A stretch of 64,000 bases of DNA from Ulva prolifera (Eukaryota > Chlorophyta > Ulvophyceae > Ulvales > Ulvaceae), in contig CM041198.1 of NCBI GenBank assembly GCA_023078555.1, positions 2,840,800 through 2,904,799 on the forward strand. The letters run 5' to 3'. Positions 1 to 64,000 of the stretch are shown here, piece after piece. Made by a program: the position numbers and the translations under genes. Each line of letters begins with the position of its first letter. Position 1 is the stretch's first letter. Under the pieces are notes generated by a model. It saw nothing but the letters and a program-made list of their open reading frames with translations. It did not search any database and was not told where the DNA came from.

Positions 1-1153
1 TTCAGGTATGAGTGGGTACTGGGAGTTGCACGGCATTGTCTGCTGTGCTATCCACCTACACTGGTCTGACCACGGTCCTGTTGTCCTTGCAATGCATGCA
101 CTTGCAGACCCCATACGGTCAACAACAAAGATCCAGATTAGTCACAGCAAGTCTGCAGCATGTCCATGCATAACAGCACACCACAGCTATCTCAGCACCA
201 TGCTTCCAGAGTGCCCTCTGCTGCCCTCTCACTAGCTACTACTGTGCACACATCACTGTCCCAGTGCACCATACTAGCTGCGTGGTAGCAGGTGTTGCCT
301 GCCAGTAGAGGCCTCTGCACTGGATGCCTCAAGGGATTCTGTGTGCAGGATGCTATGCTGCAGGTGTGCTTTTGCCCCAGACCGTTCTACGATTGCTGAG
401 GCTTGTGGACAAAGACTGACCACTTCTCTTCTCACTACAGCATGACTCCAGGAGTGTGGGAAGTGCTCTTCACTGTAGCCTGCTGCAGAACTCTCACACC
501 TCAGGCAGCTGGCATTGAAACTACATAGCCACTTTCCCGGCATCTGTACAGATGGCATGACAATGTGAGCACACTCATGGTGTGAGCTGTGAGCCTAGTG
601 TAGTGCAGGGCCAAGGCGGGAGGCAGGCAGCAATGCAGGATGCGGCTCCTCCTCCTCCTCCTCACGAGCCCAGCAAAGCCAAATCGCACCACAGCCACGG
701 CCGGCCCCACCCCAGGCCCTGTGCGAACAACTCCAAGGCACCACAGCCACTCGCACGCAATGATGCTGCCCGCAAGAGAAACCCCCGTCGCACCAGCTTG
801 AACGTGGGCGTCACGCTCCCACGCACACACGCACACGCATGCAGAAACAGCATGACCCACTCTCACCTGCACACCTTCCATCATCGCTGTTGTTTCCTTA
901 CGCACAGTGTTCCTGCGGTGCTACCTGTCCCTCTGCCTTTATCCTTGAACTGCACCCCCCCAACCACACACCAACCGCAGTGTCGTTTCAGGCGGCCGGC
1001 CCTGCTGAGGCTATGCGGCCTGTGGCCACGTGACCATGTATGCATACGTATTTACGTACATACAAAAGGTCGCACGGCCTACGCCGTGGCCTTGGAGGCT
1101 GCGCACAACGGGCCTCAGCTGGGGCCACGGTTCACCCCATGTCACCTAGCTAG

Positions 1154-1180
1154 CCCCCCCCCCCCCCCCCCCCCCCCCCC
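1154..1180. repeat. Homopolymer C27
   Basis: An uninterrupted run of about 27 C on the plus strand, inside the presumed first intron of gene A (G run in its transcript). It belongs to a set of long C/G homopolymers scattered through this locus (also near 19525, 25649, 31359, 32795 and 33225). Confidence 0.9.
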
Positions 1181-1200
1181 TTCCTGCTGCACAGCCTCCC

Positions 1201-1320
1201 TCACAGCCGGCCCCCCACGGCGACCGGGCTACGGCTATGACTGCGCCGCGTCGCCCGGCCCCCCCCGCGGCGACCGGGCTACGGCTATGACTGCGCCGCG
1301 TCGCCCGGCCCCTCCTTCAC
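1201..1320. repeat. 60-bp unit, two tandem copies
   Basis: Two near-identical, adjacent 60-bp units; the core GCGACCGGGCTACGGCTATG recurs at a spacing of exactly 60 bases (1220 and 1280). GC-rich and inside the presumed intron 1 of gene A. It creates a repetitive Pro/Gly/Arg-rich ORF that I regard as non-coding. Confidence 0.9.
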
Positions 1321-2491
1321 CACTCCCCACCCAGAGCCACCAACACAATGCGGCCTGAAGATTAGGTGAACAACTGGCCCGGCCATGACACACTGATACC
1401 AGCCTGCGCCAGGTTGCGAACTCAGTGAAGTTAACCTTTACACTACAGTTAACCTTTATAAACACTGTATACACTAAAGTTAACCTTTACACTCCAATGG
1501 CGGTGTGGTGTGGTGTGGAAGACGTGTGTGGCACAGACCTGTGATATCTGTGCATACAAGATGCAAATTTACATTTTGTTAAGTAAAGTAAATCCAAACT
1601 GTTGTTCCAGATGTATTGGTGATATCTTCTTCTCAATCACCATGGTTGCACACAGGTCAACACCATTTGGGTCAACACCAGTTTGCAAGCTGCCGACCCC
1701 GGAACTAGATTTGTGGAAATGTTCTTGGTGAAACGTTAGAAACCGACACACTGCTGAGAAACCCCCCTTCACACAGGGTATGGATGGAACATGAGCAGCC
1801 GCTGTACGGCAGAGCATGCGCAGCAGCCACAAGCAGGCTCGTGTAGACCCTTACACATGTGGCCGGGGATCCGTGGGACGTCCGGACAACAGCCCCAGGC
1901 ATGGTTTCGCGCCCCTCTCCGAGAGGGAGTCCCCCCCAACACGCAGCCTGCAGTACTGCTACAAGCCTCACGCCCGTGCACAACATTTGTCTTGGAAGCA
2001 CATAATATTTCAACCAGACAGCTTGTGGCCACGAACTGCTCAACTTGAATGCTCATGTACTAGTACAGCTGGTACAGTCGGTATAGCTAGTTTGTATCTT
2101 CATGTGCTCTGTACAGATCTGATGCGTCTTATGTCACATGCTGCCATGGACAGATACAGCAGAGCTTCATCTTTCTGCTCGACAGGCTTGACAGGCCCGC
2201 CCTTGTCACATGAGCTGGCACGTGTACACACGGCTTCAGAGCTTCGAAGCTCTGATCTGCAACGGATGCAGGCAAGGATGGCTGCAGGCATGGCTGATCA
2301 TGATAGCGCTAGCGAGCTCTGCACATGCGCATGCGCAGCTGTGTGCAATGTTGATTCGGTTGAGATTAATTAAGATTAAACAGAACAAAAAAAACAGATT
2401 AGACAGAATTCTGTTGCTGCGTTTATCTGCGCCCCGTTCATTCTTCTGTAACGTTTGTGTGCGATGTTGATGCTGCACTGGTATACCGCAC

Positions 2492-3027
2492 CGTATCAGC
2501 CTTAGCCACGGCTCGCCAGCTCTGTGTGACTGCCCGAACAGCTCCGGGGCGGCCCCGGGCGGCCCAAAGTACACGAAACGCTTGCTATCCAGCTCGTAGT
2601 ACACGTCCTCGAAGTGGCACGCCCGTGTCACCGTCGTCGTCCCGAGGCACTTCATCACCGTCGTGCGTGGCGACGGTGCGATCGCTGCGGAGGTCCCGTG
2701 CCCTGGCAGCTCGACCGCAGCTTGTAGCGGCTGCACTTGCGACTCCGAAAAGTCGTCGGACTCGGGGACCTTTATTCGCCGCTGCAACAGCTGTTCTGGA
2801 GAAGATTGCGTGCCTGCGTCGGCGTTGACTGCTCGTGAGCTGCGAGTTGGCAGCAGCTGCGACTCGACCGGAGGCTGCCACCTGACACCGAGGTCAACGG
2901 GATCAGAATTTGCCCGCGCGCTCACCGACAAGCTCCTTCCCGTTACCATCAGCGCGCCAGAATTGATCATGATCCCCAGTAACGCTATCAGAACAGGTAT
3001 TCGAATGTCTAGAACCTGGCAGGTCAT
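2492..3027 (-). CDS. Gene A, exon 1: putative GT61-like glycosyltransferase (partial)
   Basis: First exon of a glycosyltransferase paralogue; exons 2-7 must lie beyond the left edge of the window. It starts at an ATG at 3027 followed by a hydrophobic stretch (about residues 10-30, IPVLIALLGIMINSGALMV), consistent with a signal anchor of a Golgi/ER type II membrane protein. A long polar stem follows, then the conserved exon-1 block CLGTTTVTRACHFEDVYYEL, a RFVYFGPPG motif and PWLRLIR. The exon ends in phase 2 at a GTGCG donor (intron from 2491 down), exactly where gene B's exon 1 ends. Its exon-1 block is closer to gene B than to genes C-E. It is divergent from gene B, with a 2.5-kb spacer between the two starts. 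The stem is longer than in other copies. Family assignment is by motif recognition, not a search. Confidence 0.72.
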
Positions 3028-4619
3028 GCTTGAGCCTGAGACCTACACTCGCCCACAGCCCAACGATGACGTCAACCGTCACTGCGATGTCGGTCGGATC
3101 GACTGCTGTGTGCTGCGGAACGGCACGCCTGTTGAGTTCCCGATCAACCCTGTTGGATGAGATGTCTTCAAATGTGGAGAAAACGTTGCACGAACGTGGG
3201 CATCACATGTGCAATCGTCAGAGCTTTTGCAGGCGGAGAAAGAAGCCGAGACAGCTGCATGAGTCGACATGCATGCGTCTCGTGCGGCATATGCAAGGCT
3301 AGAATTGAGCACTCGGTAGAGCGGGCGCTGGAGTCGGGTGGGTGCAAGGTGCGCATGCGTCCAGGGGCGGAATCCGAGTTTGGAACGTGTACATATCGCC
3401 TCAGTGCAGGATGCGTAATGCAGATTGCGCCTATCGCGAGCTTGGCCGCGCTCTCCTAAGCTTGCAGGCTCTCCATGCACGGAGCCGCGGCGCGCAGCTT
3501 GGATTCGGCTCAGGGGACTGCGTTACAGACAAGGGAACGTACACGTTCACGTGTCGATAGACATGCAGCACTAGAGGCTCTCTTGAAACATTAACCACGC
3601 ATAATAGTGGTGTCCACATGTACAGCCACTCCGTAGCACTGCTGCAGCGCCACGCATCGTTCCTCCGAACTTCGTCGTTAGGCCGTGTTCAGTGGGGTGC
3701 GCCTGAAGTAGGGCGCATGGGGCGGACGCGGGCGATGTGACCGGTCACATTGCATGCTGTGTTCAGAAGCAATTTGGTGTCGCACCGGAGGACAGCACCA
3801 CGTACTGCAGAACCTGCTCGGGCACAATGAAAGGCACTCGCGATCGTGCATGCTAGATGTGGTATTTCTTGACAAAAATGATGTTCTGAAGTGCTTCGCG
3901 ATGATGTTCCAGTCAGTCAAAGGTATGTGTCCCCGGTCGCAATGTGTCTCGGCAATGTGTACCCCCCTCGGAGGGGGTCACATACCCGACCGGACAAATT
4001 CGCGGGACACATCACGTATCATCAAATCACTTTTAAACGCCAGCGAATCAGGACAAGTTATCGATGCAGTGAGACTTAAATCATGATCATAAGTGTAGTT
4101 CATGCTTCGTTCAGGCCAACTTTTTTGTTTCGCGACGTCACTCCACTGAACACGGCCTTACAGCGGGCGCGTGCACATGCATGTGTTATTGGAACACATA
4201 CATGCGTACCCATGCATCGTTGTGGTCCTGCGGTCATATCTGCCTGAATCTTTTTTTCTCCCGTTCACTCTTTTGTAACCTCTGCCCGACTTCGTCGCTG
4301 TCACGCAGACCAGACCACCGTGATCGCATGCATGTGTTGTCCACGGCAATACACACTGTACATTCTCCAGACGATTGAGCGGGCTCGAACGCCCACAGCT
4401 CGAGAACCTCTTACGAAGCATATGCATGAAGCTGTGAACTTTCCCCTGACACCCCAACTATGCGCGTCCAAACGTTCGGTGGCCATAGGTCATCGTCTCG
4501 GATGACATATGATGATATCATCTGCATCAGGCTCTGCCCGCCTCCGCCCCTGCACACATGGTACCGGTGGGAGCACTCGCATGCATATCCGTCGGCAGCC
4601 ATCGAACGGCATCTGACGT

Positions 4620-4798
4620 TTTACAAAAGAGTGAACGGGAGAAAACAAACACTGAAACCGAATCTCATCCGAATCAACTGCAACATACACTCACACACAC
4701 ACACACGAACACTACAACCGCACTCACAACTCAGTCCGGCAGGATCGCGTCCTCCAGGCCCGCATCATATCGCAACCCTTGCTCCCGAGAGATGACAA
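4620..4798 (-). mobile_element. Short retroposon, family B (179 bp) with 11-bp target duplication
   Basis: Flanked by the direct repeat GCATCTGACGT (4609-4619 and 4799-4809). In the minus-strand sense it ends ...CTCCCGTTCACTCTTTTGTAA, the conserved 3' end of family B. Its 5' part (about 4737-4798) matches the end of the minus-strand ORF at 38864-39112, including the stop, followed by a 3' UTR with a (GT)n stretch. This indicates a 5'-truncated copy of a longer retroelement ending with a short coding tail and a UTR. No poly(A). Confidence 0.8.
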
Positions 4799-5470
4799 GC
4801 ATCTGACGTAGACATGGCGCTCCGACAGTTCACACCTTGATGTAAATCATAACACACCAGGATGCAGAGCATGCATGCGCATGCGAGCTCCCAGTCCGAC
4901 CGGACGACGCAGTAGTATTGCACCCGGGTGGACGTGCGTGTGTGCCGCGTCTGCTGCAGTGTGGCTGTGTGTGTGGAACCTGTTTCGAGAGGGACTCTGA
5001 TGCGTTGTTGTGCCCGAGCCCGGCTACGTTCCAACTTACTCTTCTGTATTACATCTGTGTCACTGTCAGGCAATCTAGACACGCGCGTGGTATGTGGCAG
5101 TTGATTTCGCCTCGATAGTTGCGATGGCAACTTTGCACATTGCTTGTACAGAAGTATACATCGGTTGCAATTGCAACGCGACATAGATCCGGTCACAGAA
5201 GCGATTCTTTGCTTTACTTAAGCTCACAGAGTACCTAGGCAAGCGTTGTGGTCGTCTAGACATCTCAGCTGCTCGAGCATCGGCGAGGCTCAGCTGCAGA
5301 GAGAGCTCTAGATCTCTCCGTCGAATTTGTCGCCTGTCTATCGTCAGGGCTGCTGTGGCCACTCCGGAGGCCCGCATCGACGAGCACTGATCTCAAGGCA
5401 GCCTAACGTGAAGCGTTCACGAATTTCCATCGTGACCTGATTGCTTTAGCGCCACTGCAGCAGGTGCAGC

Positions 5471-5550
5471 TGGTGACTGCGGGACTCAGGATTCGAACCC
5501 GCGCCAGTACCAGTTCGCGCCACGTGCACAGCCAGCTACACCGCAGCCGC
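5471..5550 (-). ncRNA. Degenerate tRNA-like sequence
   Basis: On the minus strand a 7-bp acceptor-like stem (GGCTGCG with CGCAGTC, one G.U pair) brackets a perfect B-box-like GGTTCGAATCC, followed by A and CCA. The spacing between the T-loop motif and the 3' acceptor strand is about four bases too long, and I cannot form good D or anticodon arms. It is better called a tRNA pseudogene or tRNA-derived retroposon head than a functional tRNA. It ends only about 18 bases upstream of gene B's ATG, on the opposite strand. Confidence 0.3.
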
Positions 5551-5567
5551 CAGCACGGCAGCACAGC

Positions 5568-7424
5568 ATGCGCATGCATTGCGAAGCACGACGAACGAGA
5601 GCTCGAGTGAGAACTGCAGCAAGGTTAAACGTATGGTATGCCGCCGCCGTATGGATTCACGCTGCGTACTGGGCGGCGTCGACGTTCTCATCCCCAGCTC
5701 TCGCTCGCGGCTTGCGCGCCGACGACGGCTCGCTGTGGGTGGCACCGTGGGACACCCCATGGGCAGCGCAGGCATATGCGCAGCGCGGCCTCGTCGCCGA
5801 CCGCGACGACGGCGCGGATCCGCAGCTCATCGACGAGCCGGGCACGCGGACGGTGATGAGGTGCCTCGGGACGACGATTGTTACACGGGCGTGCCACTTT
5901 GAGGATGTGTACTACGAACTAGAGAGCAAGCGCTTTGTGTACTTTGGGCCGCCGGGAGCTTCTCCGGAGCTGTTCGGAAGGTCACCTGTGGCGGAGGATG
6001 ACGAGCCGTGGCTGAGGCTGATACGGTGCGACTCATATGATTATTGCCTGCGCGGCGCGAGCTCAAGGTGCCTAGCTGTCCTGAGTCAGGACTCCTGCAT
6101 GACGGTGCCACGCCAGACTTGTATGCTAGTAGTACGTGCTCATCGAATGTAGTCGACTGACTTCAAAGCCGTAATGAACATACTACTAGCTAGCGCAGTC
6201 AAACCAATGAGTTCCATCCTTGCAGTACTCGTGGCATTCATGACCGTCAGCCAGCTGGCTGCCGTGCATGCATAGGCAGCGGCACAGCATGGATACTGCT
6301 CTCATGTGGTGCAACTTGAAGTCGGTTCCGAGTTGCCTGTACATTTGAGGCTACGTGATAGATATATATATATATATATCTATCACGTAGCCTCAAATGT
6401 TATATATATAAATTATTTTTACTTTTCATATGTGATGCCGCACGTCCATGTGGTGCCTGGCATCAAACAAGCAGCCACATGCTGCCTGCCTCCTCGGCTT
6501 TGGCCTGCAGGTAACACACAATGGTTATGGTAACATGTTAACACACAATATTATATCAGCTATATATATATATACATCTATATATATAGATGTATATATA
6601 TACAAGCGACGAGCCCCCCTTCGGGGGGCTCTTGCGCTTTGATGCTCGAAGCTGAAGCACGAAGCTCGATGCTGGCGGAGCGCTGCAGCCAACGTGGCCA
6701 GAGGTGCATCGCAGCTGCGGCGCTCTGCTGCTCGATGCGCGGTGCTCGACGCTCGATGCAAGCGATTTCTGTCGCGGTAAATATAATGCATAAGTGACGA
6801 TTAGAGTATGTTTTGTTTTAGCAGCGCTCGAAGCGGCCGCGTCCGTGGCGGAGCGCCGCTGAAAGGCTCGACAGCCAGTACACGTGGCCCGAAGGGGGGC
6901 CCGAAGGGGGGCCTGTCGGTCCTCGACGCTTGAGAAGAGCGATGCTTCATGCACGCTGAAAACAATGCAAATGCTACACATAAGTGCTGTGACGCCTCGG
7001 CTGGCCCCGAAGCGGTCGCATCCGTGGCGGAGCGCTGCAGCCAGCGTGGCCAGAGGTGCAGCGCTCTGCCGCTCGATGCGTCATGCTCGAAGCTCGATGC
7101 GATTCGCTTCTGATGCATTAGATATGAACTACATAATTTAATTAGAATATGTGACGCCTCGGCTGCCCCAGAAGCGGACGCATCCGTGGCGGAGCGCCGC
7201 TGAAAGCAGCGTGGCCAGAGGTGCAGCGCAACTTCGGCGCCCGATACCGCTGCAGAGGAACGACGCGAACGCGAAGCGACCTGCGTCGCGGGGTTTTTGG
7301 ATGCAGATGCACAGACGCGAAGCCGACGCCGAAGCCCCGACGCGGAGGCGAAGCCGGAATGGAGCAGCCGCCGGACAATCGATAGATAGATAGATAGATA
7401 CAGTGATGCTGAATATAATACTTA

Positions 7425-7471
<47 letters not shown>

Positions 7472-10400
7472 AGCCTCAAATATTTTATATATAAATTATT
7501 TTTACTTTTCATATGTGATGCCGCACGTCCATGTGGTGCCTGGCATCAAACAAGCAGCCACATGCTGCCTGCCTCCTCGGCTTTGGCCTGCAGGTAACAC
7601 ACAATGGTTATGGTAACATGTTAACACACAATATTATATCAGCTATGGTAACACACAATATTATATCAGCTATGTGCTGACGTGGGTAGAGTAAAGTAAA
7701 TCTAAACTTACTGAGCCGTATCCTATTGGACATTGACAACTCGAGTTAACCGATGGGTGTGTTGATTGATGACTGCATGGGTGTGAGGTGCCCCTGTGAA
7801 CACAAACGTTTGTGTCCTGTGTGTCCTGCGGTCCTGTGTGTCCTGCGGTGCTACCTATAGCTACCTGCCTCCCCTGGCGTGGTCCTTGTAGCAGAAACAA
7901 CCATGCATATGGGTGGTGTGCCTGTCAGGTTGCAGTCCTGTCTGGGTGCTGTATATGTACTACTATAGTATAGCAGGACTGCAGAGATCTAGAGCTCCAG
8001 TCCAGCTGGCTGTAGTCAGTCGTGCATGCTGCAGTCCTGCCGCACTGCCATTGGCATGCGGCATGCGCCTGTGAACTTTTCAACTTCTAGGGTACATGGA
8101 ACCGGTTGCGCTTTACGGTTGTGGAAACTCTTTTCTCGATGAGCCAATACATTACATATTCTGCACCTGTGAACCTGTGGGCCTTTGCTAGTTGAATGTC
8201 CCAGTTCCAAGCATCAGCTGAAGCTCTCTGCACTGCCGACTGTCCTGTCACTCTCGGCTGATGCCTGCCCGCTGCACTGCCCTGTCATGGGCTGTGTTAC
8301 AAGGACAAAGCAAGCGAGGCAGGTAGCACCGCAAGCAAGAACCAGGGGAACCGCACACCACGCAGCAAGCAAGCCACACGAAGCTCACACCAAAACACCC
8401 ACGCAACGGCAGCACCCTCGCCGGACACAGCCACACAGCCACACAGCCACACACACGCCCACACCCACACGCCCACTCCCAGCCGAACCCCGTCCACCAG
8501 CCAGGCGCACGAAACCCGGAGGCACAAGCAGCCAAGGCCGCCCAGCAAACAAACAGCGAGACCGCAACAAAAAACCCCCCAACCCGGGGAGGCCCCCGCC
8601 TCCCCCAGCACAACCCCCCAAGCCCAGCCCTCGCACACCAACCCGCCCGCCCGCAAACTCACACCCGTAACCCCCAAAGTCCAGCCCAGCCCGCCCAAAC
8701 TACCCGGCTGTGTCCCAACGGCGGGCCACAAGCAGGCGCACGGGGAAGACACAAGAGAAACGCGGCACACCTAAGCCGCCATCACAACAAAGTGGACGAG
8801 GCTGCGAGCGCGCACGCAGCGGCGACTGCCCACCACGCAGCCCGGGCGGGCGCGCACCGCCACTCAGGCCAGGTGGCCCGTGAGCGGCGTGAGGTCATCG
8901 GACGGTCATGGGCTGTGTGTCATAGCTGCAGAGGCAGACAGGTCAGCATGCTGTATACGTACTGTTGCTGACATGTACACTGTAGCACCCGGTCACAGAC
9001 CTCCAGAGGCAGGCCAGCAACACTGCTCAAGTCAATTGTCATGCTGTCCACTGTGTGCTGGTACTTCCGCGAGTCAGAGGCAGGCCAGCAACACTGCTCA
9101 AGTCAATTGTCATGCTGTCCACTGTGGTGTTACAAGGACAAAGGCAGCAAGTCGGGCAGCACCGCGAAAGGAGCAAGCAGACGAAGCAAACACCAAGACA
9201 CCCACGAACACCTCACCCATCACCGGCGCAACAAGCGACACAGATCCGCAGACCGCCAAGCACACACCCACACACCAGCGCACACACGCACAGACCCACA
9301 CACCCACAAGCCCAAACCCACACACGCGCACGCGCACAAACCCCACGGCTGACACACAACAGCACAACCACCAGCACCACAACGCCCGCCGCCGTACGAC
9401 AGGGCCAAACCCAACACACTGCTGCCTGAGGCCGCCCATCATGGCCGCCCGATTGCCGGGGGCCGCCCCGGCCCCAAGACCCACCCCTGTCCACTGTGTG
9501 CTGGTACTTCCGTGTGTGCATGCCATACTGAGTGCAACGTTACAGCAGAGTGATCAGGCATAAACACCTATGTCCAACTATGAAAATTTTCACAGATTAG
9601 CCTCTATCAGCCTGCATGCATGGCTCAGTGTCAAGCAAAGTCAAGCAAATCTGAATTTACTGAGCCGTATCCAATAGGACACATATGCCACATATGCCAC
9701 ATATGCCACATATGCCACATATGCCACATATGCCGCATATGCCACATATGCCACATATGCCGAAGTGTGGTATATGCTATATCAATCCTGGGCACATGCA
9801 ATGGGCACAGGCAATGGCGCGAAAAACAGCTGGCCATGGAGGATAGGTACCAAGCACATCCACCACCAACATCACCCTCAACCACTGGCACCACGACCGC
9901 TTTCTCCTCCATTTGCGCAGGTCACAAAAATGTTTAATTCAAGCACAGATGCAGGTCTCGAGCACACGTGGATGCGGCACTGGAGAGCTCCACTGGCAGG
10001 CAGCCTCATGCATGTCTCTCATGCGCATGCGTAAACAAATGGCACAGCCTCTAGAGCTACAGATAGCTACAGATAAGCCACACACCCCACCAACGCTTTG
10101 CCCTGCCCACCACTGGGCAGGTACCTGTCCATGTTGTCCCCGTCAATGTGCCTGCGCACATCTGTCCAAAGCAGTGTTGGGTCGCTTTGCAGCATTTCCA
10201 GGACTGCCACCCCCAAAATATATCTGAATATTCGGAATTGTTCTATGTGATCGGGCTCGATGACTCAACACTGGTCCAACGATCAGGGCCTCTCTGCCAG
10301 ACCCTGAGACAGTCGACTTTCTTGCTGTGCCGGTAGTGCCAGCAACCACGCAGACGTATGCATGTACGCGCAGGGGGGTTGCGAGGTGGAAGGGCGAGGA

Positions 10401-13400
10401 GAGGGCGACCCAGTTCCACATGGACTGGCGGCCCGGCGAGCCGCTGCCGCCGGCGGAGGCCGTGGTGACTTACACGCAGCCGCTGCAGCTGCGCAGCACG
10501 ATGAACACCCGCAGCCTCGGCCACCTCCTGCGCGACAACATACATCCGCTCGTCGACCTGCCGATTCGTTTTGGGCGCGACCCTGTCGACTTCGACTGGG
10601 TACGCGCCGCAACTGCTCGTAACTGTCACGCTCGTTGCGAGCCTTCCCGGAAGTGCTGAAGTGTGACTGCAAGTCAATTCAGTTATAATTATAACATTAT
10701 AATGCTAATAGGCACTTGGAGCCAGGAGCGCATGCTTATGATTGAGTTATGAATACACATCTAGATCTGATGAGAGGCGAGCGTGGCGTGTCGTGGTGTA
10801 GGTGCGCTGGGAAAGTAATCTAGAAAGGTCCGGCTGGCAAACCGAGACGCCGACGGCGAAGCACTACTGGGGGCTGCTCAACAACCGCCCCTCGGTGACG
10901 TGGCAGCAGGTGCTTGACAAAGCCCTCGCCGGCAAGCGTCAGGGTGTGCTGCTGCCCGCAACATCGATGTCATGCTCTCACGTCCTTGTGGCGCTGTGGA
11001 CGCCTGCCGGTGATGCGCCACCTGAGACTCGGCCCCTAGGGGCCTGCATGTGAAAGAACACAGCTGCTGTGAGTGTCTCCCTCTAGAGTGCTCACAGATT
11101 CATGCAGCCTGTGTTTAACTCCAATAGACAAGATTACAGAGGTACACACTAAGTAGAAGTGTACCTGTGAAAGAACACAGCTGCTGTGAGTGTCTCCCTC
11201 TAGAGTGCTCACAGATTCATGCAGCCTGCATTCAACATGCTGAGTTATACCAACTCAGCAAACTATGTGTCCACAAGCACAAACCAACCACATATCCATG
11301 CATGCCAGCTAGAGGACACCATACCTGTGTTTAACTCCAATAGACAAGATGTCCTACTGGAGTCAACACAAGGCTTATATGCAAACAAGCACACAGACAC
11401 ATAATGTCTACCTATGTGCAAAACAACAAACGCTCCCGCTTTCTGAGTCCCTTTATCTCAGGGATCGCGTCGAGCACGTGTACAGCAACCATGCGTACAA
11501 CCACCTCTTGATATGCTATCTTCTAGCTCCCTCACACAGCAGTCTCCTATTGAGCCATGCTTATGATTCTCCTGAAAACTCCTGGTTTCACCACACTGCA
11601 CCAACACCCCGGGATGGCGGGCCGCCATCGGCAGCTCATCGCGGGCACCGAGATCCTGCTCTGAATTGCAACGAACACAGTGCATGCGTCTGTCACAGAG
11701 CACCTCTACATTCCGCACTTGTGTTTATCGGCCTGCGCCGCGCCGGTGCACTGTGATATATAGCAGCGAGCCGAGGCCATACCAGAGCTGACCTGCCTGC
11801 AACGCTGCATTCCGGGCCATTGTATGGCGCCGGCAAAGCAAACAAACACATCAAGCCAAACAACTGATCAGCTGCCACACAAGCAACCAGCGAAGCTCAC
11901 CTCAGCCAACAACCTGCCTGCAACGCTGCAGGGTCCAGCATGTGTGTGTTGGTCATGCTGGATGTGTTCAACTGACGGCGGGCGCTGTGAGTTTGTGAGC
12001 AGTACGGTGTGTGGGATTGGTGTCTTCGTTTCAGAACTTTTTTTGGCAGATATTCCAAACATGCTGTTCATGCGCTTGTGCCCTCTCCGTAATCACGCAA
12101 CGAAGCCAGCAGCGACCACGCAGCATCATGATCTGGATGAGTGAAGACTCGGACCTCAGCGCATATGCATGCACAGCCATAATGGCATTGACGGCGTTTA
12201 TTGATCAATAACAGTTTGCTGCAGGGGTGAAGTTTATTCGGTTGTCCGAGGTCATTGCTGGCCAGGGCCCGGTCGACCTCGTGTCGCACGTGGGCAAGAT
12301 GTCACTCGAGGCGGACGACCACCAGCTCGCGCAGTGGGCGCACATGTGTGACCCGTTTGCGTTTTCTGCGATGCGGGAGGTTGCCTACCGCAACCACGGC
12401 CTCAAGGTACGCCCCCCCGCCCACGCATCACCACCGCACCGTGTTTCAAAGGGATGTGACATCCCTTTGAAACAAGTTGAAGCGGCAATGGAGCGGAGGT
12501 CGCAGGAGGCAGCCACCTCAGCTGCGCATATGGGTTTCAAATTCACCTTGCGTCAATGAATTGGCGCAGTGAGACGTGATCTCACAATTGAGCCTGCGAG
12601 CTAGGGGGATGTTTTCGTTTAGTTGTGCACGGAGCACATGCTGCGTTGTGATGTTGCCTGAGCTGGGAGGGGCTGCCGATTCGGCGCCAGCAGGCCAATT
12701 CCGCAGATTCCTGCCTCTCTTTCCGGGGGCTTGAATGCCGTACCCCAGATGTATGCACCGTTTCCCAGTTGACATCTCCATCGTTGACACCATGCGGTGC
12801 GTACCGTTGGTGACCCCACACCGCCAGCAAAGATCTAGATCTCGATCCTCGCCAATGAGGCTACCACTGACATACTGCAAAGCTAGGGCTGGGTCGAACT
12901 GTAATGGTCAATGCAGTGGTGGGACACATGCATGAGTGCCAGTGTGGCTGCAGGTGGCGTCTGTGACAGAGCTGGAGCCGTTTGTGCTGTTTCTCGATGG
13001 CCAGCCGCTCGAGAAGCGCCACCTGCCCAACGCTGACAAGATCCTCCCCACCCTCAAGAAAACCTTCCCAGGTACTGCGCGATATCTCTAGAGATTGCAC
13101 TACAAGCATATGTGAGTTGGCCTCACGGAAGCTGGGATGTCGCTGGCAACTGTCTGTGAAGTCACAGTTTGCACATTTGATGTGTATGCGCTAGTGGGGA
13201 CGAGATTGCGAGCAAGGTCCACCGTCCGGGCCTGGCATGCGCATGCCCAGATCAAATTACATACTACGCAGGGTTTACCACCCATCCTACTCTGGGTAGC
13301 CATCAATTGGCTGGCAGACCAGCCGCTTCCAGACCTAGTGCTCAGCGTCGGCGCTGTAAGCAGTGCTGTATCGTGGCATCCCCGGACGCGCCTCATGCAT

Positions 13401-14137
13401 GCCATGTATGCATGCAGGGGTGCGCATGGAGCACGTCCTGATCTCGAAGCAGCCACTCGCGCAGCAGCTGAAGCTGCTGTCGCAGGCGACGGTGGTTGTG
13501 TCCAATATTGGCAGCCGGAGCTTCCGCCTCATCTACCTGCCGAACGGCGCCACCACCATCCTCGTCGGGCCCCCCGAGTGCGCCCCCCGGGCCACCCTCA
13601 ATTCTCCTCTGCACAGCTGATCAGCATAGGCACAGCTCTCGCCAGGCCTGGGTGTTAAGGACTGTACTCCCACACAGGGAACCATTTCGAAACTCGGCCG
13701 TGTGCATGTAGCACTTCAACCCGTTTGCAGCTGAGATCACAGATACGATATCGGCTGAAAGTCAGTCGGCTGAAAGTCAGTCAATGCAACACAAATGTTA
13801 ACTCAGCAGATGTATACCACCACTGCCACGCAGGTACCAATTCACCGTGCCGCCGAAAAAGGCCGGGGGGAAGCCCTCCCAAGAGAGGGTGCCGATACCT
13901 TTCCAGGAGATCGACTCTTGCTGGGCATACATCGGGTACGTGCAAATGCTGCAGTACCACGTGGAAAGTGAGGCGGAGGTGCAGCGCAAACGCCCCTGGC
14001 GCGCCTGGCGCGACGCCCGCGACACCGACATTCTGCTGGACGTGGCCAAGCTCACCACGCTGCTGCGGGTCGCGCTCGAGCGGGGCGGCAGCGGCGCATT
14101 CGCCGGTTCCAGCACGCTTTCTGCGCTCAACGCGTGA
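5568..14137 (+). CDS. Gene B: putative GT61-like glycosyltransferase, complete, 7 exons
   Basis: Exons 5568-6025, 10374-10599, 10802-10943, 12225-12406, 12954-13071, 13418-13577, 13834-14137; 1,590 nt, 529 aa plus stop. All six introns are GT-AG. The protein has an Arg-rich N-terminus then a hydrophobic segment (about 21-46), suggesting a type II Golgi/ER anchor. Blocks in order: CLGTTIVTRACHFEDVYYEL (from Cys99), FHMDWRPGEPL, a GHLLRDNIHPLVDLPIRFGR block resembling the N-x-x-H...D core of GT61, AHMCDPF, FVLFLDGQPLEKRHLPNADK, and VVVSNIGSRSFRLIYLPNGA near residues 400-420, which resembles the GT61 C-terminal hG-x-gltN segment. Last block ECxxYIGYxxML. Likely transfers a sugar to protein or glycan in the secretory pathway; donor and acceptor are unknown. 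Convergent with gene C. Differs from C-F in using a GT donor for intron 5. Confidence 0.8.
6341..6400. repeat. 60-bp perfect palindrome with (TA)n centre
   Basis: ACATTTGAGGCTACGTGATA at 6341-6360 is the exact reverse complement of 6381-6400, and the 20-base GATATA...TATATC centre is itself palindromic. The whole 60 bases can form a perfect hairpin. The right arm (ACGTAGCCTCAAAT) is the start of the direct repeat that recurs at 7467. Confidence 0.95.
6381..7680. repeat. Direct repeats (~200 bp) flanking a GC-rich tandem array
   Basis: A sequence starting ATCACGTAGCCTCAAAT and ending ACACACAATATTATATCAGC occurs at about 6381-6560 and again at 7467-7672. Between them are 3-4 diverged units of about 160 bp sharing CATCCGTGGCGGAGCGC and GTGGCCAGAGGTGCA (near 6675, 6845, 7020, 7180), ending in poorly conserved AT-rich links. 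It could be a satellite-like array trapped between two AT-rich repeats or a miniature element with terminal direct repeats; no coding capacity or primer-binding site is evident. Confidence 0.7.
7687..7742. repeat. GAGCCGTATCC dispersed repeat, one of seven copies
   Basis: Core AGTAAATCTRAATTTACTGAG (an imperfect palindrome) followed by CCGTATCCTATTGGACAT and TTGACAACTC. Other copies: about 9648-9680, 20441-20491, 34168-34219, and in reverse at about 24617-24675, 42421-42478 and 53425-53472. Copies are about 55 bp. No target duplication could be identified, so the mechanism is open. Confidence 0.75.
8298..8904 (-). mobile_element. Retroposon family A, 607-bp copy with 14-bp target duplication
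   Basis: Flanked by GTCATGGGCTGTGT at 8284-8297 and 8905-8918. On its minus-strand sense it ends GGTGCTACCTGCCTC...TTTGTCCTTGTAACA-like, the 3' end shared by all family A copies; copies differ in length at the opposite (5') end, as expected for target-primed reverse transcription with 5' truncation. It is GC-rich and G/T-rich on the sense strand with no convincing ORF. This is the longest copy in the window. Confidence 0.8.
9004..9126. repeat. 71-bp tandem duplication hosting a retroposon
   Basis: CAGAGGCAGGCCAGCAACAC...CTGTCCACTGTG begins at 9004 and again at 9075. The second unit is interrupted by the family A insertion at 9127-9486 and resumes at 9499 (TGCTGGTACTTCCG), so the first unit is an internal empty site for that insertion. 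Confidence 0.85.
9127..9486 (-). mobile_element. Retroposon family A, 360-bp copy with 12-bp target duplication
   Basis: Flanked by CTGTCCACTGTG at 9115-9126 and 9487-9498; the uninterrupted target is preserved in the neighbouring tandem unit at 9004-9074. About 270 bp from the left (3') end are nearly identical to the copy at 57860-58129, suggesting recent activity. It contains CA-rich simple sequence. Confidence 0.82.
9679..9763. repeat. 9-bp minisatellite (CACATATGC)n
   Basis: About nine tandem copies of a 9-base unit containing the palindrome CATATG, with one G variant unit. The multiple-of-three period gives an open frame (His-Ile-Cys repeats), but this is a by-product of the repeat. 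It directly abuts a copy of the GAGCCGTATCC dispersed repeat. Confidence 0.95.
10172..10273. mobile_element. hAT-like MITE, copy 1 (102 bp)
   Basis: Terminal inverted repeats CAGTGTTGGGT...(A)CTCAACACTG, flanked by an imperfect 8-bp duplication GTCCAAAG / GTCCAACG (10164-10171, 10274-10281). Internal sequence (GATCACATAGAACAATTCCGAATAT on the minus strand) matches the copies at 24980-25096 and 46925-47026. CAGNGTTGGG termini and 8-bp target duplications are typical of hAT-derived elements. It sits about 100 bp before gene B exon 2. Confidence 0.85.
11051..11235. repeat. Local duplications in gene B intron 3
   Basis: GTGAAAGAACACAGCTGCTG through CACAGATTCATGCAGCCTG occurs at about 11051-11110 and 11167-11227, and TGTTTAACTCCAATAGACAAG occurs at about 11111 and 11331. 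These are partial tandem duplications within intron 3 (10944-12224), which otherwise shows nothing I can annotate. Confidence 0.8.
12443..12473. repeat. 31-bp perfect hairpin in gene B intron 4
   Basis: GTTTCAAAGGGATGT, one central base, then its exact reverse complement. It lies 37 bases after the exon 4 donor (GTACGCCCCCCC), so it would fold next to the 5' splice site in the transcript. Confidence 0.9.
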
Positions 14138-17100
14138 TGATCGCCGATCGCAATGCTCAAGCCGCCGGAAGCCTGTAGACTCCATGATATGCGCAGAGAA
14201 CTGGTGTACACATGTGCGTGGCAGTCAGGTGTCGCGGGGGAGTCTGGAGCGATGACCGAATGTGTGACGAGCTGAATTGGCAGGTGGGCATGATCATGAG
14301 GTGGAGGTGGCCAGATGTGGCTCAGTGAGAGCCTGGAAAGCGTGTGATGATGGGCGCCGCACGGGATCTATCCGCATGCATGCAGCTGCAGCGTTCGTGA
14401 GCACAGCTCGTGTGTGATCACAGTCTCATATGACGCATGAGATTCATATCGAATAAAAACAGTAATAAGAAATGCCGCCTGCGCCACTTCTTCGTGGTAC
14501 ACAGTGCGGCGGGATGAAGTGGCAATTGGGCCATACACTGCGCACGCGCGCCATGGCCTCTTGTGAAACTGTGAAGGCTTCCGTGTGCACTGAACGTGCG
14601 TATACGTACGTACAGTGTCTCCAAGGAAGGCTCAGTACAGCCTGTGTTTGATGTGAGTCTCACATTGTGAGAGATCTCTAGAGTACGGTAGCCTATGGGA
14701 GCTGGTGCCCGCGCTCCCAAGGGGCTTCGGCTGGTCGGGTACTCGTAGTGACTTGTGTATGAGGCAGGCTTCCTCCTATCTCAGAGATTCGCCCCCAATC
14801 TCAGAGGTTGTGGCAGGCTGTGCTGGAGGTGGAGGTGCCACACGGTATAGCTGATGCCATGTGTAGTGAGGCAGGCGCTCCTGTCGGCCCTACGCCTCGT
14901 CTTGCAGATATATCTGCATCGATGGGATCCCGATCGAGCTGATACATAGCTGAGTTGATAGCTGAGCTGATCCTCCGGAGGTAATTGTTAACTTGCCTGT
15001 CCTTACCTGTGTACACGTGTTACAACGACCAGTCAGAGGCGCAGTTTTGCACAGCACGCAGCACAGCAGGCAGCAGGAGCCACTATCTCAGACACCACTG
15101 GAACCTTCCGCCGTCAAGCTTGCACCTAGTTTCTTGCACAGCTCAATGATGTGTACAGGGCACAGGGCACTGCATTGATTGGCAATCCAGATGTGTACAT
15201 TCCACTTTGGCACCAGGACAAAGCCAGTGAGGTAGGTATCACCCCAGGCCACAATGTGGACGTGTTACAAAGATTGTGTTGCAATGTGGATGTGTGCACT
15301 CCACCGCGTACAGCCTGCTGACACAATCAAGTTGATGATATCAACAGTGTGGTGATGTCAGGTAGGATCTTACTTGCCATTCATCTCGCGATGGATCTTT
15401 GTTCTGCCACATGTGGCCAGCTGCATCCTGCAGGATAAGATATGACTGTTGCGTTCAGCATCAGACAAACCACGTTTTTGGTCTGCAACTCAGCTGAGCT
15501 CAGCAGAGCTCAGGTAAGTTATCCTGGAACGTGGGTACTTGGACCTGGAATCTAGTGTCTGGTCCTTCCAACTGCATGCGTAGCCTAGCTTCCACAGCTA
15601 GCTTGTAACACACACAGCTAGCTTGCACAGTGCACATGTGTTGCATGTGTCAGGACATAGTCAGGGAGCCGGTTCACCAGGGTCACCAGGGTCATCCGCT
15701 CAGCAAACCACACCCTACTCTCACATGATAAGCAGCCCTGCACAAGCACAACCCAGCACCAACGCACACCAACCCAGTGTGCATTAGTCTGCCTGCGTCT
15801 TTGTGGCTGTGTGCACCAAAAAGCACATGTGCGATCGAAAAGCTCACTGGACCACGGCATACCATGACAAAACCTGACTCCCCTGACAAAACCTGACTCC
15901 CCAGAGGCGGCGCTGTGCATGTATTCATGTACATATACACTGCCGATCCTGCACAGCCTGCAAAGCGCCCACAGAACCTAGCCAGCAACCACCTCCTGAG
16001 AGCACCCAGCTATTTTCAGCCTTGATGTATTGTATGCACGTGCGTGGGGTGCCAGCCAGTCTGCTTGATGGCATCATGTCGGAGCTGCATGCATGTGGCA
16101 GCTTGTGTTACAAGGACAAAGCCGGAGGGGCCAGTAGCACCGCCAGGGCAACGAGGAAGCACACGAACAACCCAAAGCACATGCGGCAGGAGAGCGACAG
16201 CCACCTCGATGGCTGCTTGTGTGTGGGGTACTGCCTGTGGCTTGCCAGCCAATTGGGTGTGCTGTACTGTACGTACAGTTCACTCTACCCTTGTGCTAGT
16301 GAACTGGCGCACCCAACTGTTGGTAGTGCCTGTGCACAGCTGTATGGTGTTCCTGAGGTACATGGTGTTCCTGAGGTGCGACCTGCATTTTCTCGTGACA
16401 CTCAGCACATCCCCAGGGTCTGATTTCACAAGGGAAGCTGGCGCTTGTGAGCGTGCACACAGCCTAGGCCTATTCGAGACCTCTATTCTGGGGAGCTCTT
16501 TTCTAGACACACCTCAGCGCCCCCACTATGCAGTTCATGCAATCGGAATTGAGCTCAAAGCCTTGCAAGGCTGCCAAAACCACATTTGCCAGAGCTCTAG
16601 CTAGGCTTTTGTAGAGGGAACTCCTAGTGCAGTCAGTGCTACATGTGGAAGAATCTTTACTCAATTTCTGCAGAAGTGGGAACATCACAGCCGTTGACTA
16701 CTAGCCTGCCTCATGACCGTCATGCCTCATGACTACCAGGCAGCCTTCAGATTGTGGCTACTAGTAGTACCAGTACCGGCTTATGCTGTGACTACTACAC
16801 TGGAGCGCACTTTCTCTCTTTTATCTGCTGCTGCCCGGACGCTATGGCTCAGGTGACGATTGCATGGACAGCATGCACGCAGAGAGCCGGCTATCTCTGC
16901 CCTGCCCTAGCCTACGGCTGCGCGGGGGTTGCCGGGACAGGTGGGGATCCGGCGTGTGCATGAGTGTGTGCGGTCACACATTAGGCAGCTGCGCTGCATC
17001 AAATCGGAGACTCAACAGCGCTCCTTGTGCTTGCGCTCCTTGTGCTTGCGCTTAGCTGTCTCTCTCTCGCGCACACACACTGTGGACGGAAGGAACAGCC

Positions 17101-17504
17101 GGACGCCTACAAATCTGAACAAACTATGGCGTGAACGCGGCACAATGCAGCACAGCCGAGCGCTTGAGCCCGACGAGCCCCAGGTCTCGGCGCAGTGCGG
17201 CCGCGCACACACATATCACCCATTACCAAACGCAGCATCAAACACACGCCCGCAGCCGCTGATTCGCTCCAGACCCCGCCAAGCTCACGCCCGGCACCTC
17301 ATGCGAAGAGTTGGCGGCGGACCCTCGCACGATTCATCTTCCTGCCCGTAGGGAGCAGGTCACCGAAGCCTCGGCTCTCCAAGGGCGGAACGACGTCTAC
17401 GCTTGTGCGGAGGGAACCAGAGCCAACATCTCGAGGATTGCATTGCGCCCTCGCACGACGGATCCCGTCGGCCGCTGCGCACAACCCTAGCCACCCACCG
17501 CCCC
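14138..17504. other. Convergent spacer between genes B and C
   Basis: Lies between the two stop codons and so carries both 3' ends; no poly(A) signal can be called with confidence. It contains a family A retroposon (16109-16210) and degenerate family A pieces near 15205-15290. I find no supported gene. Confidence 0.55.
16109..16210 (-). mobile_element. Retroposon family A, 102-bp copy
   Basis: Starts TACAAGGACAAAGCC (reverse complement of the family 3' end) and is flanked by GGCAGCTTGTGT (16097-16108) and GGCTGCTTGTGT (16211-16222), 11 of 12 bases identical. It is a strongly 5'-truncated copy. Confidence 0.75.
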
Positions 17505-19524
17505 TCACGAGGCGTACGCGGAGAGGGTTCCGCTGCCGCGCTGCGACTTGCTCTGCTGTGCGCGCTGGAGTGCGATCCCGATGAGCGCGGTGAGCTTCTC
17601 TTCGTTGAGGAGGACGTCCGTGTTGCGCGCGTCCTTCCAGTGCGACCACGTGCGGATGCGGCTGACCTCGGCCTCGCTCTCGACACGGTAGCGCAGCATG
17701 TTGACGTACCCGATGTACCCCCAGCACCAGTCGATCTCGAGGAAGGGCTTGCGGATGCGGTACGGCGTGACCTCCGTGACCGAGTCGTACCCTTTACGGG
17801 GTGGCTCATCGAAAAACGGGACCAGGTCAAAGCCGAACCTGCACCAGACGGAGCCCTGTCGGTGTGTGCTGTGGTGGGTGTGTGATGTGTGCCACGTATG
17901 CATGCCGAACATGCACACGAGATGTGTGCCCGCGTGTGTGTATGGCCAGGTCTAAGGCGAGGGTCCGGCCTGTGCTGGGACTCAACATGGTCACTGCACA
18001 CAGCATGGCGACGTTCGCGCCTGGGACCTCGGCAGATGCCGCCCCTAGGCCTCCTGACTGCCAATTGCCTAGCGTTTGGGGGCTGTTTGAGGGGGTGGTG
18101 TACATGCAGTCTTGCCCACCGATCTAGACGCGTCGGAGCCGCCACATTCCATACCATGCGGTATGTCAGCATCTTGGGATTGGCACAAACAAACACTAGT
18201 AGTGCATGTTGTTTCTTTTAAATCAGGGGGCCTGGGCCGTGAATTCCTTACCTAGATACCAAACATGTCTGACAGAGCAGCAGATGCTGGAAACTCTAGA
18301 AGATATGGGTGTTGTGGAGGGGGGCCTGGGAGGCGCACTCGGGGGGCCCGACGAGGATGGTGGTGGCGCCATCATTGAGGTAAATGAGGCGGAAGCTGCG
18401 GCTGCCGATATTGGACACGAGCACCGTCGCCTTGGACAGTAGCTGCAGCTGCTCCTCGAGGGGGTGCGCTGAGATCTCATAGTGCTCCATGCGCACGCCT
18501 GCATGCATGTGCCGCATGCGGATTGCCGCAAAGTGGGCTGCTGTGGGTGCTGTGCTCGGACCGTTCCCATGCAGCAGCATGCCCTCTGGCAAGGCTTGCG
18601 CAGCTGGGGGCACCTCTGGGATCGCTGAGGATATGGTGGGTCTCACAGTACGTAGTGTGTGGCGCGTCACAGCACGCAGCACAGCACGTTGCACAGCACG
18701 CGTCACGACAGGGGGGGAACACGCAGCACACCGTGGGGCAAAGCACACAGCGCACCGGGAAACATGGCATATGGTATAACTCAGCACGCAGCTTGGCACG
18801 CAGCACAGCACGCGGCGCACTGTCGCGCCAGGTGGTGGTCAACGAAAGAGAACAATGACCAGGAGAGCGCGCCTGGGAAGGTCTCTTTGAGCTTCGGGAT
18901 GAGTTCCACGGCGTTCGCCAGGTGGCGCTTCTCATTCGGCTGGCCATCCAGGAACAGCACAAACGGCTCCAGCTCGTGAACTGACGCCACCTGCAGCGCC
19001 ACGCATGCATGCCTCAGGAACGCTTCCACTGTCGACAGATATCGATAGACGTACGCAGCCCTGCGCCCCCTGGCCTACAATCGCCATCACCGGGCCCAGC
19101 TAGTTTTGCTCGTCAGCTGCTGCACTGGCAATGCAATTGCAGCACCCTCGGACGGAAGCATATGCATCAACCCACAATTGTACATGCATGCAGCCGCACC
19201 TCGAGGCCATAGTTGCGGTAAGCCACCTTCCGCATCGCGGTGAAGGGGAAGGGGTCACACATGTGCGCCCACGCTGCCATCTTCACCGTCGTCACCTCGA
19301 ACTCTAGGGACCCCACCTGTGACGAGATGTCCGCCGGGCCCTGCCCCGCGATGACCTCCGCAAACTGGATATACTTGATTCCTGCATGCAGTGCGCTGAC
19401 TATATAGCTTGCCATCGTGTTAGCCGTAGCCGTAGCGGGCAACTGCACCGAGAACTTCGCAACATTCAGGGTTGGCAGGGTTGGCCTGTGTTCTCCCCTC
19501 CTTTGTGATCTCTGTAGGCTTCCA

Positions 19525-19565
<41 letters not shown>

Positions 19566-22500
19566 GCGCGCACCGGAGGCTTCTTTGCCGGCGAGGGCGT
19601 GCTCCAGCACCTGCTGCCACGTCACCGAGGGGCGGTTATTGAGCAGCCCCCGGTAGTGCTCCGCCGTCGGCGTCTCCTCCTCCCAGGCTGACCACTCGGC
19701 GCCCGTGTGCCACCTCACCTGCAAGCCACCGTCATGACTCAGCTGCAGACCGAGTGCCGGAGTGCGTGACCACCTGAGCCAGAGGCGGCACAATCTGGCC
19801 CCACCCATAGTCAGCATGTCCATGCAACAGAGTCAGAGAAGCCGGGATCTCTAGAGACCTGCAAGATTGTTAAGAAATATAGCTACAGGGATCTCCATGG
19901 ACGGCTGTGATGGCAGATGCCTGGTGCGATCTCATGCATGTATACGTTGATGTGTGACAACATTTGGCCGAAGATGCAGCCTGGTTGGAGATGTCGGAGG
20001 GCTAGGGGCGGACCCATTCAAACTCCAAGGGGTCGCGGCCGAAGCGCAGGGGCAGGTCGATCAGGAACTGCAGGTTGTCGCGGATGAGGTGGCCGATGCT
20101 CTTCGTGTTGTACGGGCTACGCAGGTGAAGAGGCTGCGTGTACGTCACCACCTCCTCCGCCGCCGGCAGCGGCTCGCCGGGCCGCCAGTCCATGTGGAAC
20201 TGGTTATCGGCTTCGGATTTGCCTTGCCGCCAGGTGCTGAACCCCCTGCATGCGCACGCGATCTGCGTCAGTGCACTCGTATGCACAGAAGACATATGTT
20301 CTACAAGTAGACTGTCATCTTTCGTGCCGATCGCCTCAAACGCCCAGAACTTCCCAAACAGTGCATTGATACAACTGGAGGTCAGTACGCGTATTTCTCT
20401 GCGAGGTGATGATTGCAATGTTAGTATCTTTGTGAAGTAGGGTTAAGTAGATCTGCATGTACTCAGCCGTATCCTGAAGAGCATGTTGACAACTCCCAGG
20501 CCAGGAGTCTTGCTTTTTTTTGCTCTCTTTTTTTCTCTTCTTCTTTCTTTCGTTTGATTAGTCGTTAGGGGTCGAATAATCACTTCGTATCTGTAATAAT
20601 ATTCATTTAAACCGAAGGGGTGGACCACCTGGAAACCCCCCTCAGACAACCGTACAAATGTTGTGAGCTGCATATCACAGAGCCTCCTCCCCCTCTGTGG
20701 GTCCCCCTCCCCCAGCATGCTGCCACGTACATGCATGTGCGAAACCAGACCAGATGTACATATGCATGGGACATGGGATTACAAAGTCGTAAGAGGCCAT
20801 GCACTGGATCTGTTGGAGATACAGATTGCTGCAGAGAAAACTATGTGTCTGATAGTCTTTGCAGGCATTGATTGGCTGCCACAGTGATGCAGGATTTGCA
20901 TTTGACAGTCCTGCAGGAGGGCAGCATGCGTGCTGGATGACTAGGCTGTGTGAACTTCTGATTAGCTGGAGCACTGGTCATCAGGCGCTGTTGCATTAGA
21001 GCATTGACAGCTGTTGCAGCAGCATGGGCATCAAATCGGTGACCTGTCTAGAGCTAATTTTGGAGGTGGGCAGATTCATATGAAGTTTTGATGTTCATGA
21101 AGTGCCTACCAGCTGCAGCTCATCGTCCTACCATGGCCAGTACTACCATGGCCAATACCGTTCTAGTAGTCACTGGCTGCCTGGCTGTCACTATACGATG
21201 CCATGACTGGAGACTTTCAGCTGGTACACCACTTGGAATATACCAACAAGTATATGACACATGGCTCTTGGACTCCAGGAGCCATCTCCGAGGTCCACAA
21301 TTGTCTCCACAACTGTCATTCGAACGAATTCAGTCAGAATACAAACTCAACAACTGATGCAGCTGTCATGTACATGACCTAGGTCGACCTGGGTCATGCA
21401 CTGCAGCTCTGCACTGCAGTCTTCCACCACCAGGCACACCGCCACTGATCAGCTGAGCAGCATTCGGAGCTGACGATCCGTGTCCATTGCCGGGTCAGTC
21501 GCCGATCTCGTGCAGCATATATAGCAGAATGGGTGACCTTCCGCTGCGCTTGCCAGGCCACGCAGGGGCGTTCATGGAGCATGCAGGCGTGGGCAGATGT
21601 GAACAAATATCGATCTAGAGCTGGCGGGAACTGTTCAACACACAAGTTGTGTGTGTGGCCAAGGGCGTGAGAGGGTGTCGATGCCGGCTTGCGCGCGGGT
21701 GGGTACTGCAGAGCGGCTTCCAAGTGTGTCCTGTGTGGAGTGTCCACGTACGCGCTGATCACCCGCCACCCCGAGAATCAAATTACGATTGCAGTTGCGT
21801 CAGCGCCTGGCGGCCCACTCTGAGCTGGCGGCCAAGCCGTGCCCCAGGACGCCGGAGAATGGGGCCCGCGGCCGTGCTGCTGAAGCTGAAAAGCTTTTAA
21901 ATGCCGAATTCGGGTCAAAGCCGCCCAGATTTATTTCTGGCGGCCAGAAACGCCGACACGTTCTAGCTACCAATCAACAGAAACCACAGTTGCTGCCGCA
22001 AGGACTCGCAGGTGGTGCAGACTGCGGTGGGCGCTTATTGATCGCGTCTACCGGTACCTCCTTGCTCGTGATTTACTGGCTTGAGCTTTACTGTGGGATG
22101 TCCCAGTTGAGGGGCCTTAGCACGAACATGCAGTAGGAGAACCTCCAGACATCACGGCATTATGCAGCATGATGCGTGCGTGTGTATGGTGCCACCCTTC
22201 TCACTACCACATGCCAAAGTGTCAGCAGGTGCTGCGTTCCACAGGATGTTCGCTGAGAGTTCTGCACTGTGGGTGGCGTACATGGGCCATGGGCCATGGA
22301 TCCACGTGGCAGCTACGTAGCTCATGCACACAGATGAGTGAAACGGACGTGAACGTGAACATACACAGTACAGACACCTCGACCTAGTATCCACACACGC
22401 AGCCAGACCAGCACTGCAGTAACGCCACACAGATTTCTTGACCGTCGGGACTTGGAACGTCGCCTGTTGTGTACATACAGTATACATGCTTGGAACACAC

Positions 22501-23213
22501 GAACATGTTCGTGTGCTGTGCTCCGGTGACATCAGATCACGCGATCAATATTCCAGCAGTACTTGGTGGATTCAGCATGGTATTGTGTTCGCATGATCGC
22601 CACGCTGTTGGGAAGGCAGATCTTTAGAGTTTACGCGTGTAATGGTCACCACAGCGATGCTTGGAACGGTCACGAGTGTAAATATTACAAAAGAGTGAAC
22701 GGAAGAAAACAAACACCGAAACCGAATCGCATCCGAACCAACTGCAACATACACTCACACACACATGAACACCACAACCGCACTCACCGGTCACGAGTGT
22801 GCCTACGAGGGCGACGCCACGCTTTGACCTTCGAGCACGCCGCGCCAGCCACTGAGCAGACTCAATTCTGCAAAAACATTTTCTCAGAACAAGCGGGCAG
22901 TGGCGAACCGTATCAATCGCAGCCACGGGTCGCCAGGCCTCTGGTCGTCTCCAAAGACATCTGCCGTTGCCCCGTCGATGCCATAATGGACAAACCGCGA
23001 GCTGCTCAAGTCATAGTAAACATTCTCAAAGTGGCAGGCACGAGTCAGCGTCTGAGTCCCGAGACACTGCATAATCGTCCGCTGAGGTTTCGCTGCGCTG
23101 ACTACTAATTCGCGAGGTTGCATCTGGCCTGAGTCCGTGTCGCTGAGACTCCGGGCAAACGCCATGGACTGGCCACCGCTGAGCAGCGCCAGCAGAGGCA
23201 ACGCAGCAAACAT
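17505..23213 (-). CDS. Gene C: putative GT61-like glycosyltransferase, complete, 7 exons
   Basis: Exons in transcript order: 23213-22909, 20245-20014, 19718-19574, 19381-19200, 18990-18873, 18498-18339, 17838-17505; 1,476 nt, 491 aa plus stop, the same exon lengths as gene D. Start chosen at the first ATG of the open exon, giving MFAALPLLALLSGGQSMAFA, a signal-peptide-like start. Conserved blocks: CLGTQTLTRACHFENVYYDL, FHMDWRPGEPL, GHLIRDNLQFLIDLPLRFGR, AHMCDPFPFTAMRKVAYRN, FVLFLDGQPNEKRHLANA, VLVSNIGSRSFRLIYLNDGA, FLEIDWCWGYIGYVNMLRYR. Expected to act in the ER/Golgi; substrate unknown. Intron 5 has a GC donor (CCCAG|GCGCGC); intron 1 has an unusual GTTCG donor. Intron 3 has 40 consecutive C nine bases after its donor. 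Intron 1 (20246-22908) resembles gene D's. Confidence 0.8.
19525..19564. repeat. Homopolymer G40 (C40 in the gene C transcript)
   Basis: An uninterrupted 40-base run. In gene C's sense it follows the intron 3 donor GTGCGCGCA directly. Gene D has an interrupted 32-base version at the same place; genes B, E and F have no long run there. Confidence 0.9.
20246..22908 (-). other. Gene C intron 1
   Basis: 2.66 kb, closely parallel to gene D intron 1 (33971-37133). Differences relative to D: a T-rich stretch at about 20507-20610 and a family B retroposon at 22680-22787 are present here; D carries its own palindromes and extra sequence instead. A copy of the GAGCCGTATCC dispersed repeat is at about 20441-20491. 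No exon is visible inside. Confidence 0.6.
22680..22787 (-). mobile_element. Retroposon family B, 108 bp, with 13-bp target duplication and empty paralogous site
   Basis: Flanked by CGGTCACGAGTGT at 22667-22679 and 22788-22800. The paralogous site in gene D intron 1 (about 37025-37040) has a single copy and no insert. The minus-strand sense ends with the family B tail (TCTTCCGTTCACTCTTTTGTAA) and begins in a GT-rich stretch. Confidence 0.92.
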
Positions 23214-24299
23214 AGAATCGACTCTGTCTAATTTACAGTCTGCTGCGGCAAGTGAGGCTTTAGATTGCTGCGTCCTCGTGCTGTTGTGGTTCACGCTACG
23301 CTGGCCATCACAATCGCGACAGGGAGCATGCACACAGCTAGAGCTTGTGATGGCTGCAGGCCGACATTGCAAGCCATGTGCAAGAACTGAAGACAAGAGA
23401 TGTGGGGCGATGGAAATTGTTTAGGTACCAAAGGCATTCTGGATGTGCGTAGCTGGAGACATCTCGCACCGTGGCCACTAGGCAGCTCACTACCCGCGGC
23501 TGTGTGCACGGTCGACATGCCACGTCATGATGTGTGCTGCGAAATGACCACGAGGGGCCCCGCGGGGCCCATGCCCAGTCGGATTGCTAAACTTGGGCAG
23601 AGTACACTGTACACCGACCATGCATATGACGAAACCGCTTTCGGCGGCGCCGGTTTACGCCTTTTGCAAATGCCCTCAGCTGAGCTCAGGTAGCTGTGAG
23701 GCTCTCGTGAAGCTACGGTACAACATGCATGTCGGTTGACTACCGGGCGTGAGCAGTCCGCCACATGTACAGCCGCCGCCGCTACTTCAAATGTATCGAT
23801 GTACGTATACTTGCAACATGAGCCATCGAAATCGCGCTGCAGCATGCGGGGACCCGCGGATTACAATGATTGATATCAATATATATTGCTTACGCAGTTG
23901 ATCAGTTTTGCGTTCGTGAACGATCCCTCATGGCTTGCAAGGCTGTGCGGCCGAGTGAGCGTGAAGCTGCTTCGCGAGCGATGTCGACGTCGCGACGCGC
24001 GCCATGTCATGTCATGGGTCATAGTGCACCGCCGTGCCCGCGTTGTGTTCGTTTGAGCCCGTGTCACTCTTTTGCACTGTGCAATCTCTCTGGTTTCCAA
24101 TCTAGACAAGCTTGTCCTTGGGGCCCACAAATCCCAATGTGCATTCCCACTTGCAATGTACATGCATGTACAGCTGTCGCGTTCGGAGCTGGTCAGCTTT
24201 GCAGTAGCGATCGCAGTTGGCCTGCGCAGGCCATGATGCACCAGTTGCACAATGTGTACACGTTTCCCCCTCTGTCCTTGTAACCACTTCTTGTAACCA

Positions 24300-24376
24300 C
24301 TTCGCGAGTGTGTGTTGAAGTTGATTCAGATGAGATTCGGTTTCGGTGTTTGTTTTCTCCCGTTCACTCTTTTGTA
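24300..24376 (+). mobile_element. Retroposon family B fragment, paralogous empty site at ~42205
   Basis: Contains GATTCGGTTTCGGTGTTTG and CTCCCGTTCACTCTTTTGTAA in plus-strand sense. The paralogous stretch at 42190-42225 runs from TGTCCTTGTAACCACTTC directly into TTGCAAGGACAGAG, without it. Boundaries are approximate because TTGTAACCACTTC is repeated at the 5' side. Confidence 0.75.
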
Positions 24377-24979
24377 AGTAATCCTTGCAAGGACACAGTC
24401 AGAGGACCATGTGCCATGGCCACCACAGGCACCTGCACTGCCCTCAGGAACATCGCATACCCCCAGGAACATTGCACGTTCCACACCCAGCAGCAGCAGC
24501 AGAGTGTTGGACAACCCAGCAGCCCAGCTGCGCAGCCCAGTAGCTGTAGCCCATGGGTGCAGTAGCTGTCACCCAGCACAGGGTCACTCCACTACCCCCT
24601 AAAGCTATTTGGTCTTGGTAATTTGGGGTTGTCAATGTCTTCTTCAGGACACGCATGTCAGTAAATTCAGATTTACTTTACCTTATAAGGTATTTATTAC
24701 CCCTCAACTTGTTGAAATTGTTGCCAATTGACACGCATGTGCACATGCATGCGCGTGGCTCAGACAACTTGGAAGTTGGAGAGGCAGGTAACATTGCAGG
24801 AACTGTACACCCTGTTGACATCCCGTGGACATGTGTGGACATGTGCTCCCCGGACAGCTTGGCAGCCAGATCTCCAGAGAGGCAGGTAAACCGGAGCAAC
24901 TGCAATTGCTTAAAACCACCTCAGCCCTGCAGGGCTCCTAGGTACCAGCCATTCTGACCTTGTCCTAGTCACACCGCAC

Positions 24980-25096
24980 CAGGGTTGGGTAATCGGGCCC
25001 GATCACATAGAACAATTCCGAATATTGAGGTCAGGAATATTCAGGTCCAATTTTGGGGTGGCAGCCCTGGAAATTCTGCAAAGCGGCCAAACACTG
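24980..25096. mobile_element. hAT-like MITE, copy 2 (117 bp)
   Basis: Starts CAGGGTTGGGTAATC and ends ...AAACACTG, with an 8-bp near-duplication CACCGCAC / CACAGCAC outside. It has the same internal sequence as copies 1 and 3 and lies at the paralogous position to copy 3, so it predates the segmental duplication. Confidence 0.85.
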
Positions 25097-25648
25097 CACA
25101 GCACCACGGCACAGGCGCCCGGCACGCAGGCTTCACGCCACAACCTTTTGGCATGTGTTACAAGGATAAGGGTGGAAACAGCATTCAAACAGGATCCTAG
25201 CAAAATCCTCTGCAGCAGTCACATATATGTGACTGAAGATATATATATTCAGTTAGATCAGTCAGATATACATACCTTCACTGCGTTGATTGCTGCGGGG
25301 CTTGCCACATGCCTGCTTCTCCTGCCAGTGCCTAGTGGCTGCAACAAGCGTACATGGCACGCGTGGCGCACGTGGCCTCCTCTACGTGACAAGGATAAAG
25401 CCAGCGAGGCAGGTAGCACCGCAGGCCACAACCAGTGCCACCTCACGCCCACCGTGGCTTCTCTGTGTGCACTAACGATAACGATAATTATAAGCCCTGC
25501 GCCGGCCGGGCGGTCAGGCCTGGACGGGCAAGGGCTCATGGCCGCCGCGTGGGAGCGGCCGGGCGGTCAGGGCATGCGTCAGGGCATGCGTCAGGGCATG
25601 CATGTGCTGCGTATCAGGCGGGCGGCGTGGTGCGTGTCGCTCGCGGGT

Positions 25649-25680
<32 letters not shown>
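25649..25680. repeat. Homopolymer G32
   Basis: Uninterrupted G run in the intergenic spacer upstream of gene C, unlike most other runs here, which lie in introns. Confidence 0.9.
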
Positions 25681-25823
25681 CGGTTGCAGCGGCGGCGGAG
25701 GGGGTCGATGCGTGGGGGCCGGGGGCTTCGGCCCCCCTACTCGGGTTGTATCCGGTGTCAGTGTCTGGGGCCTCGTGCCGCACGCGTGCGCCTTGGATCG
25801 GTGGTGCCGCGGCGTGGGCTGTG

Positions 25824-25992
25824 TTGTACGGACAAAGACGGAGTGGGCGGTAGTACCGCCAGGGCAAGGAACAACTTGAAGCACACCAACGGCCCGGCGC
25901 AACGCACGCACGTCAGGAGATTGTCACCCACGTCAAACCCGCGCGCCCGAACAGCATGCAGCGCTGCGGCGCCGTACTCAGCGCTCGTGGGT
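25824..25992 (-). mobile_element. Retroposon family A, ~169-bp copy
   Basis: Begins TTGTACGGACAAAGACGG, a diverged family 3' end, with GGTAGTACCGCC as in other copies. Flanked by GTGGGCTGTG at 25814-25823 and 25993-26002. A second, more degenerate copy lies just upstream at about 25387-25470 (GACAAGGATAAAGCCAGCG). Confidence 0.6.
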
Positions 25993-27248
25993 GTGGGCTG
26001 TGCGGGCAGGACATTGCATGTGCGTGGGAAGTGATGTGTCACATAAGTGAGGTATCAAAGCAAGGACGTGGTGTGGTGGTGTGGGTGTGGTGTCATGTGG
26101 GTACCGTTGCGGGTACTGTCAGCGGAAGGTAGTGACTGACACAGTAGCACTTGAGTGGTGTGTCTGAGTGGTGCCACTTGCATGGCTGATATAGTCTTGT
26201 GATGCAGACTGCCTCCAACTCTGGCTTTGTAAAACAAACACAAATCCGGGTTCGCATGGGAATCTTTTGAGAGCATGCATGCAGCCTGCTCACCAAGTCA
26301 AAACGCCAAGGACAGCGTACCCAGGGCCAGCCGAGGCACGTGCCGTCTGAGGAGGACATTTCACAGGATGATGCTAGCCACATGACTATGACCGGCGTTA
26401 CCAGTTTCGGCCGTGCCAGGCGAGTCATGCATGGCTCCAGGCATCATGTGACGGCATGCTCGCTGCAGACTCTCGTCACAGCCATCTCCATCGCGCAAGT
26501 CTGCGTGTGGCTGGTATGCAGGTAGGCGCGAGAGCAGCGCATCAGGAAAGCCATTCTAGGCAGTTACAAATGTGGAGCGCGCTTTCTGCGTTCTACATGT
26601 CCCTGTTTCACGTAGTGTAGCTGCGCACTGGAAGGTTCGAGGCTTTGCGATCCATATCAGTGATATGATATCACACATCAGGATACCCATTCATGCTACA
26701 TTGGTTGAGAAGTGGACGCAGTAGTCGTATCGGAAGGGCTACCATCTTGTAGGGCCGTGGACCTCGCGACTGATTGTCCAACAGTAAAAAAATACACTCC
26801 ACCTCCAGTACCTGTCACGAAAAATTTCGCGACCTCCTGTGACGCAAGCCCCGTGACAATGACACTCGAATAATGCACTGCGCCGTTTTGCGGCTGCAGA
26901 TGACAGAAGGGCAGCAGCGGTCACGCTGCCGGATGCGTGCCTGCATACTGTGATCGAGCCCCATGGCCAGCTTCAGTGTGCAAACAGGCGTGCACGATCA
27001 CTAGTTATACTTGGTCTGTGACCCAACGTCTGCTTTCGCGTGTGTTGCGAGAGGATGCTGCTTTGCTGGTCTCTCATTGGAGCTTGCTATCCTTCAGGCT
27101 GCTTGAGCACACTTGCTTGCAGCAGCGCAACTCATCGATGCGCACTGCCGTCACCAATCTTCGCTGGAAACATTGAAAGTCACCCACAAGTCTGGCACTG
27201 GTGGGCGCCCAACCAACAGCAGACAAATACTCAATTCACCATGGGAAG

Positions 27249-28798
27249 AGGGGGGTGAGCACTCAGCCCTCATGCACGTCCACCAGGAGCGCGGGCATCT
27301 CAGAACGCTCTGGAAAGCGCTGGGAACGTCTACAGACTAATTAAAGCCTCCTGGGTGCCACTGTATCTTTGTTTCAAGTCGCTGGGCAAAGTCGCACTTT
27401 TCCGTCAGAATCGTATGCATGGCTGGCATAAAGACAAGTTTTGCCCAACGCTGCCCAGCGCTCGCCCATTGGGCTCAGAACATCCATTATTGTTATACAT
27501 AGCCCATAACGAGGTTGTCTTGGTATTTGGTGGTGCTGTGGGCGGTTCAGCAGCAGTTTGACATATATGGGTTGCTGCACACCACCTGCAGCCTTCTTGG
27601 AAGCGACACTGCACGAAACAAGCACCATAGAAATGTGATGTCAATTATTGAGCTCTCCTGCTGATGTACATGCTATTGCGCTGCCTGGATTGCTCAGGAA
27701 GCATTGTGCAGTGAGCAACACACTAATCACAGACTGAGTTAGCAGTACATGGCTGGCTGCTCACATCAGTATCAAAGGCTGGGTGGTTTACGAGCCAAAC
27801 CTTGCTCGGGTCGTGTGACACTGGAAACATCCAGTTGTGTGACAATTAAACTGCTTCTGTGTGACACAAGATACGTGTGTATATGCCATGAGTCCATATG
27901 ATACTGCTGCGTCTTTCAATCGGAGACTTATCAATTGTCGCGTCCGGTGTGGAGTCAGCTATGTTTTGTTGCAAGCCACTCCAGGTGTGAGCACATGTAG
28001 GCGTGCTGACATGTTTGTGAACGTGCACCACACAGGTCTGATGCATCAGGTCATGTATCGCAGTGAGACAGAGCTGTTACTTCATGGTATGAGAAAAACC
28101 AAAGCAGCGTGCGTTGTGCGTCACTCTCGTGACATTGTGCACTGCACGCCAGATCAATGCTGAAGGCGTGGCCTCAGCACAGCCTTTCCGTCTTGTGAAT
28201 TCAGAATCAGTGGACCACGGCCAGTAATGGACTGCTTCTTGCCTAGTGGCCAGGTACTGATCGGAAAGTGACACGTAAAATTCGCGCTGGTTGAGTCTGG
28301 ATATCGAGAGTTCAGCTCGCAGCCAGGATGGTGTCCTCATCAACCTGTTCCGGCCGATTGACACAAATGCTTTGTAGAGTAGATAACAGACATATTGTTC
28401 AGCAATATATGCCTAATCGTGGTGATCAGCCCCGGCGAGCTGGTCGCTCGCCGTGGCCACGCTGACGAGTCGTCGCGACCCGTGCCGTCAAGTCAGCTGA
28501 CTTATCAATCATCACCAGTGACACATATTATGGTGTTTTCGAGGTGTTCTCGGCCCACCGAGCACAATGGGCATGCGCTGGGCGCCGTTTGACGCCATAT
28601 GAGCCGTGCTGGGCAAAACAGCACTTTTGGTCAATAACCCCTCGTTTCGCTGGGCATTCACACCTGTTTCGCCCAGTATGCTTAAGAGCGATACAGATTG
28701 TTCTACTCAGTCTATAGCTCTTTAAAGCGTGTTCCAGAGCGTTCTGAGGTGCCCGCGCTCCCGGTGGACGTGCATGCAGACCGAGTGCCCACCCCCCT
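27249..28798. mobile_element. 1,550-bp DNA transposon with long terminal inverted repeats, non-autonomous
   Basis: Bounded by ATGGGAAG at 27241-27248 and 28799-28806; the paralogous locus at 47505-47530 has one ATGGGAAG and no insert. The outer about 70 bases are inverted repeats: AGGGGGGTGAGCACTCAG at the left pairs with AGGGGGGTGGGCACTCGG read from the right, continuing through GCATGCACGTCCACC, GGAGCGCGGGCA and TCAGAACGCTCTGGAA. Weaker inverted similarity (GCCCAGCGC, GCCCATTG) extends to about 200 bases. I see no transposase in the interior; its ORFs are short. An 8-bp target duplication fits hAT, but the AGGGGGG ends are not classical hAT, so the superfamily is open. Confidence 0.9.
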
Positions 28799-30621
28799 AT
28801 GGGAAGTGAACTTTAGCCATAGCCACGCCTGCTGCAGGAACGGGTTGCAGCAGCATCAAACCTCCGCTGCTACAAGTTTCGAGGAATGCTGGGGATTCGT
28901 TCTACAGTGGACAGGTCACAGATTGGCCACATTGGCATCTGGTGTTGCTTGAAGACTTGACACAGCCGTGGCGTGGCGCCTGCACTCGACACCACAGCAC
29001 AGCTTAAACAATTTCCTCATGCCGGCACACTCTAGAGATTGCCCCATTTTATCAATTCAACATTTCTCCAGGCCCATGCTACTCCTGACCACTCCAGTGC
29101 TCTAAAGTCACCACATCGAGATCTCAATCTCAACCTGTACAGTGAATCTGCATTGACTTGGGACTGTATTCATTTGGGACATTGACCACTCCTGTACCCA
29201 GGACCACATATGTCCGGTCAACCAGTTGCTGCATGCTTGGAAAGTCAGGAAGCTGAGATGCACGGAGAGAAACAGGCAGGTTTCGCTAGCCATCTGTTGA
29301 GCCATGGGTGTGTCTGTACAAGGGTGTGTCTGTACACGTAGTGTTAAAAGGATCCAAAGCAAGGTGGGCAGCACAAGATCGTATATGCTTATGCACGTGT
29401 TCTCGATTACATATTCATACATATTCATGCACACTCCAAGACCTAGAGCTAGATTCGGTAGTGGCATTGCTGCAGCCTCATCCCGGAGGCACCATAAATC
29501 CACAGCCACCAGCCCTACATGGACAGAAGCACACCCAGAAAGAGGGCACGGTCTGAGATATTGTCAATCAATACAAGGCAGCGAACTAGCCACTGCCATT
29601 GGGCTAATCCGCTGTATGTCGAAGACATGCATGACCAGTCACTCTGACCAGACTACATTCCTGACACTCCAGCCACACGCTCTGCGGCAACCTCACGCAG
29701 AAGCGCCAACAAACCTCAGCCCAGGGACCGCCCTTGTCCTCGTGCCCCCAATCTCGAAGACCATGGCGGACCAGCATCCGCTGCACCATCTGAACTGCGC
29801 CTCACAACGCCGCAACGAACTGTAAGTCGAGAAAGCTCTCATCTAGATGAAGCAAAGCAGAGCTGGCTCAAATGGCCGGCCTCGACGCACAACTTGATCC
29901 TGTGAAAGGTGCGCCGCAGCACACGCCGGGTGCTGCGTGCAAAGGGGAATGGGCCGAACTCAGCAAAACTCCAAGCCTAGTATCTCCTCCCAGCCGGATA
30001 TCTCCCGCAAAAGGATATCCCAGATAAATCACAGAAAGCGGCCCTGGTAGCTTTAAACGGCACCAGCTCGCTACCAAACGGAACCTCTGGACGGCCACAG
30101 CTGCAGGCCACAGCGCCCCCCCATGCTGCGCTGTGCTGTGCACTGCCTGGCGGCTCCAAGCTGAGTCAGCGCGGCGGGTCGTGTGGCGCACTGGTGGCCG
30201 CGGGTGGACTGCCTGCCAAGCGGCACCGCCCTACGCACATGCTGCAAATTGGACAGCGCTGTGCCAGCGGAGCTCATCATACATGATAAGCATGCATGGC
30301 ACCACAGCACCTGGATGTCTCCAGCCGTCTGCGATCTGCACACGGGAATCGCTTCACATCAGCAGGCCTCGTTCGTGGCTACGCGTGCAGGCGCCGGCAC
30401 CATGCATGCAAGCAATAGCCGGTGTTGCCCTTTGAGCCACTGCGGTCGGGCGGACGTCCGGAGAGCTGCTGTGACGTGCTGCCCTGCTCTGTATCGATCT
30501 CTCCAGCTCAGGTTTGCACAGAAGCGCACGTGCATCATGCATGCGCGGCATGCATAGCCATGCATGATGATCAACGACCACGCGACGTTGCAGAGAGATG
30601 CCCTTCGGCCGGCGGTCCTCA

Positions 30622-31356
30622 TCAGGGGTACGCCGATAGGGTGCCGCTGCCGCGCTGTGCTGTGCTGCGCTGCGTCCGGTCAAGCGCCACCGAGATCAGC
30701 CCCGAGATCTTGTCTTCATTGAGCACGATGTCCGTGTTGCGCGCCTGCTTCCAGTGCGACCACATGTGAATGCGGCTGACCTCCGCTTCGCTCTCGACGC
30801 GGTAGCGCAGCATGTTCACGTACCCGATGTAACCCCAGCACCAGTCGATCTCGAGGAAGGGGCGGGCGATGCGGTACGGGGTGACCTTGTCTACTGAATC
30901 GTAGCCCTTCTGCCTGCCGTTGTTCGTGTCTGCTGGCTCCAGCTTGAACTCGTACCTGCATGCGGCGCGGCTGCGTCAGCATCGACGCCGTCACATTCCA
31001 GTGATATGACCGCTATATCACTGGATCTAGTAGCTAGCGTATCGCATTGCAAACATGCGGTAATATCAGTTCAAAGTCACGAGCAGGTCACCGCAGATAT
31101 CGTCTTTTGCGGTGCTGGCTAGGCCAGGCAACTTCTTGGCCGGGTCGTGTGTGGTTTGCAAGTGTACTGCCCAGAAACTCCGGCGGTGGTGTACCATACG
31201 CTTTGAGCTGATGCTCGCTGGCGTTCGGCGGCATTGGCATGCATGAATCGAAAGAACCACGATGCCCGCTCGTTGCACACGGCTTGGGATCAACTACGCC
31301 CGACGACGTTGTATCGCACAAGTCTACCCATGTAGATGCACGGCAAATTCTCAAAG

Positions 31357-31395
<39 letters not shown>

Positions 31396-34300
31396 CGGCG
31401 CACTCGGGGGGCCCGACGAGGATGGTGGTGGCGCCGTTGGGCAGGTAGATGAGGCGGAAGCTGCGGCTGCCGATGTTGGACACGAGCACCGTCGCCTTCG
31501 CCAACAGCTGCAGCTGCTCCTCGAGCGGGTGCATCGATATCTCCACATGCTCCATGCGCACGCCTGCATGCATGGGCGCCTCAATGTCGCACGCCCGCAT
31601 GCTGCGCATGCTGCGCAGCTGGGCGAAGAGGCATCGAGACGGAGCCACATGTAAACGCCGCAGCATGGGAGCGCATCGGGTGTGAGCACACCAGGCCCAC
31701 ACCCCCAGATGCAGGACTGCTTGGGCACGTCCGCCGGCTGGTCGACCATCTGGATGTCTCTATCACAACACAGCACACAGCACACAGTACAGCACAGCAC
31801 ATGCGGTGCTGTCACAGAATCGACACGTAGCATGCATCTCACAGCACAGCGCACAGCATGCACTGCACGCAGCCCACAGCCACTAGAAAGCTTCGCCGGT
31901 GTGAAGCGCCGTGGCGGTTGACGCATGCTAGCGCTCTGGCATGGAGAGCGGTGATGCTATACATGTGGCAGCACGGCATGCACATGTGCAGCAACACCAG
32001 CTTGTTCGTACACGCACGGCGGTGCCAGTGCTGTTTTTCAGGGTTAATGTCAGCTGCACCCGAGATCCCGGCTGCGGCCCTGGGCAGCCCCTCCTGGTGC
32101 GTGTACGCATGCATGCAGAAATCCGCATTTGTGCCGCTACACAGTGACTTCATCAACACACGGCAGCAGCTGCTCTGAACATGCAGCCGGCATGGCACGG
32201 ATCGCCTCGGGGCTTGCCTGGGAACGTCTTCTTGAGCTTCGGGAGCAGCTGCACGGCATTCGCCAGGTGGCGCCGCTCGTCTGGCTGGCCATCGATAAAC
32301 AGCACAAACGGCTCCAGGTCGTGGACTGACGCCACCTGCACCAAGCACACGTGCTTTGGGAATTTGAGGTTTAGGATGCAGTGCATGCACCGCATGGATG
32401 CTGCCCTGCAGGTCAAGCGAAGCTGTGGAGTCGTTCTGAGCGTTAACAAAGCACGTTTACAAAGCAAAGCATTGAAAGTACTGGAGTCCTCCTTTGGCTC
32501 GTAGACTGGGACTCAAATTGGCCACATGGCAATCCGGCAAAAAGTGATAAACACAATATCGGTTCTGGCGTCCAGGTTCGGCTGCATTGCGCCTCCTCAG
32601 GACGGGCAGCGGCCTGACAACCTATAGCCATGCTACACCAAGCGGGCGTGCCACCGCAGCACATCAACGACATTTTGTATTTCCCGGGAAACGCTGTTCA
32701 GAAACGTTTCCGGGCCCTATTCAGAGCCATGTAATCATGCTTTTGTCCAGCGGTAAGTGCAAAAGTACTACTGCCCCCAGGGAGTACCATAGGAGGGGGG
32801 GGGGGGGGGGGGGGGGGGGAACGCGTACAATAGTATATATCGCGTACTGTAGCGTATACCATGTATATAGTACGTGAGAGATCGCACCTCGAGGCCATAG
32901 TTGCGGTAAGCCACCTTCCGCATCGCGGTGAAGGGGAAGGGGTCACACATGTGTGCCCACGCTGCCATCTTCACCATCGTGACCTCGGCCTCTAGGGACC
33001 CCACCTGCGACGAGATGTCCGCCGGGCCCTGCCCCGCGATGATCTCCGCAAACTGGATATACTGGATTCCTGCATGGATTGCTCTGACTATATAGCTTGC
33101 CGTCGTGTTAGCCGTAGCGGGCAACTAGCTGCACCGAGAACTTCGCAGCATTCAGGGTTGGCATGGTGGCAGTATGGCAACTCTTGTGTTCTCCCCTCCT
33201 TTGTGATCTCTGTAGGCTTTCAAAGGGGGGGGGTGGGGGGGGGGGGGGGGGGGTGGGATGCGCGCACCGGAGGCTTCTTTACCGGCGAGGGCGTGCTCCA
33301 GTACCTGCTGCCACGTCACCGAGGGGCGGTTGTTCAGCAGCCCCCGGTAGTGCTCCGCCGTCGGCGTCTCCTCCTCCCAGGCTGACCACTCGACACCCGT
33401 GTGCCACCTCACCTGCAAGCCACTGTCATGACTCAGACCGAGTGCCGGAGTGCGTGACCGCCTGAGCCAGAGGCGGCACAATCTGGTCCCACCCATAGTC
33501 AGCATGTCCATATGGACATATGCAACGGAGTCGGAGAAGCCGGGATCTCTAGAGATCTGCAAGATCGTTAAGAAAAGTGGCTACAGGGATCACCATGGAT
33601 GGCTGTGAAGGCAGATGCCTGGTGCGCTCTCATGCATGTATACGTGTGTTGACTTCTTGATGTGTAACAACATTTGGCTGGAGATGTCGCCTGGTTGGAG
33701 ATGTCGCGAGGGCAGAGGGCAGAGGGCTAGGAGCGGACCCAATCAAACTCCGAGGGGTCGCGGCCGAAGCGCAGCGGCAGGTCGATCAGGAACTGCAGGT
33801 TGTCGCGGATGAGGTGGCCGATGCTCTTCGTGTTGTACGGGCCCCTCAGGTGAAGAGGCTGCGTGTACGTCACCACCTCCTCCGCCGCCGGCAGCGGCTC
33901 GCCGGGCCGCCAATCCATGTGGAACTGGTCGTCGGCTTCGGCTTTGCCTTGCCGCCAGGTGCTGAACCCCCTGCATGCGCACGCGATCTGTGTCAGTGCA
34001 CTCGTATGCACAGAAGACATATGTTCTACAAGCAGACTGTCATCTTTCGAGCCGGTCGCCTCAAAAACCAAAACTTCCGGAACAATGCATTGATACAACT
34101 GGAGGTCAGTACGCGTACTGCCCTGCGAGGTGATGTTTGCAATGGTAGTATCTTTGTGAAGTAGGGTAAAGTAGATCTGCATGTACTCAGCCGTATCCTG
34201 AAGAGCATGTTGACAACTCCCAGCCTAGGAGTCTGTACAGCCGGAAGGGTGAACCACCTGTAAACCCCCTCAGAAAACCGTGTGCCTGCTGTCAGTTGCA

Positions 34301-37300
34301 ACACACAGAGCCTCCTCCCTTTGTGGGTGCAGGAGCCCAGCATGATGCCATGTGCACAACGGGAACAGCTGTGCAAACACATCATGTGTTTGCACAACTG
34401 TTCCCGTTGTGCACATGGCATCATCATGTCAGGATCCCATGATGGGATCCTGACATGGGATTACAAAGTCACAACCGTCCATGCACCGGGTTTGAATCTG
34501 TTGGAGATACAGATTGCTGCAGATAAAATCATTTTCCTGAAATTCTTTGCATGCATTGTTGGGCTGCCACACTGATGCAAGGTTCGCATGTGACAGTCCT
34601 GCAGGAAGGCAGCATGCATGCTGGATGACTAGGCTGTGTGAACTTCTGACTAGCTGGAGCACTGGTCATCAGGTGCTGTTGCATTAGAGCATTGACAGCT
34701 GCTGCAGCAGCATGGGCATCAAACCGGTGACCTGTCTGGTGCTATTTTTGGAGGTGGGCAGATTCATATGAAGTTTTGCTGTTCAGCTGACTAGTGCCTA
34801 CCAGCTGCAGCTCACCGTACTACCATGGCCAATACTACCATGGCCAATACCCTACTAGTAGTCACTGGCTGTCACTGGACAATGCAATGACTGGAGGTTT
34901 CATAGTTGGTACACCACTTGGAATACACCAACAAGTATATGACACATGCCTCTTGGACTCCAAGAGCCATCTCTGAGGTCCACAATTGTCATTCGAATGA
35001 ATTCAGTCAGAAACAACACTCAACAACCACTGATGCTGCTGTCATGTGCATGACCTACGTCGGACCTAGGTCATGCACATGCACAGCAGCGCTGCACTGC
35101 AGTGGCGCACCACCACTGATCAGCTGAGCAGCATTCGGAGCTGATGATCAGTGTCCGTTGCCGGGTCAGTTGCCGATCTCCGATCTTGTGCAGCATAGAA
35201 GAATGGGTGACATTCCGCTGCGTTTGCCAGGCCACGCGGGGGCGTTCATGGAGCATGCAGGCGTGGGCAGATGTGAACAGATATCGATCCAGAGCTGGCG
35301 GGAACTGTTCAACACACAATTGCAAGTTGTGTGTGTGGCCAAGGGCGTGAGAGGGCGTGAGAGGCCGGCTTGCGCGCGGGTGGTGACTGCAGAGCGGTTT
35401 CCGAGTGTGTCCTGTGTGGAGTGTCTGCGGTGGATCGTGCGGGATGTGTTCCCATATGGTCCGCGCACAACGCACATGCATGTTCGTTGTGCGCGGACCC
35501 TGTGGTGCTACCTGCCTCTCTGCCCGTGTCCTTTCAAAACAGGGCGCGGTGGTTCCGACAGGGCCCACACAGCGCAGTGGTAAACCGGGTACCGGCGGGG
35601 TCAGGCGTTGCCGGCAACGCCTGACCCCGCCGGTTTCGGCGCCGAAAGGCATACAGGGGTTGTGGAGGCCTCGCGCGCGATGCGGTGACGTCAGGTCGAC
35701 CGCAGTGACTGCGCTGCTACCAGACTACCTGCCCTTGCCGCGAGTACACGCGGCCAACGGTGGGAATGCACTGGCCAAGGCTGGTGATGCAAGCTACCTG
35801 TTGCGGGCACCATTTTCCGCCAGAGGCGCGGCCTCCCAGACCACCGTGGCTCCCAGCGCTGCAAGCGCACGCAGGTGGTGTGGGCATCCACACGAGGATC
35901 CATACGCCCCTCACGCACACATGCGCACGTACGCGCTGACACCCGCCAGCCCGAGAATCAAATTACGATTGCAGTTGCCCTGCACTGCAATGGCAGCAGG
36001 CCGCATCCAAGCCCCGCCGGAAGCCGCGGGCCACGTCAGCGCCTGGCGGCCCACCCTGAGCTGGCGGCCAAGCCGGGCCCCAGGACACCGGAGAATGGGG
36101 TCCGCGGCCGTGCTGCTGAAGCTGAAAAGGCTTTTAAATGCCGAATTCGGGTCAAAGCCGCCCAGATTTATTTCTGGCACTGGGGGCGACGCCAGAAACG
36201 CCGACACGTTCTAGCTACCAATCAACAGAAACCACAGTTGCTGCCGCAAGGACTTGGAGGTGGTGCAGACTGCGGTGGGCGCATATTGATCGCGTCTACT
36301 TCCTTGCTCGTGATTTACTAGTACTGGCTCGAGCTTTACTGTGGGATGTCCCAGTTGAGGGGCCCGGCCGGCCTTAGCACAAACATGCAGTAGGAGAACC
36401 TCCAGACATCACGGCATTATGCAGCATGATGCGTGCGTGTATATGGTGCCACCCTCCTCACTACCACATGCCAAAGTGTCAGCAGGTGCTGCGTTCCACA
36501 GGATGTTCGCTGAGAGTTCTGCACTGTGGGTGGCGTACGTGGGCCATGGATCCACGTGGCAGCTACTAGTACGTAGTACGTAGCTTATGTATACAGATGA
36601 GTGAAACGGACGTGAATATACACAGTACAGATCTAGACACCTCGACCTAGTATCCACACACGCAGCCAGAACAGCACTGCAGCAACGCGACACAGATTTC
36701 TAGAAATCTGTGTCGCGTTGCTGCAGCTTGACCGACGGGACTTGGAACGTCGCCTGTTGTGTGTAGTTACAAAAGAGTGAACGGGAGAAAACAAACACTG
36801 AAACCGAATCTCTGTGTACATACAGTATACATGCTTGGAACACACGAACGCTTTTACAAAAGAGCGTGTGCTGTGCTCCGGTGATCACATGGGTGTCGAC
36901 ATCATCAATACTCCAGCAGTACTTGGTGGATTCAGCTTGGTATTGTGTTCCCATGATCCCTACGCTGTTGGAAAGGCAGATCTTTAGAGTTTACGCGTGT
37001 AATGGTCACCACAGCGATGCTTGGGACGGTCACGAGTGTGCCCGCGAGGGCGACGCCACGCTTTGACCTTCGAGCACGCCGCGCCAGCCACTGAGCAGAC
37101 TCATTTTCTCAGTGCAAGCGGGCAGTGGCGTACCGTATCAATCGCAGCCACGGGTCGCCAGGCCTCTGGTCGTCTCCAAAGACATCTGCCGTTGCCCCGT
37201 CGATCCCATAATGGACAAACCGCGAGCTGCTCAAGTCATAGTAAACATTCTCAAAGTGGCAGGCACGAGTCAGCGTCTGAGTCCCGAGACACTGCATAAT

Positions 37301-37438
37301 CGTCCGCTGAGGTTTCGCTGCGCTGACTACTAATTCGCGAGGTTGCATCTGCCCCGAGTCCGTGTCGCTGAGACTCCGGGCAAACGCCATGGACTGGCCA
37401 CCGCTGAGCAGCGCCAGCAGAGGTAACGCAGCAAACAT
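30622..37438 (-). CDS. Gene D: putative GT61-like glycosyltransferase, complete, 7 exons
   Basis: Exons in transcript order: 37438-37134, 33970-33739, 33412-33268, 33069-32888, 32335-32218, 31563-31404, 30955-30622; 1,476 nt, 491 aa plus stop. Exon 1 is nearly identical to gene C's. Start at MFAALPLLALLSGG, a secretory signal-like segment. It has all family blocks: CLGTQTLTRACHFENVYYDL, GHLIRDNLQFLIDLPLRFGR, AHMCDPFPFTAMRKVAYRN, FVLFIDGQPDERRHLANA, VLVSNIGSRSFRLIYLPNGA and FLEIDWCWGYIGYVNMLRYR. Exons 4-7 and their introns closely match gene E; exons 1-4 and intron 1 closely match gene C. Intron 5 uses a GC donor (CCCAG|GCAAGC). Long C runs follow the donors of introns 3 and 6, and another lies 69 bases into intron 4. 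No frameshift or stop is seen. Confidence 0.82.
31359..31395. repeat. Homopolymer G37 (C37 in the gene D transcript)
   Basis: In transcript sense it begins eight bases after the exon 6 end: GA|GTGCGCCG then the C run. The paralogous sites have C8 (gene E) or short C-rich stretches (B, C, F). Confidence 0.9.
32795..32819. repeat. Homopolymer G25 in gene D intron 4
   Basis: A C run in the gene D transcript, 69 bases after the exon 4 donor. The gene E paralogous site has TGGCAGCGGGTAC and no run. Confidence 0.9.
33225..33257. repeat. Interrupted G run in gene D intron 3
   Basis: G9, T, G19, T, GGG. In transcript sense it lies just after the intron 3 donor, like the C40 run in gene C. Confidence 0.85.
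34342..34457. repeat. Two adjacent near-perfect palindromes in gene D intron 1
   Basis: 34342-34424: two 41-base arms (ATGATGCCATGTGCACAACG ...) with a single mismatch around one central base. 34425-34457: CATGTCAGGATCCCAT, one base, then its exact reverse complement. The matching part of gene C intron 1 (about 20700-20790) has the flanks but neither palindrome. Confidence 0.92.
35591..35634. repeat. 44-bp perfect palindrome
   Basis: ACCGGCGGGGTCAGGCGTTGCC followed by its exact reverse complement. It lies in a roughly 500-bp segment (about 35440-35930) present in gene D intron 1 but absent at the matching place in gene C (about 21750). The segment also holds a plus-sense family A remnant (GGTGCTACCTGCCTC, near 35508) and another hairpin (35458-35499). 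Confidence 0.9.
36677..36726. repeat. 50-bp perfect palindrome, absent from the paralogue
   Basis: CTGCAGCAACGCGACACAGA...TTCTAGAA...CTGCAG, with 25-base arms that are exact reverse complements and no spacer. Gene C intron 1 at about 22415-22445 has only the left arm (with two substitutions) and then continues TTGACCGTCGGGAC, as gene D does after the right arm. Confidence 0.93.
36767..36812 (-). mobile_element. Retroposon family B, ~46 bp, empty in gene C
   Basis: TTACAAAAGAGTGAACGGGA...CCGAATCT lies between CGCCTGTTGTGTGTAG and CTGTGTACATACAG. Gene C (about 22460) reads CGCCTGTTGTGTACATACAG without it. Flanking TGTGTA-like repeats suggest a short target duplication, but the ends are ambiguous by a few bases. 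Confidence 0.82.
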
Positions 37439-38076
37439 AGAAACGACTCTGTCTAATTTACAGTCTGCTGGGGTAAGTGAGGCTTTAGATCGTCGCGTCC
37501 TCGCGCTGTTGTGGTTCACGCCACGCTGGCCATCACAATCGCGACGTCGCCTTAGGGAGCATATACACAGCTAGAGCTTAAGCAATTGTGCTGGCTGCAA
37601 GTCGACACTGCCAGCTATGTGCAAGAACAGAGGAGCAGAGATGTGGGGCGATGGAAATTGTTTCATCACCAAAGACATTCTGGATGTGCGTAGCTGGAGA
37701 CATCGCGCACTGTGGCCACTAGGCAGCTCACTACCTGCGGCTGTGTGCACGGCCGACGTGCCACATGTGTGCTGCGAACTGACCACGAGAGGCCCCGCGG
37801 GGCCCATGCCCATTCGGATTGCCAAACTTGGGCAGAGTACACTGTACACCGACCATGCACATGACGAAACCGCTTGCGGCGGCGGCGGGCTGCGGCAACA
37901 TGCATGCAAATGCCCTCAGGTACGCCTGGACCGCCGCAAGGCGCCGCGGAGTTCTCATGAAGCTGCGGTGCACCGCGGTGCCACGTGTGCGTGGGTTGAC
38001 CACCGGGCGTAAGTAGTCCTCGCAGCCGCCGCATGTGCGGCCGCCGCAGAGCCGTCAAATGTACCAATGTACGTAT

Positions 38077-38109
38077 TACAAGAGTGAACGGGAGAAAACA
38101 GACACTTAA
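38077..38109 (-). mobile_element. Retroposon family B, only 33 bp, with 14-bp target duplication
   Basis: Flanked by ACCAATGTACGTAT at 38063-38076 and 38110-38123. The gene C unit has one copy of the target (ATCGATGTACGTATAC, about 23795-23811) and no insert. The insert is just the reverse complement of the family B tail plus a few bases. Confidence 0.9.
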
Positions 38110-38680
38110 ACCAATGTACGTATACTTGCAACATGCGCCATCGACTTCGCGCTGCAGCATATGCGGGGACCCGCGGCTTGTAATTATAATGATTGATTGC
38201 GTACGCAAATGATCAGTTTTGCAAAATTGATGCGTTCATGAACGATCGGTCATGACCTGCAAGGCTGCAGCTGTGTGGGCCGGCGCCCGTGTGAGCGTTC
38301 ACGTGAAGCTGCTGCGCGAGCGATATCGACTTCGCCATGCCATGGTACACCCTCTGGTTTTCAGCCAAACTCGTTGTGTTCACATCCAGGTTCAGCATGA
38401 CTCAGCAGGCTGAGGCCGAGCGAGCCCGCCATGCCAGCCCCCAATTCCAGCAGCTTGTTGGCCTGCGTGGCACTTGTAGGAGTAGCAGATGTAAATGATG
38501 TGGCAGGTGGGATCCATGTACATGTGTGGTGCTGTCCACCTCCAAATATATTTGGGCATGTATGCCCAAAAAACGGCCTTTTCCATTCTCAGTGGAAGGA
38601 TGTTTGCGGCAGGCCACTGTGACACCCCAGAGTGCATTGCAACTGTAGTTGCAACTACATGTGTCGTGTTTCAATGTTTT

Positions 38681-38737
38681 TTTTCTCCCGTTCACTCTTT
38701 TGTAACTCCATGTTACAAAAGAGTGAACGGGAGAAAA
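38681..38737. repeat. Two family B tails head to head
   Basis: TTTTCTCCCGTTCACTCTTT... (38681-38705) and its exact 25-base reverse complement (38713-38737), separated by CTCCATG. Two insertions in opposite orientation meet 3' end to 3' end. Confidence 0.92.
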
Positions 38738-39112
38738 CAAACAACGAAACCGAATCTCATCCGCATCAACACCAACATACACTCCGCGGTTGTTGTGATC
38801 CATGTACATGTGTGTGAGTGTATGTTGGTGTTGGATATGGACTGAGTTGTGAATATTCACAACTCAGTCCGGCAGGATCGCGTCCTCCAGGCCCGCATCA
38901 TACCGCAACCCCTGCTCCCGAGAGATGACAAGCCCAGACTTCAGATACATATCCGCATTGCCACGCTGCAATGACACCGACAACACCCGCAGCGCGCCCA
39001 CATGCAGCTCGACCAGAATCACTAGCAGCATTGACAAATCTGGCGCTGTCATGGACTGTGGTGGTGGAGGGTGGTGGCGTGGTGGCGACTTCCAGAAAAG
39101 CTCGAATCGCAA
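38713..39112 (-). mobile_element. Longer family B copy with coding tail
   Basis: In minus-strand sense an ORF (39112-38864) ends ...GLRYDAGLEDAILPD-stop, followed by a UTR with GTGTGTGAGTGTATGTTGG and the family B 3' end at 38713. The same ORF end plus UTR occurs in the 179-bp copy at 4620-4798, so the ORF tail belongs to the repeat, perhaps the end of a LINE ORF. I recognise no catalytic motif in this 82-codon piece. The upstream limit is unknown. Confidence 0.6.
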
Positions 39113-41159
39113 GACAAACAGGATACAGAGATGTGCAGAGTTATTGTTGTTGTTTTGCTTCTAGCCGGAGCTTCATCTGATACGTGTACGAGCCACAGCT
39201 GTATTTTCCCGGCACGGGTGTTGTGGCGTCACACGACGCATTGCCGTGACATGGAACCACGGACGCGGCGAGAGCAGCACGTGGGACATCGCGATGCATC
39301 GCGCGCTCAAACTTGGCTATGCAACGCACCGCGCAATGCATGCACGAAAGTGGACCTTCACCAACGCCACCGCGGTGCACCCTCCACCACCACTGCGCCA
39401 CCCTCCATCACCCCAGGCAATTTCCTACAGTGCAGTCGTGGACAAATGGCCAGCCTTGACGACCGCGATCATTGAGTTTTAGCAGTATACGCCATTATCT
39501 TGAATTCGAAGTTGGTATCCCTTGGCATCGACTCGCTGTGCTGAAGGCGTTGGCTGTCCGCCAGGTTGACGCCGCTTCGCGTCAGCCCCGCGTCACGTTT
39601 GTTAAATGGCCAGCAACCATGCATGATGCTTGCCGTGTTGTGGTGATTGCGGAGCACCAGCAAACGGCTGCAGGCATGTTACACGGCCTCGCCGAAGTCA
39701 AGCGTTGACCATGCAAGCAGAGTATGTGATACATGCCAAAGCTGTAGTGACGTTGATAGCTCTGTAGCTACAGGTTCCGCCGGAACATCGCGAACGTAAT
39801 TGCTCCTTGCTATTGCGACAGCATTTCGCGTGGGCATGCAAAGTTATATCAAAGCTTCACACTGCAGCTAATGATTGGATAGTCAAGTTGCTGTTGTTTG
39901 TCAGTTGTTTCCGCTACGGGCGCCAACGTGGGGCTGGCCGAGCGTGTAGTGGCAACTCGGCGCAACCAAACTGCCTTGAAGGCCGCTTCATGCACTGCAC
40001 GCCGACTCATTAAGAGACATCACCGATGTTTATGTCTTTGTTAACGTGCTCCGAGGCACATGCCGTGATCTACAACCGCGCGATGGCTGTGCAGCCGAAT
40101 TCAGATGCAGGCCCGGATACTCAGCTCGTCCACCAGGACGAATGGAACTACCAAAACTCGGGTACTGTTTTTGATAGCTGTTTCTCGTTGACTGCGATGT
40201 CCTCTTGCGACTCATGAGGCAGATGCAGTGGCTGTCTCCTCATGCTGCCACAACATGTCAACAGAGCCTTGTGCCACCTCTATCCTGATGTTGTGCGTTT
40301 ATACCAGGCCTCTGATTATATATTACTTGTGTACTTTAGTGAATAACCCGTGGACAGTGTGATGTGTCAGCGCAGTCCGTTCAACACAAAGTCACTTGCA
40401 CAGCACCACTGTCTTGCCATGCAGCCTTGCTGCCTCGCTGTACAGCACCATGCCACTGCTGAGGGGCCTCATAGAGTCGTCAACGTACGTATGTGATCCC
40501 TTGGCAGTTCTGTCAAGATATTGTTCAGCATTGGCTATGTAGATGTGCTGCACTGGGATGTGTCAGGTGCACATGCCAGTGTCAAGACATGATGAATGCT
40601 AACACCACTCCTGTGGTGAGAGCAGTGCACTGCTGGGTGCAAACCAGACCTTGCATGTGCTTCACATTGCTGTGGCATGCCCCTTTCTGTCACACTTGGC
40701 GTGCAGTCACGTTGTGCGCCGTGTGCCTTAGCTGCATTCAGCTGGACAAGGCACGAGGCCTCGGGATAATCATGTTGCAATGATCAGCTCGGACTTCGCA
40801 AGAGCACATGCATATGTGATGACGGCGTTCGTAAGATCGAGGACGCTCGTCGCGAAGGTGGCCAATGTGGTGGTGGAGGGTGGCAGCGAGGTGATCACAG
40901 CACAGCCTACCGGGACGCAACTGCGCCTATTTCCCTGCTCACGCTGGAACTCGCGACGAAACTTGTACTGCATGAAGAACACATCAATAGCTATCGATAC
41001 ATCATTGTGTTGCGGCAATCGGGGCTGTGTGCGATGAGTTCGTTCTGACCCATGTCCTGTTGGCGGACCGAACGGCGGAGGGTGTGAGGAGGGTGGAAAC
41101 TAGTTGACTACCGCGCGGGAAGGTGGTACACCCACACCACCACCGATCACCCGGCCACC

Positions 41160-41828
41160 ATGGTGCACCACCCACCACCACCACAGTTCACGACAACACC
41201 AGATGTGTCAATGCTGCTAGTGAATCCGCCCGATCAGAACTTCACATATACCTCAAGTGATCTCCTGTTCGAAGCTGAGCCTCAATCCTTGTACACCAGC
41301 TCCAACAGCTATTATGCGTGTGCTATCGAGCCCGAACAGCTGCCCGAACATGCTGCCCGAACATGCGTGTGCTTCACCATTTTCTGTGCTGAAAGTTGCT
41401 GTACACTCAGTTTCACAAATGCAATGCATTCACCAGCAGCTTTTTTGCGTGCTTCGCAAATCTGCAATCCAGTTGTCAACACTGATCTCGTGGAGTGCAT
41501 GGCGTGGTGTTGTGGTGAGTGGTGTCGCGTGACGCACGCCCCATGCGAGATTCCAACACCCCGAGTTTGGCTGAAAACCGGTGCACCGACGTACGTGCTT
41601 GCGTTGTGTTCGTTTGAGCCCGTTCGTACGGAAGTCTCTCTTCTGCACGAGATATGTGGTTGCTCCTGCAGCTGTCTCAGCTCGAACATGCACACTTTGT
41701 CGAGAATTGGTCTGTATCGGTACCGGTATTACAGCGGACCAACAATATTAATGCGAACAGTTGCGATAGGTGAACAACACAAACACGCAGCACAACGCAG
41801 CACAACGCAGCACAGGAGTCCGTGCTGA
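41160..41828 (+). other. Unassigned 222-codon ORF, Cys-rich
   Basis: The longest ORF outside the glycosyltransferases and retroelements. It opens with a HHPPPPQ linker and a PDVSMLLV motif; a similar stretch (HHPPPPQ ... PDLSMLL) is encoded in opposite orientation at 39112, and about 65 bases are about 80% identical as an inverted repeat. The remainder is Cys-rich with no domain I recognise, and part overlaps sequence shared with the non-coding 24.0-kb region. It is more likely repeat-derived than a host gene. Confidence 0.2.
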
Positions 41829-42503
41829 TTCAGCAGTTTGCAGTATCCTAGGTGTTGCACACTGGTATCTGTAGATGTGGCTCACTAGCCATGCTTGCTA
41901 GTGCTGGACAGCTGTCCCATCCCATTGGACGGGTGATTGTGCTGCACTGTGCTGTCTCTCTGGTTTCCAATCTGGTCCTTGGGGCCCACAAATCCCAGTG
42001 TGCATTCCCACTTGCACTGCACATGCATGTACAGCTGTCTAGACAGCTGTTGCGATCGGAGCTGGTCACCTTTGCAGGAGAGGCGTTCACTCACACAGGA
42101 ACCTGGCCATGAGCATCACGACTGCAGAATTCGCAGTTGGCCTGCGCAGGCCATGATGCACCAGTTGCACAATGTGCACGTTTCCCCCTCTGTCCTTGTA
42201 ACCACTTCTTGCAAGGACAGAGTCAGAGGACCATGTGCCACCACAGGCACCTGCACTGCCTCGTTCCCCCAGGAACATTGCACGACCCAGACCCAGCAGC
42301 AGCAGCAGAGTGTTGGACAACCCAGCAGGCCAGCTGCGCAGCCCAATAGCTGTCACCCAGCTGCAGCACAGGGTCACTCCACGATCTCCCATGGCCATGG
42401 ATGCATCGGGTCCTGGTAATTCGGGGTTGTCAATGTCCTCTTCAGGATACGGCTCAGTAAATGCAGATTCACTTCACTTTATTACCCCCCAACTTGAACT
42501 TGT

Positions 42504-44939
42504 TTGTTGAACTTGTTCAAAACATTGCCAATTGACACACAGCAGGATGTGGGTGACGATCTACTCCACGTAGTAGATCCTGCCAAGTCTCCCAAGGAGA
42601 TCTGGACTGCCTTGAATGCTCAGTTCGTAGGCGTGAGTGCGGCACGCAAGATGTCACTTCAGAAATTGCAGACTTCCTTCAGAAAGGAGTCAACTGAATC
42701 CCTTGAGGAATTCATTGCACGCGCTAACGACCTCCGTGGTCAGTTGGCCACAGCAGCCATGCTTGAGGAAGAGGCATTTGTGCTTTTGTTCCTGGCTGCA
42801 CTGAGTGAATCACAGCTAGCGTCTTGGTCTCAGAGCCTGCTAGCTCACAAGCCGCTGATGTCATATGCTGACATAATCGAGAACATGCGAGGCACGTTCG
42901 GTGCCGACATGCTCGCCAAGCGTGAAGCTGCTGCCGGACAGCAAGCTTACGCTGTCGCCGACACCAACGGTGCATGTGCGTACTGTCACAGAAATGGTCA
43001 TAACATCCTGCAATGTTACAAGCTGCGCAACGATCAGCAGTCGCATGACAATGGCAACCCCCCGCGCAGCAGTCGCGGCAATGCACGCGGCGGTGGCAGG
43101 CGCGGTGGCGGTGGCGGGCGCGGCGGAGGCCGTGGCCGCGGCGGACGCCCACAGGCGAATTACAGCAGCGCATTCTTCTGCGTCTCAGCGAACCAGGTGT
43201 CCGCTTCCAGCTCCAAATGGCTGTTCGATTCAGCTTGCACTGACCACATGGTCAACGATGCAAGCCTGCTCCACAATGCGCAGCCATATGCATCGTCATG
43301 CACTGTCGCAAACAACCAGTCCGCAGCTATCACAGCAAAAGGCGAAGTGCGGCTTACCAACCATCTGGGTGAGCTTGTCACTCTGCAAGACGTCCTTCTT
43401 GTGCCAAATTTGCAGCACAATTTGATATCTCTCGGCCGTGCTGACGCCGCGGGGATGACATACAATGGCAAACATGGCGCACTCATGTTGCGCCACAAAG
43501 GTCACCAGCTGTTACGTGGCCAGCTGTCACAAAAGCTATACGAAGTCGAATGCACTCCACAGCAGTGCACACAGGCTGCCGCGCCGCATGCGCCAGCAGC
43601 CGCGCAGACTGTTTCCAAAGCAGACGCCCGATTGTGGCACCGCCGGTTCGGACACACCGGCATCACAACCCTTGCCAAAATGTCCAGAGGCCAGACTGTC
43701 GATGGCCTCCCGCCAGCAACAGACTTTGAGGCGCTTTCTCAATCCACAGCCGTGTGCAGCCCATGTGCACAGGGCAAAATGAAGCGCGAGAGCTTCCCAG
43801 CATCTCATGCACGCGAGCAAGTCAAGTTTGCAAAACTCCATGCAGACATCGCAGGCCCGTTCGACACCAGCGCGGGCGGGATGAACTACTTCTTGATAGT
43901 TGTCGATGACTACTCCAATTACAAGATTGTAGAACCTATCCAACGCAAATCCGATGCAGCTCCAGCACTCAAATCGATCATCCTAGGAGTCGAGAAGATG
44001 TATGATGCACGTGTCAAAGCGATCAGGTTTGACCGGGACTCCGTGATCCTGTCACATGATATGCATGCATTCTTCAAAGGCAAAGGGATTGAGCGACAGC
44101 CCACTTCCGGCTACAGCCCTGCGGAGAATGGCCATGCAGAGCGGGGAATCGGCTCCGTGAGCCCGATTCGTGATGCATTGCTTGCAGATTCAGGTCTGAG
44201 GAAATGCTACTGGGGTGATGCACTCATGCATGGAGTGTATATCTCAAACATCTCCAGCAGCGATGGCGGCCCCAGCTCTTGGCAGCTTGTGAAGGGCACG
44301 AAGCCGGACATCAGCAATCTCCGGCTCTTCGGCTGCACCTGCTGGTACAAATTGCCACAGCAAGCGCGTAACAAGCGCTCCCTGCCTCCAAAGGCAAATG
44401 TCGGCAAGTTTATTGGGTATGCTCAGCCCAACTTCAAAGCTTTCCGCGTGCTGCTCCCAAATGGCAAAGTGATCACTACACGTGATGTGATGTTTGATGA
44501 ATCGTCATCACCAGCCAGCGACATGCACATTGATGCATGCTCAGATCTCCTGGCATATCCTGCTGCCCCAGCAGCACCAGCTGCACCAGCAGCACCAGCT
44601 GCACCAGCTGCACCAGCTGCACCAGCTGCACCAGCAGCACCAGCTCCACCAGCTCCACCAGCTCCAGCTCAACCAGCAGCACCAGCACCTGCAGCACCAG
44701 CATTGCCACTGCAGCAACTCAATCCACTCATGGCGAACAATCCACTGTTCGATGAGTCTGCCCAGCCTGCAGCCCAGCCTGCAGCTCCGCCTGCAGCCCC
44801 ACCTGCAGAGCAGCCAGAATTGCGCCGCAGCGCGCGCATCCGTGAGTCGCCAAAAGATGTTTATGGCAAGTTCTTGTATGGGCTACCTGAAAGCTCATAT
44901 GTAAATTTTCCGTTGTCGGGCTTCCCCCTGAGCCCTTGA
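42504..44939 (+). pseudogene. copia gag-protease-integrase ORF (N-terminally truncated)
   Basis: The open frame begins in flanking DNA; element-derived sequence starts near residue 13. Gag helical region with KEIWTALNAQF (about 31-41); zinc knuckle CX2CX4HX4C (CAYCHRNGHNILQC, about 157-171); an RG-rich tail; protease DSACTDHM (about 240; the usual third active-site Gly is Ala); integrase zinc-binding HHCC (LWHRRFGHTG ... CSPCAQGK, about 376-427); and a DDE core with Asp in HADIAGPFD, FDRDS in place of the usual D-N-G, and the Glu in SPAENGHAERG (about 540). It ends with an (AAP)n-rich linker (about 686-740). Missing the start of gag and its LTR, so not autonomous as it stands. A stop at 44937 breaks it from the downstream RT frame. 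Confidence 0.9.
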
Positions 44940-46468
44940 CGATAGCGGAAGCACTCACAGGTCCAGAAGCACCGTTCTGGCAAGCAGCAATTGATGCAGA
45001 GTATGATGCTCTGATTGCGATGGGAGCGTGGCACCTGACCGCGCTTCCACAGGGGAAGAAGGCCATTCCAAGCAAATGGGTCTTCAAGCGCAAGCTCAAT
45101 GCAGATGGAAGCATTGAGAGATATAAAGCCAGACTTGTGATCAAAGGGTTTTATCAGAAAGAGGGTATCGACTACAATGCAGTCTTTGCTCCAGTGGTGC
45201 GTGCAAGCACTGTGCGCTTATTCCTGTCAATAGTGGCCTGCTTTGACATGGAATGTCATTCAATTGACATCAAGAATGCTTTTATCCAAGGCACGGTTGC
45301 CGAGGAGATCTACATGCGACAGCCAGCTGGCTATGATGACAATTCAGGTCGTGTGTGCATTCTGAGCAAAAGCTTGTATGGTCTCAAGCAAGCTCCTCGC
45401 GTCTGGAACGAGACGCTGACAGCCTTCATCATATCACTCGGATTTGTGCAATGCAAGAGTGATGCAGCAGTGTTTATGCTGTGGACAGATGAGTTAGGCT
45501 TTGTCCTCCTGCTCTGCTATGTTGATGACATTCAGATCGCAGCATTGAAGCTCTACAGCGTTCAATTCATCAAGAAAGCACTGCTCTCAAAATTCCCAGG
45601 AAAGGACACCGGCGAATCGCAGTATTTTCTCCAGATGACCATCACCAGAAACAGACCAGCAAAAACAATCTACTTGAAGCAGCAACGGCATATTGAGAAG
45701 TTGATTGAGCAGCATCAACTGCAGGAAGCCTGGCCAATTTCAACTCCAATGATTGTGAACGTCTACAAAGATCCTGCAGGTTCAGATGTTACTGATGCAG
45801 CTGCAATTTCACAGTACAAGTCAATCGTCGGTGCTCTGCTACATATTGCCAACAATACCAGGCCCGACATCTCCTTCGCTGTGTCATATCTAGCCAGATC
45901 AACACAGCAGCCGACTTGCAGTAGCTTTGCTAGAATCAGGGATGTTTTGTTGTATCTCAAGGGAACCGCATCCTACAGCTTGCGTCTGGGTGGTCCTCAA
46001 TGTGTATTATATGGGTATTGTGACTCTGATTGGTCCGGTTGTCCCTTAACTCGTAGATCGACTACAGGGTTCATTGTCAAATGTGGCTTGGGCTCCATTT
46101 CATGGAAGTCAGCCAGACAGCCAACAGTTAGCAGATCATCATCAGAAGCTGAGTATGTTGCAGCAGGGGAAATAGCCAAAGAAGTTCAGTATTTTTGTGG
46201 GTTAGCTCCTCAGATGGGCTTGCCACCATCATGTGTCTCTGTAGGTTTAGACAATCGTGCAGCGAAGTATTTGATTGAAGATCCTCTCTCAGCTGCACGG
46301 ACGAAGCATATCGAGATTATTTATCATCATGTGAGGGAGAAGGTAGCACGTCAGCAGATGAAGTTCATCCCAGTTCCCACTGCTGACAATCCTGCCGATG
46401 TTTTGACCAAGCCACTGCCACAGCAGCTGTTTGAAAAGCACCGTCAGTCTCTTGGTGTTGTGCCCTAG
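44936..46468 (+). pseudogene. copia reverse transcriptase-RNase H ORF (-1 frame)
   Basis: About 510 codons in the -1 frame relative to the upstream ORF; the frames overlap around AGCCCTTGACG (44931-44941) with no obvious slippery heptamer, so a decay indel or sequencing error is more likely than programmed shifting. RT motifs: KWVFKRKLNADGSIERYKAR, LVIKGFYQKEGIDYNAVFAP, LYGLKQAPRVW and the catalytic LLCYVDDIQ. RNase H: YCDSDWSGCPLTRRSTTGF, SSSEAEYVAAGE and TKHIEIIYHHVRE. The body of this half is otherwise uninterrupted. It ends 12 bases before the 3' LTR. Confidence 0.92.
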
Positions 46469-46480
46469 ACTAAGGGGGCG

Positions 46481-46739
46481 TGTCGTGAGAAGTTGTTGTG
46501 TAGTCCAGTGCACTGTGTGCATGGCATGCATGTGCATGCATAGGTCTGATTAGGTCTGTGCAGAGGGTCATGGCAGTTGGGTATTTGATTGCATATAGGT
46601 AGACTGTAGCAGGTGAACACTATCGTGTTCACTGAGCTCCCGCTGTCATGACAGGTGTGATATCCATTACCATCGTGATATCCTGACTGGTCACTCCCCA
46701 CACTGTAATCGTGTTCACTGAGCTCCCGCTGTCATGACA
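46481..46739 (+). repeat. copia 3' LTR (259 bp)
   Basis: Starts TGTCGTGA directly after the purine tract AAGGGGGCG and ends TCATGACA, giving TGTC...GACA termini. The right boundary agrees with the empty-site comparison at 24804. Inside, ATCGTGTTCACTGAGCTCCC...GACA occurs twice (about 46622-46653 and 46708-46739), so the LTR carries an internal duplication of its own end. Confidence 0.85.
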
Positions 46740-46924
46740 ACTGTGCACCCTGTACATGTTGACAACCTGTACAACGTTGACATCCCGGGGACATGTGTTC
46801 CCCGGACAGCTTGGGAGTGAGATCTCCAGAGAGGCAGGTGAACCGGAGCAACTGCAGCTGTTGAAACCACCTCAGCCCTGGCAGAGCTACCAGCCACTCT
46901 GACCTTGACCTAGTACCACTGCAC

Positions 46925-47026
46925 CAGGGTTGGGTAATCTGGCCCGATCACATAGAACAATTCCAAATATTCAGATCCAATTTCGGGGTTTCAGCCCTGG
47001 AAATGCTGCAAAGTGACCCAACACTG
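46925..47026. mobile_element. hAT-like MITE, copy 3 (102 bp)
   Basis: Starts CAGGGTTGGGTAATC, ends GACCCAACACTG, flanked by CACTGCAC / CACAGCAC. It is paralogous to copy 2 and slightly shorter because of an internal deletion. Confidence 0.85.
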
Positions 47027-48210
47027 CACAGCACAACGGCACAGGCAGGCTTCACACAACTTTCCACATCATGATGTGTTACAAGGATAAGGGTGTAAAC
47101 AGCAGTCAAACATGATCCTAGCAAGATCCTCTGCAGCAGTCACATACCTTCACTGCTCTGATTGCTGCGGAGCTGCATGCTTATCCGGAGACTACGTAGT
47201 TGCTGCAACACGCCTCTGCGTTACGGCAGAGCTCCCGAGGCAGGAAGCATCGAGGCAGGTACCACCGCGAGCAAGAACCAGAGGAACCGCACACCCACGC
47301 AACCAGCCCCACGCCACAGCGGCACCTGCGCTGTTCTCTCATTGGAGCTTGCTATCCTTCAGGCTGCTTGAGCAGACTTGCTTGCAGCAGCTCAACTCAT
47401 CGATGCGCGCTGCCGTCACCAATCTTCGGTGGGAACATCGAAAGTCACCCACAACTAGAGCTCTGGCACTGGTTGGCGCCCAACCCACAGCAGACAAATA
47501 CTCAATTCACCATGGGAAGTGAACTTTAGCCATAGCCACGCCTGCTGCCAGTCAGTGATGGTGCAGGAACGGCTTGCAGCAGCATCAAACTTCCGCTGCT
47601 AAGATTTCGAGGAACGCTGGGGATTCGTTCTACAGTGGACAGGTCACAGATTGGCCATATTGGCATCTGGTGTTGCTTGAAGACTGGACACAGCCGTGGC
47701 CTGCATCGCCTGCACTCCACAGCACAGCTTAAACAATTTCCTCATGTCTGCACACTTTAGAGATTGCCCCATTTTATCATTTCAACATGTCTCCAGGCCC
47801 ATGCTACTCCTGACCACTCCAGTGCTCTAAAGTCACCACATCAAGATCTCAATCTCGACATGTACAGTGCATCTGCACTGAGCTGTATTCACTTGGGACT
47901 TTGACCACTCCTGTAACCAGGACCACATATGGCAAAGGGGTAAACCACCTTTGGATTTCCCCTGGGACGACTGTATGCCACCTGTACCATCTGTGCACAA
48001 ACCTCAGATTGTATGATAGCAGCAGTTGTGAAGGCTGGCCAGCGCAACCGGTCAACCAGATGCTGCACGCTAGCAGCTTGGAAAGTCAGGAAGCTGAGAT
48101 GCACGGAGAGAAACAGGCAGGTTTCGCTAGCCATCTGTTGAGCCATGGGTGTGTCTGTACAAATAGTGTTAAAAGGATCCAAAGCAAGGTGGGCAGCACA
48201 AGATCGTATA

Positions 48211-48254
48211 TTGTGGCAATCCAGTGATATGGCCGCTATACCACTGGATTGCCA
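48211..48254. mobile_element. 44-bp palindromic insertion at a TA site
   Basis: TTGTGGCAATCCAGTGATAT...CACTGGATTGCCACA is inserted between AGATCGTATA and TATGCTTATGC; the paralogous site near 29378-29390 reads AGATCGTATATGCTTATGC. The inner palindrome CCAGTGATATGRCCGCTATA recurs in intron 6 of genes D (about 30997-31023) and E (about 50217-50243). A TA target suggests a mariner-like miniature element, but it is extremely short. Confidence 0.78.
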
Positions 48255-49837
48255 CATATATGCTTATGCACGTGTGCTCGATTACATATTCATGTAGACT
48301 CCGAAACCAAGAGCCAGATTTGGTAGTGGCATTGCTGCAGCCTCAACCCGGAGGCACCATAAAACCACTGACACCAGCCCTCCCTGGACAGAAGCACGCC
48401 CAGAAAGAGGGCACGGTCGACATTCCCCGCCCGGCACCCCATCAGCGCCAACAACAAAATTGACCACCCCAACATTAACATTCACGACCACTCTACATAT
48501 AACAGCAGTGGCGCAGCGACAAGGGCTGGGCTGTACGAGCATCTTCCGTACCACACCATCGGTCCATGCCGATCGTATCTACCTGTAAGTACATGGGCGG
48601 GGGCGAGTTGTGTGTGCAACATATGCATGGGGGCAAACCACCGCCGTTGCAGACGCCCCGCCTACAGAGGCCTCACTACCACATTCTCTGCTACTCTACA
48701 CCAGTATTTGGCCTACGCTATGCTACTACTCCTCATTGCATCTTCACAAAAGATTCTTTTGCGATTCATGCTCAGATGACGCAGGAGCCTCTTGCTGCAC
48801 CTCCAGCCACATGTTCTGCGCGGTGCGCCAGGGCCGCGGCGGCAACCTCACGCAGAAGCGCCAACAAACCTCAGCCCAGGGACCGCCCTTGTCCTCGTGC
48901 CCCCAATCTCAAAGACCATGGCGGAGCAGCATCCGCTGCACCATCTGAACTGCGCCTCACAACGCCGCAACGAACTGTTAGTCGAGAAAGCTCTCATCTA
49001 GATGAAGCAAAGCAGAGCTGGCTCAAATGGCCGGCCTCGACGCACAACTTGATCCTGTGAAAGGTGCGCCGCAGCACACGCCGGGTGCTGCGTGCAGGGG
49101 GGAATGGGCCGAACTCGGCAAAACTCCAAGCCTAGTATCTCCTCCCAGCCAGATATCTCCCGCAAAGGGATATCCCAGATAAAATCACAGAAAGCGGCCC
49201 TAGTAGCTTTAAACGGCACCAACTCGCTTCCAAACGGAACCTCTGGACGGCCACAGCTGCAGGCCACAGCGCCCCCCCCGTGCTGCGCTGTGCTGTACAC
49301 TGCCTGGCGGCTCCAAGCTGAGTCAGCGCGGCGGGTCTTGTGGCGCACTGGTGGCCACGGGTGGACCGCCTGCCGAGCGGCACCGCGTGCCTCACAGCAG
49401 ACACACCCTCAGAGCGTTTCAACGTGACACAGCCGCCCTACGCGCATATGCATGCTGCAAATTGGACAGCGCGCGCTGTGCCGGCGGAGCGCATCATACA
49501 TGATAAGCATGCATGGCACCACAGCACCTGGCTGTCTCCAGCCGTCTGCGATCTGCACACGGGAATCGCTTCACATCAGCGGGGCTCGTTCGTGGCTACG
49601 CGTGCAGGCGCCGGCACCATGCATGCAAGCAATATCCGGTGTTGCCCTTTGAGCCACTGCGGTCGGGCGGACGTCCGGAGAGCTGCTGCGACATGCTGCC
49701 CTGCTCTGTATCGATCTCTCCAGCTCTGCTGTGCACAGAAGCGTGCACGCGCATCATGCATGCACGGCATGCATAGCCATGCATGATGATCAACGACCAC
49801 GCGACGTTGCAGAGAGATGCCCTTCGGCCGGTGGTCA

Positions 49838-52800
49838 TCATCGGGGGTACGCCGATAGGGTGCCGCTGCCGCGCTGTGCTGTGCTGCGCTGCGTCCGGTC
49901 AAGCGCCACCGAGATCAGCCCCGAGATCTTGTCTTCATCGAGCACGATGTCCGTGTTGCGCGCCTGCTTCCAGTTCGTCCACGTGCGCCGTCGGCTCACC
50001 TCGGCCGGCGTCGCGACGCGGTAGCGCAGCATGTTCACGTACCCGATGTACCCCCAGCACCAGTCGATCTCGAGGAAGGGGCGGGCGATGCGGTACGGGG
50101 TGACCTTGTCTACTGAATCGTAGCCCTTCTGCCTGCCGTTGTTCGTGTCTGCTGGCTCCAGCTCGAACTCGTACCTGCATGCGGCGCGGCTGCGTCAGCA
50201 TCGATGCCGACACATTCCAGTGATATGACCGCTATATCACTGGATCTGGTAGCTAGCGTATCGCATTGCCACACATGCGGTAATACCAGTTCAAAGGCAC
50301 GAGCAGGTTACCGCAGATATCGTCTTTTGCGATGCTGGCCCGGCCAGGCAACTTCTTCGCCGGGTCGTGTGTGGTTTGCAAGTGTACTGCCCAGAACTGC
50401 TCTGGCGGTGGTGTACCATACGCTTTGAGCTGATGCTGGCTGGCGTTCGGCGGCATTTGCATGCATGACTCGAAAGAGCCGCGATGCCCGCTTGTTGCAA
50501 ATGGCTTGGGATCAACCACTCCCGAAAATGTTGTATCGCACAAGTCTACCCAAGTAGATGCACGGCAAACACTCAAAGCGGGGGGGGTCGCACTCGGGGG
50601 GCCCGACGAGGATGGTGGTGGCGCCGTTGGGCAGGTAGATGAGGCGGAAGCTGCGGCTGCCGATGTTGGACACGAGCACCGTCGCCTTCGCCAACAGTTG
50701 CAGCTGCTCCTCGAGCGGGTGCTGCGATATCTCCACATGCTCCATGCGCACACCTGCATGCATGGGCGCCTCACTGTCGCACGCCCGCATGCTGTGCGCA
50801 GCTGGAGCGAAGATGCATCGAGACGGAGCCACATGTACACCCGCAGCATGGGGGCGCATCGGGTGTGAGCGCACCAGGCACACACCCCCAGATGCAGGAC
50901 TGTTTGGGCACGTCCGCCGGCTGGTCGACCATCTGGATGTCTCTATCACAACACAGCACACAGCCAGACAGCAGAGCATAGCACATGCGGTGCTGTCACA
51001 GAATAGACACGTAGCATGCATCGCACAGCACAGCGCACAGCATGCACTGCACGCAGCCCACAGCCACTGGAAAGCTTCGCCGGTGTGAAGCGCCGCGGCG
51101 GTTGACGCATGCTAGCGCTCTGGCATGGGGAGCGGTGATGCTGTACATGTGGCAACACAGCATGGACCTGTGCAGCAACACCATCTTGTTCGTACATACA
51201 CGGCGGTGCCGGTGCCGCTGTTTGTGTGTACGTACGAACAAGCTGGTGTTGCTTTTGCGAGTTTCAGGGCTAATGTCAGGTGCACCGGCTGCGGCCCTGG
51301 GCAGCCCCTCCTGGTGCGTGTACGCATGCATGCAGAGAGGCGCATTTGTGCCGCTACACAGTGACTTCATCAACACACGGCAGCAGCTGCTCTGAACATG
51401 CAGCCGGCATGGCACGGATCGCCTCGGGGCTTGCCTGGGAACGTCTTCTTGAGCTTCGGGAGCAGCTCCACGGCATTCGCCAGGTGGCGCCGCTCGTCTG
51501 GCTGGCCATCGATGAATAGCACAAACGGCTCCAAGTCGTGGACTGACGCAACCTGCACCAAGCACACGTGCTTTTGGAAATTGAGGTTTAGGATGCAGTG
51601 CATGCACCGCATGTATGCTGCCCTGCAGGTCAAGCGAAGCTGTGGAGTCGTTCTGAGCGGATCGCATGCGCAGGTGACGTTTACAAAGTAAAGCATTGAA
51701 AGTACTCGAGTCCTCCTTTGGCTCGTAGACTGGGACTCAAATTGGCCACATGGCAATCCGGCAAAAAGTGATCAACACAATATCGGTTCTGGCGTCCAGG
51801 TTCGGCTGCATTGCGCCTCCTCAGGACGGGCAGCGGCCTGACGACCTGTAGCCATGCTACACCAAGCGGGCGTGCCACCGCAGCACATCACTGACATTTT
51901 GTGTTTCCCTGGAAACCCTGTTCAGAGTTGTTTCCGGGCCCTGTTCAGAGCCATGCAATTCAACTGTGCATGTGTCGACGTTTCATGTCAGAGACCAAAC
52001 GCTGTAACTCTGAGGCAGGGTCGTTCCGCCAGGTGGCAGCGGGTACAATAGTATATATCGCGCACTGTACTGTAGCGTATACCATATACCATGTACATAG
52101 TACGTGACAGATCGCACCTCGAGGCCATAGTTGCGGTAAGCCACCTTCCGCATCGCGGTGAAGGGGAAGGGGTCACACATGTGCGCCCACGCTGCCATCT
52201 TCAACATCGTGACCTCCATCGCGAGCGACCCCACCTGCGACGAGATGTCCGCCGGGCCCTGCCCCGCGATGAGCTCGGCAAACTGCACATACTTGACACC
52301 TGCACACACACTTCGCTGTACTTTGTAGAGGTCTCGCATGGACAGTACCAGCTGCCCATGTGTATTTGTCCCGCAATTTTGCATGGGCGCGTGAGCACCG
52401 GCTACCTGAAACACGAAATCACCCTCCCCAGGTCCTCACGATCAGGTACTCCTCGGGCGACCAGTTTATGGCGGCTCTTGTCGCATACGGCGCATATGCG
52501 TGTTCTGGTGGCAGGTATGAACAGGCACGCATCACATGTCAGCAGCCATGAGCATGCGAGTTGAAGTTGCATCGCGCCTCCCCCCTGGCCCCACCCATCC
52601 CCTCCATGATAAAATGATCAAAGTTGAGGTATGTACAGGGAACTCAGTCAAGTTTGTGATACACCAGCGATGTAAACGCTACACCACTGGTCCCCATCGC
52701 ATCACGACGCAAGGGGGGTCTGGTGGTACAGCGGTCTTATAATTGATAATTATCAATGCTGCTGCCGGCGGTTGTTCACAGAAATCCAGGTGACGCACCA

Positions 52801-55215
52801 GGAGAGTCTTTGTCAGCACTCTTGAGGGCCTGCTCGAGCACCTGCTCCCATGTGACTGAGGGCCGGCCGTTGAGCAGCCCCCGGTAGTGCTCCGCCGTCG
52901 GCGACTCCTCGTCCGCCTTTGCCCACTCATCGTTTGCATGCCACCGTACCTGCACGTGCGTTGGACTGGCGAGCCGCGCTCTCAGGCCGAGGTGATGCGT
53001 TTACTTTGGTTGTTGTTGTTGCAAAAGTCGATTGCAGTTGTTGCAAAAGTCGATTGCACATATTTGGGCCCAGGCTGGCTGACCACCTGGTCGCCGCCCT
53101 TTCACCCCCAAGCCATACGTGACACAATTATCCACACCTGATGCTTTTGGTTGTGTGGAGCAATCAGTATGTGGGAGTGGGTGCAGGGAGCGCACCCCCA
53201 TGCATGCATGGCGGAGGGCTCGGGAGGCTGCACCGGAGTGGCTAGAGGGGTGTGAACTTCATACAATATTGTCCTGCGGACGGCAGCAGTGCTGCTGTGG
53301 ATGTGATTGTGCCGCAGACTGCACTCTTACGCAGTGCTTGCGCGCCGTGCTGCTTGTCTCTCCGACTCTGTCCGTGTGCATGCCCACACATCGGCATATG
53401 TGGTCCCGTTCACTTGGAGTTGCCAATGTCCAATAGGATACGGCTCAGTAAATTCAGATTTACTTTGCTTTACACAAGCAGTGCTTACGTGAATCACCGC
53501 GACATATGACATACTGCAGTTCTTTGCTCCCGTAAACGTTGTACAGGCCGTGATCAGCTGGCATGGGCCCAAAACCTCTGGAAGATCCTGGATCCTGGCC
53601 CAGCGCGTGGGCGCTGGGTGTGATCCGGTGTGGGCCAACAAAGCAGCACGGCCATGCTGCACAGGCGCAGCTGCTCAGGGTGAATCGGCCGACACCTCTT
53701 TTGAGAAGAATTCTTTTTAAAAAAAGAAGAAAAAGAAGAAAAATATTCTGAAAAAAATCAATGATGCATTGTGCACATGCATGTGGAGGGAGATCGAAGG
53801 CGCACCCAGTCAAAGTCGACGGGGTCGCGGCCGAAGCGCAGCGGCAGGTCAACCAGGAACTGCAGGTTGTCGCGGATGAGGTGGCCGATGCTTTTGGTGT
53901 TGAAGGGCGTCCGCAAGGTGAGCGGCTGTGTGTACACAACCACGTCCTCCGCCGCCGGCAGCGGCTCGCCAGGCCGCCAGTCCATGTGGAACTGATTCTC
54001 GGCCTCGCTCTCACCCTTCCGCCAATTGGAAATGCCCCCAACTTCCGGATCGACCCTGCCTCAGAGTTGCAGCGTTTGGTATCTGCCATGAAACGTCGAC
54101 ACATGTACAGTTGAATTCGGGCTGCTGAGGCACCTAGGAATTACACGAGCAATAAGGACAGAGAAGTAGAGACAGGATCGCCGATTGCATGCTAATGGCC
54201 GATACAGACGTGACCGTATGATAGCCTCGGAGAATTTTTGTACAACACTGGTAGTACTCGTCTAAAGACCACCGCAGCCCCGAGATGCAGCGGGGTCTAG
54301 GGCGCAGACCCGAGGTGCTTGGGGGTTCGGGCGCCTCGAGGTGGCTAGGTACAATACGGACGTGCCTCGTGCTTGTGGCCGATCTCACGTTTGTGGTCGA
54401 CATGTGCAGCGTATGCAATGGCAAACTTGCAGATCACATGCATGCATACCCGTCACAGGACTGTCAGTGCATATGCATTCCCGATGATGTTCCTGCCTGG
54501 CGCTACCACAGCATCATGATGCTCGCTGCCACGAATCATTGTGCTGATCCTGGGATTGACGAAATACTTGCTGACCAGAATGAAATCTCACTTCAATGTG
54601 GAGCTCTGTGGTGTGGCCGTGTGAGCGTGGCTGTTGCTTCTTTCCTTTTGCTGTGTACACAATCCTGTCTATTCCAGTTCACGCCTCTATCATCGTTACT
54701 TCAAAGCGGAACATAAATGGCCGGAACGTGGATGGCCGGGATGCACACATCGATGCAGCGGTGGACGTCCACGGTGCGTACGGACAGCACGTCCGCGTCC
54801 ACGCGTGCGCACAGTACGTCCGTACGGACAGCACGAAGCCTTCAGTACAGCATCTTTAAGAGTTGTCTTGCTCACGGGGCAAAGCGCACCGCGTCATGCG
54901 CAACCACGGGTCTTCTGGCTTGTAGTCGTCTCCAAAGATATCCGGCGTTGCCCCGTCGATCCCGTAATGGACGAACCGCGAGCTGCTCAGGTCATAGTAC
55001 ACGTTCTCGAAATGACACGCCCGAGTCAGTGTCTGTGTGCCTAGGCACTGCATCACTGTTCGCTGAGATCCTGCTTCTGGTTGCGGTTTATCTTCCTGTA
55101 GATCGCTCGGTGCTGCATCATCTTGAACGCTTACTCTGAGGCTGCGTCCTGACGCCACTGACGCTGCGTGGCTACCGCTCAATAGCCACAACAGCAGTGG
55201 CGTAAAAGCGAACAT
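49838..55215 (-). CDS. Gene E: putative GT61-like glycosyltransferase, complete, 7 exons
   Basis: Exons in transcript order: 55215-54890, 54055-53806, 52949-52799, 52299-52118, 51552-51435, 50753-50594, 50174-49838; 1,524 nt, 507 aa plus stop. The start MFAFTPLLLWLLSGSHAAS matches the position in genes C and D; an upstream in-frame ATG at 55347 would add 44 residues and a longer hydrophobic anchor, and cannot be excluded. Family blocks: CLGTQTLTRACHFENVYYDL, GHLIRDNLQFLVDLPLRFGR, AHMCDPFPFTAMRKVAYRN, FVLFIDGQPDERRHLANA, VLVSNIGSRSFRLIYLPNGA. Exon 2 begins six codons earlier than in B-D: the usual acceptor is lost and the upstream CAG at 54056 keeps phase 2, adding VDPEVG. Exons 4-7 are close to gene D; exons 1-3 are more diverged. 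Intron 5 has a GC donor. Intron 1 is only 0.8 kb. Confidence 0.8.
51955..52027. repeat. Inverted copy of gene E's exon-2 acceptor region
   Basis: About 65 bases (ATTCAACTGTGCATGTGTCG ... CTCTGAGGCAGGGTCG) closely match the reverse complement of 54053-54117, the end of intron 1 with the new exon 2 acceptor. This copy lies in intron 4 in the opposite orientation. Gene D intron 4 lacks it at the matching place (about 32730). Confidence 0.85.
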
Positions 55216-56547
55216 GGCAATTATAGCAAACTTTCTGATGTACTGAGGCACTCGAGGCTCTGGCTGGTGTGGCTTCGGCTCAGGCGTGTGGACAGAGGAG
55301 TTTCGGACACAGGCACAGGCGGAGCTACAAGCCCTGCTGCAGGACATCGATGTAGACGCGAATGCGATGTGTCAACGCAGCTGTGCAGGTGTCTCTGGCT
55401 ATTATGCTGTCTCCCAGCCGCAGGGACGGTCATCCGTGCTATGCGCGCGGCTGCAGAATTGCAACGTCCGCGGCAAGGCGACACCATGCTGCAGGCAAGC
55501 GCGTCATGATTAATAGGACTGACGTCCTGAGCAGCTCCGCTGTGGCGCCGTGCAGAGGAAACTTGAGCCGCTTGCACGCAACTACGTCGATGTCTGCGCA
55601 GCAGGGGCCAACGTTGCAGCTGTGAAGCACGCAGTGCAGCCGCGCTGCATGCGGATTATGCACCAGATACGTATTCCTAGCGTATGCTCAACACCGGGGG
55701 GGGGACATAGTCAGCGCGGCGGACCGCGGCGGACCGTGCATATCGGCATGCACACAACCCACTCGCCACGACCACACAGTGTATGCTGTTCTGCGGCAGG
55801 TGCCGGCTGCGAGGTGGCTTGATTGTGCACTGCTCTGTGCGATTGCTGCGCTATCACTGCCTCGCTCCGACTTTGTCTTTGTAACGCCGCGTATCTCGAG
55901 ATACGATGTTGTGTCAGCGCTGCTTTCGCACAATATCCGCGTCTTTGTGGTTGTTCCGCTGCGATGGCTGTGGCGTTTGGAAACTTTCATATCAGAATGC
56001 AGCAGCCGTGACATATGCAGCTTGGATTCATGAGTGCTAAGTGGATCGCAATCTGGAACCACTAATCGGCGATTGTCCCTCGACTTCATACGTACGTATA
56101 CAGGTTAACTTATTCGCGCTGGGCGGAGCCTCTGGCTTTTCCATGGCCTTGATGATATTGTGAGAGTTATTATGAGCTTCATGAACCCAGAGGCAGTGCA
56201 GCTTGTAAGCAGTGACTGGAATGTACAGAAATTGACCAGCCAAGGAATTCTGTTTGCCTGTGACAGTGATTGTAAACACAGTGAAGGACACCCAAGGCAT
56301 TTGCAGCCAAAGCGTTGGTTCAATGGCAGACCATTTCACAGGGAAAATTATGCCTGGGGAGTTGGACAACGAATGCTTCGGCTACTCACGAACATGGGGT
56401 ACTTGCACATGACCACTGCATGTCTACTGTTAAGGTCATTGGGTGTCACCTGATTTCCACGGAAACAAGTTAATGATGCCACTCATGCTGGAGCATATCT
56501 AAGAAGAATCTGAGTGTCTGATGATCTTCTAGAATACAGCGCATACT

Positions 56548-57000
56548 ATGCCTTGCAAGGCTGCTGTCGTTGCGAGTGCCAGACACTTGCTCATTGTCAT
56601 GTGCTATACAGGTCTGGGTTTCACTGTACATTTGAAGTATCCGACCGCTTTACACAATCGATTGACCGAGGCTCATCCGAAAGCCTTCAGTGCAGGTCAA
56701 TTACAACTCCAGAGCAACGTTGCACGTCTGCAGCACGTTCACAGAGAGAGCGAGCATGCCTCAGAGCTCAGACGTCGAAACGACCGTCGTGAAATGTGGC
56801 TGTACCGACGAGACACAAATGAGCTTAAAGTGTATGTTCCCACACGCTCAGCTTGTGCATCCGCCGTACCATGGTTCAAAATCGTCAGCGGTGCACATGA
56901 TACCGACGGGTTACCAATAGCTAGCGGAACCAGACAATGGCAACAGCGTGACTATGCAGGTTTCCCATTCTCCCTTGTACATGCTTGCAGTAGTGTGTGA
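56548..57000 (+). other. Unassigned 150-codon ORF
   Basis: Open plus-strand frame encoding a fairly balanced composition with a charged stretch (HRESEHASELRRRNDRREMW). I recognise no domain. Codon use is not the G/C-ending pattern of the glycosyltransferase exons. A shorter ORF pair precedes it on both strands (56037-56453). It could be an exon of an unrecognised gene or chance. Confidence 0.2.
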
Positions 57001-57078
57001 GCTTGTAGTACAGGTCTTCTCTTCGAGCTGAGGTATGCGGTCGATCGGGATCTCCGTGCAGAATGTGGCGGAGGCACC

Positions 57079-57648
57079 TCAGCACGTGCGCGAGGCAACG
57101 AAGTAGGCCTTCAACTGCAACTCTGCCAGGTTTGTGTCATGAATCAGCTCGTATTTTGTACCTCGTATTTGTGCCCATGCATGCAGGATGAAGAATACCA
57201 TTGTTATTGCGTGTATAATCGATGCGCGTGCGAGAATGATGGGCCATGACACGGGAGATCTCTGCGCATTTGCAATTGTGATGTTATACCTCACAGCTGG
57301 TGAAGCATTGGCATCGGTGATTCCCTGCTTGTGCGCATGTCGCCTCAGAGCCTGCAGACAACGTCTACTGGGAGCAGCGACCCAGGAGCAGGCACACAAA
57401 AGCACTTTGAAATGAATGCAGCCACAGGCGGTGCCTAAGTAAGTTACAACGTGGATTCTTGACTTTTGGAGTCCAGGCACGGATGATTGCCACAATGCTA
57501 TGCTGTGTCCATAACCCAAATTCACTTTTCCTGTTGCAGACTGGTACTTGACTTTCAGACCAGACGTAGCTGCTGACATCAAGCAAGGAACAACAAGAAA
57601 CTGCTGCTCACCCTTCATCAGATTCATCTCTGTCATAGTGGCAGACAT
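57079..57648 (-). other. Unassigned 189-codon ORF
   Basis: Minus-strand frame with a hydrophobic segment near its C-terminus (IILARASIIHAITMVFFILH) that could span a membrane. No family recognised. It may connect by splicing with the minus-strand frame at 56037-56369, but I cannot demonstrate a phase-consistent junction. Confidence 0.25.
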
Positions 57649-57859
57649 GTAGCTACCACCAGGACAGAGTTAGCCACACCACCCCTTCCACCTCATGCAA
57701 ATGCTTCCACCTCATGCAAATGATGTCGCCATGCCACCTACTTCACAACCACACTTGATCTGATCGCATCATGATGCACCATCCAGCAATTTAGCCCTAC
57801 AACACCCTCATGTTCATGCCTCATCCCTATAAAATTGACATATGTGCGGACACTAGTGT

Positions 57860-58129
57860 TACAAGGACAAAGGCAGCAAGTCGGGCAGCACCGCGAAAGG
57901 AGCAAGCAGACGAAGCAAACACCAAGACACCCACGAACATCTCACCCAACACCGGCGTAGCAAGCGACAAAGATCCGCAGACCGCCAAGCACACACCCAG
58001 ACACCAGCACACACACGCACAGACCCACACACCCACAAACCCAAACCCACACACGCGCATGTACAAACCCCACAGCCGACACACAACACCACAACCACCA
58101 GCACCACAACGCCCGCCGCCGGACGACAG
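57860..58129 (-). mobile_element. Retroposon family A, 270 bp, with perfect 14-bp target duplication
   Basis: Flanked by GCGGACACTAGTGT at 57846-57859 and 58130-58143. Begins TACAAGGACAAAGGCAGCAA and is nearly identical to the left 270 bases of the copy at 9127-9486, including CA-rich stretches; it ends 5'-truncated at CGGACGACAG. It looks young. Confidence 0.92.
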
Positions 58130-59187
58130 GCGGACACTAGTGTCACCTGGCCAGTCTGATCTAGTGGGAAAAGGCTGCCCTATCTACTATGGCACAAGTA
58201 CTTGTATGCTTCATCGGCCCTACGGCATTCACTGAACTGTTTGGTGTTGCTGAGGTGCTACCTGCCACTCCACCTCTGCCCTTGCTTGCGACGTTGCTGC
58301 TGCTGATGTACCACCAACAACTGCTGTTGGTGGCTGGGCCATCACCAGGGGCAGCCGCCACAAAGCCGCAAAGGAGCACCACAGTTCCGGCATCTGCCAG
58401 CAGCATCCCAGAGACGTATGAGATGTAGCCACCACCAGCTGTCAGCAGCACAGGCTGGAGCTATTGCCTAGCCACACAGCAGCTGTTGCAGCTACACGGC
58501 TGCCTATCCATCCAGGCTGCCGCCATAGGCCCCCGCAATCCGCCACCGCACCACATGCGCATGCATGCAACACATGCGGTGGCCGGTGTTTTGCTGGGAG
58601 GTACTAGCGAAGCAGCCGGACAGCTGCCCTTCAAGACACCCCAAGAGGAGCTCCCTGTTATGCGGTGCAGGGCACAGCTGGCACTCGTGACGTGAGCCAG
58701 CATCGACGCCGGTCCAGGCTGTCATCTCAGAGGTAGCCCTGTAGATCTATAGCCCTGGAACGTGGAGAGCCTCCCTGCACACACGGGGCAGCGCGGAGCA
58801 GCTCATGCATGCTGGACAGATCTTGGGCAGATCCCCCACCCCCCCCTACCCACGATGCGATTCGGGATCATTGTCACGTCAATCGCAAAGACCGGACTCC
58901 ACACATCATCCTCTGTCCCGCAGGCAGACTTCCCTGTCCGACACCCCCAGTCCGGCGGGGCCCCTCTGCATGTGCGCGATTCACCCACGCCACCACATGC
59001 AGCGCACCCCGCGTCCCATGCCCCCGCCCCTCGACCCGCCCCGGCCGCAATCACGCCGCCGTTGCTCACACCGCCGACATCGATGCGCACATCAGGTAGC
59101 TACAATCACCCGTGGCGGCGCCTCCCCGCAGTGCACCGGCAGCCAGGCTTTCAGTCGCCCTCGGGGATCCAAACCGAAATGCTGCGC

Positions 59188-62100
59188 TCACGCGGAGTAC
59201 GCCGAGAGCTCCCCGCCGCCGCGCTGCGCTGTGCTGTGCTGTGCCCGCTCGAGCGCGATGCGCAGCAGCGCCGTGAGCTTGTCTTCCCGCAGCACGACGT
59301 CCGTGTTGCGCGCGAACATCGGCTTCGTCCACGGCTGCCCCGGCCGCCGGCGGACCTCGGCCTCGCTCTCAACGCGGTAGCGCAGCATGTTGACGTACCC
59401 GATGTACCCCCAGCACCAGTCGATCTCGAGGAAGGGGCGCTGGATCGTGTACGGCGACTCGAATTCGTCCTTCTTGCTCTGTTCCTGTGATTCTTTCTCC
59501 TTTGGGGGCAATGGTTCCAGCTCAAACGCGTATCTGCATGCGCGGCGGAGCGGTCAGCATGGTCCGGCTCGAGATTGAAGTGGTGTGAGGCCACAAACTG
59601 ATGGCCCTGTCTGCGCCAAATTTCCCATACGTGGCGCAGTAAGGATGAATCATACAGCCTTCACAGGGCTAGTTTGAGGCTCTACGGAACCACCCTGAGG
59701 GAGTATGGAGGGGGGACTGGAGGGCGCACTCGGGGGGCCCGACGAGGATGGTCGTGGCGCCGTTGGGCAGGTAGATGAGGCGGAAGCTGCGGCTGCCGAT
59801 GTTCGACACGAGCACCGTCGCCTTGGACAGCAGTTGCAGCTGCTTCTCGAGGGGATGCGCCGAGATTTCCACGTGCTCCATACGCACACCTGCATGCATG
59901 GGCCGCATGCATTAGAACTCAGTCACGGTCAGGCCTGCGATGCAGCACACAGCACAGCACAGCAGGCTTGTACAGGTTGAAGCTGCAGCCGTCTGCAGAT
60001 GGCGCCGACTGGGCATGTGTCAAGTCACAACATTGCAGGCTGGGTCGACGTTGTGCTGATTGGACGGACAGTAGCGGCGTTGAGTCGCCGGGCACGAGCA
60101 CACAGGCAAAGCCCGGTGTGATAGGTACGGCTTCAAGGCACCATGGCCACTGGCGCCAGGCCTGCATGGCAGTGGCTGTGGGGCGTGCCTGGGAAGGTCG
60201 CCTTCAGTCTCGGCAGCAGCTCACCCGCATTCGCGAGGTGGCGCTTCTCTCTTTTCTTGCCATCCAGGAACAGCACAAACGGCTCCAGGTCGTGAACTGA
60301 CGCCGCCTGCAGCCGCATGCATGCATGCCTTTACACGCAGGTGAAGTGTGTGAGCTGCAGCACAGCCGCCGGCGCTCAGAGTCATGCACAGCTTGACAGT
60401 TCGCCAGCATGAGGCCCATTTGTGCTTTTGTGTCTAAAAAATCTGTACATGATGCAGCCATTGGCCAACCATGGGCTGCTCCAAGTACAACGAGTGGGCT
60501 GCTCCAAGTACAACGTGCATACACCAAACAGCAAGCCAACCATGTCTCTAAAACGTGCACGCCAGGACTTGAGTCTAAAGTTTCATGGGTGTCAGCGAAA
60601 CGTTTGTTGAAACTGCTAACCAGGGGTGGCTCGACGGCCGAGCACCCCGTGCCTTCTGTTATGTCTGGGGGAGTCCCCACTGATAATATCGACACAGTGA
60701 TGCAGGTTTTCTCGAATCACTACCTATCTGAAATGAACCCGGTCCCACATGCCACATTCTGCGAGCAAACTGATGCTGAGCACATGTCTGAGACACATTG
60801 CACGCATGGCGCCAAACTGAGCCTGAACACAACCAAGAGATGGATGATGCCTTCACACTTCACGAACTTCAACAAGCACTTGCTACAATACACAACTGGA
60901 AAGCCGCAGACCACGATGATATCATCTGCGAACTACTGAAGGCCGGGGGGCCGCAATTGCAAACCGTCGTCCTGCAGCTCCTCAATTTCAGCTGGACGCA
61001 CGAAACCATTCCCAATGCATGGTCACTCGGAACAATTGTAAGCCTCCACAAAGCCGGGGATGCAACAGACCCCTCCAACTACCGGGGTATCACACTGCTT
61101 TCAATATTCCGGAAGCTTTTTAGCACACTACTCAGGTCCCGCCTCCAAAACAATATAACCCTCCATGAGTCTCAAGCCGCATTCCGCGAGGATCGCGGCT
61201 GTGTAGACCATGTCCACACCTTTGCACGCATTGTCCGGGCGGCTGCCGCGGCGGACACTCCACTTTATCCTTTCTTCCTGGACATCCGGAAAGCATACGA
61301 TACTGTGTGGCGCGACGGTCTGTTGTACAAACTGCTCCAGAAAGGAGTGACAGGCCGCCTCGGTCGGGTCATCGCACACATGCTCTCAAACACGAAATCA
61401 AGGGTGCGCTTCCAAGACCAGGAATCACCATACTTCCCCATCACCCTCGGGGTCGGCCAAGGCGACCCCCTGTCAACCATTCTCTTTGATGTGTTCATTG
61501 ATGATCTGCTTGAAACACTGCACACCCGTCCAAAAGAACTCTGCATTCCCCTTGACTCACCAGACACCGATAAAATTTCCGGACTCACTTATGCAGATGA
61601 TGTCAATGCAATGTCCTTGACACCGGCAGGGCTCCAGGGACATATTGTTACAATCGATAAATGGTTGTTTCAATGGCGCTCCTTCCTGCTGGCTGTACGC
61701 CAGCGCTGTTTGCTGCAACGGCTTTGACGGTCATGCGACGATGGGCTGCGTGGTTGATGACTAGCTGCTTCCTTGTGAAGCTGGATGCCTGTGTTTTTTC
61801 TAATTGTGCAGACGCTTTTGAAGTTTCTCATGTGCAGTGCACTTGCCCGTAGTGGGCGTGCACTGACCTGGTGAATGAGTGGATTTGCGTGTGAGTTCCT
61901 AGCAATGGCTCGGTGCCCGGCCTCTGTCCTTTGTAACTACATACGAGTACGAGCCTAGTGCCATGACTGCGTGAGTGGATTTGCGTGTGTATTCCTGGCA
62001 ACGGCTCGCTGCCTGGCCTCTGTCCTTTGTAACTACATACGAGTACTGCTAGGCGGCTATACACACCAAGGCATGCGTCCTGGAATTTTGGCCGAGCAAA

Positions 62101-63769
62101 TGCGAAGAAATCAAATGTGCTGCTGACAGCTAGGAGAATAATTTTTTTTTGTGGAGTCCAAATTGAATGCGACCGGGAAAATGTGTGCGCCACAGCCATT
62201 CAAATGAACTCATATATACGCACACAGCGGCAGCCGTACCTCGAGTCCGTGGTTGCGGTAAGCAACCCGCCGCATCTCGGAGAACGGAAACGGGTCGCAC
62301 ATATGCGCCCACGCGGCAACCTTGGCTGAAGTGACGTCCGCCCACAGCGTCCCCAGCTGACTCAGCACGTCCGCCGGCCCCTGCCCCGCGATTAGCTCGG
62401 CAAAGCGGATGTACTGGACACCTGCACAGCCCAGGCCGTCGGCGATCACTCCACGCCGGTGCTTGACAGGATGCATATGGTGCTCGCTCCAGGCCGTCGC
62501 GTGTCTGTGCGATTCAGTCTTCGAACAAGCACATGGACACACGATCGCATGCAGCACCATCTTGTTTTCCCCCGCAAAACATAGTACCGGACTGAATTAA
62601 CAGCATGGACATGTAACGCGTATCGCAGGATTTTCTATGCACTCAGCGAGGTATACTTGATCACGATGTTTCGGGGCGACAGACCCAACAGAGATTAGAA
62701 GTTTTGGACCTAGACCCCATGTAACGCTGGCCTAGATGCCCCTGCTTTCAATTGAGTACGGTCCTCAAAATTAAAACGCAAATTTGCGTTTGCTTAATTT
62801 GCTTAAGGTGCCCGAGTTGCCCTACATTCAGTCTCAGGCCGAGGAGATGATAGATATGTGCAGCAATGAGGTTACTGCTCCAGCAATCACTCGGCCGACC
62901 AGTTTGCGAGCGGGGGCACTCTCTCAAGGGCGAGACGGGCAGGTAACACACCCACGCATGCACAGTGCCAATGGACTACATGTAGTGCCGGCCCTCCGTC
63001 CCATTGTGTGGGCACTCCGTCCCGGAAAATGCAAGCAGCTGCAGAGCGGGGCAAAACTCACAGCGCGCACCCGACCACACGCGGTAGGCACGGCATGCCT
63101 GACCGCTCCATCCTGTCCCGCTGTGTGACAAGCTCTGCCAGTTCCAGCGGTATACACTGCGAGGGGGATGGTCAGCCGCCACACAGCACAGGGAAACACT
63201 CACACCATCCACTAGGGCACCACCAGCCGGACAGGGCTGCGCACGCTACCGTTCGGTACTGAGCTCATCTTGTGATGGTCCCCCCGTCTCCGCCTGGCGA
63301 CGCTGTCGTCCGCGCAGATATCCGCATAAACACCATAAATCGATCTAGGGTGACTAGGCGGCACGATGTTTCGGCCCAGCCGTCAGCAGCACCCACCGCC
63401 CGCATATCGAGACATATGCAAGTACCTCCGCGACGGAATGGGCGCATGAATTACACGGATTACGCGTCCCCGCCCGTCCCAAAACATCCGGTCTCGGCTT
63501 TGCCGCAGAATCAAGCGGTTGCAATCCATTGCACTCGAGCACGGAGTGTGCACCATGCTGGATGCCGATTACATAATTACACGAATACAGTCAACGGGAT
63601 CACATGATGGGATCGGGAGCGCACTGGACCTGTCAGCCCCAGAGAGGGCTCTATTAAGCACCTGCTTCCAGGTCAAGGAGGGGCGGTTGTTGAGCAGCCC
63701 CCGGTAGTGCTCCGCCGTCGGCGTCTCCTCCTCCCAGTCTGAGAAGGCCAGCTTGGACTCCCACCTCAC
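59188..63769 (-). CDS. Gene F: putative GT61-like glycosyltransferase, exons 3-7 (5' part off window)
   Basis: Exons in transcript order: 63769-63625, 62421-62240, 60306-60189, 59889-59730, 59533-59188. Exon 3 starts VRWESKLAFSDWEEETPTAE at a CAG acceptor; exons 1-2 must lie beyond 64000. Blocks: AHMCDPFPFSEMRRVAYRN, FVLFLDGKKREKRHLANA, VLVSNIGSRSFRLIYLPNGA, FLEIDWCWGYIGYVNMLRYR, ending LSAYSA-stop. Phases match the other copies; exon 7 has a Lys/Glu-rich linker (KEKESQEQSKKDEFE) longer than in C-E. Intron 5 has a GC donor (CCCAG|GCACGC), and exon 7 follows CAG|A rather than CAG|G. Intron 4 is enlarged to 1.9 kb by an antisense LINE. Exon 3 resembles gene B (WES-K/N-L). Confidence 0.8.
60409..61727 (+). 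pseudogene. LINE reverse transcriptase (frameshifted, truncated)
   Basis: A first frame (60409-60939) has the pre-RT region with GGVPTDNIDTVMQVFSNHYL. A second frame (60798-61727) carries the RT: FTLHELQQALATIHNWKAAD, an NYRGITLLSIFRKLFSTLL block, QAAFREDRGCVDHV, FFLDIRKAYDTVWRDGL, VGQGDPLSTILFDVFIDDLL, and the catalytic LTYADDVNAM. The shift between frames lies at about 60790-60850. The thumb and C-terminal domains are missing. RT signature is that of a LINE (GITLL, RKAYDTV, GQGDPLS), not of an LTR element. It is not functional as it stands. Confidence 0.9.
60409..61950 (+). mobile_element. Non-LTR (LINE-type) retrotransposon fragment, antisense in gene F intron 4
   Basis: Carries RT coding sequence in two frames and ends with a tail CTCTGTCCTTTGT before AACTACATACGAGTAC. 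It is truncated: no endonuclease domain is visible upstream, and RT motifs after YADD give way quickly to a short frame and 3' UTR. Introns 4 of genes D and E are about 0.55 kb and lack it, so it inserted in gene F's lineage. The 5' boundary is approximate. Confidence 0.85.
61951..62030 (+). mobile_element. 80-bp LINE-tail copy with 16-bp target duplication
   Basis: Flanked by AACTACATACGAGTAC at 61935-61950 and 62031-62046. It contains GAGTGGATTTGCGTGTG...CTCTGTCCTTTGT, nearly the same as the LINE's own 3' end at 61877-61934. A very short, 5'-truncated copy inserted directly behind the longer one. Confidence 0.9.
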
Positions 63770-64000
63770 CTGCCCAACATGCGATGCCATTCAGGAAGTC
63801 AGATAGAATATTTCATGCCGCAGTGCAGATTGTGCAGATTTCGACTGCGAAAGCGATCCAGGATTGGTATCTGGGATCTGACTCTTTCTGGGCTGTCACC
63901 TCGTGTGAGCTGACAATGAGATCCAGACATCATTGATGCACTGCATGTGGAGCTAGGCGTTATGGGACTGGGACTGACTGCTCCAGGCACAAATGAGCTG
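63770..64000 (-). other. Intron 2 of gene F (part)
   Basis: The last 231 bases lie upstream of gene F exon 3 in transcript sense and end ...GGGCAG before GTGAGG. No exon 2 block is present, and I see nothing else in it. Confidence 0.6.

What the first reader, a model, noticed from the sequence alone, without database searches (positions are those of the whole stretch)
2492..63769. Six-copy cluster of a seven-exon GT61-like glycosyltransferase family
Each copy shows the same ordered blocks, exon phases (2,0,1,0,1,2) and mostly the same exon lengths (exons 4, 5 and 6 are 182, 118 and 160 nt in all five copies where visible). Such a local array of secretory glycosyltransferases is unusual for an alga and suggests lineage-specific diversification of a surface or wall glycan. 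Family identity comes from motif resemblance to GT61/DUF563 (C-x-R-x-C-x-F-x-N/D-V-Y-Y, N...D...RFG-x-DP, SNIGSRSFRLIYLPNGA).
Basis: partly seen in the sequence, partly recalled or inferred. Interest (0 to 1): 0.8.

Follow-up and report, generated by a model that had tools for sequence, protein, structure and literature searches.

The report
Nineteen-gene algal glycosyltransferase-61-like family
A green alga carries nineteen copies of a gene that looks like one for a secreted sugar-transferring enzyme, six of them close together here and one a visible fusion of two neighbours, and all share an unusual change in the pocket that in known relatives holds the sugar donor.

Summary
Six copies lie in the window; B-E are complete there, and the flanks complete A and F. 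All six have seven exons, phases 2,0,1,0,1,2, and exons 4/5/6 of 182/118/160 nt. Own-genome searches found 19 such genes at seven places on four contigs, none with a stop in the exons read. All 19 spliced proteins match Pfam Glyco_transf_61; the nearest solved protein is POMGNT2. So the GT61 reading is right. (1) Gene D is a chimera, C-like through exon 4 and E-like from exon 5 on, introns and flanks included, as unequal crossing-over between C and E would leave it. (2) The N-R-R triad that binds UDP in known GT61 enzymes is changed: Asn is Ser in 19 of 19, and the first Arg is absent at both published spacings in 13 of 19. The second Arg and the proposed catalytic His stay in 19 of 19; the HGA loop became IGSR. 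Best reading: a lineage-expanded set of secretory GT-B transferases with a remodelled donor pocket. Fold, activity, donor and product are untested.

The parts
2492..3027 (-). gene A exon 1 (hydrophobic N-terminus; C-x-G-x(4)-T-R-A-C-H-F-x(2)-V-Y-Y block); exons 2-7 lie left of the window at C3:2839613-2836802
5568..14137 (+). gene B, seven exons, 529 aa; the only copy of the window on the + strand
   Evidence: Pfam PF04577 36.2 bits
17505..23213 (-). gene C, seven exons, 491 aa
   Evidence: Pfam PF04577 39.7 bits
30622..37438 (-). gene D, seven exons, 491 aa; exons 1-4 C-like (95.6-99.5% nt), exons 5-7 E-like (94.3-97.5% nt)
32883..32974 (-). most likely crossover interval in D: after the last C-like diagnostic site of exon 4 (exon position 96) and by the end of the C-like alignment; this end of exon 4 is identical in C and E
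49838..55347 (-). gene E, seven exons, 551 aa
59188..63769 (-). gene F exons 3-7; exons 1-2 lie right of the window at C3:2908089-2905065
23400..30283 (.). D-C spacer with gene ends; 17 of 18 similar blocks lie in the same order in the E-D spacer 37641-49500
42498..46468 (+). copia-type retrotransposon frames (gag/integrase part and RVT_2 part) in the E-D spacer, at a point where the D-C spacer has only about 117 unmatched nt
60792..61727 (+). reverse transcriptase frame (RVT_1) inside intron 4 of gene F, opposite strand

Best explanation
The six genes belong to a family of at least 19 genes for secretory-pathway glycosyltransferases of the GT61 (Pfam Glyco_transf_61) superfamily in an alga with a green plastid. 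Shown: the gene models are conserved, the exons read are open, all copies match the GT61 profile, the 14 copies tested are under purifying selection, and D fits an unequal crossing-over product of C and E. Inferred: each protein enters the ER by its hydrophobic N-terminus and folds as a GT-B enzyme like POMGNT2 and EOGT. The invariant His of S-x-G-H would act as base and the invariant second Arg would hold the donor's phosphates. The family's Ser and IGSRSFR loop would replace the usual Asn and HGA loop, so donor handling is remodelled. Most likely the family builds variable side chains on wall or surface glycans.
For: 19 of 19 spliced proteins match PF04577 at E <= 4e-6, over the 27-bit cut-off, and no other Pfam family matches at the thresholds (4e-6 and 0.001). 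POMGNT2 is the best solved match of each of three profiles (E 0.0031, 1.8e-4, 0.011); with A1 and A2 the N-terminal C-x-G-x(n)-R-x-C-x-F block and the C-terminal core come in the same order, though the N-terminal block alone scores only 3.4-4.8 bits. Profile-profile match of the C8 copies to six bacterial GT61 proteins: prob 80, E 1.4e-5. His three after the triad's Asn place in 19 of 19, second Arg in 19 of 19. 136 of 494 columns invariant over 19 copies. Pairwise dN/dS 0.19-0.50 over 91 pairs of 14 copies. Hydrophobic N-termini in 12 of 12 exon-1 frames examined. Chimera.
Against: [quoted passage not shown] Profile-profile support for A2 is weak (prob 51, E 1.5e-4). No fold was predicted. 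No transcript, assay or glycan data. The other frames of the window that I scanned (3, 9) are retrotransposon parts or without a family, so nothing beside the genes points to a glycan pathway.
Confidence: 0.62

Rival explanations
1. The family is a set of pseudo-glycosyltransferases: GT61-fold proteins that lost donor binding and now bind glycans or proteins, for instance as surface recognition proteins.
For: Ser for Asn in 19 of 19, first Arg absent at both published spacings in 13 of 19; HGA, present in 6 of 6 bacterial GT61 proteins compared, is IGS here. That expansion with a chimeric gene resembles recognition families is inference.
Against: His and second Arg kept in 19 of 19, and IGSRSFR in 19 of 19: such constancy in the GT61 core fits a working site better than a free scaffold.
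Confidence: 0.2
2. The genes are ordinary UDP-sugar transferases of the plant type, for example core beta-1,2-xylosyltransferases of N-glycans, present in many redundant copies.
For: GT61 xylosyltransferases are widespread in microalgae (PMC12507850, passages). The genome also holds another GT61-profile gene at C5:2130159.
Against: The donor triad differs from N-R-R, which PMC13123520 reports for plant GT61 enzymes. No plant GT61 sequence was in hand, so kinship to XylT was not tested. Nineteen copies would be many for one core N-glycan step (inference).
Confidence: 0.15
3. The array is an assembly artefact or a set of decaying pseudogenes.
For: C9d and C9e are 99.2% identical in protein and about 88 kb apart; D resembles two neighbours.
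Against: No internal stop in the exons read of 19 copies; dN/dS 0.19-0.50 for 14 copies; in the long blocks that hold introns D differs from C or E by about 6-14%, too much for one locus assembled twice.
Confidence: 0.03

Closest known systems
POMGNT2, animal protein O-mannose beta-1,4-GlcNAc transferase (GT61; PDB 6xi2, 7e9j)
   Same: Best solved match; same order of the N-terminal Cys/Arg/Cys/Phe block and C-terminal core; His base and second Arg kept
   Different: N163 place is Ser in 19 of 19; no Arg at the R294 spacing in 17 of 19; SMHGAQ of POMGNT2 is SNIGSR here. Its extra fibronectin-type domain (recalled) is not seen: Pfam found only GT61 in ours at the thresholds
EOGT, ER O-GlcNAc transferase (GT61)
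   Same: Pfam GT61 and a hydrophobic N-terminus; four C8-contig copies carry an Arg at the EOGT spacing (5 before the second Arg)
   Different: Asn place is Ser; the C-termini read end in L-[SA]-A plus 2-15 residues, with no HDEL
Plant core beta-1,2-xylosyltransferase and xylan-modifying GT61 enzymes
   Same: Same Pfam family; host with a green plastid
   Different: These carry N-R-R according to PMC13123520; not compared residue by residue here
Chlorophyte GT61 proteins with a Y-R-R triad (Chlorella sorokiniana, Chloropicon primus; PMC13123520, section 11)
   Same: Green algal GT61 with a changed Asn place
   Different: Tyr there, Ser here; two Arg there, mostly one here; their sequences were not in hand
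Bacterial GT61 proteins (L049-L054)
   Same: Core from the Arg region to the C-terminal Tyr aligns
   Different: Two Arg and HGA kept in 6 of 6; at the Asn/His place 3 of 6 have N-x-x-H and 3 have G-Y-[YF]-D

Membership tests
GT61 superfamily (Pfam PF04577 Glyco_transf_61) | Profile match above the curated cut-off of 27 bits | tested here: met
   19 of 19: 12 of 12 in A2, 6 of 6 in A4, one shared with A2, C9c 30.9 and C9e 46.5 bits. For most members only E <= 4e-6 is shown, which is over 27 bits by scaling from B (36.2 bits, 8.4e-9)
GT61 superfamily (Pfam PF04577 Glyco_transf_61) | Sequence kinship to a GT61 enzyme of solved structure | tested here: met
   POMGNT2 chains are the best hits of three profiles: E 0.0031 (A1), 1.8e-4 (A2), 0.011 (A4). 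Weak, but the same protein each time
[quoted passage not shown]
Catalytically active N-R-R type GT61 (EOGT, POMGNT2, plant XylT/XAT) | Asn of the N-R-R triad (POMGNT2 N163, EOGT N245), three residues before the His | tested here: not met
   Ser in 19 of 19; six before the His stands Asn in 14 and His in 5
Catalytically active N-R-R type GT61 (EOGT, POMGNT2, plant XylT/XAT) | First Arg (POMGNT2 R294, EOGT R372) | tested here: not met
   Arg at the EOGT spacing in 4 of 19, at the POMGNT2 spacing in 2 of 19, at neither in 13 of 19. Met in those 6 at most; the alignment of this loop is ambiguous
Catalytically active N-R-R type GT61 (EOGT, POMGNT2, plant XylT/XAT) | Second Arg (POMGNT2 R298, EOGT R377) | tested here: met
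   19 of 19, aligned to POMGNT2 by HMMER; the number 298 is inferred from the R-x(3)-R spacing
Catalytically active N-R-R type GT61 (EOGT, POMGNT2, plant XylT/XAT) | Proposed catalytic His (POMGNT2 H166, EOGT H248) | tested here: met
   19 of 19; placed by motif and by where the Pfam match begins, not by an alignment to POMGNT2
Catalytically active N-R-R type GT61 (EOGT, POMGNT2, plant XylT/XAT) | Transfer of a sugar from a UDP-sugar | not testable with these tools
   needs an enzyme assay

The most novel reading that the evidence does not exclude
This is a separate GT61 subfamily, S-(Q/K/R)-R instead of N-R-R, in which a Ser and the Arg-rich IGSRSFR loop took over nucleotide binding. It would use a donor other than the usual UDP-GlcNAc or UDP-pentose, and its paralogues, one reshuffled by unequal crossing-over, would build a combinatorial set of surface or wall glycans peculiar to this algal lineage.
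Probability: 0.25. Interest if true: 0.72.

Novelty: new variant of a known kind. Interest (0 to 1): 0.5.

Why it matters
PMC13123520 proposes N-R-R as a possible mark of active GT61 enzymes and lists F/Y-R-R and G-R-R as the other subtypes (passages and sections 10-11). A 19-gene family, under purifying selection where tested, that lacks the Asn in every copy and the first Arg in most is a natural test of that rule. It also gives a ready set of paralogues, one a natural chimera, to map which half of the protein sets donor or acceptor choice. For algal biology it is a block of candidate genes for wall or surface glycans.

Tried and rejected
Searches for relatives outside this genome found none: viral contigs twice and genome contigs twice, each by a few back-translated peptide patterns only, so distant relatives could be missed; plasmids by tblastn gave one chance-level hit, E 5. 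NCBIfam: no match for 5 of 5. The Pfam search at E <= 10 also gave one stray match (Big_12, E 0.046, 1 of 12 members). Searching the genome with the Pfam profile, frame by frame, found none of the 19 copies and one other GT61 gene on C5 (1 match of 17 candidates), probably because introns split the domain. A lead that C8x reads open through introns 2 and 3 (from the 530-aa frame) was dropped: both introns hold stops in frame. The best solved match of the alga's LHCII-type protein is a multi-domain LHCI protein (9vfj), where two stretches add up; it was not used to place the organism. Genome size (88.9 Mb) and window GC (mean 55.7%) resemble Ulva (80.8-98.5 Mb, 57% GC; PMC9266709, passages): a guess only. 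Nine further frames of the gaps, out of the 140 stop-to-stop frames, had no Pfam match over cut-off. No direct repeat over 40 nt that could be an LTR was found in 40000-48500. Literature searches on this subject listed no report of this expansion; the listings were cut at 8-15 rows where more papers matched, and a green-algal matrix review (PMC10762512) has no mention of GT61.
Full report
WHAT WAS CHECKED. The finding claims six copies of a seven-exon, GT61-like gene. I aligned the repeated blocks of the window, set exon borders where an acceptor AG and a donor GT or GC are shared, and joined them. Genes B, C, D and E are complete in the window. A shows exon 1, F shows exons 3-7. Phases are 2,0,1,0,1,2 and exons 4, 5 and 6 are 182, 118 and 160 nt in 5 of 5 copies that show them. 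The two coordinates given in the finding (2492 and 63769) are exactly the ends of A exon 1 and F exon 3.

THE FLANKS. The window is C3:2840800-2904799 of a genome of 88.9 Mb in 44 contigs. Stretches of 10 kb on both sides complete A (exons 2-7) and F (exons 1-2), so all six copies have seven exons. The array spans at least C3:2836802-2908089.

THE WHOLE FAMILY. Two searches of the own genome with spliced proteins gave 83 matches at E <= 1 (79 of 131 candidates scored) and 111 at E <= 0.001 (108 of 111 candidates scored). By my reading of the two lists they belong to 19 genes at seven places on four contigs: A-F; one at C3:3570418-3575489; one at C5:6108782-6114272; three at C9:264948-287321; one at C9:2429765-2434519; one at C9:2518334 onward, whose exon 1 may be a match at C9:2531817; six at C8:5291775-5352845. 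I spliced 14 and five more with a script that scores alignment to known exons and favours canonical splice sites, so it leans towards the known pattern. Internal stops: 0 of 19. Exon 1 was in the stretches held for 13 of 19 (A-F, C3b, C5, C9a-d, C8a). Exon 5 is 118 nt and exon 6 is 160 nt in 19 of 19. Exon 4 is 182 nt in 13 of 19, 179 in 5 and 173 in 1 (the last six are the C8 copies). One copy (C8x) has exons 4 and 5 fused. The tool calls such counts lower bounds.

SELECTION. Nei-Gojobori dN/dS for all 91 pairs of the first 14 copies lies between 0.19 and 0.50. The five later C8 copies were not included. Over 19 copies 136 of 494 columns are invariant where at least 13 rows are filled.

FAMILY IDENTITY. 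All 19 proteins match Pfam PF04577 at E <= 4e-6 (12 of 12; 6 of 6, one of them shared; two more). Scores shown are 36.2 (B), 39.7 (C), 50.8 (C8a), 30.9 (C9c), 46.5 (C9e) and 39.8 bits (A) against a cut-off of 27. In B and C9c the match covers only the later part of the profile (positions 30-135 and 29-135 of 137). Against solved structures the best hit of each of three profiles is POMGNT2 (E 0.0031, 1.8e-4, 0.011). Profile-profile comparison with six bacterial GT61 proteins from plasmids (L049-L054) gives prob 51, E 1.5e-4 for A2 and prob 80, E 1.4e-5 for the C8 copies. These profiles are shallow.

THE DONOR POCKET. PMC13123520 (outline and abstract, 12 passages, sections 10 and 11) describes the N-R-R constellation: POMGNT2 N163, R294, R298; EOGT N245, R372, R377; with H166 of POMGNT2 proposed as catalytic and H248 of EOGT in its place. 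HMMER aligns our invariant Arg of E-[KR]-R to POMGNT2 R298 (the number is inferred from the R-x(3)-R spacing). In all 19 the residue three before the His of S-x-G-H is Ser. Five before the second Arg (the EOGT spacing) stands Q in 12, K in 3 and R in 4 of 19. Four before it (the POMGNT2 spacing) stands R in 2 of 19 (C9d, C9e). So an Arg at a published spacing is found in 6 of 19 and not in 13. Depending on the alignment the first Arg may instead face a Gly six before, invariant in the 14 copies. The HGA motif, present in 6 of 6 bacterial proteins, is IGS in ours, within IGSRSFR in 19 of 19. The place of the His rests on the motif and on where the Pfam match begins, not on an alignment to POMGNT2. 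The paper names F/Y-R-R and G-R-R as the other subtypes; Ser is not among them in what I read.

SECRETION. The 12 exon-1 frames examined (C8a was spliced later and not examined) begin with a hydrophobic stretch: best 17-residue mean hydropathy 0.95 to 2.38 from the outermost Met, or in C9d shared by its three outer Met. B (0.95) and C3b (1.03) are the weakest. No signal-peptide predictor was available.

THE CHIMERA. Exon by exon D matches C at 99.5, 95.7, 95.9 and 95.6% in exons 1-4 and E at 95.8, 97.5 and 94.3% in exons 5-7; the other parent gives 74.5-91.8% and 77.6-86.9%. Introns follow: from upstream of the gene through intron 3 D aligns to C (85.8-90.7% in blocks over 200 nt), and from exon 4 through the 3' flank to E (88.9-96.5% in blocks over 500 nt), while C and E share only exon-sized blocks. 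Fifteen sites in exon 4 separate C from E; D follows C at 10, E at 3 and neither at 2, and the three E-like ones lie between C-like ones, so the exchange was not perfectly clean or later conversion touched it. Of 18 similar blocks of the D-C and E-D spacers 17 lie in the same order; the odd one is a dispersed repeat, and each spacer also has long unmatched stretches. Reading 5' to 3' along the minus strand the order is E, D (C front, E rear), C, which is the product expected when C on one chromatid crosses with E on the other. Gene conversion over several kilobases is not excluded. The copia frames 42498-46468 sit in the E-D spacer where the D-C spacer lacks them, so they probably came in after the crossover, or were lost from the other spacer.

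HISTORY. The 19-protein tree is unrooted. The C8 set and the C9 set are each one side of a supported branch (100/99 and 98/97). A and B group with C8 (100/100), C with C5 (96/93), D with E (98/98), F with C9 (91/86, not starred); C3b stands apart. So the window cluster is the only place with members near the C8, C5 and C9 lineages and may be their source. D, a chimera, blurs its own placement.

ORGANISM. The genome holds 38 matches to the chlorophyll a/b-binding family, and the best frame is most like chlorophyll a/b proteins of plants and green algae, so the host has a green plastid. The species is not known to me.

KNOWN OR NEW. GT61 enzymes are known in algae: PMC12507850 (passages) reports them as widely distributed, while PMC3797821 (passages) found no orthologue of the plant GT61 xylosyltransferase in the green and red algal genomes it surveyed in 2013. 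The eight literature searches on this subject listed no paper describing this family; most subscription journals are absent from the library. I file it as a divergent subgroup of the GT61 superfamily, not as an N-R-R-type GT61 enzyme.

On re-reading the calls I changed the number of places from six to seven, the collinear blocks from 18 to 17 of 18, the crossover interval and a few ranges.

Noticed in passing
window 42498-46468: Copia-type retrotransposon with two long open frames (813 and 525 aa stop-to-stop; Pol_BBD, SH3, RVT_2) that overlap in different frames; no flanking direct repeat over 40 nt found
   Followed up: partly
window 60792-61727: RVT_1 reverse transcriptase frame within intron 4 of gene F, on the opposite strand
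   Followed up: partly
end of exon 5, e.g. window 18873, 32218, 51435, 60189: The intron after exon 5 starts with GC, not GT, in 10 of 19 copies, and many other donors read GTGCG
   Followed up: no
G000 C9:2429765-2434519 and C9:2518334-2522259: Two copies 99.2% identical in protein and about 88 kb apart; the second copy's exon 1 may lie some 10 kb upstream (match at C9:2531817)
   Followed up: partly
G000 C5:2130159: A further GT61-profile gene with the core R-A-N-R-R-I-I-N-E; a hand-joined piece of it has POMGNT2 as best solved match, E 4.1e-8
   Followed up: partly
G000 C9:2003973-2019037 and C1:5343137-5347846: Tandem 5S rRNA genes with about 404-nt and about 1149-nt spacing (47 of 3890 candidates scored)
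   Followed up: no
window 19525-19564, 33225-33257, 31359-31395: Runs of G (C on the coding strand) of 33-40 nt about 10 nt after the donors of C exon 3, D exon 3 and D exon 6
   Followed up: no
window 4621-4701, 22685-22765, 24306-24377, 36767-36847, 38713-38793: Dispersed repeat of about 72-81 nt in both orientations
   Followed up: no
window 9127-9345 and 57856-58074: A 219-nt repeat, 93% identical, 48.7 kb apart
   Followed up: no
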